This document shows positions 1-64,000 of a DNA stretch of 64,000 bases, one piece after another. Below the pieces are notes generated by a model that saw only the letters and a program-made list of their open reading frames with translations, was not told the origin of the DNA and ran no database searches. Position 1 is the stretch's first letter; every line of letters begins with the position of its first letter. A program made the translations under genes and the position numbers. This DNA comes from Gammaproteobacteria bacterium (GTDB lineage Bacteria > Pseudomonadota > Gammaproteobacteria > Burkholderiales > Rhodocyclaceae), in assembly GCA_018828385.1 (NCBI GenBank), contig JAHJVE010000021.1, forward strand, positions 160,005 to 224,004, given 5' to 3'.

Positions 1-2
1 CC

Positions 3-935
3 GATGGCGCCTTGATTGATCCCTTCCACGGTCAACTGGATTTATCGGCCAAAATCCTCAGGCATGTCGGCCCGGCCTTTGCCGAAGACCCCGTGCGCAT
101 TCTGCGCATCGCCCGCTTTGCCGCCCGCTTCAGTGATTTTACGGTAGCCCCGGAAACGCTGACGCTGATGCGCGACATGGTAGCCAGCGGCGAAGTCGAT
201 CATCTGGTTGCCGAGCGCGTCTGGCAGGAACTGGCCACCGGCCTGATGGAAGACAGGCCGTCACGAATGTTCGAGGTGCTGCGCGACTGTGGCGCCCTGG
301 CCCGCTTGCTGCCGGAACTCGACGTCCTGTTCGGCGTCGCGCAACGAGCCGATTACCACCCCGAAATCGATACCGGCATCCACACCATGATGGTCGTCGA
401 CCAGTCGGCAAAACGTGGCTTCGCTTTGCCGGTGCGCTTTGCCGCGCTGACCCACGACCTCGGCAAGGGCACGACGCCGGCCGACATCCTGCCGCGCCAT
501 ATCGGCCACGAAGAGCGCAGCGTCCATCTCAGCGAAAAGCTGTGCGCCCGCTTGCGCGTGCCCGGCGACTGCCGCGATCTTGCCCTGCTCATGGCGCGCT
601 ATCACGGCAACGTTCACCGCGCCGCCGACTTGAAAGCCAGCACCATCGTCACGCTGTTTGAAAAAACCGATGCGCTGCGCCGGCCGGAACGCTTCCAGCA
701 ACTGCTCGATGCCTGCCTGTGCGACTACACCGGCCGACTGGGCTGGGAAAACCGCCCCTACGACAGCCCGCGCTACCTGCTCCAGGCATTGGCTACGGTC
801 AACGCCGTCGACGCGGGAAAAATCGCACTAGCCTGTCCCGACAAGGCAAAGATTCCCGAGCGCATTCACGCCGCCCGGGTCAATGCGCTCAGGAAATGGC
901 TAAATGAGCCGGGAGAGCAGCCAGAGCAACAATGA
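3..935 (+). CDS. cca: CCA tRNA nucleotidyltransferase / HD-domain multifunctional protein, 5' end off window
   Basis: Frame open from base 3; protein DPFHGQ..LRHVGPAFAEDPVRILRIARFAARF and HD-domain HTMMVVDQSAKR..LTHDLGKG typical of bacterial Cca. Confidence 0.9.
   Translation, partial: DGALIDPFHGQLDLSAKILRHVGPAFAEDPVRILRIARFAARFSDFTVAPETLTLMRDMVASGEVDHLVAERVWQELATGLMEDRPSRMFEVLRDCGALARLLPELDVLFGVAQRADYHPEIDTGIHTMMVVDQSAKRGFALPVRFAALTHDLGKGTTPADILPRHIGHEERSVHLSEKLCARLRVPGDCRDLALLMARYHGNVHRAADLKASTIVTLFEKTDALRRPERFQQLLDACLCDYTGRLGWENRPYDSPRYLLQALATVNAVDAGKIALACPDKAKIPERIHAARVNALRKWLNEPGEQPEQQ
25..57 (+). repeat. dispersed element, inside cca
   Basis: TCCACGGTCAACTGGATTTATCGGCCAAAATCC. Confidence 0.65.
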
Positions 936-1097
936 AAAGATGATCGTGCTGGCGAGCGGAAATGTGTAAGTTTGCCCACGAAAACGGAAAGCAAAATCCC
1001 CCGGCAATTTGCCGAATCGAATAAAGCGCGCCAGATGCGGGCCAATGATGCCCAGCAAAAAAATCGCCACAACCAGCGTCAACATCCACTTCAGCAT
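900..1097 (-). CDS. DUF2905-like small membrane protein
   Basis: MLKWMLTLVVAIFLLGIIGPHLARFIRFGKLPGDFAFRFRGQTYTFPLASTIIFSLLLWLLSRLI; two TM segments and LPGD/FPLAS pattern. Confidence 0.75.
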   Translation of the reverse strand: MLKWMLTLVVAIFLLGIIGPHLARFIRFGKLPGDFAFRFRGQTYTFPLASTIIFSLLLWLLSRLI

Positions 1098-1157
1098 TTG
1101 CCTTGCACCACAGGGTGAAAGCCGCATTAAATCACGCCTCACCCCGAACCGAGCCCC

Positions 1158-1964
1158 ATGCTAAAAACTCAAATCGTCGAAGGCCTCGAAGTCTTCTCCT
1201 GCCAGCCTTCCCGCAAGACCGGCAAGCCCGCACTGCTTTTCGTACACGGCGCCTTCGCTGGCGGCTGGATGTGGACCGAAACCTTCATGCCCTTTCTCGC
1301 CAAGGCCGGCTACCCGTGCTACGCGCTCTCCCTGCGCGGACACGCCGGCAGCGCCGGACGTGAGCATATCAATTGGCATTCGGTCAGCGACTACGTCGAC
1401 GACGTCAAGACCGTCGTCGACTGGCTCGGCGAAGCGCCGGTCCTGGTCGGTCATTCAATGGGCGGCTTCATCGTCCAGAAATATCTCGAACATCGCGCCG
1501 CGCCGGCCGTCGCCCTGGTCTGCTCGGTGCCACCGCAAGGCCTGATTGCCTCGCAGTTTCACCTGATGTTCAACAAACCGCAGCTGTTCCAGGAAATCAA
1601 CCAGATCATGGATGGCAAATACACCGACACCGGCACGCTACGTGAAGCGCTGTTCGCCGGCGAGGTTGACGAAGCCATGCTGGCTGCCTGGCTCAGCCGG
1701 ATGCAACCGGAATCCCACCGCGCGCTATGGGACATGTCGATGTTCAGCCTGCCCAACCTCTACGCCATGCACCGTCCGCCGATGCTCATCCTTGGCGCCG
1801 AAGACGACGTGCTGGTGCCTGCCTTCCTCGTCCAGACCACCGGGCAGACCTACGGCGAACACGTCCATATTTTCCGCGACATGGGCCACGCCGTGACCCA
1901 CGAAAAAGAATGGCCGCTCGTCGCGGCCACCTTGCGTGACTGGCTGGAAAAGATCAAACCTTGA
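1158..1964 (+). CDS. alpha/beta hydrolase
   Basis: LLFVHGAFAGGWMW, GHSMGG nucleophile elbow, terminal DMGHAVTHE. Confidence 0.85.
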   Translation: MLKTQIVEGLEVFSCQPSRKTGKPALLFVHGAFAGGWMWTETFMPFLAKAGYPCYALSLRGHAGSAGREHINWHSVSDYVDDVKTVVDWLGEAPVLVGHSMGGFIVQKYLEHRAAPAVALVCSVPPQGLIASQFHLMFNKPQLFQEINQIMDGKYTDTGTLREALFAGEVDEAMLAAWLSRMQPESHRALWDMSMFSLPNLYAMHRPPMLILGAEDDVLVPAFLVQTTGQTYGEHVHIFRDMGHAVTHEKEWPLVAATLRDWLEKIKP

Positions 1965-2145
1965 CGTCGACCGAGTTGCCCAGGTTGGACGGGTTGCTCG
2001 GCACTTGTGGCAAGGCTTCCAGCAACTGCATCGCGTTCTGCTCCTGAATGTCGATCGCCTTCTTGAGAACCATCGTGTTGGCGGCATCCCGGATCTCCAC
2101 AGGCGACATGGCGGCACTCAAACTACCTAAAGAAGAAACATCCAT
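1954..2145 (-). CDS. putative motility protein (YjfB-like)
   Basis: 63 aa MDVSSLGSLSAAMSPVEIRDAANTMVLKKAIDIQEQNAMQLLEALP; family resemblance. Confidence 0.65.
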   Translation of the reverse strand: MDVSSLGSLSAAMSPVEIRDAANTMVLKKAIDIQEQNAMQLLEALPQVPSNPSNLGNSVDVKV

Positions 2146-2208
2146 CTTGCGCTCACTCCAATTCGGTCACATCATTGGTCTACTGTAGTCGATATATTTG
2201 CCAATTCA

Positions 2209-3177
2209 ATGAGCAATTCGGAAAAAACGGGACCGCTGTCCGTCATCCTCGACGCCATCCGCGCCAAACGCGAGCGCAAGGCAGGCACGGGCAAGGATAT
2301 CGAAGAGCTGGAGGCGTCACTGCTTGCCGACATCGAGGCCTTTGATCTCGATGCGGCAGAGCGGCGCGCCCGACGCGAGTATCTGGCCAATTCCGGCGCC
2401 GGCATGACCGACCCGACCCTGGTTTTTCCCGAAATAGCGCCGGTCCGTCCGGCGGCCAAACCAGCGGTTGCACCGGTGGCCGAAGTCAAGCCGCCAGAGC
2501 CGGTTGCACCGGCCAAGGTCGACACCGGCAGCAGCCTCCTCGACCAGCTGCGCCAGCGCGCCGAAATACGGCAGCGGGAAATCCACAGCGAACTGGCCGA
2601 GCGGAGCTCGGCCAACGAAGCCATAGACCAAGCGCTCAAGCACCTCTTTTTCTATCTGCACGAACTGGTCCAGCAACTGAACATCATCAAGCCCGAGATT
2701 CCACGCGATTACCCGCTGATCGAACAGTTCGAGTTAAACCAATTGAGCTGGCAGGAAGGTTTCGCCGATTACCGGACCCAGTCGCAAAGTGCCGGAGCGC
2801 TGGTCGAGTTGGTCACCTTCTCGTATCACCTGAGCGGTGGCACAACCCTGCACATCGAACGCAACGGCCCGTCGGTGGAGCGCTTCCGGGCCATGCTTTT
2901 CGACTACGGCCTGCCGTTCACCTGCAAGGAATTCAAAAACGAGCGCAGTTATGTCGAACGCGCCGGGTTTGAGGTTCGTAGCGATGTCAGCGTCAGCGCC
3001 CGCTGGCGCGCCGATTTCTCAAAGGGTGTCATCGCTCTTGAAACACGCAACCTTGAACGCCTGGGCAGCGCCCTTTACAGCATCCGGCCACAGTGTATAG
3101 ATCAAGCCCTGCTCGATGATTTCGGCCGGCTCATCCTCGGTCAGCCGAACCGCTTCCGCGAGCTGGCCAAGCGCTAA
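2209..3177 (+). CDS. conserved hypothetical protein
   Basis: 322 aa complete ORF with no strong competing frame. Confidence 0.6.
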   Translation: MSNSEKTGPLSVILDAIRAKRERKAGTGKDIEELEASLLADIEAFDLDAAERRARREYLANSGAGMTDPTLVFPEIAPVRPAAKPAVAPVAEVKPPEPVAPAKVDTGSSLLDQLRQRAEIRQREIHSELAERSSANEAIDQALKHLFFYLHELVQQLNIIKPEIPRDYPLIEQFELNQLSWQEGFADYRTQSQSAGALVELVTFSYHLSGGTTLHIERNGPSVERFRAMLFDYGLPFTCKEFKNERSYVERAGFEVRSDVSVSARWRADFSKGVIALETRNLERLGSALYSIRPQCIDQALLDDFGRLILGQPNRFRELAKR

Positions 3178-3180
3178 TAG

Positions 3181-4341
3181 CTACAAACGTCGACTCTGGT
3201 CGCCGCTGGCAAAACCGAGCAGGGTTTCATCCAGACCACGACCGATGGCGATGACCTTGAACAGTTCGCCCATCTCGTGTGGCATCAGCAGCTTGCCGAC
3301 GGCGCCAGCCGCCCGGATGTAGTCTGGCGTCGCCTGCGGAATTGCCGCCAGGCAGTCGAGAATCCCGCAATTGAGCAAGAACTGCCCCTGACTGGTGTAA
3401 CCGAGCAGCTCCAGCCCGCTGGCATGGGCGGCTGCAATAATTGCCGTGAAATCGACGTGGACCGTAACATCCTGCAAGCCGGGCAAATAAAACGGGTCAG
3501 GGTGCGCATGGTGGCGGTAATGGCACATCAAGGTACCGCGTCCCCGTTGCTGGTGGTAAAACTCGCGACGCGGGAAACCATAGTCGATCAGCAAAAGCGC
3601 CCCCTGACGCAGGCGATGCCCCCATTCCGCCGCCCAGGCCCGGGCGGCAAGACTGATTTCGCTTTCGAAGCCCGGCGGCAAACTGCACTGTTCGCCGATT
3701 TCCTCGGCGGCGGCGAGAAGGGCGCCGCTTGCCGGACGCTCGTTCCAGGCAAAAGCGCCGGTCTCATCGACGACGACGCCGCGCTCGAAAATTCCATCCT
3801 CCCGCCAGGCCACGATGTGAGCCGGCATGGCATCGAGCAATTCATTGGCCACGACGACGCCCGAAAATGCGTCCGGCAATTGATCAAGCCATTCAACCCG
3901 CGACAACAAGTGCGGCACGGCCAGCGCGATGGTTTCCTGCTGACGCTGACGCAGATCGGCCGACAAATCGAGAATCAAATAGCGCTCCGGCAAGGCTTCG
4001 GCCTGCTCCAGGGCAAGTAACAGGTCAGCCGCCAGTCGCCCTGAACCGGCCCCCACTTCCAGTACTACCGGGGTCGATGCGGCCATGATCTGGGCTATCT
4101 GGCAGGCCAGGGCCTGCCCGAACAAGGACGTCATCTCGGGCGACGTGATGAAGTCGCCGGCCGCCCCGAATTTGCGCGCGCCCGCGGCGTAGTAGCCAAG
4201 CCCGGGGGCGTAGAGCAGTTGCTCCATGAAGCGGGCAAAGGGTAGCCAGCCCCCGGCGGCAGAAACCTCATCGACGAGCTTCTGATGCAGACGCTGGCTG
4301 TGGGCAAGCGCCTCCGGTGCGGGGTTCGGCAGGTTGTTCAT
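3181..4341 (-). CDS. SAM-dependent methyltransferase, MidA/COG1565 family
   Basis: Full-length ORF; GLGYYAAGARKFGAAGDFITSPEMTSLFGQ and VLEVGAGSGRLAADLL. Confidence 0.85.
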   Translation of the reverse strand: MNNLPNPAPEALAHSQRLHQKLVDEVSAAGGWLPFARFMEQLLYAPGLGYYAAGARKFGAAGDFITSPEMTSLFGQALACQIAQIMAASTPVVLEVGAGSGRLAADLLLALEQAEALPERYLILDLSADLRQRQQETIALAVPHLLSRVEWLDQLPDAFSGVVVANELLDAMPAHIVAWREDGIFERGVVVDETGAFAWNERPASGALLAAAEEIGEQCSLPPGFESEISLAARAWAAEWGHRLRQGALLLIDYGFPRREFYHQQRGRGTLMCHYRHHAHPDPFYLPGLQDVTVHVDFTAIIAAAHASGLELLGYTSQGQFLLNCGILDCLAAIPQATPDYIRAAGAVGKLLMPHEMGELFKVIAIGRGLDETLLGFASGDQSRRL

Positions 4342-4437
4342 GGCAAGTTCAAAAAGGTGTCAATTTTACGGCCACAGCAAAAATTTCACGACCGGCTATG
4401 CTATTTTCGCACTCTGCACCAACCGGGGAGACTGACC

Positions 4438-5580
4438 TTGCGCGTCAAACAAATAATCAATCGCAAGCCGGCAGATCTGGCCGTTGCGCTGAACCACCTG
4501 AACGATGGCCCGGCCGACCTGCTTCTGGTCTTTGGCAGCATCGAGCATTTCACATCTGCTGACTTCCACAACACCCTTCGCAACGCTTTTCCCGAAGCTT
4601 TGCTGCTCGGTTGCACGACGGCCGGGGAGATCACGACAGAAGGCGTCGACGACGGGACATGTACCGTCACGGCGATCAAGTTCGAGCAAACCCGCCTGAG
4701 TCCGGCCACCACCCGTCTGGCTGGCATGGATGACTCCTTCGCTGCCGGGGAGCGCCTGGGCAAACAACTAGCTGCGCCCGATCTCAAGGCCGTGCTGCTC
4801 TTCGGTCCGGGCGTAAAAATAAATGGCAGCGCGCTGGTCAACGGCATTAGCGGGGTCATTGGCAACACCATCCCGATTACCGGAGGGCTGGCCGGTGACG
4901 GGGGCGCCTTTAGGGAAACGTTCACCGTCGGCGGACGAGGCGTGGCGAATGACCAGGTGGTGGCAATCGGCCTGAGCGGTGACCGCCTGCGCTTCGGCCA
5001 TGGCTCCTTTGGCGGCTGGGAGCCGTTCGGTCCAGCCCGCAAGGTGACGCGTTGTACCGGCAATGTCCTGCACGAACTGGATGGCGAGCCGGCGCTGGAA
5101 ATATACCGCCGCTATCTGGGCGAACACGCCAAGGGACTGCCCGCATCGGGACTGCTTTTTCCGTTCGCCATGTTGGGCGAAGACCATAGCGCGGTCGGCC
5201 TTATTCGCACCATTCTGGGTATTGACGAAGCCAGCGGCAGCCTGATTCTGGCCGGCGAAATTGATCCGGACGGCTACTTGCGTCTGATGCACGCCAGTAC
5301 CGACAAGCTGGTCAACGGCGCCGAATCTGCCGCGGAAGCTGCGCTCGGCATGCTCCAGAGCGGTGCTGACTACCTCGCTGTTTTGGTTAGCTGTGTCGGG
5401 CGAAAGCTGGTCATGGGTGACCGTGTCGACGAAGAAATCGAAGCAGTCAGCGAGGTGTTCGGCAGCACCGGGGTGCTCACGGGTTTTTACTCCTACGGTG
5501 AAATCAGCCCGTTTGCAACCGGGGCATCCTGCAAGCTGCACAATCAGACAATGACCATCACCTGCCTGCGCGAGGACTGA
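4438..5580 (+). CDS. FIST domain signal-transduction protein
   Basis: TTG start behind GGGGAG; LLGCTTAGEI, GGLAGDGG, GFYSYGEISP typical of FIST-N/FIST-C. Confidence 0.8.
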   Translation: MRVKQIINRKPADLAVALNHLNDGPADLLLVFGSIEHFTSADFHNTLRNAFPEALLLGCTTAGEITTEGVDDGTCTVTAIKFEQTRLSPATTRLAGMDDSFAAGERLGKQLAAPDLKAVLLFGPGVKINGSALVNGISGVIGNTIPITGGLAGDGGAFRETFTVGGRGVANDQVVAIGLSGDRLRFGHGSFGGWEPFGPARKVTRCTGNVLHELDGEPALEIYRRYLGEHAKGLPASGLLFPFAMLGEDHSAVGLIRTILGIDEASGSLILAGEIDPDGYLRLMHASTDKLVNGAESAAEAALGMLQSGADYLAVLVSCVGRKLVMGDRVDEEIEAVSEVFGSTGVLTGFYSYGEISPFATGASCKLHNQTMTITCLRED

Positions 5581-5590
5581 TCCCAGCCTC

Positions 5591-8347
5591 ATGCAAAAAA
5601 CCTTACTCCGTCAGCTTAAACGCAGCCTGGGTATTGCCAGCGAAGGCGAGCTGGCCGACTTGCTGAACGCCATGCAAGCGGCAGCAACAACCGCCGATCC
5701 CGCCTTGCGTCGCGCTCTTGAGGGATTTGGCGAGTTCCTGACACGCGTCGATGGCAGCTACGAGCAATACGAGCGCGACCTTGATTTGCGTACACGCAGC
5801 CTGGAAATTTCGTCTTCCGAGCTCTCGGATAGCAACGAGAAGCTTCGTCTATCACTGGCCGGCCGGGAGAATGCGTTGCGCTCCCTGCGCAAAACTGTCC
5901 GGCATTTGTTGCCGGATGATGACCAGGGCGAACACGACGCCACGTTTGCCGACGAGGATATTGCCGAGCTTTCGAAGCGCATCGCCTCGATGGTTGCCGA
6001 GAGCGAGCACGGCCGCCGCGAACTGGCTACGCAGAAATTCGCCCTCGACCAGCATGCGATCGTCAGCATCACCGATACGGCCGGCACCATCCTCTACGCC
6101 AATGACCGTTTTTGCCAAATCAGCGGCTATTCCCGCGAGGAACTGCTCGGCCGCAATCACCGGATCGTCAATTCCGGCACTCATTCGCCGGAGATGTTCC
6201 GCGACATGTGGCACACCATTTCGCTTGGCCAGGTCTGGCATGGCGAAGTCTGCAACCGGGCGCGCAGCGGAAACCTGTACTGGGTAAGCGCCACCATCGT
6301 CCCGCTGCTCAACGCAGACGGCGAACCGGAGCGCCATATCGCCATCCGCACCGATATCACCGACCGCAAGCGGATCGAGGCACAACTGTCCGAGCAGTTG
6401 CATCTCGTCGAGGAGTTGATCGAAGCCATTCCCCTGCCTGTTTACCTGAAAGACGGCGAGGGACGCTACCTTCGCCTGAACCGGGCTTTCGAACTGTTTT
6501 TCCATATCAAGCGCGAGGCAATCATCGGCCATACGCTGCATGACCTTCTCCCCCCGGAAGATGCCAGTCTGCATACGGAAAAAGACGCCGAGCTGTTTGC
6601 CAGCAAGGGAATGCAGTCTTATGAGGCGACGGTGCATAGCCGCGATGGCGTCATTCACGAAACGGTCTATCGCAAGGCTGCGCTGACCCGACGTGACGGC
6701 AGCGTTTCCGGCTTGCTGGGCGTTATTGTCGATATAACCGAGCGCAAGCAGGCGGAAATTGAGGTCTTGCGCGCCAAGGAGGCGGCTGAAGCCGCCAGCC
6801 AGGCGAAAAGCGACTTCCTCGCCAACATGAGCCACGAAATCCGCACCCCGATGAACGGGGTGATCGGGATGACCGATTTGGCCCTGGAAACCGCGTTGAC
6901 CGCGGAACAGCGCGACTATCTCAATATCGCCAAGTCGTCCGCCGAGTCGCTCCTCACCATCATCAACGACATTCTCGATTTTTCGAAGATAGAAGCGGGC
7001 AAGCTGCACGTCGAAGAGATTTCCTTCGATCTCTATAGCCTCATTTCCGAGGTTCTCAAGCCGCTGGCGCTACGCGCCCACGAAAAAGGCATAGAGCTAC
7101 TCAGCGAAGTCCTTCATGACGTGCCGCGCTATGTCAAAGGCGACCCCAGCCGCATACGGCAGGTGCTCGTTAACCTCGTCGGCAACGCCATCAAATTCAC
7201 TCAGCACGGTGAAATTGCGCTGCGCACCGAGTTGCTACAGTTGCAGCTCGGCCAGGCGACCATTCATTTTTCCGTGCGCGATACGGGCATCGGCATCGCG
7301 CCTGAAAAGCAGGAGCTTATTTTTGATGCCTTCTCGCAGGAAGATTCTTCGACGACACGAAAATATGGCGGCACCGGACTTGGCCTGAGTATTTGCCGTC
7401 GCCTGGTCGAACTGATGGGTGGCCGAATGTGGTTGCAGAGCGAGATCGGGAACGGCAGCACCTTCCACTTTTCAGTCCAGCTACTACTCTCGGCGCCGGC
7501 GACGCCCAGCGTCGGCAGCGAAATCGACCTCACTGGCCGCCAGATTCTCGTCGTCGACGACAACGCGACCAATCGGCGCATCCTGAACAGCATGCTGGGC
7601 TTGCTCAAAACAAGTCCGCGCGATGTCGATTCGGCACAAGCCGCGCTCACCTTGCTTCAGGAAGGCAACACCACTTTCGACTGTATTCTGCTCGATGCGC
7701 AGATGCCGGAGATGGATGGCTACGAACTGGCCCGCCGCCTGCGCCAGACCGTCCCAAACCTGCCGCCGATGCTGATGCTCTCATCCGGCGCCCTGCGCGG
7801 CGATGCCCAGCGCTGCCAGGAAGCCGGCATCGCCGGTTTTTTCTCAAAACCCATTTCCCTCGACGAGTTGCATGCGGCGCTCGGTCGCCTGTTCGACAAC
7901 ACGCCAACCGCCAACACGCCTGCCGCCAAGCCGCTGGTTACCCGCCATTCGCTGCGGGAAAGGCGGCGCCCCCTGAATATCCTGCTCGTCGAAGATCATC
8001 CAACCAACCAGAAGCTGACCCTCGGCCTGCTCGGCAAATGGGGGCACGAAACCACGCTGGCTCAGAATGGCCTGGAAGCACTCGACCTACTCGAACACCG
8101 CACTTTCGACGTCATCCTGATGGACATGCAGATGCCGATCATGGGTGGCATCGAAGCGACTGAGCGCATCCGCGCCCGCGAAGCTGAGTTCAAGCTGACC
8201 CCTGTCCCGATCATCGCGATGACCGCTGCCGCCATGCAGGATGATCGCGACGCCTGCCTGGCCGCCGGCATGGACGACTATCTTTCGAAGCCGATCCGGG
8301 TCAAGGAGTTGCAGGAAAAGCTCGATTCCGTCATCGGAAACCACTGA
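5591..8347 (+). CDS. hybrid sensor histidine kinase (PAS-PAS-HisKA-HATPase-REC-REC)
   Basis: NMSHEIRTPMNGVIG H-box, DTGIGI, GGTGLGLSIC, two REC domains (LDAQMPEMDG, MDMQMPIMGG). Confidence 0.92.
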   Translation: MQKTLLRQLKRSLGIASEGELADLLNAMQAAATTADPALRRALEGFGEFLTRVDGSYEQYERDLDLRTRSLEISSSELSDSNEKLRLSLAGRENALRSLRKTVRHLLPDDDQGEHDATFADEDIAELSKRIASMVAESEHGRRELATQKFALDQHAIVSITDTAGTILYANDRFCQISGYSREELLGRNHRIVNSGTHSPEMFRDMWHTISLGQVWHGEVCNRARSGNLYWVSATIVPLLNADGEPERHIAIRTDITDRKRIEAQLSEQLHLVEELIEAIPLPVYLKDGEGRYLRLNRAFELFFHIKREAIIGHTLHDLLPPEDASLHTEKDAELFASKGMQSYEATVHSRDGVIHETVYRKAALTRRDGSVSGLLGVIVDITERKQAEIEVLRAKEAAEAASQAKSDFLANMSHEIRTPMNGVIGMTDLALETALTAEQRDYLNIAKSSAESLLTIINDILDFSKIEAGKLHVEEISFDLYSLISEVLKPLALRAHEKGIELLSEVLHDVPRYVKGDPSRIRQVLVNLVGNAIKFTQHGEIALRTELLQLQLGQATIHFSVRDTGIGIAPEKQELIFDAFSQEDSSTTRKYGGTGLGLSICRRLVELMGGRMWLQSEIGNGSTFHFSVQLLLSAPATPSVGSEIDLTGRQILVVDDNATNRRILNSMLGLLKTSPRDVDSAQAALTLLQEGNTTFDCILLDAQMPEMDGYELARRLRQTVPNLPPMLMLSSGALRGDAQRCQEAGIAGFFSKPISLDELHAALGRLFDNTPTANTPAAKPLVTRHSLRERRRPLNILLVEDHPTNQKLTLGLLGKWGHETTLAQNGLEALDLLEHRTFDVILMDMQMPIMGGIEATERIRAREAEFKLTPVPIIAMTAAAMQDDRDACLAAGMDDYLSKPIRVKELQEKLDSVIGNH

Positions 8348-8398
8348 TTCGACGCATAAACTGTCTGGCCATCGGGCGACTCAAGGTAAACTGGCCGC

Positions 8399-8435
8399 AT
8401 TTCAATTTCACGCCAAAAATACGGTTGACCGTAGG
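8399..8435 (-). repeat. dispersed element, intergenic
   Basis: Minus strand CCTACGGTCAACCGTATTTTTGGCGTGAAATTGAAAT. Confidence 0.8.
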
Positions 8436-8479
8436 AATGACGCCTATCAGTCCCGACGCCGCCATCTTTTCCGTGCACC

Positions 8480-9343
8480 ATGACCCAATCGAACAACCTG
8501 CAAAAACTTCGCAAATATCTTGAAGGCCGTACCGGCAAGGCGATCATCGACTACAACATGATCGAGGACGGCGACACGGTGCTCGTCTGCGTTTCCGGGG
8601 GCAAGGACTCGTACACGCTGCTCGCCATGCTGATGGCCCTGCAGCAGCGTGCTCCGGTCAAGTTCCGCCTGATTGCCATGAATCTCGATCAGAAGCAGCC
8701 CGGATTTCCCGCCGACATCCTGCCACGCTACTTCGATTCGATCGGCATCGAACACCGGATTGTCGAAGCCGACACCTATTCTGTCGTCAAGGAAAAGATT
8801 CCCGAGGGAAAAACCACCTGCTCCCTCTGTTCACGCCTTCGCCGCGGCATCATCTACCGCACCGCCAAGGAACTCGGCGCCAACAAGATCGCCCTTGGCC
8901 ATCATCGCGACGACATGGTCCATACCCTGTTCCTCAACATGCTCTTTGGTGGCAAGCTCAAGGCCATGCCACCCAAACTCGTCACCGATGACAAAGCGCA
9001 TGTCGTCATCCGTCCGCTGGCCTATTGCGCCGAGGCAGATATCGCCAAATTCGCCCGCGGCATGGAATTCCCGATCATCCCCTGCAACCTCTGCGGCTCA
9101 CAGGATAACCTGCAACGCCAGAAGATCCGCGAAATGATGCAGGACTGGGACAAGCGCTACCCCGGCCGCACCGAGTCCGTGTTCACCGCCATGCAGAATG
9201 TCGTGCCATCCCATCTGGCCGACAGCGATCTGTTCGATTTCCGCGGACTAACCCTGGACACTCCGGTCGACGAGGGCGATATTGCCTTCGATGCCCCGGA
9301 AATGCCGATCAGCGGTACCATCCCGATAAGCCTTTCGGCATAA
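8480..9343 (+). CDS. ttcA: tRNA 2-thiocytidine(32) synthetase
   Basis: [16 protein letters not shown]-loop, [20 protein letters not shown]. Confidence 0.93.
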
Positions 9344-9404
9344 TGCAGAAGCATTACGATCAACATATAATGAGCGGTCGTTAATTACAGGACTCTTAGT
9401 AGCC

Positions 9405-10307
9405 ATGAGCACCACGCAACGAAAATTGATCGTGATGTTCGCCGACGTTTCAGGCAGTACCGCGCTTTTCGAGCGACTTGGCGACAAAGAGGCCATGCAT
9501 GCAGTGGAACGTTGCCTCAAGCGCATGAAACGCTCGATCGACGGCTACAAGGGCAAAACTGTTCAGATCGTTGGCGACGAATTACTCGGCGCCTTCGAAA
9601 CGGCCGAAGATGCCTGCCAGGCTGCCATTGACATGCAACAGCGCATAGCCGATCTGCCGCCCGTCTCAGGGTTGAAACTGACCATTCGCATCGGCCTGCA
9701 CTGCGGCGAAGTCGCCGATGACGGCAAAAAGCTGACCGGCTTGGCCATATCGACCGCCGCCCGCATTGCCGGCATTGCCCGCCGTAACCAGATTTTGTGC
9801 AGCTCCCTTCTGGTCAAGGCACTGGCTGAACCGAGCTTCATTTCCACCGACCCAGTCCCGGAGCTTGGTACAGTCCCGGAAGATGGTGAAGCGCTGGCGC
9901 TTTTCCAGATCAATTGGCCAAGCTATCAAGCGGGCAGCGTAATTTCGGCCCACTCGACTTTCGGCACCAATAAAGCAGCGCCTCCCGAACGCCTGTGCGT
10001 TCGCCATCGCGGCAAGGCCTTCCTGCTCGACGACAAGACCCCGGTCCTGACCATCGGACGCGATCTCGGCTGCAAACTGATCATCGACGACCGCAAGGCA
10101 TCCCGACAACATGCGCGGGTAGAATGGCGGGGTGATGGCTTCTTTCTCGTCGACACGAGCACGAACGGCTGCTTTGTCACGCTATCCGGGCGCCAGGAAG
10201 TGATGATACGGCGCCATGAAATTCAGCTCGAGAACAGGGGCCAGATCTGTTTCGGTAACTCCGGCGCCGATCCCTTGGCTGAAATCGCCGAATTCGAACT
10301 CCTTTAA
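9405..10307 (+). CDS. adenylate/guanylate cyclase with C-terminal FHA domain
   Basis: VMFADVSGSTALFERLGD, GDELLGAF; FHA-like ASRQHARVEWRGDGFFLVDTSTNGCFV. Confidence 0.82.
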   Translation: MSTTQRKLIVMFADVSGSTALFERLGDKEAMHAVERCLKRMKRSIDGYKGKTVQIVGDELLGAFETAEDACQAAIDMQQRIADLPPVSGLKLTIRIGLHCGEVADDGKKLTGLAISTAARIAGIARRNQILCSSLLVKALAEPSFISTDPVPELGTVPEDGEALALFQINWPSYQAGSVISAHSTFGTNKAAPPERLCVRHRGKAFLLDDKTPVLTIGRDLGCKLIIDDRKASRQHARVEWRGDGFFLVDTSTNGCFVTLSGRQEVMIRRHEIQLENRGQICFGNSGADPLAEIAEFELL

Positions 10308-10312
10308 ATGGA

Positions 10313-10338
10313 AATCGGCCATCCGCAGATGGCCGATT
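10313..10338. terminator. perfect 11-bp stem hairpin between convergent genes
   Basis: AATCGGCCATC-CGCA-GATGGCCGATT. Confidence 0.65.
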
Positions 10339-10356
10339 GAACTCCAAGCGAATTGC

Positions 10357-10614
10357 TTACTTGGCTGCGGCGTCAGCTGCGCACTTCTTCATAAAGCTGT
10401 TCTTGGCAGCGCCAGCCAGTTTCTTTTCCTTGGCAGCAGTGGCACAGGCAGCATTTTCCGGAGGAGCACCGGCGTCGCGGGTGCATTTTTTCATAAAGCT
10501 GTTCTTGGCGGCCCCGGCCAGTTTTTTCTCGGCAGCCTTGGCAGCGCAATCGTCAGCGGCGTAGGCAGTCGTGGCAGCGAATGCAACAATCAACAGACCA
10601 ATCAATTTCTTCAT
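10357..10614 (-). CDS. PsiF-repeat secreted protein
   Basis: Signal peptide MKKLIGLLIVAFAATTAYA; two copies of KKLAGAAKNSFMKKC. Confidence 0.8.
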   Translation of the reverse strand: MKKLIGLLIVAFAATTAYAADDCAAKAAEKKLAGAAKNSFMKKCTRDAGAPPENAACATAAKEKKLAGAAKNSFMKKCAADAAAK

Positions 10615-10663
10615 TGGGAGTCCCCTCTCTCTAAGTTTGAAAAGCCAGAGCACTATCGGCCAT

Positions 10664-11599
10664 TCATGCGTCATCGTCAAGCATGGTGCGCTGCTGACGA
10701 TCGATGAAATCCTGCATGCTGTCTATCCCCCGCAGTTGAAGTATCGTGTTGCGTACAGCCGCTTCGAGCAACACAGCGAGGTTGCGGCCAGCAGCCACGG
10801 GAATGACCACCTTGCGTATCGGCACCCCCAACACCTCGTGGGTCTGCGCGTCGAGCGGCAGACGTGGCGCGTCGGCGGCGGTGGCTGTTTTTTGCAGATG
10901 AACAATCAGCTTGAGCTTCATTTTTCGGCGCGATGCCGTTTCGCCAAAGATTGTCCGGATATTGAGCAAACCGAGCCCACGTACCTCGAGAAAGTCACGC
11001 AGCATGCCGGGGCAGCGACCTTCAATGGTAGTCGGCGCGATGCGGGCCATTTCCACCACATCATCAGCAACCAAGCCGTGCCCTCTGGAAATGAGCTCCA
11101 GAGCCAGTTCTGATTTACCGACTCCGGAGTCACCGGTTATCAGGACGCCCATACCGAGCACATCCATGAATACGCCATGAAGGCTGACTGTATCGGCCAG
11201 TCGTGCTGACAGGTAGATACGCAACAGATCAATGATCGCCGAACAGGGCTTGGGCGAAAAAATCAGCGGAGTTTTTAACTGGGTACAGGTCTCAACAACC
11301 AGTGGTGGCGGCGTCAACCCGTCCGCGACGATCACCGCAGGCGGCTGTGCGCCAAGAAGGTCACCGAGCATTTGTGCGAAGCGACGCTCGCCAATGCGCA
11401 TGGCCCATTCGTATTCTGCAAGGCCGAGAACCTGCAGACGTTCCGGGTGAATGATATTGATGTGACCAACCAGATCGGCACCGTAGTTGTTGGAGCCTTT
11501 GATCTCAATACGGCGATCAGCCTGCGGAACAATATTCCAGTTCAACAGCAGTTTTTCGCGGTTGTCCTCGTAAAGCTGAACCAGGCTTACGTGGCGCAC
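10664..11599 (-). CDS. hprK: HPr kinase/phosphorylase
   Basis: GDSGVGKSELALELISRGHGLVADD; neighbours ptsN. Confidence 0.93.
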   Translation of the reverse strand: MRHVSLVQLYEDNREKLLLNWNIVPQADRRIEIKGSNNYGADLVGHINIIHPERLQVLGLAEYEWAMRIGERRFAQMLGDLLGAQPPAVIVADGLTPPPLVVETCTQLKTPLIFSPKPCSAIIDLLRIYLSARLADTVSLHGVFMDVLGMGVLITGDSGVGKSELALELISRGHGLVADDVVEMARIAPTTIEGRCPGMLRDFLEVRGLGLLNIRTIFGETASRRKMKLKLIVHLQKTATAADAPRLPLDAQTHEVLGVPIRKVVIPVAAGRNLAVLLEAAVRNTILQLRGIDSMQDFIDRQQRTMLDDDA

Positions 11600-11608
11600 G
11601 AACGAAGC

Positions 11609-12055
11609 TCAGCCTTGAAATAGAGCAACAATGGCGGCCGGATCAGCCGCAGCATGGAGCTTTTCGCGGAATGCCCGATCCGAAAAGTTCTGGGCCAACT
11701 CGGAAAGTATCTGCAAATGCTGCTCTGTCGCTTGCTCGGGAACCAATAAAACGAAGAGCAGATCAACGGGACGGCCATCCGGGGAATCGAACGGCACTGG
11801 CGTAGCCAGACGCAGGAAGGCGCCGACGGCCTGTTTCAGCCCCTTGATTCGACCGTGGGGAATCGCCACCCCCTGGCCGAGGCCGGTAGAACCGAGCTTC
11901 TCGCGGGCGAACAGGCTATCGAAAATGATTGATCGGGCTAGGCCGAGGCGATTTTCGAAAAGCATGCCAGCCTGCTCGAAGACCCGCTTCTTGCTGCTGG
12001 CTTCAAGATCGAGCAGAACCTGATCGGCTGATAGAAGGTTGATTAAGGGGTTCAT
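11609..12055 (-). CDS. ptsN: PTS IIA-Ntr component
   Basis: GLGQGVAIPHGRIKG active-site His motif. Confidence 0.92.
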   Translation of the reverse strand: MNPLINLLSADQVLLDLEASSKKRVFEQAGMLFENRLGLARSIIFDSLFAREKLGSTGLGQGVAIPHGRIKGLKQAVGAFLRLATPVPFDSPDGRPVDLLFVLLVPEQATEQHLQILSELAQNFSDRAFREKLHAAADPAAIVALFQG

Positions 12056-12075
12056 AGAAGCTTGAGAAAAACAAA

Positions 12076-12100
12076 GGCCGCGACCTGTTACGGCGCGGCC
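12076..12100 (-). terminator. hairpin downstream of hpf
   Basis: GGCCGCG...CGCGGCC followed on minus strand by TTTGTTTTT. Confidence 0.55.
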
Positions 12101-12110
12101 TGTTCAGCGC

Positions 12111-12437
12111 TTATTCAGCGGCGGTATGCAGCCCCGGCTTGTCACCGCGATGGTGGTCCTGGACCTTTTGCTTGTATTTCTGAACCTGACGGTCCAACTT
12201 GTCGAACAAGGCATCGATAGAGGCGTAGAGGTCGTCACCGGACTCTTCGACATGGATGTCCTTACCCGGAACATGAAGGGTGACTTCACCTTTCTGCTTG
12301 AGCTTTTCAACCGACAGTACGACGTTAACGCCGGTTACCTTGTCGAAATGGCGGATCACGGGATCAAGCTTGTTTTCGACGTATTCGCGAAGTGCCGGGG
12401 TAACTTCAATGTGGTGACCACTAATCTGCAGATTCAC
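12111..12437 (-). CDS. hpf: ribosome hibernation promoting factor
   Basis: [45 protein letters not shown]; downstream of rpoN. Confidence 0.92.
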
Positions 12438-12452
12438 TTTATTCTCCTCTCT

Positions 12453-13925
12453 CTACAGGGTCTTGCGTAAATTGACCGGTGGGATGTTGAGCGACTCGCG
12501 GTATTTTGCAACCGTCCGTCTGGCAACTACGATTCCCTGCTGGCCTAGTATTTCGGATAATTGACTATCCGACAAGGGCTTCTTGCCATCCTCGGCCGAG
12601 ATCAACTGCTTGATCAATGCCCGAATGGCCGTAGCAGAACAGGCGCCACCGGTATCGGTGGAAACATGACTGCCGAAGAAGTATTTGAGTTCGAAGATGC
12701 CGCGCGGCGTCGCCATGTATTTCTGGCTGGTAACGCGCGATACGGTCGACTCGTGTAAACCGAGAATATCGGCGATTTCTCGCAGGACAAGAGGCCGCAT
12801 GGCGACTTCGCCGTGTTCGAAGAACTGGCGCTGGCGGTCGACGATGGCCTGCGTCACCCGATGAATTGTCTCGAAACGCTGCTGAACGTTCTTGATCAGC
12901 CAGCGGGCTTCCTGCAACTGCGTCGACAGATTGCCGTTACCGCGCCGCTGTTTGGCGAGAATCTCGGCATAGAGGCGATTGATGCGCAGGCGCGGATAGG
13001 CGTCGGGATTGGTGTAAGCCGTCCACTTTCCCTTGAGCTTCTTCACGATCACATCGGGCGTGATATAGCGCGCTTCTATTTGGGAAAAACGGGCTGCCGG
13101 CCGCGGGTTCAAGCTCGTAATGAGAGCCTGCGCAGCCTTCAGGGCTTCGTCATCGCAACCGGTCAGCCGACGGATCTTGACGAAATCGCGGGCGGCCAGC
13201 AGTTCGAGATGTTTCTGGACAATAGTCAGTGCCAGTTCCCGGGGCTCACTACCGCATGGCTGCGCCTTGAGCTGCAGGGCAAGGCATTCCTGCAGGTTGC
13301 GGGCGCCGATACCGACCGGATCGAAATTCTGGATGTGGTGCAGTGCGATTTCCAGTTCTTCAATTTCGATTTCGTATTCCGGCGGCAGGGTCTCCAAAAG
13401 CTCTTCGAGCGACGCCGACAGGTAACCGTCATCATCGAGGGCTTCGATCAGAAAGCGAACCAGGCTGCGGTCGCGTTCCGAAACCTGGGTCATTCCCAGT
13501 TGCCAGCCAAGATGATCGCGCAGGCTGATGGTCGTGCCATGAATGTCCTGGGAATCGCCGTCGTCGTCTTCGTCGCGCCCAGCCCCGGTAAAGGTACCGG
13601 CGTCGGATGCCCAGCGGTCATCGTCAACATCGGACGGAGCTGACGGAACATCCTGCTCGCGATCATCGCGAGCGTCGCGCTCTTCGCGCTCAGCCTTTTG
13701 CTCGCGTTCGCCTTCCGAAGTCTGGGGCGAATCGAATTGCTGGGCACTGGTGAAAGTATCACCAGCGTGTTCGTCCTCGCGCTCAAGCATCGGATTTTCG
13801 AGCAAATAGCGCTCGATTTCCTGCTGCATTTCGATCGTCGACAGCTGAAGCAGCTTGATCGACTGCTGCAGCTGAGGGGTCAGCGCCAGATGTTGGGAAA
13901 GTTTTAGCTGGAGTGCCGGCTTCAT
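12453..13925 (-). CDS. rpoN: RNA polymerase sigma-54 factor
   Basis: LKLSQHLALTPQLQQSIKLLQLS and RpoN box ARRTVAKYRESLNIP. Confidence 0.95.
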   Translation of the reverse strand: MKPALQLKLSQHLALTPQLQQSIKLLQLSTIEMQQEIERYLLENPMLEREDEHAGDTFTSAQQFDSPQTSEGEREQKAEREERDARDDREQDVPSAPSDVDDDRWASDAGTFTGAGRDEDDDGDSQDIHGTTISLRDHLGWQLGMTQVSERDRSLVRFLIEALDDDGYLSASLEELLETLPPEYEIEIEELEIALHHIQNFDPVGIGARNLQECLALQLKAQPCGSEPRELALTIVQKHLELLAARDFVKIRRLTGCDDEALKAAQALITSLNPRPAARFSQIEARYITPDVIVKKLKGKWTAYTNPDAYPRLRINRLYAEILAKQRRGNGNLSTQLQEARWLIKNVQQRFETIHRVTQAIVDRQRQFFEHGEVAMRPLVLREIADILGLHESTVSRVTSQKYMATPRGIFELKYFFGSHVSTDTGGACSATAIRALIKQLISAEDGKKPLSDSQLSEILGQQGIVVARRTVAKYRESLNIPPVNLRKTL

Positions 13926-13952
13926 CGGTTGGAGTTGGTTTCTATCTACCGG

Positions 13953-14687
13953 TCAGAGCTTGAAGTGCTCGCCGAGATAAACCTTTCGTACGCTTTCATT
14001 ATCGACGATTTCGTCCGGACGTCCAGCCGCCAGAACATTTCCGGCGTTGATAATGTAAGCATGGTCGCAAATTCCCAGCGTCTCGCGGACGTTGTGGTCG
14101 GTAATCAGGACGCCGATTCCGCGTTCCTTGAGGAAGCGGATGATTTTCTGGATTTCGAGCACGGCGATTGGATCGACACCAGCAAACGGCTCATCGAGCA
14201 GAATGAACCGTGGGTTGGTAGCCAAGGCACGGGCGATTTCGACCCGGCGCCGCTCGCCACCGGAGAGGGCCGCTGCATTGACATGGCGAACATGGCTGAC
14301 GTGCAGCTCGGCCAACAGGCCCTCGAGGCGATCATTGAGTTCGGCGGCCGGCAAATTGAGCAGTTCGAGGATCGCCCTGATGTTTTCCTCGACATTGAGC
14401 TTGCGGAACACCGAGGCTTCCTGCGGCAGGTAGGAAAGGCCCAGCCTCGCCCGGCTGTGCATCGGCAGATGGGTCAGCCGGCTATCGTCGATATAGACCT
14501 CGCCGCCATCGGCGGCGACCAGCCCGACGATCATGTAGAAGCAGGTCGTCTTGCCGGCACCATTCGGGCCGAGCAGGCCGACGACCTCACCTGATTTGAC
14601 CTCGAAGGAGACATCCTCGACGACAGTGCGCGCCTTGTAACGCTTCTTGAGATTCAGGGCCGAGAGCTTGGCCGCCGGCATGGTCAT
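13953..14687 (-). CDS. lptB: LPS export ABC transporter ATP-binding protein
   Basis: [36 protein letters not shown], next to rpoN. Confidence 0.92.
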
Positions 14688-15107
14688 TCGTCTACTCCCT
14701 GCATGGCCCGCCGAATGGCGTCGCCGGAAAAGCCGCGATATTGCAGGAAACGGATCTGTTTGGCACGTTCTTCGGCTGATTCCGGCGGTCGACCGAACTT
14801 TTTGCCCCAAATTGCCCGGCAACGCTCGGTCTCGTTTCCGGCTTCGGGCAGGGCACTGGCAATGTCGTCATCGCCGACGCCTTTTTGCCGCAGTTCTTGC
14901 TTCAAACGGGCATTGCCGTATCGGCCGGCCCGCGCCACGACGCGCTGTGTCGCGTAGCGCTGATCGGAAAGCAGGCGCTCACTTTGCAGCGTGTCGAGCA
15001 CACTTTCCAACTCGTCGGCCGAGTCGGCATGCGGTGCGAGCTTGGCCAGCAGCTCGGCCCGGCAGTAATCACGCCGGGTGAGCAATTGGAGGGCTCGCAC
15101 GCGCAGT

Positions 15108-15115
<8 letters not shown>
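14684..15115 (-). CDS. recX: recombination regulator RecX
   Basis: [21 protein letters not shown]; directly downstream of recA. Confidence 0.88.
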
Positions 15116-16136
<1,021 letters not shown>

Positions 16137-16309
16137 GGTATTACCTCGGAAATTTGAGCGGATTATGGCACAGGGGCCAAAGATGGAATAGAAATTGCTG
16201 AGCTTGATCGACTGGCTGATTTTTCAGATATGCATTCGTCAGACGTCAATTTCAGTGATCCTGCGGAAGGAGCAGGGTATATTCCCAGCCCGTCCCGCTT
16301 CAACATTAA

Positions 16310-16329
16310 TACTGTGTATAAACACAGTA
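16310..16329. promoter_or_regulatory. LexA/SOS box
   Basis: TACTGTGTATAAACACAGTA = CTGT-N8-ACAG palindrome, 5' of recA (minus) and 8 bp before a small plus-strand ORF. Confidence 0.82.
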
Positions 16330-16337
16330 CATTTACC

Positions 16338-16574
16338 ATGACTGCTTGGCAAGAAAATTCTGCATTCAAATCAAGGCTCGGCAAACTGCTGCTGGGCGCT
16401 GCGCTGGTTGCCCTGACTGGCTACGGCTGGGCAAAGCCGGCAGCGTGGTACTGGTGGGCGAGCCGGGCTACCGATCACCGTGTCTGCGCTCAAACCTCTC
16501 CCGGCGGCGGCTGGTTTCGCGAGTCCGTTGCATTCAAGGACAGCGCCTGCAGCATTCGGGTCAGGTCATTTTGA
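16338..16574 (+). CDS. small hypothetical protein (78 aa, one TM segment)
   Basis: MTAWQENSAFKSRLGKLLLGAALVALTGYGW...; ATG adjacent to SOS box; stop TGA overlaps next start TTG. Confidence 0.5.
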   Translation: MTAWQENSAFKSRLGKLLLGAALVALTGYGWAKPAAWYWWASRATDHRVCAQTSPGGGWFRESVAFKDSACSIRVRSF

Positions 16575-17224
16575 CCGCCTACGTCCCGCCGCCCGATAAC
16601 GGCCTGCCGGTCATTTTTGCCGATGATTCGATCATCGTCGTGGACAAGCCGGCCGGGCTGCTCTCGGTGCCGGGGCGCGGCGAAGGCATGGACGATTGCC
16701 TGGCGGCGCGCGTCCAGGCGCGATTTCCCGATGCGCTGACGGTACATCGGCTCGACATGTCGACCTCCGGCCTGCTGGTTCTGGCGCGGGGCGCCGAGAT
16801 GCACCGGTTGCTGTCGCGTTTTTTCCGCGAGCGTCAGATCGACAAGCGTTACCTTGCCGTCGTCCATGGACTGATGGGCGAGGATAGGGGCGAGGTTGAG
16901 CTGCCGCTCATCTGCGACTGGCCGAACCGGCCGCGGCAGAAGGTCGATTTCGAGATCGGCAAGCCGTCGCTGACCCGGTTTCGTGTCGTCAGCCGCGATC
17001 CGGAGGCCAATACGACACGCGTCGAACTCGAGCCGGTGACTGGCCGCTCGCACCAGTTACGCGTCCACATGGCTTCGCTCGGCCACCCGATTCTCGGTGA
17101 CGATCTCTATGGCGGCGAAGCGACCGCGCTGGCCGATCGACTGCTGCTGCACGCCATGGATTTGGGCCTTTTTCACCCGTCGACCGTAGCCGCGTTGCAA
17201 TTTCATTCCGACGCCCCGTTCTGA
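16571..17224 (+). CDS. RluA-family pseudouridine synthase
   Basis: VVDKPAGLLSVPG, VHRLDMSTSGLLVLAR, EPVTGRSHQLRVHMASLGHPILGDDLYG. Confidence 0.88.
   Translation: MTAYVPPPDNGLPVIFADDSIIVVDKPAGLLSVPGRGEGMDDCLAARVQARFPDALTVHRLDMSTSGLLVLARGAEMHRLLSRFFRERQIDKRYLAVVHGLMGEDRGEVELPLICDWPNRPRQKVDFEIGKPSLTRFRVVSRDPEANTTRVELEPVTGRSHQLRVHMASLGHPILGDDLYGGEATALADRLLLHAMDLGLFHPSTVAALQFHSDAPF
17158..17190 (-). repeat. dispersed element (degenerate), inside RluA-family gene
   Basis: Minus strand GCTACGGTCGACGGGTGAAAAAGGCCCAAATCC. Confidence 0.55.
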
Positions 17225-17295
17225 CGTCGCGAAAGCGCGCAACAACCTTATAATTTCCGCGTTTTCAACCTCTTGGCCCGCTCGTCGTCGCGCCC

Positions 17296-18795
17296 ATGCT
17301 GCTCTGGTTCGTCATCCTCTACCTGCTCGTCTCGGTTGGCATCGGCCTCTTCGCCGCAACGCGCGTCCATAACGCCAAGGACTTTGCGGTAGCCGGGCGT
17401 TCGCTGCCATTTCCGGTGGTCATGGCGACGGTCTTCGCCACCTGGTTCGGTGCCGAATCGATATTCGGCATTTCCTCGACCTTCCTCAAGGACGGCCTGG
17501 GCGGCATCGTCGCCGATCCTTTCGGCTCGTCGATTTGCCTGATCCTGGCCGGCATCCTGTTTTCGCGCTACCTCTACAAGCTCAACATCATCACGCTGGG
17601 CGACTTTTACCGGCTGCGCTACAACCGCACAGTCGAAATCCTAACCACCCTGTGCATCGTGGTCTCCTATCTCGGTTGGGTCGCCGCCCAGACGAAGGCT
17701 CTCGGACTGCTCTTCTCCGTGGTTTCCGACGGTGCCATCAGCGAGGCCGCCGGCATGTGCCTCGGCACCGCGCTGGTCCTGACCTACACGATTTTTGGCG
17801 GCATGCTGTCAGTCGCCATACTCGACTTCGTCCAGATGATCGTCATGCTCGGCGGCCTGCTGCTCATTGCCTTCCTCGTCGCCGGCAAAGTCGACGGTGG
17901 TGCCGGCGCGGTCATCAGTCATGCAGCCGGGGCCGGAAAGTTCACTTTTTTCCCCGATGGCGATCCGTGGCTTTGGCTCACCTTTGTCGGCTCGGCCGTC
18001 ACCATGATGTTCGGCTCCATACCGCAGCAAGACGTTTTCCAGCGCGTCACCTCGGCCAAGACCCAGCGCATCGCGCTCTGGGGGTCGGTCACCGGCGCCT
18101 CGCTGTATTTCGTCTTCACCTTCGTCCCGATCTTCATTGCCTATGCCGCAACGCTGGTCGATCCGGCCCGCTTCGGCGGGATGGTCGATCAACAAGCCGA
18201 GCAGATCATTCCGACTCTGGTCAGTCAGCAGATGCCGCTGATTGCCCAGGTCTTGTTTTACGGTGCGGTGCTTTCGGCCATCATGAGCACCTCGTCAGCA
18301 ACCTTGCTGGCGCCGTCGGTCACCTTTTCCGAAAACATCATCCGCGGCCTCATGCCATCGATGGGTGATCGTCAGTTTCTTTTCGTCATGCGCTGCGTCC
18401 TATTCATTTTTGCGCTTCTTGTGCTGACTTTTGCGCTGAACTCCACATCGACTATCTTCCAGATGGTCGAAGGGGCCTACAAAATCACCCTGGCCGGCGC
18501 CTTTGCGCCGCTGGTCGGCGGCATCCTCTGGCGCCGCGCCACGACACAAGGCGCGCTGTGCTCAATCTTCGGCGGCGTCGTCTCGTGGCTGCTGGTCGAA
18601 CTGCTGATCGGTCAGACCAGTCTCGTTCCGCCCCAACTGATCGGGCTGGCCGTCAGCATCCTCGGCATGATCGCCGGTTCCCTGCTGCCGCAATGGGTTG
18701 GCCATCCACTGCCACACGAAGACATCCATGCCGCTCTGCACCATCGCGCCGCGGCGGAAACCCACCACGCCACGGAACATCCGCATCACCACTGA
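17296..18795 (+). CDS. sodium:solute symporter family transporter
   Basis: Multi-TM; AGRSLPFPVVMATVFATWFGAESIFGISS; His-rich C-terminus. Confidence 0.85.
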   Translation: MLLWFVILYLLVSVGIGLFAATRVHNAKDFAVAGRSLPFPVVMATVFATWFGAESIFGISSTFLKDGLGGIVADPFGSSICLILAGILFSRYLYKLNIITLGDFYRLRYNRTVEILTTLCIVVSYLGWVAAQTKALGLLFSVVSDGAISEAAGMCLGTALVLTYTIFGGMLSVAILDFVQMIVMLGGLLLIAFLVAGKVDGGAGAVISHAAGAGKFTFFPDGDPWLWLTFVGSAVTMMFGSIPQQDVFQRVTSAKTQRIALWGSVTGASLYFVFTFVPIFIAYAATLVDPARFGGMVDQQAEQIIPTLVSQQMPLIAQVLFYGAVLSAIMSTSSATLLAPSVTFSENIIRGLMPSMGDRQFLFVMRCVLFIFALLVLTFALNSTSTIFQMVEGAYKITLAGAFAPLVGGILWRRATTQGALCSIFGGVVSWLLVELLIGQTSLVPPQLIGLAVSILGMIAGSLLPQWVGHPLPHEDIHAALHHRAAAETHHATEHPHHH

Positions 18796-19937
18796 GCCCC
18801 AACCAGGCGACGGGCGCGTCGGATTTGCCTGACACTGTGACGAGGCGGCGGCCGAAAGAGCCATGCACCGCCATCATTGTTACGACACATAAGGGCTGAC
18901 GGGCTGGCCAATCGCCCCTAAAATCAGGTCATGCCCCATCCCGGCCGTGGCCCCATCCTGCTTTCCCGCTACCTCGCCCTCGCCTGGGCAGGGCTGGTCA
19001 TCTATGCCAGCCTGCATCCGTTTGCCGGCTGGCGCGACACCGGCGTCTCGCCGATTGCCTTCCTCGAAGGCGGCTGGCCGCGCTACTGGACGGTCTTCGA
19101 TCTGGTTGCCAATGTCGCGGTCTACCTGCCTCTGGGCTTCTTTTTGACGCTGGCGCTGAGCAGTCTGCCCTGGCGTTTCTCCGCCCCGATCCTCGCCGTG
19201 CTGCTTACCGGCGGCGTCAGTTTTGGCCTGGAAACCGCGCAGACCTGGCTGCCGTCGCGCGTGCCCTCCAATCTCGACCTGGTCTGCAACACGTTGGGCG
19301 GGCTGTTCGGCGCGCTCTGGGCGCAACAGGTCGGGCCACGCGTCTTCGCCCGGCTGGCCGCGCTGGAACATCGGCTGATCGCCCCCATCCCGCACGCCGA
19401 ACTTGGCCTGACGCTGCTCGGATTGTGGCTATTCGTGCCACTCTCGCCGGAAACTCTGCTCTTCGGGGCCGGCGATTTGCGGCAAATTTTCGGGTTGACC
19501 GGTGCACTCCCGTTCGCCGCCGAGAGTTTCGTCATGATCGAGGCCACCATCACGGCCTTCAATGTCGTGGCGGTGGGCCTCATCGTCCGCATGCTGTGCG
19601 CCCGACTGCTTTTCGCCTATCTCATCGTGCCGCTCTTTCTGCTCCTCAGCCTGGTCGTCGCCACGCTCGCCGCAGCCGTTCTGGTCAGCCCGGCCGATGC
19701 GCTGGCCTGGCTGACGCCGGGGGCTCGGCTCGGACTTATTTTTGGCGGCGCCATCCTCGCCGTGACCATCGCCCTGCCGGCAACGCCGCGCCTGATCATC
19801 ACCGCGCTGACGCTGATGGCGGGTACAGTGCTGGTTAACATGGCGCCGCCCAACCCGTATTCGGACGCCGCGCTGGCCGTCTGGCGACAGGGGCACTTTC
19901 TCAATTTCAATGGTCTGACGCGACTGGTTGCAACGTT

Positions 19938-22655
<2,718 letters not shown>

Positions 22656-22716
22656 CCACCTTCATGTCATAATTTGCGCTTTTTCCATCCCCTCTCGCCT
22701 AGAGGTCGATTTTCCC

Positions 22717-23601
22717 ATGTCCTTGTTCTCCACCAATGCACCGCGTCTTGTCGCCGCCGGGCTCATCCTCGCCAGCAGCCTGGTCCAGGCCGCCGATCCT
22801 GTTTACTTCCAGTTTCGCGAATTGCTGGCCGAAAAGGTAGTACGCGCCGAGCTTGACCCCAAGGTGAGGATTTATCTGGGCACTGAAGCCTCGCCGGTCA
22901 TCGTCGAATCCGCTGGGCCGGATACCTACACCGGCCCGGGTATCGCCATAAGCCCGTTCGGTGGCTCGCGGCGGCACTGTGTCGAAGCGTTCGCCAATGC
23001 CATCAGGTCCATGGTCACCGACGCCGTTGCCGGCGGTTACGACAGCATCCTCAATCTGCGCGCCATGGATGGCGACAATCCGTCTCAAGACGCCAATGGA
23101 TTCAGCTGCACGCCGGCCTACAAGGTCACGATAGTCAGCCTGCATTCCACCCTCGGGGTCACGGCAGCAGCCGCCCAGCGCGCCGCCGAGGATGACCGGC
23201 GTTTGCTCCGCGCCCCCTATCGCGAGCCTTGGGAAGATTCGATCTACGTCGCCCTCGCCCCCATTGCCGACTCCCCCGAAGCCCTGGCCATTTTTGCCGG
23301 CAAGGTCAAGGGCTACTGGGGCGTGGACGCCCCGAATTACCGGCTGCGCGGCATTCCGGAAGACTACGCCGGCTCCGCTCCCTTGAACCGCCAGGACCTC
23401 GAGGGGTCCTGCAAGCAAGCAGTACTCAATACGCTCAAGGATATGGTCGACAACGCCGTCGAACGCGGCTTCGACTCGCTGATCCGGATTCGCAGCCGCA
23501 TGTACGAACAGACCACACCCGGCATGGCCAGCGTCGAATGCGAGATCGGCAAGAAGGCCGTCTTCGTCACGCTTCAGGGAACCGTGGCCAATAGGCTCTG
23601 A
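22717..23601 (+). CDS. secreted hypothetical protein with internal domain duplication
   Basis: Signal peptide; paired C-x-AFANAIRSMVTDAVAGGYDSILNLRAM / C-x-AVLNTLKDMVDNAVERGFDSLIRIRSRM. Confidence 0.65.
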   Translation: MSLFSTNAPRLVAAGLILASSLVQAADPVYFQFRELLAEKVVRAELDPKVRIYLGTEASPVIVESAGPDTYTGPGIAISPFGGSRRHCVEAFANAIRSMVTDAVAGGYDSILNLRAMDGDNPSQDANGFSCTPAYKVTIVSLHSTLGVTAAAAQRAAEDDRRLLRAPYREPWEDSIYVALAPIADSPEALAIFAGKVKGYWGVDAPNYRLRGIPEDYAGSAPLNRQDLEGSCKQAVLNTLKDMVDNAVERGFDSLIRIRSRMYEQTTPGMASVECEIGKKAVFVTLQGTVANRL

Positions 23602-23629
23602 TTGCCCAGGGCCTGTGCCGCGAGTGACT

Positions 23630-23666
23630 GCTACGGTCAACCGGAAAAAACAGCCAATTTTGAAAT
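23630..23666 (+). repeat. dispersed element, intergenic, next to parS
   Basis: GCTACGGTCAACCGGAAAAAACAGCCAATTTTGAAAT. Confidence 0.9.
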
Positions 23667-23676
23667 CTCGTCATCG

Positions 23677-23692
23677 CGTTCCACGTGAAACC
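23677..23692. promoter_or_regulatory. parS-like ParB-binding site
   Basis: CGTTCCACGTGAAACC, matches TGTTNCACGTGAAACA except terminal bases. Confidence 0.78.
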
Positions 23693-23730
23693 GCCTCGCC
23701 TATAATGCGAGGTCTGCACAGGAGCCCCGC

Positions 23731-24039
23731 ATGAGCTATTTCAAACACCACGTTTTTGTCTGCACCAACCAGCGCGAAGGCGGCGAGCAATGCTGCAACA
23801 ACCTTGGCGGCTCAGACATGTTCGCCTACGCCAAGGACCGCATCGGCGCCCTCAAGCAAAACGGCGCCGGCGCCATCCGCATCAACAAGGCCGGCTGCCT
23901 CGGCCGCTGCGATGTCGGCCCGGTCATGGTCGTGTACCCGGAAGAAACCTGGTATTCGTTCATCGACAAGGACGACGTCGAGGAAATCATCCAGTCCCAC
24001 CTGATCGGCGGCCAGATCGTCGACCGTCTGAAGATCTGA
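23731..24039 (+). CDS. (2Fe-2S) thioredoxin-like ferredoxin
   Basis: HVFVCTNQR...CC...KAGCLGRCDVGPVMVVYPE. Confidence 0.85.
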   Translation: MSYFKHHVFVCTNQREGGEQCCNNLGGSDMFAYAKDRIGALKQNGAGAIRINKAGCLGRCDVGPVMVVYPEETWYSFIDKDDVEEIIQSHLIGGQIVDRLKI

Positions 24040-24043
24040 GCCC

Positions 24044-24682
24044 ATGCGCGTCGTCGAAGAGAAGATCCTCGTCGATGGCCCGGTCGGCAAGATCGAGGTC
24101 ATCATGGAACGCCCGGATGCGCCGAAGGGCATCGCATTGATCGCCCATCCGCACCCGATTGGCGGCGGCGCCAACACCAACAAGGTCGCCTACACGCTGG
24201 CCCGCACCTTCGTCGCGCTCGGCTACGCCGCCTTCCGCCCGAATTTCCGCGGCGTCGGCGGTACCGAAGGCGTTCATGACGAAGGCGTCGGCGAAACCGA
24301 CGACCTGCTCGCCGTGCTTGAAGACGCCAAGTGCCGCTGCGGCAACCTGCCCGTCGCGCTGGCCGGCTTCTCCTTCGGCGCCTATTGCCAGACCCGCGTC
24401 GCCAAGCGCCTGAGCGAAGCCAGCCACCCGGCCCAGCGCCTCGTCCTGGTCGGCACCGCCGCCGGCTTCATCGAAGGCACCCGCCAATACGACACCGAAG
24501 CCGTGCCGCACGACACCATCGTCATCCACGGCTCGGCCGACGACACCGTGCCGCTCGGCAACGTCCTCGACTGGGCGCAACCGCTCGACCTGCCGGTCGT
24601 CGTCGTGCCCGGCGCCGATCACTTCTTCCACCGTCGCCTGCATCTGATCCGCGACATCGTGACGCGCGCATGGCGGCACTAG
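24044..24682 (+). CDS. alpha/beta hydrolase
   Basis: [39 protein letters not shown]. Confidence 0.85.
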
Positions 24683-25587
24683 ACGCCAGCAATCTGCGCA
24701 AGACCTACGGCGACAGCGAAGTCGTCGCCGGTCTGTCGTTCGCCGTCGAACCCGGCACCTGCTTCGGCCTGCTCGGCCCGAACGGCGCCGGCAAGACGAC
24801 GACGCTGCGCCTCTGCCTCGGCCTGACCGCGCCGGACAGCGGCGACATCACGCTCAACGGCCACGCCATTCCCGACGACGCGCAGACGGCGCGAGCGCGC
24901 ATCGGCGTCGTGCCGCAATTCGACAATCTCGACCCCGACTTCACCTGCGCCGAAAACCTGCTCGTCTTCGGCCGCTACTTCGGGATCCAGGATGCCGACA
25001 TCCGCGCCAGGATCCCGCAACTGCTCGAATTCGCCGGCCTGTCGAGCAAGGCCGACGCCAAGCTGTCCACACTCTCCGGCGGCATGAAGCGCCGGCTGAC
25101 GCTGGCCCGGGCGATGGTCAATGATCCCGACATCATCTTCCTCGACGAGCCAACCACCGGCCTCGACCCGCAAGCCCGCCACCTGATCTGGGAACGCCTC
25201 AAGCAGCTCAAGTCGGCCGGCAAGACGCTGATCCTGACCACCCATTTCATGGACGAAGCCGAACGCCTGTGTGACACGCTGATCGTCATCGACCACGGCC
25301 GCAAGATCGCCGAAGGCAGCCCGCGCCAGCTCATCGCCGAACAGATCGAACCGCAAGTCGTCGAGGTTTTCGACGAATCCCACGGTCAACTGGAAAATTT
25401 CGTCAAAAATCAAAAGCACCTCGCCGAGCGCGTCGAGACCAGCGGCGAAACCGCCTTCTTCTACTGCCGCGACCCGCACGAACTGCTGGCCCGGCTGGCC
25501 GACACCGACGGTCTGCGCTACGTGCACCGCGCCTCCAACCTCGAAGACGTCTTCATCAAGCTGACCGGCCGCGAACTGCGCGATTGA
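24670..25587 (+). CDS. ABC transporter ATP-binding protein, NodI-like
   Basis: [53 protein letters not shown]. Confidence 0.88.
25379..25414 (+). repeat. dispersed element, inside nodI-like gene
   Basis: CCACGGTCAACTGGAAAATTTCGTCAAAAATCAAAA. Confidence 0.75.
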
Positions 25588-25730
25588 ATCCGGGGAAACC
25601 CGGCCGGCCAGCGGAAACCAGCCGCAACCGATGCCACGCGGATAACATATTTGCGCGCCAAGCTCATGTTTTGTCTGGACATTTCGCCAAATCTGCTAGA
25701 ATGATGCAATCAGCTTGGATTGGAATCGCA

Positions 25731-26336
25731 ATGCGTTGGATCTTCGTCGCGGCAGTGCTCGCATTTTCGGCAGTGGAAGTTTGTGCCTCGGAACCAGTTT
25801 CCGACGAGGCACAGCAGTCCGTTGTCGACATGTCGGTCGCCGCCCCGGGCGTCACCATCTCGGCCATTCCGATGCCGCCGCGCGCCATCAAGGTCCTGAC
25901 GCTCGAACAATCCGACCGCCTGCGCGCCGCCCGAAAAGCGCGACTCGCCAAGAAAAAAGCCTCGCCAACCTTGATGCTGACCCGGACCGAGCGTCGCCAG
26001 GTCGCGCTACTGACGTCCAGCAGCAAATCCGGAGAGGCGCGCGCCTTCTCCTACGACCCGAACGAAAACTATCAGGGCAGCCTTGAAGACCTCGATCTGC
26101 ACCGCTCGTTCAGCCGCCCCAAGGTCGTTGACGAACCCAATGCCAACGAAGCCGAGGCCGATGATCTACCCGGCCACATCCGTCTGCGCCTGATGCTGGC
26201 GCGGCTCAAGGCCGTTGAGGCGCACGCTCTTAATCAGGCGGCGGATAACGACGAGTCGCTTCCCGACGCCGTCCTGCTGCGCCTGAAAGACGCCCGCCTG
26301 AAGGCGGTTGAAGCGCATCAGCGCAAGTTCGGCTAA
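25731..26336 (+). CDS. hypothetical exported protein
   Basis: Signal-like N-terminus MRWIFVAAVLAFSAVEVCASE; repeated ARLKAVEAH at C-terminus. Confidence 0.55.
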   Translation: MRWIFVAAVLAFSAVEVCASEPVSDEAQQSVVDMSVAAPGVTISAIPMPPRAIKVLTLEQSDRLRAARKARLAKKKASPTLMLTRTERRQVALLTSSSKSGEARAFSYDPNENYQGSLEDLDLHRSFSRPKVVDEPNANEAEADDLPGHIRLRLMLARLKAVEAHALNQAADNDESLPDAVLLRLKDARLKAVEAHQRKFG

Positions 26337-26345
26337 GCCTCGTTT

Positions 26346-27116
26346 TCAGCCCAGCAGGGCATCCACCGCAGCAGAAAAATCGTCGTAAATCGCGGCCGGA
26401 CGAATGTCCGGATGCGCGTCGTCGCCGGCTCTGAACTTCCCCGTCCGCACCAGAATTCCCGGAATTCCCGCCGCCTGCGCGCCGCCGATGTCGTCGGCCA
26501 AATCGTCGCCGATCAGCACCGCCTCCGCCGCATCGACGCCCAGTTCGGCCTGTGCCGCGGCAAAGAAAGCCGGTGCCGGCTTGCCGGTGATTTCGGCCGT
26601 GATCCCGGCCGAATACTCCAGCCCGGCGACAAAGGCCCCCATATCGAGCGACAGGGCATCCGGCTCCATGAAATAGCGATTGCGCGCCATCGCCATGAGC
26701 GGCAGCCCCTGCATGAGCAGCCGGAAGGCATGGTTGAGGATGGGGTAGGAAAAATGCGCTCCCATGTCGCCGAGCACGACCACATTCGGATCGGCAGCAC
26801 TGTCGCCCATTTCCTCGGCAATGTCGGGATGGACCAGCCACAGCGGGCGCAAACCCCGGCTACGAACCAGAGTTCGCGCCGCCAGCGCCGCCGTCTGGAT
26901 CTCGCCGGCGGCCAGCGTGAACCCCATGCGCTGCAATTTGGCGAACAGGATGTTGCTCGGCGTGCGTGTCGTATTGGTCAGGAAACGCAAGGGCAGGCCC
27001 GATGCCCGCAGCCGGTCAAGCGCCCGTACCGCCCCCGGCAAGGCGTCATCCCCTGTGTGCAGGACGCCGGCCAGATCGATCAATACAGCCTTCGGTGAAG
27101 TTGTCGGCGCCATTTC
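26346..27116 (-). CDS. HAD-superfamily hydrolase
   Basis: AVLIDLAGVLHTGDDALPGAV, FLTNTTR, EAVLIGDDLADDIGGAQAAG. Confidence 0.85.
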   Translation of the reverse strand, partial: EMAPTTSPKAVLIDLAGVLHTGDDALPGAVRALDRLRASGLPLRFLTNTTRTPSNILFAKLQRMGFTLAAGEIQTAALAARTLVRSRGLRPLWLVHPDIAEEMGDSAADPNVVVLGDMGAHFSYPILNHAFRLLMQGLPLMAMARNRYFMEPDALSLDMGAFVAGLEYSAGITAEITGKPAPAFFAAAQAELGVDAAEAVLIGDDLADDIGGAQAAGIPGILVRTGKFRAGDDAHPDIRPAAIYDDFSAAVDALLG

Positions 27117-27169
27117 CGCTCCCTCGATAAAATTTTGACCGTTGTTCGATTGTGGTTTTGGGCGAAAGT

Positions 27170-28714
27170 TTAACCCGCGCCGCCGTGCCGGTCCTGCCGT
27201 TGCACCAGGGTTCTGGCGACACGCGGCAGCGGCTTTTCCCGGTCTTTCAACAGGCCGTGCAGACAAACCGGATTGGCCCGGGCGCCGCTAGCCTGATAGT
27301 CGGCAAGCAGGGTCTGGCGGACGCTCTCCTTTTTCATCCCAAGCACCCCGGTCAGGTAATCGAACAGGCTGTCGAGCAGCTTTTCCGGCGTCAGGCGGCT
27401 GGTCTGGCCAGCGCTCTGCCATAGCCAATCGGCAAATGCCAGGAAGGCATTGAAGGGCGAGGGGCCGGCAAGCAGGATGGGCAGGGTTTGCGGGAAGCGG
27501 CCGGAGTTGGCGAGCAGATCCCAGTAGCGGGCGAGGCGGGTGAAGCGCTCGACGGTCGGCGCATCGACCAAGGCGGTTTGGCGGACGGTGTAGGGCGGTT
27601 CGGCGTCGTAAACCATGCCGTGAGCGACCGTATGGCGGGCGATTGGCGTGCCGCGCAGGCGTTTGAGGACGCCGAGCTGGATTTCGTGCGGGCGCAGGGC
27701 GTAGAGGCGGTCGAAACCTTCAGCAAAGCTGGCCAGCGTTTCGCCGGGCAGGCCGAAAATGAGATCAGTGTGCAGGTGGGCGTGGCTGTGACTGACCAGC
27801 CAGGCGAGGTTTTCGCAGGTTTTGGCGTTATCTTGCCGGCGCGAAATGGCCTGCTGGACTTCGGGGTTGAAAGTCTGGATGCCGACTTCGAACTGCAGCA
27901 CGCCGGGCGGGAAACGGGCGATCATGTCTTTCAGGCGTTCCGGCAGGTGATCGGGGATCACTTCGAAATGCAGGAAGAGGTCCGGCGTCAGACGGTCGAG
28001 GAAGAACTGCAGGATGGTCAGCGAGCTGTCGGTCTTGAGGTTGAAGGTGCGGTCGACGAACTTGAAGTTGCGCGCCCCGCGCTCGTAGAGCGTTTCCAGG
28101 GCGGCAACAAAGCGTTCCGCCTCAAAGGCCCAGGCCGTCTTGTCGAGCGAACTGAGGCAGAACTCGCACTTGAACGGGCAGCCGCGCGAGGCTTCGACGT
28201 AGAGCAGCCGATGCGCCAGATCGTCGGCGCTGAACTCGGCGTAGGGCAGGGCGATGTCGGCCAGCGCCGGTTGCTCGCCCGGGATCACCTTCATGAGCGG
28301 TGGTGGCCCATCGAGCAGGGCGCGGCACAGTTTCGGGAAGCTGACGTCACCCCAGCCGGTGATCAGGTGATCGGCGAGCCGGACGATTTCCTGCTCCGCC
28401 CATTCGTAACTGACTTCCGGCCCGCCGACGACAATTTTCAGCCCCGGACGCGCCTGTTTGAGGCGGCGGACAACCTCGGTCGTTTGCCCGACGTTCCAGA
28501 TATAGACGCCGAATCCGATGATCTGCGGCTCTTCGGCGAGCAGCGCGTCGACGATCTCCGGCACCGGCCGGGCGATGGTGAATTCGCGCAGGCCCGTCCG
28601 TTCGCGCAGCCCGGCGCCGCCATGCCGCTCCATGTTGGCCAGCAAGTAGCGCAGGCCGAGCGAGGCGTGGATGTATTTAGCGTTGAGCGTGCTCAGGATG
28701 ATGGCGGGCGTCAT
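27170..28714 (-). CDS. B12-binding-domain radical SAM protein
   Basis: EASRGCPFKCEFCLSS (CxxxCxxC); N-terminal cobalamin-binding-like domain. Confidence 0.85.
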   Translation of the reverse strand: MTPAIILSTLNAKYIHASLGLRYLLANMERHGGAGLRERTGLREFTIARPVPEIVDALLAEEPQIIGFGVYIWNVGQTTEVVRRLKQARPGLKIVVGGPEVSYEWAEQEIVRLADHLITGWGDVSFPKLCRALLDGPPPLMKVIPGEQPALADIALPYAEFSADDLAHRLLYVEASRGCPFKCEFCLSSLDKTAWAFEAERFVAALETLYERGARNFKFVDRTFNLKTDSSLTILQFFLDRLTPDLFLHFEVIPDHLPERLKDMIARFPPGVLQFEVGIQTFNPEVQQAISRRQDNAKTCENLAWLVSHSHAHLHTDLIFGLPGETLASFAEGFDRLYALRPHEIQLGVLKRLRGTPIARHTVAHGMVYDAEPPYTVRQTALVDAPTVERFTRLARYWDLLANSGRFPQTLPILLAGPSPFNAFLAFADWLWQSAGQTSRLTPEKLLDSLFDYLTGVLGMKKESVRQTLLADYQASGARANPVCLHGLLKDREKPLPRVARTLVQRQDRHGGAG

Positions 28715-28755
28715 TTCGCCATTTTGACAGCTTCGCCGAGGCCATCTGAAGTGAT

Positions 28756-28792
28756 CCCACGGTCAACCGGAAAAAAGGGCAAAAATCGAAAT
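28756..28792 (+). repeat. dispersed element, intergenic
   Basis: CCCACGGTCAACCGGAAAAAAGGGCAAAAATCGAAAT. Confidence 0.9.
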
Positions 28793-28871
28793 CAACAGGG
28801 CACAGAACTTAAACGCTAGCGTCTTGGACAGAGGCTAAAATGCGTCTTCCATTTCGCTCGTTCCTGGCCCC

Positions 28872-29642
28872 ATGCTGCCTCAACCCTCCCTGCTCGGCTG
28901 GCTTCCTGTCTGGCAACGCAATTTCCTGGTCTGGCGCAAGCTCGCCCTGCCGTCCATCCTCGGCAACCTGGCCGATCCACTGATCTACATGCTCGGCCTC
29001 GGCTACGGCCTGGGTGCCATGCTGCCGACCATCGAAGGCCAGCCCTACATCGCTTTCCTGGCCGGTGGCACCGTCTGCGCCTCGACCATGAACGCCGCCA
29101 CTTTCGAAGCCCTGTACTCGGCCTTTTCGCGCATGCACGTCCAGAAAACCTGGGAAGCCATCCTCAACACACCGCTCGGGCTGGGCGATGTCGTCGCTGG
29201 CGAACTGTTCTGGGCGGCGACCAAATCGCTGCTCTCGGGCGCCGCCATTCTCGTCGTCATCACCGCCATGGGCCTGACCAACGGCCCGCTCATGCTCTGG
29301 GCGCTGCCGGCCATCGTCCTGACCGGCCTTGCCTTCGCCGCCCTCGGCCTGATCTGGAACGCACTGGCGCCGAGCTACGATTTCTTCATGTACTACTTCA
29401 CGCTGTTCATCACGCCGATGACCCTCATTTCCGGCGTGTTCTTCCCGACTGACCAGCTCCCCGGCTGGCTCGCCCTGATCGGCGGCTGGCTGCCGCTGGC
29501 CCAGGGCGTGGCGCTGGTCCGCCCGCTGCTCGCCGGCCAGGTCCCGGCCGACGCCCTGATCCACATCATGGCGCTGCTCGCCACCGCGGCCGTAGCCTTC
29601 ACCATCGCCCTCCACCTGACCCGCCGCCGCCTGCTCAAGTAG
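28872..29642 (+). CDS. ABC transporter permease, NodJ-like
   Basis: ABC-2 permease topology; LADPLIYMLGLGYGLG, FVAPS-type C-terminal region. Confidence 0.82.
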   Translation: MLPQPSLLGWLPVWQRNFLVWRKLALPSILGNLADPLIYMLGLGYGLGAMLPTIEGQPYIAFLAGGTVCASTMNAATFEALYSAFSRMHVQKTWEAILNTPLGLGDVVAGELFWAATKSLLSGAAILVVITAMGLTNGPLMLWALPAIVLTGLAFAALGLIWNALAPSYDFFMYYFTLFITPMTLISGVFFPTDQLPGWLALIGGWLPLAQGVALVRPLLAGQVPADALIHIMALLATAAVAFTIALHLTRRRLLK

Positions 29643-29651
29643 AATTCGCTA

Positions 29652-29969
29652 ATGGAAATCCTGCTCGTCATCACCAACTGCCCGGACGAAGAAACCGCCA
29701 ACGCCATCGCGCTCGCCGCCGTTGAAGAAAAGCTGGCCGCCTGCGTCAACATCCTGCCGCGCGTCCAGTCGGTCTATCGCTGGCAGGGCAAGGTCGAATC
29801 GGCTTCCGAAATTCCGCTTTTTTTCAAGTCGACCGTAGCAAACTACCCGGCGCTCGAAGCCAGAATCCGCGAACTCCACCCCTACGAGTTGCCCGAAATC
29901 ATCGCCCTGCCGCTCAGCCACGGCTTGCCCGCCTACCTGAACTGGGTGGCGGCAGAAACGACCCAATGA
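29652..29969 (+). CDS. cutA: divalent cation tolerance protein
   Basis: ITNCPDEETANAIALAAVEEKLAACVNILPRVQSVYRWQGKVE, HPYELPEIIALP. Confidence 0.93.
   Translation: MEILLVITNCPDEETANAIALAAVEEKLAACVNILPRVQSVYRWQGKVESASEIPLFFKSTVANYPALEARIRELHPYELPEIIALPLSHGLPAYLNWVAAETTQ
29804..29839 (-). repeat. dispersed element (degenerate), inside cutA
   Basis: Minus strand GCTACGGTCGACTTGAAAAAAAGCGGAATTTCGGAA. Confidence 0.55.
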
Positions 29970-31726
29970 CCATGCGCCTCCTCTTCCTCGTCTTTGCCTT
30001 TTTCCTCTCGCTCGCCCACGCCGAGGAATTCCTCGACCCGGCCGTCGCCTTCAAGCCATCGGTCAAGGCCCTCGACGGGCAGACGCTCGAAATCAGCTAC
30101 GAAATCGCCAAGGGCTACTACCTTTATCGCGACAAATTCCGCTTCCGCGTCGACGGCGAAACGGTCACCCTCGGCACGCCGACCTTCCCGAAAGGCAAGG
30201 AACACGACGACGAGAATTTCGGCAAGGTCGAGGTCTATTACAACTCGGTCGCCATCCGCGTCCCGGTCGAGCGCATGTCCTCCGGCCCCTTGGCGCTCAA
30301 ACTCAACGTCACCTCGCAAGGTTGCGCCGATGCCGGCGTCTGCTACCCGCCGCAAACCCAGCCGCTCACTGTCGAACTGCCCGACCCGGCCAGCGCCCCC
30401 ACCGCCGCAGCAGCCCCGGCCGACGGCGACGAAAGCGGCCAAATCGCCGCCACACTCAAGAACGCCGGCTTCTGGACCAGCCTCGCTTTCTTCTTCATCG
30501 CCGGCCTCGGCCTGTCGCTGACCCCCTGCGTCTTCCCGATGATCCCCATTCTGTCCGGCATCATCGCCGGTCAGGGCCACAAGAACTCGCACGCCCGCGG
30601 CTTCGCGCTGTCCATGGCCTACGTCCTCGGCATGGCCGTCACCTACGCCGCGGCCGGCGTCGCGGCCGGCCTGAGCGGCACGCTGATTTCCGCCGCCCTG
30701 CAAAATTCGTGGGTGCTCGGCAGCTTTGCGCTGGTTTTCGTCGTCCTCTCGTTCTCGATGTTCGGCTTCTACGAACTGCAACTGCCGACCGCGCTGCAAA
30801 GCAAATTGTCAGAAGAGTCCGGCCACCTGCAAGGCGGGCGCGGTATCGGTGTTTTCCTGATGGGCGCGTTGTCGGCGCTCATCGTCGGGCCCTGCGTCGC
30901 CGCCCCGCTGGCCGGTGCGCTGCTCTACATCGGGCAGACCGGCGACGCCGTTTTCGGTGGCGCGGCGCTCTTCGTCATGGCCCTCGGCATGGGCGCGCCG
31001 CTCATTGCCGTCGGCATTGCCGGCGGTTCGCTGCTGCCGAAAACCGGGCCGTGGATGGAAGGCGTCAAGAAGGCTTTCGGCGTGCTGCTGCTGGCTACCG
31101 CCGTCTGGCTCGTTTCGCCGGTTGTCCCGCCAGTCGCTTCGATGCTGGCCTGGGCGGCGCTGCTCATCATTCCGGCCATCTACCTCCACGCCCTCGACCC
31201 GTTGCCGCCGCACGCCAAGGGCTGGCACCGGTTCTGGAAGGGTATCGGCATCGTCATGCTGCTGACCGGCGCCGCGCTGCTCATCGGCGCCCTGGCCGGC
31301 GGCCGCGATCCGCTGCAACCGCTGGCCGGACTGCGTGGGCCGGCCGTCGCCGCCGAAGAGACAAAGCTGCCGTTCGAACGCATCGCCTCGGTGGCCGAAC
31401 TGGACGCCAGAGTCAACGCCGCCGGACGCCCGGTCATGCTCGATTTCTACGCCGACTGGTGCGTCTCGTGCAAGGAAATGGAGCGCTTTACCTTCTCCGA
31501 CCCCGCTGTTCGGGCCAAACTGGCTGGTTTCACGCTGTTGCAGGCCGATGTCACGGCGAATACCGAGGACGACAAGGCTTTATTGGCCAGATTCAAGCTG
31601 TTTGGCCCGCCCGGCATTATTTTCTACGATGCCAAAGGGCAGGAAAACAAGGCCGTGCGCGTCGTCGGCTTTCAGGATGCGGCACAGTTCATGAAATCCC
31701 TGCAGCAGGTCACCAGCGCCGGTTAA
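29966..31726 (+). CDS. dsbD: protein-disulfide reductase DsbD
   Basis: Signal peptide, TM domain GLSLTPCVFPMIPILSGI, C-terminal thioredoxin DFYADWCVSCKEME. Confidence 0.93.
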   Translation: MTMRLLFLVFAFFLSLAHAEEFLDPAVAFKPSVKALDGQTLEISYEIAKGYYLYRDKFRFRVDGETVTLGTPTFPKGKEHDDENFGKVEVYYNSVAIRVPVERMSSGPLALKLNVTSQGCADAGVCYPPQTQPLTVELPDPASAPTAAAAPADGDESGQIAATLKNAGFWTSLAFFFIAGLGLSLTPCVFPMIPILSGIIAGQGHKNSHARGFALSMAYVLGMAVTYAAAGVAAGLSGTLISAALQNSWVLGSFALVFVVLSFSMFGFYELQLPTALQSKLSEESGHLQGGRGIGVFLMGALSALIVGPCVAAPLAGALLYIGQTGDAVFGGAALFVMALGMGAPLIAVGIAGGSLLPKTGPWMEGVKKAFGVLLLATAVWLVSPVVPPVASMLAWAALLIIPAIYLHALDPLPPHAKGWHRFWKGIGIVMLLTGAALLIGALAGGRDPLQPLAGLRGPAVAAEETKLPFERIASVAELDARVNAAGRPVMLDFYADWCVSCKEMERFTFSDPAVRAKLAGFTLLQADVTANTEDDKALLARFKLFGPPGIIFYDAKGQENKAVRVVGFQDAAQFMKSLQQVTSAG

Positions 31727-32424
31727 AGATCCCCTGCCGACGCGCTGCGCAGCGCCTGGCGCAAACTCAGGAGGCCGAACACGGCCCCGGTCAGCGCCCC
31801 GGCCAGCACATCGAGCGCGACATGCTGACGCGTCGCCACGGTGGACCACAGGATGGCCAGGCAGTGCAGCCAGATCAGCCCTGACACCCAGCGGCGCCCC
31901 CCCATGGCCCGGGCAATCCGCGCCAGCCAAACGGCGGCAAAAACCGCCGAGGCAACATGTAACGAAGGACACGCGTTGCCGCTGGCATCGACATCCTTGA
32001 TCATCGCCATTTCCGGATAGAGACGCCAGTCTATGCCGGCGGGCGGCACGCCGGTCGGGAACAGCCAGAAAATGGCCAGGCAGAACAGACACAGGGCCGC
32101 CATCCAGAGGCCGAAGCGGACGAGCGGCTGGATTTCCCTGAGCAGCGCGGCCGGCAGCGAAGCATAGACCCACAGCGAGGCATAGACGGGAAAGGCCAGC
32201 CCGCTGACGGGAATCCACGCATCGATAAAAATCAGGGGCATTTCCGTTACCGGAAACAGCGGATTGCGCAGCACGCCGAAATAGGCCCAGAAAAAAAGCA
32301 GCATGAAGGCTGTCGTACCGACTGCCTTGAGCGGCATCTGGTAGGCCATTCGTGCGGCGATCTGCCGTATCCAGTGCGATCTGGCGGTCGGAGGCATGGT
32401 TGGCGCGATGGAGTGGTTTGGCAT
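31723..32424 (-). CDS. PAP2-like phosphatase membrane protein
   Basis: PSLHVASAVFAAVWLAR and WSTVATRQHVALDVLAG motifs. Confidence 0.75.
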   Translation of the reverse strand: MPNHSIAPTMPPTARSHWIRQIAARMAYQMPLKAVGTTAFMLLFFWAYFGVLRNPLFPVTEMPLIFIDAWIPVSGLAFPVYASLWVYASLPAALLREIQPLVRFGLWMAALCLFCLAIFWLFPTGVPPAGIDWRLYPEMAMIKDVDASGNACPSLHVASAVFAAVWLARIARAMGGRRWVSGLIWLHCLAILWSTVATRQHVALDVLAGALTGAVFGLLSLRQALRSASAGDL

Positions 32425-32538
32425 GAATTGAGACGCATGGTAGCAAAACACGTACAGCCATAGGTAACTGCCGGCGAAGCCTGCCACCTTTGCGGCAAGC
32501 CTTTGGAAAACATGGCCTTTCGGCTAAAATCGCCGGCT

Positions 32539-32778
32539 ATGGATTCCATTGGCCTGATTCGCGAATTTCTCCAGGACCGCCTTGGCGTCGAGCCGGAAAA
32601 CGTCATTCCGGAAGCGTCATTGGTCAAGCTTGGCGTTGACTCCCTGATGATGCTCGAACTCATGTTCGAGTTCGAAGATCGCTTTGGCGTCAAGCTGTCG
32701 AGCGACCTGAAACCCCCCCAGACCGTCGGCGAAATGGTATCGCTGATGGACGGGCTGATCGCCAGCCAGAAGTCCTGA
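32539..32778 (+). CDS. acyl carrier protein (pigment cluster)
   Basis: LVKLGVDSLMMLELMFEFEDRFGV phosphopantetheine site DSL. Confidence 0.88.
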   Translation: MDSIGLIREFLQDRLGVEPENVIPEASLVKLGVDSLMMLELMFEFEDRFGVKLSSDLKPPQTVGEMVSLMDGLIASQKS

Positions 32779-32781
32779 ACG

Positions 32782-34032
32782 ATGAGCCAGCGGCGGGTGG
32801 CGATTACTGGCCTCGGGCTGGTCAGCCCTTATGGCGGCGACCTCGCTGATTTCTTCGGGCGCCTGTGCGCCGGCGAATCGGCCGTGCGCTACCTGCTCAC
32901 CGACGATCTGCCACGCCCGCTATCCATTCCCTTTGTCAGTTGCCCCGGCTTCGACCCCGATGCCGCGCTCGGCAAGCCGCTGGCCTCGATGATGGATCGT
33001 TTCGCCCAGCTCGCCATGGCTGCGGCCTTCTCCGCCTGGGACGACAGCGGCCTGCCGCGTCAGGCTGAAGGTGACAAGCGCGACGACTGGGGTGTCGCCT
33101 GGGGCACCGCGCTGGGTGGCACGCTGGCCTACGAAAAAGGTTACCGCGAACTGTGGCAGAAGGGGCGCGAACGCTTGTCGCCGCTGTCCGTCGTGCTCGG
33201 CATGAACAACGCGGCCAACGCCCACATTTCGATCCAGCTCGGGCTGGGCGGCGTCAGCATGAGCCACACGGTGGCCTGCGCCTCGTCGGCCATCGCCATC
33301 GGCGAAGCTTTCCGCCGCGTGCGCAGCGGCGAGGCAACGGTGATGCTGACCGGCGGCTCCGATGTGCCGCAGGCCTACGGTGTTGCCCGCGCCTGGGAGG
33401 CCTTGCGCGTCATGGCGCCGGGCGATGCCGAGACCTCGCCGATGGCCTGCCGGCCGTTCTCGGCCGAGCGCCGCGGCCTGGTGCTGGGCGAGGGCGGGGC
33501 GGCCCTGGTCCTCGAAGACTGGGATCATGCCGTCGCCCGCGGCGCCCGCATCCACGGCGAAATGGTCGGCTACGGCACGACCTGCGACCACAGCCATCTG
33601 GTCCGCCCGGAAGCGGCCGGCCAGATCCGCGCCATCCAGCTGACACTGGCCGACGCCAGCCTGAACGCCGCCGACATCGATTACGTCAACGCCCACGGCA
33701 CGGCAACGGCTGAAGGCGACCCGGTCGAAGTCGCCGCCTTGAAGGCGGTTTTTGGCAACCGCGCCGCCGCCCTGCCGGTCAGCGCCACCAAGTCCATGCA
33801 CGGCCACCAGCTCGGTGCCGCCGCGGCCATCGAGGCCATCATCACCGTCCTCGCCCTGCGCGAGCGGGCGATTCCGCCCACCGCCCATCTCGGGGCGCTC
33901 GACCCGGCCTGCGCCGGCGTCGATCACGTGACGACGGCCCGCCTTGGCCAGCCGCTGCGTGCCGCCCTGTCCAATTCCTTCGCTTTCGGCGGCAGCAACG
34001 CGGTCCTCGCGTTCCGCGCCGTCGACCTGTAA
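32782..34032 (+). CDS. beta-ketoacyl-ACP synthase (aryl-polyene type)
   Basis: Active-site TVACASSA, VNAHGTAT, SATKSMHGHQLGAAAAIE. Confidence 0.9.
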   Translation: MSQRRVAITGLGLVSPYGGDLADFFGRLCAGESAVRYLLTDDLPRPLSIPFVSCPGFDPDAALGKPLASMMDRFAQLAMAAAFSAWDDSGLPRQAEGDKRDDWGVAWGTALGGTLAYEKGYRELWQKGRERLSPLSVVLGMNNAANAHISIQLGLGGVSMSHTVACASSAIAIGEAFRRVRSGEATVMLTGGSDVPQAYGVARAWEALRVMAPGDAETSPMACRPFSAERRGLVLGEGGAALVLEDWDHAVARGARIHGEMVGYGTTCDHSHLVRPEAAGQIRAIQLTLADASLNAADIDYVNAHGTATAEGDPVEVAALKAVFGNRAAALPVSATKSMHGHQLGAAAAIEAIITVLALRERAIPPTAHLGALDPACAGVDHVTTARLGQPLRAALSNSFAFGGSNAVLAFRAVDL

Positions 34033-34050
34033 CTCATCGGAAGCACCGCC

Positions 34051-34335
34051 ATGTCTGAAGCCAATTCGCCCGCAAACATCGAAGCCCTGTTGCCGGAAGT
34101 CGGCGAGCTCATCGTCACGGCGCTCAACCTCGACATGCCGCCGGCCGACATCGAGCCGGATGCGCCACTGTTCGGCGAAGGCCTTGGCCTCGACTCGATC
34201 GACGTGCTCGAAATCGCCCTGGTCATCTCGAAGAAATACGGCTTCCAGCTCAAGTCGGACAACGAGGACAACCTGCGCATCTTCTCCTCGCTGCGCGCCT
34301 TGGCCACCCATATCGCGTCCCAGCGAACCAAATGA
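34051..34335 (+). CDS. acyl carrier protein (pigment cluster)
   Basis: FGEGLGLDSIDVLEIALVISKKYGF. Confidence 0.88.
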   Translation: MSEANSPANIEALLPEVGELIVTALNLDMPPADIEPDAPLFGEGLGLDSIDVLEIALVISKKYGFQLKSDNEDNLRIFSSLRALATHIASQRTK

Positions 34336-35027
34336 GCCTGTCCCCCGGCCAGCTGCTGCGCGGCCTGGCCGTCGTCGTCTTTCTCGCCGTCTGGGCCTTC
34401 CTCGCCCACACCAGCAGTTCCGGCAAGGGGAGTGCCGACCTCTCGGTGCTCCTTGGCGTCGCCCCCATCGTTGCCGCCCTCGGCCTGCTCTTCTGGCGTA
34501 ACCGCCATCCGCTGCTCACCGGCACGGTCAGCCTGGCCCTGCTCGGCGGGCTGGCCTGGCTGTGGCCGACCCTGCGCGAAAACGTCGCGCTACTCTTTTT
34601 CATCCAGCACCTCGGCACCAACCTGGCGCTCGGCGCCTTGTTCGGGCGCAGCCTGCTCGGCGACGGCGAGGCGCTGATCACCCAGCTCGCCCGCGCCGTG
34701 CATCAGGGCGAGCTGTCCGAGCGCAAGCGCCTCTACACGCGGCAGGCAACGCTGGCCTGGACGCTGTTTTTCCTCGGCAATGCGCTGATTTCGGCCATTC
34801 TCTGGCTGCTCGCCCCGCACCCCGTCTGGTCGATTTTTGCCAACCTGATGTCGGCTCCGCTGCTCGCCGCCATGTTCATCGGTGAACACCTCTGGCGGGC
34901 CAGGGTGCTGCCGCCGGACGAACGGCCGAGCATCGCCCAGGTCGCTCGCGCCTACCGCATGCGCAACCGGCAGCCCGGGCCGGCGACGGATCTCAAGACG
35001 CCGCAGCCGCCCGCCAATCCTTCATGA
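34332..35027 (+). CDS. COG4648-like membrane protein of aryl-polyene clusters
   Basis: Multi-TM protein between ACP and AMP-ligase. Confidence 0.7.
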   Translation: MSLSPGQLLRGLAVVVFLAVWAFLAHTSSSGKGSADLSVLLGVAPIVAALGLLFWRNRHPLLTGTVSLALLGGLAWLWPTLRENVALLFFIQHLGTNLALGALFGRSLLGDGEALITQLARAVHQGELSERKRLYTRQATLAWTLFFLGNALISAILWLLAPHPVWSIFANLMSAPLLAAMFIGEHLWRARVLPPDERPSIAQVARAYRMRNRQPGPATDLKTPQPPANPS

Positions 35028-36391
35028 ATACCATTCCGCTGCTCGCCCACGGCGACCTCGACGCCGTTTTCGCCTGGACGCCGGAAGGCCCGATCAGTGT
35101 CGGCGACTACCTTGCCGACGCCCACTGGCTGGCCGAACAACTGCCGGCCACCGGCTATCTGCTCAACCTCTGCCACGACCGTTACCGCTTTGCCGTCGGC
35201 TTTGCGGCCGGCCTGCTGCGCGGCACAACCAGCCTGCAACCGTCATCGCAATCGCCGGAAACCCTCCGCCGCCTGCAGGCCGAGTACGCCGGGCTGGTTT
35301 GCCTGTGCGACGGCGCCGCCGACACGCTCGACCTGCCGCGCCTCGATTTCCCGGCCGATTTTTCGTACATTCCTACGGTCAACCGGAAAAAAGAGCCAAA
35401 ACCGAAAACGGCCATCCCACAGATTCCGGTCGACCACCTCGCCGCCATCCTGTTCACCTCCGGCTCGACCGGCCTGCCGCAGGCCCAGCGCAAGACCTGG
35501 GGCAAGCTGGTCGCCAACGGCCGTTCCGAAGCCATCGCCCTCAGCCTCGACCGCCAGCCGCACGCCATCGTCGGCACCGTCCCGGTCCAGCACAGCTACG
35601 GTTTCGAATCGACCTTCGTGCTCGCCCTGCACGGCGGCTGCGCCTTCTGGGCCGGCAAGCCGTTCTATCCGCAGGACATCGCCAGCGCGCTGGCCGCCGT
35701 GCCGCAGCCGCGCCTGCTCGTCACCACGCCTTTCCACCTATCGGCGCTGCTCTCCGCCGAAATCGAGCTGCCGCCGATCGACCTGCTGCTCTCCGCCACC
35801 GCCCCGCTGTCGACGACGCTGGCCGCCGAAGCTGAAGCCCGCACCGGCGCCCCGCTGCATGAAATCTACGGCTCGACCGAATCCGGTCAACTCGCCACCC
35901 GGCGCACCACGGCCGGCGCCGCATGGACGCCGCTGCCCGGCGTTCGACTGGAGCAGTCTGGTGACGACACTGTTGCCTGCGACGGCCACGTCGAAGGTCG
36001 CGTCGCCCTGTCCGACCTCATTGAGCTGCTGCCCGACCAGCATTTCCTGCTCCACGGCCGCCACGCCGACCTCGTCAATATCGCCGGCAAACGCACCTCG
36101 CTGGCCTATCTCAATCACCAGCTCGGCGCCGTGCCCGGCGTCGTCGATGGGGCCTTCTTCCTGCCCGACGAGGAAGGCCCGGACGGCATCACCCGCCTGA
36201 CCGCCTTCGTCGTCGCCCCCGGCCTGACTGCCCGGCAAGTCAGCGTCGAACTACGCCAGCGCATCGACGCCATCTTCCTGCCCCGGCCACTCGTCCTCGT
36301 CGACGAGCTGCCGCGCAACAGCACCGGCAAGCTGCCGCGCGCCGAATTGCAGGCGTTGTACGCCGAGAAGGTCAGCCATGGCGGACGCTGA
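35024..36391 (+). CDS. AMP-dependent acyl/aryl ligase
   Basis: LFTSGSTGLPQAQRKTWG, EIYGSTESGQLATRR, LPRNSTGKLPR. Confidence 0.88.
   Translation: MNTIPLLAHGDLDAVFAWTPEGPISVGDYLADAHWLAEQLPATGYLLNLCHDRYRFAVGFAAGLLRGTTSLQPSSQSPETLRRLQAEYAGLVCLCDGAADTLDLPRLDFPADFSYIPTVNRKKEPKPKTAIPQIPVDHLAAILFTSGSTGLPQAQRKTWGKLVANGRSEAIALSLDRQPHAIVGTVPVQHSYGFESTFVLALHGGCAFWAGKPFYPQDIASALAAVPQPRLLVTTPFHLSALLSAEIELPPIDLLLSATAPLSTTLAAEAEARTGAPLHEIYGSTESGQLATRRTTAGAAWTPLPGVRLEQSGDDTVACDGHVEGRVALSDLIELLPDQHFLLHGRHADLVNIAGKRTSLAYLNHQLGAVPGVVDGAFFLPDEEGPDGITRLTAFVVAPGLTARQVSVELRQRIDAIFLPRPLVLVDELPRNSTGKLPRAELQALYAEKVSHGGR
35372..35408 (+). repeat. dispersed element, inside AMP-ligase gene
   Basis: CCTACGGTCAACCGGAAAAAAGAGCCAAAACCGAAAA. 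Confidence 0.9.
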
Positions 36392-36683
36392 ATTTCGCTG
36401 GCTGGTCCCGGCCGACCACCCGGCCTTCGCCGGGCATTTTCCCGGCCGGCCCATCGTGCCGGGCGTCGTCCTGCTCGACCGCGCCATCCTGTTCGGCGAA
36501 GAAATGCTCGGTAAGCCAGGCCTCAACTGGCAGGTCGGCAACGCCAAGTTTTTCAGCCCGGTCGGCCCGGAGGAAGCGCTTACTTTCTCGCTAACAACCA
36601 AACCGAGCGGAGCCATCGCCTTCACCGTGCGCGCCGCCGAGCGCGACGTGGCGTCCGGCAGCCTGACCGCCGCCGCGCCATGA
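36378..36683 (+). CDS. hotdog-fold 3-hydroxyacyl-ACP dehydratase-like
   Basis: DHPAFAGHFPGRPIVPGVVLLD. Confidence 0.82.
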   Translation: MADAEFRWLVPADHPAFAGHFPGRPIVPGVVLLDRAILFGEEMLGKPGLNWQVGNAKFFSPVGPEEALTFSLTTKPSGAIAFTVRAAERDVASGSLTAAAP

Positions 36684-37591
36684 GCCGGAAAGAGCCGACC
36701 GACGCCGACTGGATGCGCCAGCAGGAACGCAGCAATCTGGCCATCCTCAAGCTCATGGTGTGGATTTCGCTGACCTTCGGCCGCCGGGTCGGTCGCCTCG
36801 TCCTCTACGGCATCGCCGCCTATTTCGTCCTGTTCGCCCCGCGCGCCCGCCGCTTCAGCCGCGACTACCTGCATCTGGCGCTCAATCGCTGGGCTGAATG
36901 GTCGGACGGTTTCCGCCACGTTTTCAGCTTCGCAAGCACGATCCACGACCGGATCTACCTGCTCAACGACCGTTTCGACCTCTTCGACATCGAAATCATC
37001 GGCAACGAAGCCGTCCAGAAAGTCGCCGCCGAACACCCCGGCGCCCTGCTCATCGGCGCCCACCTCGGCAGCTTCGAAGTGCTGCGCGCCGTCGGGCGAG
37101 GGCAGCAGGGCCTCAAGGTGGCGATGATGATGTACGAGGAAAACGCCCGCAAAATCAATTCGACCCTCGAGGCGATCAACCCGGCGGCGAGCCAGGACAT
37201 CATCCCGCTCGGCCGCATGGATTCGATGCTGCAGGCCCGCGACAAGCTCGACGAGGGCTATCTCGTCGGCATGCTGGCCGACCGCGGGCTGGGCGACGAT
37301 GCTACGGTCGACTGCGATTTTCTCGGAAAACCGGCACCGTTCCCGCTCGGCCCCTTCCGCATGGCGGCCATGCTGCGCCGCCCGGTTTTCTTCATGACCG
37401 GGCTGTACCTGGGTGGCAACCGCTACCAGCTGCATTTCGAGCCGCTGGCCGATTTTTCCCATACGACTCGTGAAGAACGCGACACTGCCATTCTGGCAGC
37501 CATGCAACACTACGCTGACCGCCTGACGTATTTTTGCCGTCTGGCGCCGTACAACTGGTTCAATTTCTTCGATTTCTGGCAGAAAAAATGA
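36680..37591 (+). CDS. LpxL/HtrB-like acyltransferase
   Basis: HLGSFE (HX4E), DRGLGDDATVDCDFLGKPAPFPLGPFRMA. Confidence 0.82.
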   Translation: MSRKEPTDADWMRQQERSNLAILKLMVWISLTFGRRVGRLVLYGIAAYFVLFAPRARRFSRDYLHLALNRWAEWSDGFRHVFSFASTIHDRIYLLNDRFDLFDIEIIGNEAVQKVAAEHPGALLIGAHLGSFEVLRAVGRGQQGLKVAMMMYEENARKINSTLEAINPAASQDIIPLGRMDSMLQARDKLDEGYLVGMLADRGLGDDATVDCDFLGKPAPFPLGPFRMAAMLRRPVFFMTGLYLGGNRYQLHFEPLADFSHTTREERDTAILAAMQHYADRLTYFCRLAPYNWFNFFDFWQKK

Positions 37592-38157
37592 TCAAACGTT
37601 TCCTCGGCTGTCTTTTTCTGCTGGCATTGGCCCTGCCGGCCAGCGCCGCCTTCGATGTCGGCCAGCTCATGACCGACCTCGCCAAGAACAAGGGCGGCAA
37701 GGCGAAATTCACCGAGAAAAAATACATCTCGCTGCTCGACAAGCCGGTCGTCTCGTCGGGCGAAATGAGCTACACGGCGCCCGACCGGCTGGAAAAACGG
37801 ACCCTGGTGCCCAAGATCGAAACCTTGTTGCTCGACAAGGACATCCTGTCCATCGAGCGCGAAAAGCAGAAACTCAGCATCAACCTGGCCAACCAACCCG
37901 AAGCCCTGGCCTTCGTGGACAGCATCCGCGGCACGCTGTCCGGCAACCGGGCAGCCCTCGAGAAAAATTACGCCCTGCATTTATCGGGCAATGCCGACAA
38001 GTGGGTGCTCACACTGCTGCCCAGCGACCAGAAAATTTCGGCCCTCGTGCTGCGCATCACGGTCAGCGGCAGCAAGAGCCTGATCCGCAGCATCGAGTAC
38101 CTGCAGGCCGATGGTGACCGTTCGGTGCTCAACATGGAGCCGATCGTCAGCAAATGA
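37588..38157 (+). CDS. LolA-like outer-membrane lipoprotein carrier
   Basis: Signal peptide; KAKFTEKKYISLLDKPVVSSGEMSYTAPDRLEKRT. Confidence 0.8.
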   Translation: MIKRFLGCLFLLALALPASAAFDVGQLMTDLAKNKGGKAKFTEKKYISLLDKPVVSSGEMSYTAPDRLEKRTLVPKIETLLLDKDILSIEREKQKLSINLANQPEALAFVDSIRGTLSGNRAALEKNYALHLSGNADKWVLTLLPSDQKISALVLRITVSGSKSLIRSIEYLQADGDRSVLNMEPIVSK

Positions 38158-40487
38158 GCGCGGCCGGCCGTGCCTTCCTGATCTGGCTGCTGGCCATGCT
38201 GGCCGGGGCGGTCATCGTCTGGAACAGCCATTTTTCGGCCGACATGTCCTTTTTCCTGCCGGGCAAGCCGAGTCCGGCGCAGCAGGTACTGGTCGACCAG
38301 TTGAAGGAGGGCGTCGTCTCCCGCCTGCTCATGGTCGCCATCGCCGGTGGCGAGGCGACGCAGCGGGCGGCCATTTCGCGCCAGTTGCACGGTCGACTGG
38401 AAAAATTGCCTGAATTCGTCGCCGTCGAGAACGGCCAGGCCGGCAGCCTCGATGCCGACCGCGACTTCCTGTTCCGCCACCGTTACCTGCTCAGCCCGGC
38501 CGTCAAGCCTGAACGCTTCACCGTGGACGGCCTGCGCGACAGCATCGCCAACAGCGTCGAGCTGCTCGCCTCGCCGGCCGGCATGATGATCAAGCCGCTG
38601 CTGCCACGCGACCCGACCGGCGAAATGATTGAACTGCTCTCCGGCCTCAACGCCGGCGCCCAGCCCAATGTGCGCGAGGGCGTCTGGGCCTCGCGCGACG
38701 GCGAACGGGCCATGCTGCTCATCCAGAGCGCCGCCCTCGGCTCCGATACCGATGCCCAGGAACGGGCCATCGCCACCATCCGCAGCCACTTCGCCGAGAG
38801 CGCCCAATACGCCGGCGTCAGCGACGCCCGTATCGAGATTTCCGGCCCCGGCGTTTTCGCCGTCAAATCGCGGGCAACGATCAAGAGCGAGGTCAGCAAG
38901 CTGTCGGCGATCAGCATGCTGGCCATCGTCGCCGTGCTGTTCTTCGTCTATCGCTCGGCCCGCCTGCTCAGCCTCGGCCTGCTGCCCGTGGTCAGCGGCG
39001 CGCTGGCTGGCGTCGTCGCCGTCAGCCTCGTTTACGGCACGGTGTTCGGCATCACCGTTGGCTTTGGCGCGGCGCTGATCGGCGAGGCGGTCGATTACTC
39101 GATCTATTATTTCGTCCAGTCCGGCCGGCTCGGCGCGGCTGAATGGCGGGCGCGCTTCTGGCCGACCATCCGGCTCGGCGTGCTGACCTCCGTTTGCGGC
39201 TTTGCGGCGCTGCTCTTTTCCGGCTTCCCCGGCCTCGCCCAACTCGGCCTCTATTCGCTGAGCGGCGTGCTCACCGCGGCGCTGGTCACCCGTTTCATCC
39301 TGCCCGCGCTGGCCGGCAACGACCATCCGATCCGCGACCTCGCCCACCTCGCACCGCCGCTCAAACGCGCCATCGGCGTCCTCCAGGGCCTGCGCTGGCC
39401 GATCATTCTGCTCACTGTCGCCGCTGCCACGCTCCTTGTCGTCAATCGCCATCAGCTCTGGCACCCGAACCTGTCGGCGCTGAGCACGGTCAGCGCCGAA
39501 GACTCGGCGGCCGACGCGGCACTGCGCGCCGACATCGGCGCCCCGGATTCGCGCTACATGGCGGTGATCACCGCCGCCGACCGCGAAGCTGCGCTGCAGG
39601 CGGCCGAACGGGCCGGGCAGAAGCTCGACGCGCTGGTCGCCGCGGGCGTCATCGGCGGCTACGACAGCCCGGCCCGCTTCCTGCCCAGCCAGGCCATGCA
39701 GGCCGCCCGCCGGGCCAGCCTGCCGGAGGCGAACGAGCTGGCAACGCGCCTGCAACTGGCGCAGGCCGATTCGCCGCTCGCCGCCAACAAGCTCGGCCCC
39801 TTCCTCGACGAAATTGCCCAGGCAAAGAAGCAGGGCAGCATCAGCCGCCAAACGCTCGACGGCACCAGCTTGGCGCTGGCCGTCGATTCGCTGCTGCTGC
39901 AGCGCCCGGACGGCTGGAGCGTGCTCTTGCCGCTGCGCCCGCCGGGGGGAGAGAAGGGCGTAGACATCGCCATCGAGCCGGTACGCGCCGCGCTGGCCGG
40001 CAGCGGTGCGCTGCTCATCGACATGAAGGTCGAGTTCGACCGGCTCTACAACGACTATCTCGACGAAGCGACGCTGCTCTCACTGGCCGGCTTCGTCGCC
40101 ATCGTCGCATTGCTCGCCGGCACCCTGCGTTCCGCCCGGCGGCTCGGCGCCGTCCTGTTGCCGCTGCTCCTCGCCGTCATCCTGATCATCGCCGGCGTCC
40201 ATCTGGCCGGCGAGAAGCTGCACCTCATGCACCTCATCGGCATGCTGCTGATCGTCGCCGTCGGCTCCAATTACGCCTTGTTCTTCGACCGGGCCGACAA
40301 GGAGCGGCGGCTCGATGCGCCGACCCTGGCCTCGATGGCCATCGCCAACCTGACCACCGCCATCGGCTTCGGCACGCTCGCTTTGTCCAGCGTACCGGTG
40401 CTCCACGCCGTCGGCATCACCGTCGGCCCGGGCGCCGTCCTGGCGCTGCTCCTGGCGGCCTGTTTTTCGGGGAAGGACCGTGACTGA
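38154..40487 (+). CDS. MMPL/RND-family exporter
   Basis: 777 aa, two TM blocks; GFGAALIGEAVDYSIYYFVQ, LIVAVGSNYALFFDR. Confidence 0.85.
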   Translation: MSAAGRAFLIWLLAMLAGAVIVWNSHFSADMSFFLPGKPSPAQQVLVDQLKEGVVSRLLMVAIAGGEATQRAAISRQLHGRLEKLPEFVAVENGQAGSLDADRDFLFRHRYLLSPAVKPERFTVDGLRDSIANSVELLASPAGMMIKPLLPRDPTGEMIELLSGLNAGAQPNVREGVWASRDGERAMLLIQSAALGSDTDAQERAIATIRSHFAESAQYAGVSDARIEISGPGVFAVKSRATIKSEVSKLSAISMLAIVAVLFFVYRSARLLSLGLLPVVSGALAGVVAVSLVYGTVFGITVGFGAALIGEAVDYSIYYFVQSGRLGAAEWRARFWPTIRLGVLTSVCGFAALLFSGFPGLAQLGLYSLSGVLTAALVTRFILPALAGNDHPIRDLAHLAPPLKRAIGVLQGLRWPIILLTVAAATLLVVNRHQLWHPNLSALSTVSAEDSAADAALRADIGAPDSRYMAVITAADREAALQAAERAGQKLDALVAAGVIGGYDSPARFLPSQAMQAARRASLPEANELATRLQLAQADSPLAANKLGPFLDEIAQAKKQGSISRQTLDGTSLALAVDSLLLQRPDGWSVLLPLRPPGGEKGVDIAIEPVRAALAGSGALLIDMKVEFDRLYNDYLDEATLLSLAGFVAIVALLAGTLRSARRLGAVLLPLLLAVILIIAGVHLAGEKLHLMHLIGMLLIVAVGSNYALFFDRADKERRLDAPTLASMAIANLTTAIGFGTLALSSVPVLHAVGITVGPGAVLALLLAACFSGKDRD
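38387..38418 (+). repeat. dispersed element (degenerate), inside MMPL exporter gene
   Basis: GCACGGTCGACTGGAAAAATTGCCTGAATTCG. Confidence 0.5.
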
Positions 40488-40494
40488 GCGCATT

Positions 40495-40531
40495 CCTACG
40501 GTCAACCGGGAAAATCGGCCAAAAATGAAAT
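40495..40531 (+). repeat. dispersed element, intergenic, next to parS
   Basis: CCTACGGTCAACCGGGAAAATCGGCCAAAAATGAAAT. Confidence 0.92.
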
Positions 40532-40535
40532 CTCA

Positions 40536-40551
40536 CGTTTCACGTGAAACC
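40536..40551. promoter_or_regulatory. parS-like ParB-binding site
   Basis: CGTTTCACGTGAAACC, perfect GTTTCACGTGAAAC palindrome. Confidence 0.85.
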
Positions 40552-40556
40552 GCCGC

Positions 40557-41201
40557 ATGACCAGCACGCTTAGAACCCTGCACCATGACGTCGGCGGCGA
40601 CAGCCTGCTCATCCTGCTGCCCGGCGCCTACATGACGCCCGAACACTTCGCCGCCAACGGCTTTTTTGCCGACGCCGCCGTGCGCCATCTCAAGCTCGAC
40701 ATCGTTGCCGTCGACCTCGGCCTCGACGCCGTGTCGAGCGGCGACGCCCTGCCCGCCGTCATCGAGCAGATTCTCGTCCCGGCCCGCGCCAAATACCGCC
40801 AGGTCTGGCTCGGCGGCATTTCGCTCGGCGGCCTGCTCGCCCTGTGCCTCAACGCCGACCATCCCGGCCTCGTCGACGGCCTGTGCCTGATCGCCCCGTA
40901 CCCCGGCAGCCGGCTGACCACCAACGCCATCAAGCGGGCCGGCGGCCTCGATGGCTGGCAGCCGACGGCCGTGGACCTGAGCGACCCCGAGTTCCGCGCC
41001 TGGCAATGGCTCATGGCACCACCGGCCGGCTTCCCGGTCTTCGTCGGCTACGGCACGGAAGACCGCTTCGCCGACGGCATGCAGGCCATCGCCGAGCGCT
41101 TCCCGGCCGCCGCCCGGTGCGCCTTGCCGGGCGACCACGACTGGCCGGTGTGGCGCGATTTGTGGGAACATTTTCTCAACCTCGGTCACTTCGCCACCTG
41201 A
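40557..41201 (+). CDS. alpha/beta hydrolase-like protein
   Basis: LLPGAYMTPEHF, WLGGISLGGLLAL, PGDHDWPVW. Confidence 0.8.
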   Translation: MTSTLRTLHHDVGGDSLLILLPGAYMTPEHFAANGFFADAAVRHLKLDIVAVDLGLDAVSSGDALPAVIEQILVPARAKYRQVWLGGISLGGLLALCLNADHPGLVDGLCLIAPYPGSRLTTNAIKRAGGLDGWQPTAVDLSDPEFRAWQWLMAPPAGFPVFVGYGTEDRFADGMQAIAERFPAAARCALPGDHDWPVWRDLWEHFLNLGHFAT

Positions 41202-41202
41202 C

Positions 41203-42003
41203 ATGCCGACGCCCTGGAAGCCGACCTTCGCCATCAAAGCCACGCTCGCCGTGCACGCCGCGGCGGCCGTCGGCTGCGTGCTGGCGCCGGCCATGTGGCC
41301 TTGGGCCGTCGGCGCCCTGGTCATCAACCACGCCATCATCACCACGGCCGGCCTGCTGCCGCGCACGACATTGCTTGGCCCCAACCTGACCCGCCTGCCG
41401 GATGAGGCCGTCGCCCGCCGCGAAGTCGCCATCACCATCGACGACGGCCCCGACCTCGAGGTCACGCCGCAAGTCCTCGACCTGCTCGACGCCGCCAACG
41501 CCAAGGCCACCTTCTTCTGCATCGGCTGGCGCGCCCGCGAAAACCCGGCGCTGTGCCGCCAAATCGTCGCCCGCGGCCATCGCGTCGAAAACCATGGCGA
41601 TAGCCATTCCAAGGCCTTCGCCTTCTTCGGCCCGGGCCGCATGAAAGCCGACATCGCCGCCGCCCAGGCCACCTTCACCGACATTACCGGCCAACCGCCA
41701 CGCTACTTCCGGGCCACGGCCGGCCTGCGCAATCCTTTCCTCGACGCCGTCCTGCACAGCCTCGGCCTCACGCTGGCGAGCTGGACCCGCCGTGCCTACG
41801 ACACCCGCTGCACCGACCCGGACATCGTTTTCCAGCGCCTGAGCCGCGACCTCGGCCCCGGCGACATCCTGCTCCTGCACGACGGCCACGCCGCCCGCAC
41901 GGCGGATGGCCAGCCGGTCATCCTCGCCGTGCTGCCGCGCCTGATCACGGCGCTGCGCCAACATTCACTCAATCCCGTCACCTTGCCCGACGCCACCTCA
42001 TGA
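41203..42003 (+). CDS. polysaccharide deacetylase family protein
   Basis: ITIDDGPDLEVTPQVLDLLD, GHRVENHGDSH, LLLHDGHAAR. Confidence 0.85.
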   Translation: MPTPWKPTFAIKATLAVHAAAAVGCVLAPAMWPWAVGALVINHAIITTAGLLPRTTLLGPNLTRLPDEAVARREVAITIDDGPDLEVTPQVLDLLDAANAKATFFCIGWRARENPALCRQIVARGHRVENHGDSHSKAFAFFGPGRMKADIAAAQATFTDITGQPPRYFRATAGLRNPFLDAVLHSLGLTLASWTRRAYDTRCTDPDIVFQRLSRDLGPGDILLLHDGHAARTADGQPVILAVLPRLITALRQHSLNPVTLPDATS

Positions 42004-42722
42004 CCAAGCGTTTCCTGCGCACCCTGCTCGACGAAGCCAGCCGCCAGTTCATCGGTGGCGGCCATTTCGCCTACCACTACGCGCGCGGCAAGCTGTCCTC
42101 CGACAGCATCTTCCGCGAGATCCTCAAGCGCGGCCTGTTCCCGGCCGAAGCCCGTTATCTAGACCTCGGCTGCGGCCAGGGCAGCCTGTTTTCCTGGCTG
42201 CTCGCCGCCCGCAAGCTCTACGAAGCCGGCAACTGGCCGGCCGGCTGGCCGGCTGCGCCGAAAGCCCTGAACCTGCGCGGCATCGAACTCATGCAGAAGG
42301 ACGTGGACCGCGCCGCCCGCGCCTTCGGGGCCGACCACCCGGTCCTGCGCATCGAGCAGGGAGACATGACCAAGGCCGACTTCGGCCAGGCTGACGTCAT
42401 CACCATCCTCGACGCCCTGCATTACTTCGACCACGCCCACCAGAAAGACGTGATCAAGCGCATCCGCGCCGCCTTGCCGCCCGGCGGACTGTTCCTGACC
42501 CGCGTCGGCGACGCTTCGGCCGGCCTGCCTTACCACCTGTGCAACTGGGTCGATCACGCCGTCACCTTCGTCCGCGGCCACCGCCTGCCGCGCCTCTATT
42601 GCCGGCCGCTCGCCGAGTGGATCGCGCTGCTCGAAAGCCTCGGCTTCTCGGTCGAAACTGACCCGATGAACGACATCAAGCCCTTCGCCAACGTCATGCT
42701 CGTTTGCCGCGTTCCGAGCTGA
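42000..42722 (+). CDS. class I SAM-dependent methyltransferase
   Basis: ARYLDLGCGQGSLFSWLLAAR; DVITILDALHYFDHAHQ. Confidence 0.82.
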   Translation: MTKRFLRTLLDEASRQFIGGGHFAYHYARGKLSSDSIFREILKRGLFPAEARYLDLGCGQGSLFSWLLAARKLYEAGNWPAGWPAAPKALNLRGIELMQKDVDRAARAFGADHPVLRIEQGDMTKADFGQADVITILDALHYFDHAHQKDVIKRIRAALPPGGLFLTRVGDASAGLPYHLCNWVDHAVTFVRGHRLPRLYCRPLAEWIALLESLGFSVETDPMNDIKPFANVMLVCRVPS

Positions 42723-42726
42723 GCCA

Positions 42727-43908
42727 ATGCGTCGCAGCCGCCTGGCCGTCCTCACTGCAGTAATGCTTGCCACGCTGGCCGGCTGCTCGCTGTTCGAAGA
42801 AGGCGAGGAGGAGGGCGGCACGCTGCCTTCAGACATGGCACGCCGGGCCGACGGCCGGACGGCCACCGCCTGGCCGACTTCGCTGCCCGAAGCCGATGTC
42901 AAAAAGCGCATCACGCGACTGATTCCGGCCTACGCCAAAGACCGCGCCGGCTGGGCCGGCGACCTGCACACCGCCTTCAAGGCTCTGGAAGTGCCGCACG
43001 CGACGCAAACCTACTGCGCCGCCATCGCCATCATCGAACAGGAATCCAGCTTCCAGGCTGACCCGAGCGTGCCCGGCCTGCCCCGCATCGTGCGCCGCGA
43101 ACTCGAGAGCCGGGCCGGCCGCTACGGCGTGCCGTCGCTGCTCGTCAATGCCGCGCTGGCCAAGAAATCGCCTGACGGCAAGAGCTACAACGAGCGCATC
43201 GACGGGCTGAAAACAGAGAAGCAGGTCAATGCACTGTTCGAGGACATGACCGGCGAACTGCCCTTCGGCCGCCAATTGTTCGCCGACTACAACCCCGTGC
43301 GCACCGGCGGGCCGATGCAGGTCAGCATCGATTTCGCCACTCAACAGGTCAGGGAGCGCGATTACCCGTACCCGATGGCCAAAAAAGTCCGCGACGAGGT
43401 GTTCACGCGGCGCGGCGGCGTCTATTTCGGCAGCGCCATCCTGCTCGATTACGAAGTGCCCTACGACAGCATCGTCTACCGTTTCGCCGACTTCAACGCC
43501 GGCCGCTACAGCAGCCGCAACGCGGCTTTCCAGCGCGCCCTCGGCAAGCTCACCGGCAAGCCGCTGGCGCCGGATGGCGACTTGATGCGCTACGAAAACG
43601 GCCAGCCGGCAACCGTACCGAGCAGTGTCGAAGAAGCCGCCATCGGCATCGCCGGCAAGCTCGACATGAGCCGCCCACAAATCCGCCGCGACCTGCTCCT
43701 CGAAAAAACCGCCGCCTTCGGCCGCAGCCCGCTCTTCAACCGCGTCTTCGAACTGGCCGAAAAAAGCGCCAAGGCGATGCCCCGCCAGGCCCTGCCGCAA
43801 ATCGACCTGAAAAGCCCGAAAATCAGCCGCAAACTGACGACCGAGTGGTTCGCCAGGCGCGTCGAAGGGCGGTATCGCAGTTGTCTGGCGCGCAGCGGCG
43901 GCCGCTAG
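42727..43908 (+). CDS. DUF1615-like lipoprotein
   Basis: Lipobox LAGCS; ITRLIPAYAKDRAGWAGDL, IAIIEQESSFQADP. Confidence 0.75.
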   Translation: MRRSRLAVLTAVMLATLAGCSLFEEGEEEGGTLPSDMARRADGRTATAWPTSLPEADVKKRITRLIPAYAKDRAGWAGDLHTAFKALEVPHATQTYCAAIAIIEQESSFQADPSVPGLPRIVRRELESRAGRYGVPSLLVNAALAKKSPDGKSYNERIDGLKTEKQVNALFEDMTGELPFGRQLFADYNPVRTGGPMQVSIDFATQQVRERDYPYPMAKKVRDEVFTRRGGVYFGSAILLDYEVPYDSIVYRFADFNAGRYSSRNAAFQRALGKLTGKPLAPDGDLMRYENGQPATVPSSVEEAAIGIAGKLDMSRPQIRRDLLLEKTAAFGRSPLFNRVFELAEKSAKAMPRQALPQIDLKSPKISRKLTTEWFARRVEGRYRSCLARSGGR

Positions 43909-43914
43909 CCGATT

Positions 43915-43951
43915 GCTACGGTCAACCGGAAATATTGGCCAAAAATGAAAT
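43915..43951 (+). repeat. dispersed element, intergenic
   Basis: GCTACGGTCAACCGGAAATATTGGCCAAAAATGAAAT. Confidence 0.92.
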
Positions 43952-43957
43952 GCCGGG

Positions 43958-44665
43958 TCAGGCCCGCCCGAGCAGGTTGTGCAGTTCGAAAGTCATCATC
44001 GCCACGAAGCCAGTCAGGCCCAGGTAATAGACGCTGTAGGTCAGCTTGTGCTCGGCGTCGACGGCGTAGTACGCCACATCGTCCGCAGCGGCACTGTAGC
44101 GCCAGGCCTTGAGGACCTGCGGCAGCGCCATGATAACGACTAGGATCAGCATCGGACTCGGCCGCCAGTAAAACCAGGCGAGCAGCACCGGGATGCCGGC
44201 CAGCCAGATGCGTGGCGAGAGGACAGCGGTGATCCGCCCGCCGTCGAGCGGCGAGATCGGGATCAGGTTAAACAGGTTGAGGAAAAACCCGACGTAGGCG
44301 ATGGCCAACAGGAGCGGGCTATCCATGTAGCGGCCCAGGAAATAGCAAAGCAGGGCGGCCAGTGTACCGATGAAGGGGCCGCCAAAGCCGACGTAGGCCT
44401 CGGTTTCCGCATCGTGCGGCATGTCCTTCATCTCGATCCAGGCGCCAACGAAGGGGATGAAGGTCGGCGCCCCGACATTCAGGCCGCGCTGGCGGGCAGC
44501 AATGAAATGCCCCATTTCATGAGCGAAGAGCAGGACGATGAAGCCGAGCGCAAATTTCCAGCCGTAGGCCAGCGCATAGGCGCCCAGCGAAACGATCATC
44601 GTCCCGCCGGTCGTCAGCAACTTGCCCGACTTGAGCAGCGTGAGCAGGACAAGCAGAGACTTCAT
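43958..44665 (-). CDS. site-2 protease family metalloprotease
   Basis: LFAHEMGHFIAAR (HExxH), NLIPISPLDGGR. Confidence 0.85.
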   Translation of the reverse strand: MKSLLVLLTLLKSGKLLTTGGTMIVSLGAYALAYGWKFALGFIVLLFAHEMGHFIAARQRGLNVGAPTFIPFVGAWIEMKDMPHDAETEAYVGFGGPFIGTLAALLCYFLGRYMDSPLLLAIAYVGFFLNLFNLIPISPLDGGRITAVLSPRIWLAGIPVLLAWFYWRPSPMLILVVIMALPQVLKAWRYSAAADDVAYYAVDAEHKLTYSVYYLGLTGFVAMMTFELHNLLGRA

Positions 44666-45624
44666 CAGCCGTTGGCCGAATCGGCCTTCTTCTTCCTCAA
44701 CTTGAAAATTGCCAGGCCGCCCACGCCCAGGGCGATAAGCTTCCCCCACTTGGCGAGCAAGACAGCCAGCATGGCAAAGAGGCCGAGTTTCTTGGCCGCG
44801 ACGCCGCCGACCAGTGCCGCCAGGCCGATTTCGGCCACCTTGTCGGTGCCTTCCGCATAGTCCTGATAGCGCTTGCCTTCCTTGAACTGAATACCGCTCA
44901 GCAGATCATTGGCCAGCCCCTTGCGCTCGCTCAGTTTCTCCGCCTCGGTGCCGAAGGCGAAAATCATGATGCCTTCGCGACCGAGCGCGGCGGCGCCGTA
45001 CACGGCAAGGGCCGTTTCCGGCTTGCCTTTTTCTTGACTAGACGTCGCCCACAGCAGGCGGTGGCCGGAAAAGTCGTAGCGCGGCGCTTCGACCCAGCCG
45101 TTCAACTCTTTTTCCGGCAGCCCCTTTTCCCGCGCCTCGGCGTTGCGCTCCTCGATTCCCTTGCGCTGGGCGTCGAGCAATTTGCCGTGGTCCCAGCCAT
45201 TGGCATCGTCGTCGCGGACGAAGCCGAGAGGCCGGAAGAGCACGGCAACCATCCCCCAGTCATCGGTCGGCACCTCATCTCCCGGCAAGCCGGGAATGAC
45301 GACCCCGATGAGATCCGGCACCGCCTTGATTCCGGTCGCAGCGAATATTCTGAGCGCGACATCGGACGGCATGAAGGCCTGGCCACGCTGCAGACGCATG
45401 GTCCCCTGCGCTCCTAGGTCGACGGTGGCCGGACCATAGACGAAGCGGCTTTCAGATTCCTTGATGAGGGCGCTAATCTGCGCTTCCTGTGCCGCTTTAT
45501 CGGAAGCCGGGTCGGCCAGCGCGCTCCCCAGTTGAAGGACAAGACACAAGCAGAACAAGGCACGACCAAGAATGGATTTCACGGCAAGACCAATGGCATT
45601 TATTGAAAGGGCGGAGGTTACCAT
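44665..45624 (-). CDS. DUF2167-like membrane-anchored protein
   Basis: Signal peptide, C-terminal TM, GPATVDLGAQGTMRLQRGQAFMPS, YDFSGHRLLWATSSQ. Confidence 0.72.
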   Translation of the reverse strand: MVTSALSINAIGLAVKSILGRALFCLCLVLQLGSALADPASDKAAQEAQISALIKESESRFVYGPATVDLGAQGTMRLQRGQAFMPSDVALRIFAATGIKAVPDLIGVVIPGLPGDEVPTDDWGMVAVLFRPLGFVRDDDANGWDHGKLLDAQRKGIEERNAEAREKGLPEKELNGWVEAPRYDFSGHRLLWATSSQEKGKPETALAVYGAAALGREGIMIFAFGTEAEKLSERKGLANDLLSGIQFKEGKRYQDYAEGTDKVAEIGLAALVGGVAAKKLGLFAMLAVLLAKWGKLIALGVGGLAIFKLRKKKADSANG

Positions 45625-45653
45625 GAATGCATAGACCCGCCCCTTGCATCCTT

Positions 45654-45690
45654 GACACGGTGAACCGGAAATTTTGCCCAAAAATGAAAT
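45654..45690 (+). repeat. dispersed element, intergenic
   Basis: GACACGGTGAACCGGAAATTTTGCCCAAAAATGAAAT. Confidence 0.88.
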
Positions 45691-45696
45691 CCGGAT

Positions 45697-46533
45697 TCAG
45701 CGCCCCTGCACCCAGGCGGCGATCTGCACGACCATCTCGCGTTCGATGCCGTTGAAGCCGTGATAGGCCATCGCCTCGCAGGGGTCGCCCCGGCTCACGC
45801 CATCGCGGAAAGACAGTAACTGCTTGCGTGGCAGGGCGTCGAGTTTCTGCATGAGCTTGGGCATTTCGGCGAAGGCGCAATGGCTGCAGGCGTCGAGCTC
45901 ATGATGGGCGACGAGGATAGGGATGCTGAGCTTGTCGAGCGCCATGGCCGGCACCGACGGAGCCTTCGGGTCAGTCAGAATGGTCGAGGTCAGCACCAGG
46001 CCATCCGGTCCGTCGGCCTTGCTCAGGCGCGTCGCCACCGCGGCGATCGACTGCGTCCCCCGGCTGGTCCCGACCAGCCACACCGGCAATCCCGACTGCT
46101 GGCGAACCCAAGCGATGACCGCCTGCACATCGGTCGCATGCTCCGACATTTGCCGGTAGCCGGCGAGGTAAGGCGGCGACTGCCGATCCGACGGCGCATC
46201 GATGATGACCGTCAGCAAGCCCTGATCGACGAACAGTTGCCGGCTGCGCACCAGGAAATTCCCCTTGCCCCAGCCGAAAGCGCCATCCGGTGCGATCTGC
46301 AAGCCACCATGACCGCCGGCAAAGAGGATCACCGCCGCCTTGGGCATGGGCGGGGCGACGACGAGCAGGCGCTGGCTGACGCCGGGTCGCGTCGGGATGT
46401 CGACGACGCGGGGCTCGGCATCGGCCCGCACGGTCGACATGACAAGGCAACACATCACAGCCAGCACGATCTTGCTCAAGGTCTTTATTTTCCCTCTCCC
46501 ATCCCGGCCTGACCGGCCGTTTCCGATGTCCAA
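45697..46533 (-). CDS. secreted alpha/beta hydrolase (start may be downstream)
   Basis: AAVILFAGGHGGLQI, WLVGTSRGTQS. Confidence 0.75.
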   Translation of the reverse strand: MDIGNGRSGRDGRGKIKTLSKIVLAVMCCLVMSTVRADAEPRVVDIPTRPGVSQRLLVVAPPMPKAAVILFAGGHGGLQIAPDGAFGWGKGNFLVRSRQLFVDQGLLTVIIDAPSDRQSPPYLAGYRQMSEHATDVQAVIAWVRQQSGLPVWLVGTSRGTQSIAAVATRLSKADGPDGLVLTSTILTDPKAPSVPAMALDKLSIPILVAHHELDACSHCAFAEMPKLMQKLDALPRKQLLSFRDGVSRGDPCEAMAYHGFNGIEREMVVQIAAWVQGR

Positions 46534-46643
46534 CGCAGGCAGACGGCCAGTTTAATCACTTGCCCGGCCGTCATGCACCACTCGCCGCCGTTCGACCCCA
46601 TCCGCTCTGCTAAAATCAGCCCCACCCAATTTCGAGCGCCACC

Positions 46644-47834
46644 GTGACCCCGCTGCTCCTTTCCGCCTACACCGCCACCACCTGCCTCGGCCGAGGGCTT
46701 GATGCCACCCGCGAGGCTTTGCTGGTCGGGCGAAGCGGGTTGGTGCCATGCGCTTTCGAGACGGTACAACTGGCGACCTGGATCGGCGAAGTCGCTGCGG
46801 TCGACGCCGAAAAACTGCCGGAAACGCTGGCCTCCTACGATTGCCGTAACAACCGGCTGACGCAAATGGGCCTCGAAACCGACGGCTTTGCCGATCGTGT
46901 GCGCGAGACAATTGCCCGTTACGGCAAGGCGCGGGTCGGCGTCTTCCTCGGTACCAGCACGGCGGGCATTTTGCAGACCGAACTGGCCTATCGCCGACGC
47001 GACCCGGAAACCGGCGCGCTGCCCGACGATTTCCACTACCGCACGACGCACAACTCCTTCTCGCTAGCCGAATTCACCCGCGACTATTTCGGGCTGGAAG
47101 GCATGGCCATGGCCATTTCGACGGCCTGTTCGTCGAGCGCCAAGGTCTTTGCCGCCGCCGCCCGCCAGCTTGAACTCGGCACTATCGATGCAGCCATCGT
47201 CGGCGGCGTCGATACCCTGTGCCTGACCACGCTCTACGGCTTCGCCTCGCTACAACTGACCTCCACCCAGCCCTGCCGCCCGTATGACGAAGCGCGCAAT
47301 GGCATTTCGGTCGGCGAGGGCGCCGCATTTGCGCTGCTCGAACGCTGCGGCCAACGGGCCGCCGGCTCGGTCCTGCTGCTCGGCACCGGCGAATCGAGCG
47401 ACGCTTATCACATGTCCTCGCCACACCCGGAAGGCCTGGGTGCCAAAATGGCCATGGAGGCCGCACTGCGTTCGGCCGGACTGAACGCCAGCGACATCGA
47501 CTACATCAACCTGCACGGCACCTCGACGCCGGCCAACGATGCCGCCGAGGGCAAGGCCGTTGTAGCCTTGTTTGGCAACGGCGTCCCCTGCAGTTCGACC
47601 AAGGGTGCCACCGGCCACACGCTGGGCGCCGCTGGCGCCGTTGAAGCGATCATCTGCGCGCTGACGCTGACCGACGGCTTCCTGCCCGGCAGCCCGGGCA
47701 CGGAAAACGTCGATCCGGCCATTCCCATCGATTACCTGCTGAAAGCCCGCGACGGCAAGGTCAACCGCGCCCTGACCAATTCCTTCGGCTTCGGCGGCAG
47801 CAATTGCAGCCTGATTCTCGGAGTCGCCAAATGA
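46644..47834 (+). CDS. beta-ketoacyl-ACP synthase (aryl-polyene type)
   Basis: STACSSSAKVFAAAA active Cys, NLHGTSTPANDAAE, GATGHTLGAAGAVE. Confidence 0.9.
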   Translation: MTPLLLSAYTATTCLGRGLDATREALLVGRSGLVPCAFETVQLATWIGEVAAVDAEKLPETLASYDCRNNRLTQMGLETDGFADRVRETIARYGKARVGVFLGTSTAGILQTELAYRRRDPETGALPDDFHYRTTHNSFSLAEFTRDYFGLEGMAMAISTACSSSAKVFAAAARQLELGTIDAAIVGGVDTLCLTTLYGFASLQLTSTQPCRPYDEARNGISVGEGAAFALLERCGQRAAGSVLLLGTGESSDAYHMSSPHPEGLGAKMAMEAALRSAGLNASDIDYINLHGTSTPANDAAEGKAVVALFGNGVPCSSTKGATGHTLGAAGAVEAIICALTLTDGFLPGSPGTENVDPAIPIDYLLKARDGKVNRALTNSFGFGGSNCSLILGVAK

Positions 47835-48631
47835 GCCGCCCGCTGACTGCGTGGATCGAAGGCATCGGTTTCCTCGCCCCGGGTTTGCCCGACTGGCCGA
47901 CCGCCCGCGCCGTTTTACGCGGCGAAACGCCGTTGACCGTAGCACCGTCCATCCTCCCGGCACCGAGCATCCTGCCGCCGGCCGAACGCCGTCGGGCCAG
48001 CCGCGTCGTCAAGCTGACGCTGGCCGTCGGTCTCGAAGCCGCTGCCCATGCCGGCGCCGATGTCGCGACGCTGGCCACTGTCTTCTCCGCCTCGGGCGCC
48101 GACGGCCACAACTGCCACGCCCTGTGCGAGCAACTGGCCACCGACGACCGCCAGATTTCGCCGACCCGTTTCCACAATTCGGTGCACAACGCCGCCGCCG
48201 GTTACTGGGGCATCGCCACCGGCGCCATGGCGCCATGCCAGGTCATCTGCGCCTACGACGCGAGCTTTGGCGCCGGCCTGATCGACGCCTTGGGGCAGGT
48301 TGTTCTCGACTGCCAGCCGACACTTTTGATCGCCTATGACAGCGAATATCCCGAGCCGCTTTTTGCCAAGCGTCCGGTACCCGACGTTGCAGGTGTCGCA
48401 CTGCTGCTTACCCCAGAGCGCAGTGAGCGCTCGCTCGCGTCGATTACCGTGACGCCTTCCAGCACCTCCGCCGACCCGCTGGTCGACAGCGCACTCGAAG
48501 CCCTGCGCGTCTCCATCCCGGCCCTGCGCGCCTTGCCGCTGCTGCAAAAACTGGCGTGCGGCGAAGCCGGCGAGATCTGCCTCGACTACCTGCCACCCAT
48601 GCAATTGAAGGTCGACATCAGGCTGTGCTAG
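47831..48631 (+). CDS. beta-ketoacyl synthase chain-length-factor-like protein
   Basis: KS N-domain-like without active-site Cys; FSASGADGHNCHALCEQLA, FHNSVHNAAAGYWGIATG; overlaps KS stop (ATGA). Confidence 0.82.
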   Translation: MSRPLTAWIEGIGFLAPGLPDWPTARAVLRGETPLTVAPSILPAPSILPPAERRRASRVVKLTLAVGLEAAAHAGADVATLATVFSASGADGHNCHALCEQLATDDRQISPTRFHNSVHNAAAGYWGIATGAMAPCQVICAYDASFGAGLIDALGQVVLDCQPTLLIAYDSEYPEPLFAKRPVPDVAGVALLLTPERSERSLASITVTPSSTSADPLVDSALEALRVSIPALRALPLLQKLACGEAGEICLDYLPPMQLKVDIRLC

Positions 48632-49062
48632 ACCAGACCTGGATCGCCGCCCACATCCCGCATCAAGGCAGCATGTGCCTGCTCGATGCGGTGAAGGAGT
48701 GGTCCGACTCGGCGATCACCTGCGGCGCCAGCAGCCATACCGACCGGAGCAATCCGCTGCGCGCAGAAGGCCGACTGGGCGCCGCCAACGGCATCGAATA
48801 CGCCGCCCAGGCCATGGCCATCCACGGCGCGCTGATTGCCGGTGACGACGGGGCACCGCGCCAGGGCTACCTGACCAGCGTGCGCAGCGTCAGCCTGCAT
48901 GTCGCGCGTCTCGACGACCTGCCGGGCGAACTCGATGTGTGCGCCGAGCGCCTGTCGGGCGACGCCAACAACATCCTCTACCAGTTCTCACTCAGCCACG
49001 CCGGCCGCTGCCTGCTCGAAGGCCGCGCCGCCGTGGTGCTCGACGCTGCGGCGCTGGGCTGA
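48625..49062 (+). CDS. hotdog dehydratase (ApeP/FabZ-like)
   Basis: IPHQGSMCLLDAVKEW, NGIEYAAQAMAIHGAL; GTG start overlapping upstream stop. Confidence 0.78.
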   Translation: MLDQTWIAAHIPHQGSMCLLDAVKEWSDSAITCGASSHTDRSNPLRAEGRLGAANGIEYAAQAMAIHGALIAGDDGAPRQGYLTSVRSVSLHVARLDDLPGELDVCAERLSGDANNILYQFSLSHAGRCLLEGRAAVVLDAAALG

Positions 49063-49066
49063 GAAT

Positions 49067-49103
49067 CCAACGGTCAACTGGAAATAATGGCCAAAAAGGA
49101 AAT
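49067..49103 (+). repeat. dispersed 37-bp element, immediately 5' of fabG
   Basis: CCAACGGTCAACTGGAAATAATGGCCAAAAAGGAAAT. Confidence 0.85.
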
Positions 49104-49106
49104 CTC

Positions 49107-49826
49107 ATGAAACGTGCTCTCATCACCGGCGGCAGCGGCGGCATCGGGGCTGCTATCTGCAAGCGCCTGGCGGCTGACGGCCATCACGTCATCGTCCACG
49201 CCAACCGCAGCCGGGAGAAGGCCGAAGCTGTCGTCGCCGAGATCATCGCCGCCGGCGGCAGTGCCGAAGCCGTCGCCTTCGATGTCACCGAACGCGCCGC
49301 AACAGCCGCCGCGCTGGAAAAGCTGCTCGAACCGGGGCCGATCCAGATTCTCGTCAACAACGCCGGCATCCACGCCGACGCCGTTTTCCCCGGCATGAGC
49401 GCCGAGCAGTGGCACTCGGTCGTCGACGTCTCGCTGAACGGCTTTTTCAACGTCACCCAGCCGCTGACCATGCCGATGATCCGCACGCGCTGGGGCCGCA
49501 TCGTCAATATTTCGTCGATTGCCGGCATCACCGGCAACCGCGGCCAGGTCAATTACTCGGCTGCCAAGGGCGCCTTGCACGCCGCCAGCAAGTCGCTGGC
49601 GCTCGAACTGGCCAGCCGCGGCATCACGGTCAATGCCGTGGCGCCGGGCATCATCGCCACCGACATGATCGAAGGCACCTTCGATGCCGACGCGATCAAG
49701 AACCTCGTACCGATGAAGCGGGCCGGCAAGCCGGAAGAAGTGGCCGATCTCGTCGCTTTCCTCGCCTCTGAACAAGCCGCCTACATTTCCGGACAGGTCA
49801 TCTCGATCAACGGCGCGATGATCTGA
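49107..49826 (+). CDS. 3-oxoacyl-ACP reductase (FabG type)
   Basis: ALITGGSGGIGAAI, NNAGIHADAV, YSAAKGALHAASKSLA. Confidence 0.92.
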   Translation: MKRALITGGSGGIGAAICKRLAADGHHVIVHANRSREKAEAVVAEIIAAGGSAEAVAFDVTERAATAAALEKLLEPGPIQILVNNAGIHADAVFPGMSAEQWHSVVDVSLNGFFNVTQPLTMPMIRTRWGRIVNISSIAGITGNRGQVNYSAAKGALHAASKSLALELASRGITVNAVAPGIIATDMIEGTFDADAIKNLVPMKRAGKPEEVADLVAFLASEQAAYISGQVISINGAMI

Positions 49827-49827
49827 A

Positions 49828-49846
49828 GCCGGCCTTCGGGGCCGGC
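49828..49846 (+). terminator. hairpin after fabG-like gene
   Basis: GCCGGCC-TTCGG-GGCCGGC palindrome just after stop. Confidence 0.5.
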
Positions 49847-49919
49847 AAATAATTCATCTTGCATGCTCCGGCCCGATGCCGGATGATCGGATTCGACCCG
49901 TCGCCAAGGAGCATCCGCC

Positions 49920-50330
49920 ATGCCGAGTTTCTATCCCCGTGTTACCTCGAAAGCCTCGTCCGAACCGGAAACTGGGGCTGCCGTCGATTTTTTCCAGAAC
50001 CCGTTGTCCGCCTGGCAATCGTTCCAGATGCCGTGGTCGGGCGACGTCGTGCAGCCGTGGTCATGGGCATTCGGCCCGACCTACAATATCAGCCTTGGGC
50101 GCAGCGCCAATCCGCAAGTCGAGCAGGAAGTGCTCGATGAGGTCGGCAGCTACGGCAAGCAGCTCGGCTGCATTGGCGATGCACTGGCGGTGCTCATCAA
50201 GCACGTCAAGCTGGACGATCTGAGCCCCGCCGAACACGATGCCATCACCAAGCTGCGCTTCCAGCTCGAGGCCATCGAGCAGGTCAAGGCCGGCCACCGG
50301 ACGCCGAAAAAGGTCGTCAAACGCGCCTGA
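49920..50330 (+). CDS. hypothetical protein
   Basis: 136 aa ORF; coherent, possibly phasin-like C-terminal helix. Confidence 0.5.
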   Translation: MPSFYPRVTSKASSEPETGAAVDFFQNPLSAWQSFQMPWSGDVVQPWSWAFGPTYNISLGRSANPQVEQEVLDEVGSYGKQLGCIGDALAVLIKHVKLDDLSPAEHDAITKLRFQLEAIEQVKAGHRTPKKVVKRA

Positions 50331-50382
50331 GGCGTTTGCCCAGGGCTAGAATAAAGCGCCTGATACCTTCAAGGAGGCGTCC

Positions 50383-50637
50383 ATGAATCCCCCAAACGAC
50401 AGCAGCCTGAGTCTGCACGAGGCGGCACAAATGCTGGCCGCCGGGCCCGAGGCCCAGCATGCGATCGAAGTCGCGCTGGCCCACGCCATCGAACATGGCG
50501 AGCTGCCCGCCAATGTAAAACGCTGGGCCACCGAGCAATGGGAAGGGCGACAGTTGCCGGGCAATATCAACCGGCTGGAAACCTTCATTGAGCGCACCGA
50601 ACTGGACGCCTGGCAGCGTAGCCGCCAGCCGGCCTGA
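50383..50637 (+). CDS. hypothetical protein
   Basis: 84 aa with AAGGAGG ribosome-binding site upstream. Confidence 0.55.
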   Translation: MNPPNDSSLSLHEAAQMLAAGPEAQHAIEVALAHAIEHGELPANVKRWATEQWEGRQLPGNINRLETFIERTELDAWQRSRQPA

Positions 50638-50642
50638 GCGCA

Positions 50643-50960
50643 TCAACCGGCGAGCAGGTCGCTGATTTCCCGGGTGCTGGTCGGCCGGACGACGCGGCCG
50701 ATTTCCTGACCGTCACGCATGAGGATCAGCGTCGGCCACAGTTTGACGCGAAAGCTACGCCCCAGCCGACGGCCCGGACCATCCTCGACCTTGATGTGGC
50801 GGAGTCCGGAAGCGGCCTGCACAGCGGCCTCGATGAAGGGCTGGGCGCCCTGGCAATGCGGGCACCAGTCGACGCCGAATTCGATGAGCAGGGCGCCGGG
50901 AAGGGCGTCGATCTCGGCCCGGTCCGGTGCCGTTTCAGGGTATTTGGCGACGTAGCTCAT
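50643..50960 (-). CDS. thioredoxin family protein
   Basis: EFGVDWCPHCQGAQPF; KLWPTLILMRDGQEIGRVVRP. Confidence 0.85.
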   Translation of the reverse strand: MSYVAKYPETAPDRAEIDALPGALLIEFGVDWCPHCQGAQPFIEAAVQAASGLRHIKVEDGPGRRLGRSFRVKLWPTLILMRDGQEIGRVVRPTSTREISDLLAG

Positions 50961-50970
50961 GTTTGTCTCC

Positions 50971-52170
50971 TCAGGCAGAACGCAGAATCAGCGATTTCAG
51001 TCGGGCCAGCTTCGGGGCGACCATCGGCACCGTCAGCATGGTGCTGGCCACGGCCATGAGCAGCAGGGCGGTGAAGGTATCGCTGGTGATGATCCGCTTG
51101 TCGAGCAGGATGTTGGCGAAAATGATCATGATCAGGGCCTTGGTCTGCAGCAGCCAGCCGATGATGCTGGCCTCGCCGGGCGCCCATTTGAGGATGCGGC
51201 CGGCGATCCGGACGCCGATCAGCTTGCCGGCAACCGAGGCCACGAGCAGCAGGGCGGCGGCTATGAAGACGGCGGCGCCGCCGACATCCCAGTTGGTGCG
51301 CAGGCCGGTGGACAGGAAGAAAACCGGCATGAAGACGAGCAGCACGTGGTGGCGCAGGAGGTCCATTTTTTCCTGATCGAACCACCCGGCTTCCATGCTC
51401 GCCCCGGCCAGGAAGGCGCCGACCATGAAATGCAGGCCGGCCCAGTCGGCGCCAAAGGCCACCACGGTCAGCCAGATCAGCGCGACATACCAGCGGTCGC
51501 GCGCCGGAATACGCACCATGAGGTGGTGGAACAACCAGGCAGCAAGGGCAAAGACGAGCAGGAAGGAGAGCTGGCGGCCGATCCGCTCCCAGTCCATGAG
51601 AATGAGCGCCAGCACGCCCCAAATCGCAATGTCGTCGAGGCTGGCGTAGCGCAGGATGCGCTGGCCGATAGGCTGGCGGAGGATGTCGAGCTTTTCCATG
51701 AACAGGATCAGGATGGGCAGGGCGGTTACCGCGCAGGCCATGCCGACGCCAAGGACGAACTGCCAGGTCATGGCTTTTGGCCCGATCCAGCCGTCGACCG
51801 TAAGCATCAGCCCGGCCGCGATGCCGCTCAGCAGCAGCGGCGTGCCCAGCGCCAGGCCGGCCGTGATGCCGCTCTCGCGCCGATAGGCCCAGATTTTCTT
51901 CAGATCGAGTTCGACGCCGGCGATCATCACGAACAGCATGACCGCCCACCAGGCGATGCCGTTCAGCGACTGGATGACGGTCGGATTGAAGACGAACTGG
52001 TAATACTCGGGAAAGGCCCGGCCGAGAATGCCCGGCCCGAGCAGGATGCCGGTGATGATCTGGACGACGACGAGCGGCGCGTAGTAATCGGTCTTGCCCA
52101 GCCGCCAGATCAGGAAAGGCACAGTGAAGATGATCGCCATGGCGATCAGGAAGACTTCGGTCGTGTTCAT
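50971..52170 (-). CDS. cation:proton antiporter (KefB/CPA2-like)
   Basis: 12-TM-type; QIITGILLGPGILG, GVELDL, LRYASLDDIAIW. Confidence 0.85.
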   Translation of the reverse strand: MNTTEVFLIAMAIIFTVPFLIWRLGKTDYYAPLVVVQIITGILLGPGILGRAFPEYYQFVFNPTVIQSLNGIAWWAVMLFVMIAGVELDLKKIWAYRRESGITAGLALGTPLLLSGIAAGLMLTVDGWIGPKAMTWQFVLGVGMACAVTALPILILFMEKLDILRQPIGQRILRYASLDDIAIWGVLALILMDWERIGRQLSFLLVFALAAWLFHHLMVRIPARDRWYVALIWLTVVAFGADWAGLHFMVGAFLAGASMEAGWFDQEKMDLLRHHVLLVFMPVFFLSTGLRTNWDVGGAAVFIAAALLLVASVAGKLIGVRIAGRILKWAPGEASIIGWLLQTKALIMIIFANILLDKRIITSDTFTALLLMAVASTMLTVPMVAPKLARLKSLILRSA

Positions 52171-52922
52171 CTCAGGCCGCGCAGGATGAGCCAGGGCAGG
52201 CGCAGTACGAAGCCGATGAACAGGCGGGTGTGCATCCAGGTGAGCAGCGTGTTGTCGCGCAGGTATTTGAAATGCGAAACGCCGCCCTCGTCGGCCCGGA
52301 AGTAGCGCACCGGAGCGTCGATGTTGAGCGGCCGGACGCCGGCCCAGCACAACCGAACCACCGCTTCCGGATCGAAATCGAATCGGCGCATGAAGTGGTT
52401 GGCGCGCATGATTTTGCTGAGCGGCTGGATCGGATAGACGCGGAAACCGTAGAGCGAATCACCAATGCCCATCCACAACGTTTCGAGATTGGCCCAGCCG
52501 TTCGACACCTTGCGGCCATTGACGCGCAGGGCCGGGGCGTCGGCGGCGAAGACCGGCTTGCCGAGCACCATCTTGTCCGGCTCGGCCTGCGAGGCGGCCA
52601 TGAAGGCGGGGATCAGGTCGGCCGGGTGCTGGCCATCGGAATCCATGGTCAGGGCGTGGGTGAAACCGGCGGCGGCGGCCTGCGTGATGCCCTCGAGCAC
52701 GGCCGCGCCCTTGCCGCGGTTTTCCGGCAGGACGATGATTTTCAGGCCGGCATCATCAGCGGCCAGCGCCTGCAGCTTTTCGGCACTGCCATCGGTACTG
52801 CCATCGACGACGACCCACACCGGCGTCCATTGCGCCCGGGCGGACTGAACGGTGGCGAGCACCTTGGGGCCGGGGTTGTAGCTGGGAATCAGGACGAGGT
52901 GGGTGGTTGAAGCGACGGACAT
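52167..52922 (-). CDS. family 2 glycosyltransferase
   Basis: LVLIPSYNPG, VVDGSTDGSAEKL, TMDSDGQHPADLIPAF. Confidence 0.87.
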   Translation of the reverse strand: MSVASTTHLVLIPSYNPGPKVLATVQSARAQWTPVWVVVDGSTDGSAEKLQALAADDAGLKIIVLPENRGKGAAVLEGITQAAAAGFTHALTMDSDGQHPADLIPAFMAASQAEPDKMVLGKPVFAADAPALRVNGRKVSNGWANLETLWMGIGDSLYGFRVYPIQPLSKIMRANHFMRRFDFDPEAVVRLCWAGVRPLNIDAPVRYFRADEGGVSHFKYLRDNTLLTWMHTRLFIGFVLRLPWLILRGLR

Positions 52923-52943
52923 GGGAACAATGCGGACAGCGGT

Positions 52944-53726
52944 TCAGGCAGCGAATGCTACGGTCGACCGGAAATTTTGGCCAAATTCGAAATGAAAATA
53001 GGCGTCGAGTTCGGCCGTAAAGGCCTGGATGTTGGCTGGTGGCGAAAAGCGGCGACCAAGGCGGACGCGACAGGTGAGCGGCAACTCCGGGCGGCGAAAG
53101 AGGGGCCAGGACTTGCCGAGATAGGGCGTCGAAAATTCGATGAGCAGGGTCTGGACGTCGACCTTGCTGCGGTTGGCGATCAGGCCGATGCTCGGCGAGC
53201 TGGCATCGAAGGGGAAATCGAGCGTCCGCGAGCCTTCGGGAAAGATGACCAGATGGGCGCCACCGGCCAGATCCTCGCGCGCGCCGAGGATCAGCTTGAG
53301 CGCCACATCGTTGCGAATGTAGCTGGCCAGCCGCGCCGCCGCGCCGAACAGCAGGTTGTCCATGAGCGCCGCCTTCATGACGCAGACGGCGTTGGGCAGC
53401 CGGGAAACGATCATCACGGCGTCGAGCAGGGAAGGGTGGTTGGCGGCAACGATGAGCGGCCCCTGGTCGCGCAGCGTGTCGATCTCGCCCAGATCGAAGC
53501 GGCAGGCGCAAAAGACGGTCAGGATGCGCAGATAAATGCGAAAGCCCCAGGAAATCATGAGCCGCCCGAGCGGCCGGCCGAGACGCCGGGGCAACAGCAC
53601 ATTGAGCAGCAGCGCGCAGGGCAGCCAGATCAGGCAAAGCAGCGCCAGCGAGCCAAGACCGACCAGCATGGCTAGGTATTCGTAGGCGATCCACAACGGA
53701 TGGCCGGCGCTGCGGCGATCAGTCAT
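52944..53726 (-). CDS. 1-acyl-glycerol-3-phosphate acyltransferase-like
   Basis: AANHPSLLDAV (NHX4D), FPEGSRT; C-terminal residues encoded by dispersed element. Confidence 0.82.
   Translation of the reverse strand: MTDRRSAGHPLWIAYEYLAMLVGLGSLALLCLIWLPCALLLNVLLPRRLGRPLGRLMISWGFRIYLRILTVFCACRFDLGEIDTLRDQGPLIVAANHPSLLDAVMIVSRLPNAVCVMKAALMDNLLFGAAARLASYIRNDVALKLILGAREDLAGGAHLVIFPEGSRTLDFPFDASSPSIGLIANRSKVDVQTLLIEFSTPYLGKSWPLFRRPELPLTCRVRLGRRFSPPANIQAFTAELDAYFHFEFGQNFRSTVAFAA
52957..52993 (+). repeat. dispersed element, encodes C-terminus of acyltransferase
   Basis: GCTACGGTCGACCGGAAATTTTGGCCAAATTCGAAAT. Confidence 0.9.
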
Positions 53727-54570
53727 CGACCTTGACGCGGGTCGACGACTCTCCGAATACCCAGGTGAAGGCGACGCCGGCAGCGAAGTAATCCTTCTGG
53801 CGAACCAGCGGGCTGTCTTCGAAAGTGGCACCGCTCAAGTTGTCGTAACGCACGAAGCCGCCGACCCAGTATTTCGGGAAGCGCTTGGACAGGGCAACGA
53901 GATACTGCATGCCGGCATAGCCTGCCTTGGCCTCGTAGGCGGGACGGTCGGCCGTCGCGTACTGCGGGGCGACGCTGTAGTAGTAGGCGTGCTGGCGTTT
54001 GTCGCCGAACAGCGGGCCGGCCAGCATGCCGAGATTCCAGCCAGCCATGCCGGGAATGTCGGTGATGTCCATGTTGAGCTTGGGATGGAAAACCCAGCCG
54101 ATGTCCTTTGGCGATCCCTGAACGGTGATGGCGGCGCGCAGCGGCAGCAGCAGCTTGACGAAACGGGCCCGGTTTTCCGAACGCCAGAAGGTGACGTCCA
54201 TCTGCGGGCCGATCTCGAAAGTGCCCTCAAGATCCGGCATGCCGGCGCGCGCCGTGATGTCGTCGCTGCTCACCGGCGGCGAAAGGGCAAGGCTGACCGT
54301 CAGATCGACCCGGTCGGAATCGAAGAAGCTGCCGCGGATGCCCTGGCGGTCGGCCTTCAGGAAATCGCCGTGGTAAGTGAAATGCGGCACCGGCATGAAG
54401 AAATTGTGGGTCTGGTCCGAGCCGCGATACAAGGGGAAGCTGAAGGCGGCGGCACCGGCCCCGATTTCCCACAGGGGTTGATCGCCGGCGGCGTGCACGC
54501 CGCCCGCCATGGCGGCCAGCCCCAGTGCGGCCAGCACCGCCTTGCTCAAATTTTTCGACATGGCCATCAA
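53719..54570 (-). CDS. MipA/OmpV-like outer membrane protein
   Basis: Signal peptide; GAGAAAFSFPLYRGSDQTHNFFMPVPHFTYHGDFLKADRQGIRGSFFDSDR. Confidence 0.82.
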   Translation of the reverse strand: MMAMSKNLSKAVLAALGLAAMAGGVHAAGDQPLWEIGAGAAAFSFPLYRGSDQTHNFFMPVPHFTYHGDFLKADRQGIRGSFFDSDRVDLTVSLALSPPVSSDDITARAGMPDLEGTFEIGPQMDVTFWRSENRARFVKLLLPLRAAITVQGSPKDIGWVFHPKLNMDITDIPGMAGWNLGMLAGPLFGDKRQHAYYYSVAPQYATADRPAYEAKAGYAGMQYLVALSKRFPKYWVGGFVRYDNLSGATFEDSPLVRQKDYFAAGVAFTWVFGESSTRVKVDD

Positions 54571-55571
54571 GTTTCCTCCGGCGAGTGTGAGGCCATCGCC
54601 TCGATTTCCAGCAACAAATCGTGCCGGCAGATGTCAGCCTGCACGTAAACTATGTCAGCGGCACCAACCAGTGGCGCCAGGGTTTCGCGGATCGCCCGGA
54701 GATCATTGGCGTGGCGCACATAAACGCGGTAGGCAAGGTCGCCCAGTGCATATGGCGCCGACCGCGACAGCCGGTTGGCTTCGCCAAGCACCGCAGCGAC
54801 ATTGGCCATGGCCTCGCGACACTGCCCGACAACATCGCCCGGAAACACCGTTTCGTGGCCAACGATACTCGCCGTGCCCGAGATGAACAGGATTTCCTGG
54901 CCCGACGGATAAACCAGCGCACCACGCGAAAACGTAGGGCTGCGCGGGCCGTATTCGGCCGGGTAATTGTAGGCGCTGACCTGGCGCGGGTTCTCAAGCG
55001 GCACGGCCGGCGTCGCTCCGGCCATGAAGGCGATGCTGAGCGGGCTGCCGGCGAGACCGAGGGCACAGGCGGCCGGCACGTTGCCGGTGGCGCCGCGCCG
55101 GCTTTCGAGGAAGGCATCCTGACGGCCGATGTTGAACTGGCGATAACGCTCCAGGCCATCCGTTTCCAGATTGATCGCCGACAGGTAATTCCATACCCGC
55201 CACAGATGCGGCACCTGCTCGGCATCGAGCAGCCGGAAAATGCGCCGGTAGGCTTCCTCGCTGGCCGTCTGTAGGGCTGAAGCACCGGTCGTAGGCGAAA
55301 AATCGGCTTCGTCGAGTTCGATGACGCCGAACAGCAAACCATCGGCGCGCCGCCAGACAATATCTTCGCTACGCCCGGCGATGACCGGCTCGTCGCTCAG
55401 CCAGGTTTCATGGATGGCGGCGCTGGTTGCACCGAGCAGCGGCGCAAAAACTCGTTGAACGGGCCAACCCGGGAGCGCACCGTTTGATGGCTCGCCGATC
55501 AGGGCGCCACCGAGTTCCCGACTGGTTTCACGTGAAACCGCAGACGGCGAGGAGACGAACTGGAGTGCCAC
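54567..55571 (-). CDS. chorismatase / XanB2- and FkbO/Hyg5-like
   Basis: GTG start overlapping upstream stop (TAGTG); RVWNYLSAINLETDGLERYRQFNIGR, SGTASIVGHETVFPGDVVGQCREAMANVAAVL. Confidence 0.75.
   Translation of the reverse strand: MALQFVSSPSAVSRETSRELGGALIGEPSNGALPGWPVQRVFAPLLGATSAAIHETWLSDEPVIAGRSEDIVWRRADGLLFGVIELDEADFSPTTGASALQTASEEAYRRIFRLLDAEQVPHLWRVWNYLSAINLETDGLERYRQFNIGRQDAFLESRRGATGNVPAACALGLAGSPLSIAFMAGATPAVPLENPRQVSAYNYPAEYGPRSPTFSRGALVYPSGQEILFISGTASIVGHETVFPGDVVGQCREAMANVAAVLGEANRLSRSAPYALGDLAYRVYVRHANDLRAIRETLAPLVGAADIVYVQADICRHDLLLEIEAMASHSPEET
55524..55539. promoter_or_regulatory. parS-like ParB-binding site within chorismatase CDS
   Basis: GGTTTCACGTGAAACC, perfect 16-bp palindrome. 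Confidence 0.85.
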
Positions 55572-56905
55572 TATGCGTTGTAAACGACCGCGTCGTCGAC
55601 CTTGCGAATGTTGAACTTGCGCTGTTTCCAACCCATGAAGGCTTTCTTCGGCTGGGTGATGTTGGCGATGTAGTAGAGCATCTTGAAGGCAAAGATCGAC
55701 GACCAGATCGGTGTCTTCCCGAAGATGTCCCCGGCCAGCATGGACAGCACGGCTTCCTTGGCGCGGAACAGGTTGCGCGGACCCATGAAGAATTCGCGCA
55801 TGATCGGGTTGGTAACGCGATAAATGAACCACGAGAACTCCTTCGGCCCGTGCTTCATGAGTTTGTCGAAACGCTTGAGCGCCGCCGTCGCCTTGGCCGG
55901 ATTTTTCAGACAGGTGTCGATCGCTTCGGCCGCGATGACGCCGCTGTTCATGGCAAGCAACACGCCGGAGGAAAATACCGGGTCGATGAAGGCGTAGGCG
56001 TCGCCGAGCATGACGTAGTTGTTGCCGTGATTGCGCTCGGAAACGTAGGAGAAGTTGCCGGTTGCCTCGATTTCGTTGATCAGCTTGGCATCCTTGAGGC
56101 GCTCAGTGAGTTTCGGGCACTGGGCAAAACCGTCGCGCAGGAATTGTTCGAGGCTGCGCTCACCCTTGGTTTTCATGTAGTAGGGCCAAGTCACCATGCC
56201 GATGCTGGTGATGTCGTTCTGCATCGGGATGAACCAGAACCAGCCGTGCTCGAACCAGAAAATGGTGATGTTGCCTTCGGCTACGCCTTCGTGGCGCTTG
56301 CAGCCAGTGAAATGACCGTAGATGGCAGAGCTGTTGTGCTTGGGATTGCGGTGCTTGATCTGGAAGCGGTTGGCCAGGAAAGTATCGCGGCCCGAGGCAT
56401 CGACGACGAAGCGGGCCTGCCATTCGGTTTCACGGCCGTCGTCGTGCACGGCGCGGACGGCTGCGCTGTTGTCAGGCAGGAAATCGACCGACTTGGCCTT
56501 GCAGCCTTCATGGACCTCGACGCCTTTTTTCTCGGCGTTGCGGATCAGGATGGTATCGAACTCGTCGCGCTTGACCTGATAGGCGTGCGGCATGGACTTG
56601 TCCCAGGCCTCGGCAAAAACGAAGACCGAAGACATGTCATGGGTCGGCGATACGAACTCGGCACCCGGCTTGTGCATGCCGATGGCCTTCACCTCTTCGG
56701 CGATGCCCATACGCTCGAAGAGCGGCAGATTGGCCGGCAACAAGGATTCGCCGATATGAAAACGCGGGTGATGTGCCTTTTCCAGCATCACCACCTTGTA
56801 ACCCTTTTCAGCCAGCATCGGCCCCACGGTCGACCCGGCCGGGCCGCCACCGATGACGAGCACATCGCACTGCCGACGCTCAACTCCCTGCACTTGTTCC
56901 ATCAT
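55571..56905 (-). CDS. FAD-dependent oxidoreductase, flavin halogenase-like
   Basis: VIGGGPAGSTVG dinucleotide motif, HIGESLLP, GWFWFIP (WxWxIP halogenase motif). Confidence 0.82.
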   Translation of the reverse strand: MMEQVQGVERRQCDVLVIGGGPAGSTVGPMLAEKGYKVVMLEKAHHPRFHIGESLLPANLPLFERMGIAEEVKAIGMHKPGAEFVSPTHDMSSVFVFAEAWDKSMPHAYQVKRDEFDTILIRNAEKKGVEVHEGCKAKSVDFLPDNSAAVRAVHDDGRETEWQARFVVDASGRDTFLANRFQIKHRNPKHNSSAIYGHFTGCKRHEGVAEGNITIFWFEHGWFWFIPMQNDITSIGMVTWPYYMKTKGERSLEQFLRDGFAQCPKLTERLKDAKLINEIEATGNFSYVSERNHGNNYVMLGDAYAFIDPVFSSGVLLAMNSGVIAAEAIDTCLKNPAKATAALKRFDKLMKHGPKEFSWFIYRVTNPIMREFFMGPRNLFRAKEAVLSMLAGDIFGKTPIWSSIFAFKMLYYIANITQPKKAFMGWKQRKFNIRKVDDAVVYNA

Positions 56906-57114
56906 TGAAACCCTTATTTTTTTCTCTGCGGCGGCGATGAGTTATATGCCTTTGTAGGTCATGGTGCCCACTGTTTTGGAATGGTCGTCGATTCTGCTGA
57001 CCTTCCCTTGCCCCAATACAAATAAGTTTCGCCGAACCAACCGACAGGCCCGGTCTTCAACATCAGCGCTCCGGCTGGCCATTTTCCGGTCTGCTTTCGA
57101 TGCTCTTGCAGATT

Positions 57115-57150
57115 GCTACGGTCAACCGGAAAAAACGGCCAAAATCGAAA
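57115..57150 (+). repeat. dispersed element, intergenic
   Basis: GCTACGGTCAACCGGAAAAAACGGCCAAAATCGAAA. Confidence 0.92.
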
Positions 57151-57199
57151 GCCTCCTTCATGTCAGCGCTCCCCGATGCCCATGACGAAAGAGGGGCGA

Positions 57200-58846
57200 T
57201 TATACCGCTGCCGGCACGGCTGGCGGCGTGCAGCATGCCGACCCTTCGTAGACAACGGGAATGATCTGCTTGGCGGCGTCGCGCCGGGTCAGTTTGACCG
57301 GCGACATCGAAACGATGTTGTCGATCTGCAACTCGGTCGATAGCTGCGGCTTGAGACCAAGCGGCTGGCGCGGGTGCAGCTTGAACTCACGCGCCGCCTT
57401 TTCGAGCTGCTCCTTGTTGGCGCTGAAATAACGCGCCGCAGCAATGGTTTCCGGCAGATGTTTCAACACATGCCACAAGCTCCAGCGATGTTGCCACAAG
57501 CGCTTGGCGAAGCGGCGCCGATAGCCCTTGCTGTCGTAGAAACGTTTGACGTGCCAGTTGTACAGCGCGTCCATTTCCTCGCGCGACGTGAAACCCTCCG
57601 GCAGATAGACAAAATTCAGGCAATTCATGAGGCGCCAGTCCTCGACGAAATCGCCGGTCGGATCGTTGATGCACTCGTCCCAGATCGGCGCCCCGTGCAG
57701 CGGGCTGAACTTGGTCATGTTCATTTCATCGAGTTCGAGCGAGAGGATGAAATCGCTGGTCGTCCGCACCGTTTCCGGCGTCTCGCCGGGCATGCCGAAA
57801 ATGAACAGGCCCTTGGCGCGCAAACCGGCAGCGTGGATCGAATACACGGTTTCGCGCACGGCCTCGAGCGTCACACCGGCCTTGTGGCGTTCCATCATGT
57901 CCGGATCGGCCGATTCGATGCCGATTGAAACCATCAACGCTCCGGCCTTCTTGAGCTTGGCCAGCATTTCATCCGAGGTATGCCCGGCCCGAATGGCGCA
58001 ATTGAACTGCATGCCGAGCGGGTTTTCGATCAACAGTTCGCAGAGATCGAGCACCCGCTGCTTCTTGGCCGTGAACAGATCGTCGTACATGTTGATGTGC
58101 CAGACCCCGAAGTTGTCCCGCAAATACTTCATGTGGTCGTAGATGTACTGCGGCGAATTAGTCTTGTAGGCCCGCTCGAAAACTGTCCGGTCACAGAACG
58201 AGCAGGTGTACGGGCAACCGCGCGAGGTGATCATCGTTGCGCCGTAACGTTTTTCATAGGCAAACAGCGGCAAATGATAGGCATGCGGAAAACCAGCCAG
58301 CTTTTCATAAGCCGGGAAAGGCAGCTCATCGAGGCTGGTAATCCGGTCGCGACGCGGATTGGCGACGATCCGCCCGGCTTCGTTGCGCCAGATCAGGTTG
58401 CCGATGGACGCCAGCGGCTTGCCATCGGCCAATTCGAGCATGGCGCCTTCACCTTCGCCGATGACCAGGTAGTCGATTTCGGGAAATTTTTCGAGGATGG
58501 GCGCACCCAGCGAAGAAACATGGACATTGCCAAAAACGATCTTGATCTCCGGCCGCCGCTCGCGGATATAGGCGGCAATCTCGAAGGCATCCATGAAGCC
58601 TGATGTCGTAGCCGAAAAACCGACCATCTCCGGGTCCGTGGCCAGCACAATTTCGGCGTTTTCAGCGGTGGTCGGTGGTGCGTAGGGCCCGAGGCAATCG
58701 TGCAATTGCACGCTGTGACCGAATTTTTCCAGCCAGCTGGCCAGTTGCATGATCCCGATCGGCGGCATGCGGTTGGCCAGCACCGAAAAATCGGGTTGGC
58801 CGGGGACAAAATTGAAGCCAGCTGGGTGAACAAGCGTGATGCGCAT
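57200..58846 (-). CDS. B12-binding-domain radical SAM protein
   Basis: SRGCPYTCSFCDRT (CxxxCxxC), N-terminal cobalamin-binding-like domain, FIFGMPGETPETV. Confidence 0.87.
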   Translation of the reverse strand: MRITLVHPAGFNFVPGQPDFSVLANRMPPIGIMQLASWLEKFGHSVQLHDCLGPYAPPTTAENAEIVLATDPEMVGFSATTSGFMDAFEIAAYIRERRPEIKIVFGNVHVSSLGAPILEKFPEIDYLVIGEGEGAMLELADGKPLASIGNLIWRNEAGRIVANPRRDRITSLDELPFPAYEKLAGFPHAYHLPLFAYEKRYGATMITSRGCPYTCSFCDRTVFERAYKTNSPQYIYDHMKYLRDNFGVWHINMYDDLFTAKKQRVLDLCELLIENPLGMQFNCAIRAGHTSDEMLAKLKKAGALMVSIGIESADPDMMERHKAGVTLEAVRETVYSIHAAGLRAKGLFIFGMPGETPETVRTTSDFILSLELDEMNMTKFSPLHGAPIWDECINDPTGDFVEDWRLMNCLNFVYLPEGFTSREEMDALYNWHVKRFYDSKGYRRRFAKRLWQHRWSLWHVLKHLPETIAAARYFSANKEQLEKAAREFKLHPRQPLGLKPQLSTELQIDNIVSMSPVKLTRRDAAKQIIPVVYEGSACCTPPAVPAAV

Positions 58847-58915
58847 CAGATTTCCTCAAGCGAAGTGGCCGAATTTTATTTGAAAACACCGGCCTGCTTC
58901 AGTTCCGGAAAAATA

Positions 58916-59692
58916 TTACAAAAGGCTGAACGTATCCCATGAAAATTTCACGATCAAGACAGCGACAGTGATCAGAAACAACTGGCGAATGAAACTGCTC
59001 CCATGCTTCAGTGCCAGTCGGGTCCCCAGGATGGAACCAGAAACATTGGCTACTGCCATCGCCACGGCCAAAACCGGCAAAACATAGCCATTCGGCAGAA
59101 AATAGCCGAGTGCAGCCAGGTTGGTTGCCACGTTGACGACCTTTGAACCGGCCGATGCATGCAGGAAGTCAAAACCGAAAAATCGGACAAACAGGAATAT
59201 GAGGAAACTGCCGGTACCCGGCCCGAAAAATCCATCATAAAAGCCGATGACGCCGCCCAGTAAAACGGCGTAGATGAGTTCGTGATGACCGGCATGGACT
59301 GGTCTGTGCAGCAAGCCGAAATCCTTGCGTTTCAGTGTGTAAACCGCAGCAAGGATCAACAGCAGCAATATCAGTGGCCTAACCATCTCCCTTGGCAACC
59401 AGGCAACGGCGACTGCCCCGATGTAGGAAAAAACGAAAGCAGTGAATGCTGCCGGCAGGATGGTTCGCCATGGCATTTTGACTTGGCGGGCATAGCGCCA
59501 GGTTGCGTTGGCCGTGCCGACAACGCTGGCGCATTTATTGGTACCGAACAGGGTGGCCGCCGATTCGCCCGGAAAGGCGACAAATAGGGCCGGTATCTGG
59601 ATCAGTCCACCACCACCGACAACCGCATCGACGGCACCTGCCATCAGGGCTGCAAACAGCAAAGCCATTATTTCCGGTGTGATGAAGTCCAA
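58916..59692 (-). CDS. TSUP/TauE-SafE family permease
   Basis: AGAVDAVVGGGGLIQIPAL, GFYDGFFGPGTGSFL. Confidence 0.88.
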   Translation of the reverse strand: MDFITPEIMALLFAALMAGAVDAVVGGGGLIQIPALFVAFPGESAATLFGTNKCASVVGTANATWRYARQVKMPWRTILPAAFTAFVFSYIGAVAVAWLPREMVRPLILLLLILAAVYTLKRKDFGLLHRPVHAGHHELIYAVLLGGVIGFYDGFFGPGTGSFLIFLFVRFFGFDFLHASAGSKVVNVATNLAALGYFLPNGYVLPVLAVAMAVANVSGSILGTRLALKHGSSFIRQLFLITVAVLIVKFSWDTFSLL

Positions 59693-59785
59693 GCTGCTGT
59701 TCCAGATTCAAGTCAAAGTGGTGTGTAGGGTTTTTGATAATAACTATATGTAAACCAACTACTGATAATAACTTAGCAACAAGTC

Positions 59786-59794
59786 TGTGGATAA
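59786..59794 (-). promoter_or_regulatory. DnaA box
   Basis: TGTGGATAA = perfect TTATCCACA on minus strand, in AT-rich intergenic region. Confidence 0.6.
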
Positions 59795-59965
59795 CATATA
59801 AATATATAGTTAAATCAGTTAGTTAATCTAATTTCATGGTGCTTGGTAAACCACTGGCTTGCCTGTGGATCGATTCTGGACAGTTTTTGGATTCGGGAAA
59901 AATTCCAACTTGCCAACATTCGCTGTACAGCTTGTACACAGGCTTATGGACAGCCTTCCAACAGC

Positions 59966-61312
59966 TCACTTTCCGATGCAGAAGCGGCTGAAAATGACGC
60001 CGAGAAGGTCATCGGCTGTGAATTCCCCGGTGATCTGACCGAGCGATTGCTGCGCCAGACGTAGTTCCTCGGCAAAAAGTTCAAGGGCGGGAAAGGCGCC
60101 TTCAACGACACATCGGGCCGCAGCGATGTGTTCCTGGGCATCGGACAGGGCGCGCAGATGGCGCTCACGGGCAATGAATACGTCTTCAGCCTGGTGCCAG
60201 CCGGCGATCCGCAACAACTCCTGGCGCAGCAGTTCAATGCCTTCACCGGAACGGGCAGACAAGGAGATAGCTGTGCTACCCGGCTCGTCATGTCGTTCGG
60301 CCTGAGCGCCCGACAGATCGATCTTGTTGTAGATCGTGACGCGTTTTAGCCGCTCGGGCAGGCGGGCGAGAATTTCCCGATCCGCCGCACTGACGCCCGT
60401 TCTCGCATCAACCAGCAGAAGGACCGCATCGGCTCGTTCAATTTCCTGCCAGCTGCGGGCAATGCCTATCTTTTCAACCTCGTCTTCAGTTTCGCGAAGG
60501 CCGGCCGTGTCGATGATGTGTAGCGGAATTCCCTCGATCTGGATGGTCGACCGCAGGGCATCGCGGGTGGTGCCGGCAATCGGCGTAACGATGGCCAGAT
60601 CGTCGCCAGCCAGCCGATTGAGTAGTGAGGACTTGCCGACGTTGGGCTGACCAGCCAGAACGACGTGCAGGCCCGATTGCAGCAGTTTGCCCTGGCCAGC
60701 CCGGTCGAATGTCTCGGCCAGCTTGAGTTGCAGGTTATCCAGACGACCAAAGGCATTGGCCGCTTTCAGGAAATCAATGTCTTCTTCAGGGAAATCGAGC
60801 GTTGCTTCGACCAGCATGCGCAGGTTGATCAACTCGTCATTCAGTTCGCCGATAGCCCGCGAGAACTCGCCTTGCAACGAGCGGACGGCAGAACGGGCGG
60901 CGCTGGCCGTCGCGGCATCGATCAGATCGGCTACCGCCTCAGCCTGGGCGAGATCCATCTTGCCGTTCAGGAAAGCGCGGCGGCTGAATTCGCCGGGTTC
61001 GGCCAGCCTGGCGCCAAGATCGAGACAGCGGCCGAGCAGCATCTGCATGACGACCGGGCCGCCGTGGCCTTGCAATTCGAGTACGTCTTCGCCGGTAAAC
61101 GATTGAGGATTCGGGAAAAACAGCAATATTCCACTGTCGACCGTAGCACCGTCGGCTGCCTTGAAGTCGGCCAGCGTCGCGTAGCGCGGCTTGGGTGTCT
61201 TTCCGGTCAGCGCAAAAGCAAAGGGCAGCAAATTGCTGCCCGAAATGCGGATGACGCCGACACCACCACGGCCCGGGGCCGTAGCGATGGCGGCGATGGT
61301 GTCTGACGTCAC
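59966..61312 (-). CDS. mnmE: tRNA modification GTPase
   Basis: [34 protein letters not shown]-terminal FCIGK. Confidence 0.96.
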
Positions 61313-61315
61313 ACC

Positions 61316-62959
61316 TTAGGCTTTCGCATCGTTGGCAGCCTTGCCGCCACCGTCAATGAGCCGTGTGATCTGCCACTGCTGGGCAATCGAGAGCACGTTG
61401 TTGACCACCCAGTAAAGCACCAGACCGGCCGGGAACCAGAAGAACATGACACCGAAGATCAGCGGCATGGCCATCATGACCTTGGCCTGGATCGGATCCG
61501 GCGGTGTCGGGTTGAGCTTGGTCTGGACAAACATCGAAACCATCATGATGACCGGCAGGATGTAGTACGGATCCGGCGAGGCCAGGTCGTGAATCCAGAG
61601 AACCCAAGGGGCATCACGCATTTCGACAGCACCCAGCAGCACCCAGTAGAGTGAGATGAAGACTGGAATCTGGACCAGAATAGGCAGGCAGCCACCAAGC
61701 GGATTGACCTTCTCCGTCTGGTACATCTTCATCATTTCCTGGTTCAGGCGCTGCTTGTCATCGCCAAAGCGTTCCTTTAGCTGTGTCAGGCGGGGCGTCA
61801 AAAGCTTCATCTTGGCCATCGACTTGTACGAAGCTGCCGACAGCGGGAAGAAAATGGCCTTGATGATGATGGTCAGAATGACAATCGCCCAGCCCCAGTT
61901 GCCCACCAGCTTGTGGATGGCTTCCAGCGCCCAGAAAATCGGTGCGGCAACCACTGTCAGCCAGCCATAATCGACCACCAGGTCAAGCCCCGTCGCCACT
62001 TCTTTGAGGGCCGACTGTTCCTGCGGACCGGCATACAGGCTGACCGAAGCGACACCCTTGGCCCCCGGCGCAATTTCAGCGACAGGAACGATGACGCCGG
62101 TCTGGAAGACGTTGCTGCCTTCGATTTTGCGCATGTAGTACTCGCGCGGGGTCTTTTCCGCCGGCACCCAGGCAGCCACGAAGTAGTGCTGGACCATGGC
62201 CAGCCAGCCATTGTCAGCCGTCTTGGCAAACTTGGCCTTGTTGTCGGTGATATGTTCGAAAGTTACCTTCTGGTACTTTTCACCTTCGGTATACACAGCC
62301 GGGCCGGTAAAGGTCGAAACCATCTTGGTTTCACCCGCCGGCGCCACATCGTCACGCTGCAGCTGGAAGTAGGCATGCGGGGCGATCGCCTTGTCGCTGC
62401 CGTTGGAAATTTCCCATGCCACGTCGATCTGATACGAACCCCGTTTGAAGGTCAGAATCTTGGCAATGCCAATACCATTGGTCGCTGCCGATTCCAGACG
62501 AACTTTAAGCTCGTTGGCGCCCTCGGCCAGGGTCGTTGGGCCATCCACTCGCTTGAATATCGAGCGATGTGACGGCAATCCTTCGCCGATCAGCCCGCTT
62601 TGCGCTGCGTACTGATGTTTGGCTTCAAGTAACTGGAAGGTTTTTTCCTTGTCGTCATGAGCCTTGTACTTGAGCAGATCAAGCTCAACCAAATCACCGC
62701 CTTGAGCGGAAATGGTCGTCTTGATCAGGTCGGTGGTAACCGTGAAAGTTTCGGCCGTCGATACGGGGGCCGAAACGGCAGGTGCCGCGGGAGCATTGGC
62801 TTGCAGAGAAGCCGAAGGCGTTGGTGCCGCACTGCCGGCGGGGGTTGTTGCCACCGCGTCGGCGGTCGGCTTGGGCTGGTTGTATTTCTGCCAGTTTTCC
62901 CAGAGCATGAAGCTCGAGAAAGTGAAAATCATAACCAGTATCAGGCGTCGAGTATCCAT
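61316..62959 (-). CDS. yidC: membrane protein insertase
   Basis: MDTRRLILVMIFTFSSFMLWENWQKYN...; GGCLPILVQIPVFISLYWVLL. Confidence 0.96.
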   Translation of the reverse strand: MDTRRLILVMIFTFSSFMLWENWQKYNQPKPTADAVATTPAGSAAPTPSASLQANAPAAPAVSAPVSTAETFTVTTDLIKTTISAQGGDLVELDLLKYKAHDDKEKTFQLLEAKHQYAAQSGLIGEGLPSHRSIFKRVDGPTTLAEGANELKVRLESAATNGIGIAKILTFKRGSYQIDVAWEISNGSDKAIAPHAYFQLQRDDVAPAGETKMVSTFTGPAVYTEGEKYQKVTFEHITDNKAKFAKTADNGWLAMVQHYFVAAWVPAEKTPREYYMRKIEGSNVFQTGVIVPVAEIAPGAKGVASVSLYAGPQEQSALKEVATGLDLVVDYGWLTVVAAPIFWALEAIHKLVGNWGWAIVILTIIIKAIFFPLSAASYKSMAKMKLLTPRLTQLKERFGDDKQRLNQEMMKMYQTEKVNPLGGCLPILVQIPVFISLYWVLLGAVEMRDAPWVLWIHDLASPDPYYILPVIMMVSMFVQTKLNPTPPDPIQAKVMMAMPLIFGVMFFWFPAGLVLYWVVNNVLSIAQQWQITRLIDGGGKAANDAKA

Positions 62960-62985
62960 GAACAACCTACAAAAGAATTCTTGAA

Positions 62986-63198
62986 TCAGGGTACAGGATC
63001 ATACCCACCAGGATGCCATGGGTGGCAACGCCCGACTCGTTTCAAGCCCAGCCAGCCACCCCGGAAGGCGCCATATTTCTGTACAGCTTCCACCATGTAG
63101 GCCGAGCAACTCGGCTCATGGCGGCAGCTTCGCCCGAGGAAGGGGCTGATTGCGTATTGATAGACGCGAATTAGACCAATCAACAGGTGTTTCATCAA
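62986..63198 (-). CDS. yidD: membrane protein insertion efficiency factor
   Basis: [30 protein letters not shown]. Confidence 0.95.
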
Positions 63199-63563
63199 TC
63201 TTCCCGCTTCGGCCGGGGCCGTTGCAGTTTATTCAGCAGGGCCAGGAAATCCTCGGCCAGTAATTTGCCGTCGAGCGGCGCCGGTTTGACAGCCAGCCTG
63301 ATCACCAGATCGACTGCCGGTAAGCCAGCCAGCCGAAGCCGGAACTGCTCGCGAACCACGCGCTTGACCTTGTTGCGGTCGACTGCCCGCTTGAGCAGCT
63401 TTTTGGCGACGACAAGACCCAGTCGTGCTTCGCTATTTCCTTCCGGGCGTGGCTGATAGTGCAGCATCAGCAACTTACCGCGAATTGCCTTCCTGAAACC
63501 AAAAACGGATGAGAACTCATCCGTTTTTGTCAGGCGATAGCGTCGGGCGAAGGTTTGTTCCAC
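63195..63563 (-). CDS. rnpA: ribonuclease P protein component
   Basis: [27 protein letters not shown]. Confidence 0.94.
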
Positions 63564-63580
63564 CTCGCCGAACGTCCGGT

Positions 63581-63715
63581 TTATACGGCCAGACGCGTGC
63601 GACCCTTGGCGCGGCGAGCAGCAATGACTGCACGGCCACCCTTGGTGCGCATACGGACCAGGAAGCCATGGGTGCGCTTGCGGCGCACGACCGACGGTTG
63701 ATACGTGCGTTTCAT
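63581..63715 (-). CDS. rpmH: 50S ribosomal protein L34
   Basis: Direct translation [44 protein letters not shown] (absent from supplied ORF list). Confidence 0.97.
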
Positions 63716-63800
63716 GTTGTAATCCCTTGATGTGCGAAGAAAAACGCGTGATTACACCTTGTTTGATGGTGTTCTGTCAAGATCAATTAATTTAAAAAGC

Positions 63801-63809
63801 TGTGGATAA
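63801..63809 (-). promoter_or_regulatory. DnaA box upstream of rpmH
   Basis: TGTGGATAA = perfect TTATCCACA. Confidence 0.6.
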
Positions 63810-63860
63810 CTTCCGTGAATGGGGGGTAAAATCTTGCCTTTGCTGGCGACTGACGGTTAG

Positions 63861-64000
63861 GGAAACTCTGCACAAGTAACCGTCATGCAGACTGATTTGA
63901 GAGAATAGCGCCATTGTCATGGTGCCGACTGAACAGATGAAACGGATGAAGCAACTGAGCCTCGCTGAAACGGGATTCCTGCCCAAAGCAGGGAAGCAAA
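63861..64000 (+). mobile_element. IS5-family insertion sequence, left end; right part off window
   Basis: Begins GGAAACTCTGCACAAGT right after TTAG; encodes MVPTEQMKRMKQLSLAETGFLPKAGKQ, start of an IS5-type transposase. Confidence 0.72.
63919..64000 (+). CDS. IS5-family transposase N-terminus (truncated by window)
   Basis: In-frame ATG at 63919 or 63937; MKQLSLAETGFLPKAGKQ. Confidence 0.72.
   Translation, partial: MVPTEQMKRMKQLSLAETGFLPKAGKQ

What the first reader, a model, noticed from the sequence alone, without database searches (positions are those of the whole stretch)
25..57150. Dispersed 37-bp sequence family NNTACGGTCAACCGGAAAWWWYGGCCAAAAWYGAAAT, about 16 copies in 64 kb
Read by eye: strong copies at 8399, 21493, 23630, 25379, 28756, 35372, 40495, 43915, 45654, 49067, 52957, 57115; weaker copies at 25, 17158, 29804, 38387. 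Conserved length and spacing, both strands, both intergenic and intragenic positions, no adjoining mobile-element structure or tandem arrangement. This does not look like a REP hairpin, IUS or CRISPR spacer. I do not recognise it as a named element, so it is a candidate undescribed genome-wide signal sequence.
Basis: seen in the sequence. Interest (0 to 1): 0.88.

Follow-up and report, generated by a model that had tools for sequence, protein, structure and literature searches.

The report
Uptake-signal-like DNA motif in Azonexus/Dechloromonas
Hundreds of copies of a 42-base DNA sign are scattered through the genomes of many Azonexus/Dechloromonas-type water and soil bacteria; each group of species has its own version, and the sign looks and evolves like the self-recognition tags that Haemophilus and Neisseria use when taking up DNA, which had been described only in those two families.

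Summary
The repeat is real. In the 4.3 Mb genome the 15-base core has 709 matches (up to 2 mismatches), against 14 for the reversed control. The full element is about 42 bp: a core TNCYACGGTCRACCGG plus A/T tracts at +12..17 and +23..28, one helical turn apart. It is not a mobile element: copies inside genes align without an insertion-sized gap to homologues lacking it, so they arose in place by substitution. It lies on both strands, is enriched between genes, avoids spacings under 1 kb, and is absent from prophage/island stretches. A/T-tract positions mutate A<->T rather than to G/C (OR 41, P 5e-26). It is confined to one Rhodocyclaceae genus: about 44 of 77 species carry it, the others have 0-14 matches. 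Clades carry different dialects (two well defined, several provisional) sharing the inner core and tracts; some species lost it or keep relics. This is the anatomy and evolution of Pasteurellaceae USS / Neisseriaceae DUS. Best explanation: an undescribed DNA-uptake signal for natural transformation. Not shown: uptake, receptor, competence. ComEC does not track the motif, and ComEA was not detected in some carriers. An intracellular genome-wide binding site is the main rival.

The parts
20..63 (+). motif copy, 36 bits, inside a gene
8397..8440 (-). motif copy, 36 bits, intergenic
17152..17195 (-). weak copy, 20 bits, intragenic; gap-free in most motif-poor homologues
19467..19510 (-). weak copy, 27 bits, intragenic; gap-free in all homologues
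21491..21534 (-). strong copy, 57 bits, inside a P-type ATPase gene; D2 species (G163, G188, G170) carry the dialect-2 form at the same place
23625..23668 (+). strong copy, 61 bits, intergenic
25374..25417 (+). strong copy, 54 bits, intragenic; gap-free against most homologues lacking the motif
28751..28794 (+). strong copy, 59 bits, intergenic
29801..29844 (-). copy, 40 bits, intragenic; gap-free in every homologue
35367..35410 (+). strong copy, 59 bits, inside an acyl-CoA-ligase-like gene, in a length-variable stretch
37296..37339 (+). weak site, 14 bits, intragenic; may be chance
38381..38424 (+). copy, 35 bits, inside an RND/MMPL-like transporter gene; gap-free in every homologue
40490..40533 (+). 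strong copy, 61 bits, intergenic
43910..43953 (+). strong copy, 67 bits, intergenic, near-consensus
45649..45692 (+). copy, 49 bits, intergenic
49062..49105 (+). strong copy, 59 bits, intergenic; spacer shorter in motif-free species
52952..52995 (+). strong copy, 60 bits, at a gene edge
57110..57153 (+). strong copy, 66 bits, intergenic

Best explanation
The element is a DNA-uptake signal sequence: a self-recognition tag for natural transformation, analogous to Pasteurellaceae USS and Neisseriaceae DUS. Proposed mechanism: a surface receptor of the competence type IV pilus binds the core (CYACGGTCRACCGG in dialect 1). The two downstream A/T tracts, one helical turn apart, let the duplex bend or open so that it can be pulled through the secretin pore and on through ComEC. 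Fragments carrying the motif are taken up and recombined more often, so alleles bearing it spread by this bias. That would produce hundreds of strong-consensus copies by substitution in place, mostly in permissive DNA. When receptor specificity shifts, the genome drifts to a new dialect; when uptake is lost, copies decay. Shown here: the anatomy, genome-wide count, in-place origin of intragenic copies, A/T-tract conservation, spacing, absence from islands, dialects following the tree, nested losses. Inferred: uptake, the receptor, and the drive.
For: Count 709 vs 14 reversed control; both strands 334/375. Eleven dialect-1 genomes with 193-581 copies at <=1 mismatch. Gap test as used for USS by Redfield et al. 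(PMC1626085): 62 coding sites, 50 with a gap-free motif-free homologue, none of 409 pairs with a 30-48 nt deficit. A/T tract substitutions 33 A/T: 9 G/C vs 80: 903 in flanks, P 5e-26; core columns 95-100% identical vs about 90% flank. Only 6 of 81 spacings under 1 kb vs 15 expected (P 0.0016). Intergenic enrichment and frame preference. Long gaps are lower-GC; two hold phage integrases. Dialects: D1 in one clade, D2 in another clade with 249-429 copies, D2 copies at the same orthologous places as D1. Relics G112, G167, G168 and loss in G141 lie inside the D1 clade. Core plus two AT tracts matches USS descriptions (PMC12616744; PMC1626085). ComEC and ComEA present in the own genome.
Against: No uptake data and no receptor found. 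The Pfam DUS-receptor family (PF16732) occurs in 71 of 77 genomes regardless of the motif. ComEC integrity does not track the motif: split in about 7 of 42 carriers and 7 of 29 non-carriers, read by eye. No ComEA above the curated cut-off in carriers G191, G144, G157, G158 and G188; some are drafts, but G191 is one contig. Density 0.2-0.3 per kb is several times lower than in H. influenzae (about 1 per kb, PMC7811141). Intergenic copies sit in spacers of different length from relatives, so their origin by substitution is not shown.
Confidence: 0.72

Rival explanations
1. The motif is a binding site for an intracellular protein that organises or marks the chromosome (a nucleoid-associated, condensin-loading, segregation or repair factor).
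For: Any genome-wide binding site evolving in place would give gap-free intragenic copies, shape-conserved A/T tracts and absence from islands. Broad even distribution in the chromosome of G133.
Against: No replichore polarity: exact '+' copies in G133 are 100 of 184 in the first half, unlike KOPS or Chi; no clustering at origin or terminus, unlike parS, matS or Noc/SlmA sites. Patchy presence in about 44 of 77 species, rapid dialect change and complete loss in nested species would be odd for a conserved chromosome system. The consensus is unusually long and strong (39 perfect to 43 one-mismatch 12-mers).
Confidence: 0.18
2. A short mobile repeat (REP, MITE or RAYT-type element) that spreads by insertion.
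For: Very uniform copies of fixed length, high copy number, lineage-specific abundance; some intergenic copies lie in spacers 15-40 bp longer than in relatives.
Against: Intragenic copies show no insertion-sized gaps (0 of 409 pairs). Variation is restricted to A/T in the tracts. No terminal inverted repeats or target duplications seen. Copies at orthologous places in D1 and D2 species carry different dialects, which insertion does not predict.
Confidence: 0.05
3. A regulatory RNA or DNA element (promoter, operator, terminator or riboswitch).
For: Enriched between genes.
Against: About half of the copies lie inside genes, on either strand; intergenic and edge copies occur between tandem (21), convergent (11) and divergent (8) genes with no clear preference for starts or ends. 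No Rfam match in the window.
Confidence: 0.04

Closest known systems
Pasteurellaceae uptake signal sequence (USS; Hin AAGTGCGGT and Apl ACAAGCGGT types)
   Same: Core plus two downstream A/T-rich segments about a helical turn apart; hundreds to thousands of copies; strong consensus; in-place origin; both strands; enriched in non-coding DNA; subclade dialects; decay in lineages losing competence (PMC1626085, PMC12616744). The extended Hin/Apl sequences contain GCGGTCAA; several dialects here contain TGCGGTCRAC.
   Different: Longer core (D1 TNCYACGGTCRACCGG), first A/T tract about half a turn further from CGGT, third short A tract, density about one quarter, different class of bacteria, uptake untested.
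Neisseriaceae DNA uptake sequence (DUS; eight dialects, receptor ComP)
   Same: Betaproteobacteria; genome-wide tag; dialects following phylogeny; permissive sites of the core genome; absent from recently acquired genes (PMC2397512, PMC12616744).
   Different: DUS is a continuous motif of up to about 13 nt without A/T tracts, unrelated in sequence (GCCGTCTGAA); ComP-family presence does not track the motif here.
KOPS, Chi and other polar chromosome motifs
   Same: Short genome-wide signals evolving in place.
   Different: This motif is not replichore-polar and is 42 bp long.

Membership tests
DNA-uptake signal sequence (USS/DUS kind) | Strong over-representation genome-wide on both strands | tested here: met
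   709 vs 14 control, 334/375 strands
DNA-uptake signal sequence (USS/DUS kind) | Arises by mutation in place, not insertion | tested here: met
   Coding copies: 50 of 62 with a gap-free motif-free homologue, 0 of 409 pairs with an insertion-sized gap; intergenic copies not resolved
DNA-uptake signal sequence (USS/DUS kind) | Unusually strong consensus, perfect copies about as common as or commoner than one-off copies | tested here: met
   12-mer 39 perfect: 43 single mismatch, reversed control 1: 11; 15-mer in G133 379 exact of 581 at <=1 mismatch
DNA-uptake signal sequence (USS/DUS kind) | Absent from recently acquired DNA, enriched in permissive or non-coding DNA | tested here: met
   Three gaps of 20-37 kb with lower GC, two with phage integrases; none inside the Tn7-like insert of G169; 39% of copies intergenic where about 17% of DNA is non-coding
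DNA-uptake signal sequence (USS/DUS kind) | Clade-specific dialects | tested here: met
   D1 and D2 clades; D3 in G147; further provisional dialects
DNA-uptake signal sequence (USS/DUS kind) | Carriers have competence machinery | tested here: inconclusive
   ComEC in 76 of 77 genomes whether or not they carry the motif; ComEA not above cut-off in a few carriers
DNA-uptake signal sequence (USS/DUS kind) | DNA with the motif is preferentially taken up | not testable with these tools
   needs an uptake assay
DNA-uptake signal sequence (USS/DUS kind) | A cognate surface receptor (ComP or another minor pilin) | tested here: inconclusive
   PF16732 in 71 of 77 genomes, not correlated with the motif; other minor pilins not tested
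Pasteurellaceae USS proper | 9-bp core AAGTGCGGT or ACAAGCGGT | tested here: not met
   Cores here are TNCYACGGTCRACCGG and dialects; only (T)GCGGTCA is shared by some dialects
Mobile short repeat (REP/MITE) | Copies are insertions | tested here: not met
KOPS/Chi-type polar motif | Orientation follows replication | tested here: not met
   '+' copies evenly split along G133

The most novel reading that the evidence does not exclude
An uptake-signal system in environmental Rhodocyclales with many dialects, whose inner core (GCGGTCR in several dialects) and A/T tracts match the Pasteurellaceae USS because the receptor, a minor pilin, is homologous. Uptake specificity would then be an old, repeatedly lost and re-tuned trait of Proteobacteria rather than two isolated inventions.
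Probability: 0.15. Interest if true: 0.92.

Novelty: new variant of a known kind. Interest (0 to 1): 0.82.

Why it matters
Sequence-specific DNA uptake is described only for Pasteurellaceae and Neisseriaceae, mostly host-associated bacteria, and why it exists (mate recognition, repair, selfish drive) is unsettled. A third system in free-living bacteria, with several dialects, partial decay and complete losses inside one genus of 77 species, would give a natural experiment on how uptake specificity arises, shifts and dies. It would also give a dialect-receptor co-variation set for finding the receptor, and suggest that these bacteria are naturally transformable, which would help their genetics.

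Tried and rejected
(1) Replichore polarity: the window and the first listing for G133 looked strand-polar, but the listing is strand-sorted and '+' copies are spread evenly. (2) Mobile element: rejected for coding copies by the gap test. (3) Rfam RNA family: none. (4) ComP_DUS receptor family as the co-varying gene: present nearly everywhere. (5) comEC integrity as predictor of the motif: no clear association. (6) Reversed-sequence k-mer control: uninformative, because reversal preserves mirrored k-mer counts. (7) Literature: no paper joins uptake sequences with Dechloromonas or Rhodocyclaceae, and the core string appears in none; subscription papers are not covered.

Full report
OBSERVATION. 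The core TACGGTCAACCGGAAA with up to three mismatches has 15 matches in the window against 0.44 in dinucleotide shuffles. In the whole 4.3 Mb genome the 15-mer ACGGTCAACCGGAAA with up to two mismatches has 334 forward and 375 reverse matches, against 7 and 7 for the reversed pattern. A weight matrix spanning 44 columns gives 82 sites at >=14 bits in a 400 kb stretch of the own genome and none in the reversed sequence.

ANATOMY. The conserved stretch runs from about -7 to +34 around the core A: GATTGCY-ACGGTCRACCGG-AAAWWW-nGGCC-AAAAWY-GAAATC. CGGTC and AC at +7/+8 are nearly invariant. Two A/T tracts are centred near +14.5 and +25, about one helical turn apart, with a short third tract at +30..33. 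Within the tracts A and T interchange freely. In comparisons of window sites with dialect-1 relatives, 33 of 42 substitutions at A/T tract positions keep A/T, against 80 of 983 in the flanks (odds ratio 41, P 5e-26). This is selection on DNA shape or melting, not neutral decay of a repeat.

ORIGIN OF COPIES. Window copies were aligned with orthologous DNA from 21 species of the genus. Several intragenic copies align without gaps in nearly all motif-free homologues (for example 25374, 29801, 38381, 19467). Over the eleven dialect-1 species, 62 coding sites gave 409 alignments with motif-free homologues: 50 sites have at least one gap-free homologue, 65% of pairs have zero net length change, and none shows a 30-48 nt deficit. 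Only 51% of these pairs are gap-free against 91% of coding controls, so copies prefer length-variable (permissive) stretches. Intergenic copies are rarely gap-free (2%, intergenic controls 45%), and 18% of pairs have a spacer 30-48 nt shorter in the relative (controls 5%); their mode of origin is unresolved. The coding result is the same test, with the same outcome, that Redfield et al. used to show USS are not insertions (PMC1626085).

DISTRIBUTION. In the 400 kb stretch, 42 copies are coding, 32 intergenic and 8 at edges although 83% of the DNA is coding by a simple gene finder. Strong copies are mainly intergenic and weak ones mainly coding; coding copies favour particular frames; intergenic copies show no preference for tandem, convergent or divergent spacers. 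Only 6 of 81 spacings are under 1 kb (15 expected, P 0.0016), and none in the window (4.2 expected, P 0.004). The three longest gaps (22, 37 and 20 kb) have lower GC. Two hold phage integrases; the third holds BREX- and TerB-type genes. Copies are not replichore-polar. C6 has an unexplained strand excess (52 vs 30), not seen genome-wide (334 vs 375).

TAXONOMIC RANGE AND DIALECTS. Among 121 family genomes the dialect-1 core is abundant only in the own genome. Among 77 species of the genus it is bimodal: eleven genomes with 193-581 copies at <=1 mismatch, a few with 48-99, the rest 0-34. At the same orthologous positions, G163, G188 and G170 carry a second dialect, AATGCTACGGTCG-nnnnn-AAAWWW-nGGCC-AAAWTC. 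Its core has 249-429 copies in those three genomes and 0-30 in most others; some dialect-1 genomes have up to 89 because the cores overlap. G147 carries a third, GCTGCGGTCRACGG. A sequence-only model of the three dialects, not trained on the other genomes, then found 31-82 significant matches in about 44 of 77 genomes (only the best 82 candidates per genome are scored) and 0-14 in the others. In the family it stays confined to this genus: other genera 0-3. Re-estimation in fetched stretches suggests further dialects (TTGTCGCGGTCGAC in G157; GYTGCGGTCRACGCC in G155, G164, G181 and G135; TTTYCACGGTCGACCGTGAAAA in G122). Because that procedure adapts to its input, these are provisional. A protein tree of the region groups dialect 1 in one clade and dialect 2 in another. 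Relic-bearing G112, G167 and G168 and nearly motif-free G141 nest inside the dialect-1 clade, and G121, G129 and G145 form a motif-free clade; some inner supports are low. Record names of dialect-1 contigs are Dechloromonas, Azonexus, Azonexaceae and Rhodocyclaceae.

MECHANISM. Of known systems, this combination is that of uptake signal sequences: core plus two A/T segments (PMC12616744; PMC7811141), in-place origin and dialects (PMC1626085), permissive sites in core genome and absence from acquired genes (PMC2397512). The own genome encodes ComEC and ComEA. What is not shown: uptake, receptor, competence. The DUS-receptor family does not co-vary, ComEC breakage is not clearly associated with the motif, and some carriers show no ComEA above cut-off, including the single-contig G191. 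I put the uptake-signal explanation at 0.72 and an intracellular genome-wide binding site at 0.18.

RELATION TO USS. The extended Haemophilus and Actinobacillus signals contain GCGGTCAA, and several dialects here contain TGCGGTCRAC. Eight or nine shared bases among several dialects could be convergence or chance; common receptor ancestry is possible but untested. The motif is not a member of the Pasteurellaceae USS as defined by its 9-bp cores.

NOVELTY. No earlier report was found in 5.39 million open papers. If confirmed it would be a third lineage with uptake signals, in free-living bacteria.

Noticed in passing
G169:C1:2720194-2765330 (L240-L242); also G154:C33, G121:C1, G175:C1, G129:C8, G130:C22, G167:C9, G193:C1: comEC is split by 20-64 kb of intervening DNA in several species. 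In G169 the insert carries an rve/Mu-type transposase and TniQ (Tn7-like) with methylase and ThiF/JAB cargo, GC 0.56, and no motif copies, so comEC looks like a recurrent landing site.
   Followed up: partly
window 23678, 40538, 55526: Three parS-like palindromes (GTTCCACGTGAAAC, TTTCACGTGAAA) and a cumulative GC-skew minimum near 49-50 kb; with yidC and mnmE at 60-63 kb the window probably lies close to the replication origin.
   Followed up: partly
L236-L239 (G122), L292 and L294 (G174): A palindromic variant TTTTCACGGTCGACCGTGAAAA occurs in G122 (and G174), sometimes as close inverted pairs; possibly a dialect doubling as terminator.
   Followed up: partly
G000:C6:230435-267691: A 37 kb motif-free, low-GC stretch with BrxC/D-like, TerB-like and penicillin-binding/OXA-like genes: probable genomic island.
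   Followed up: partly
G000:C6:1-400000: Motif copies show a local strand excess (52 plus, 30 minus) not seen genome-wide; unexplained.
   Followed up: no
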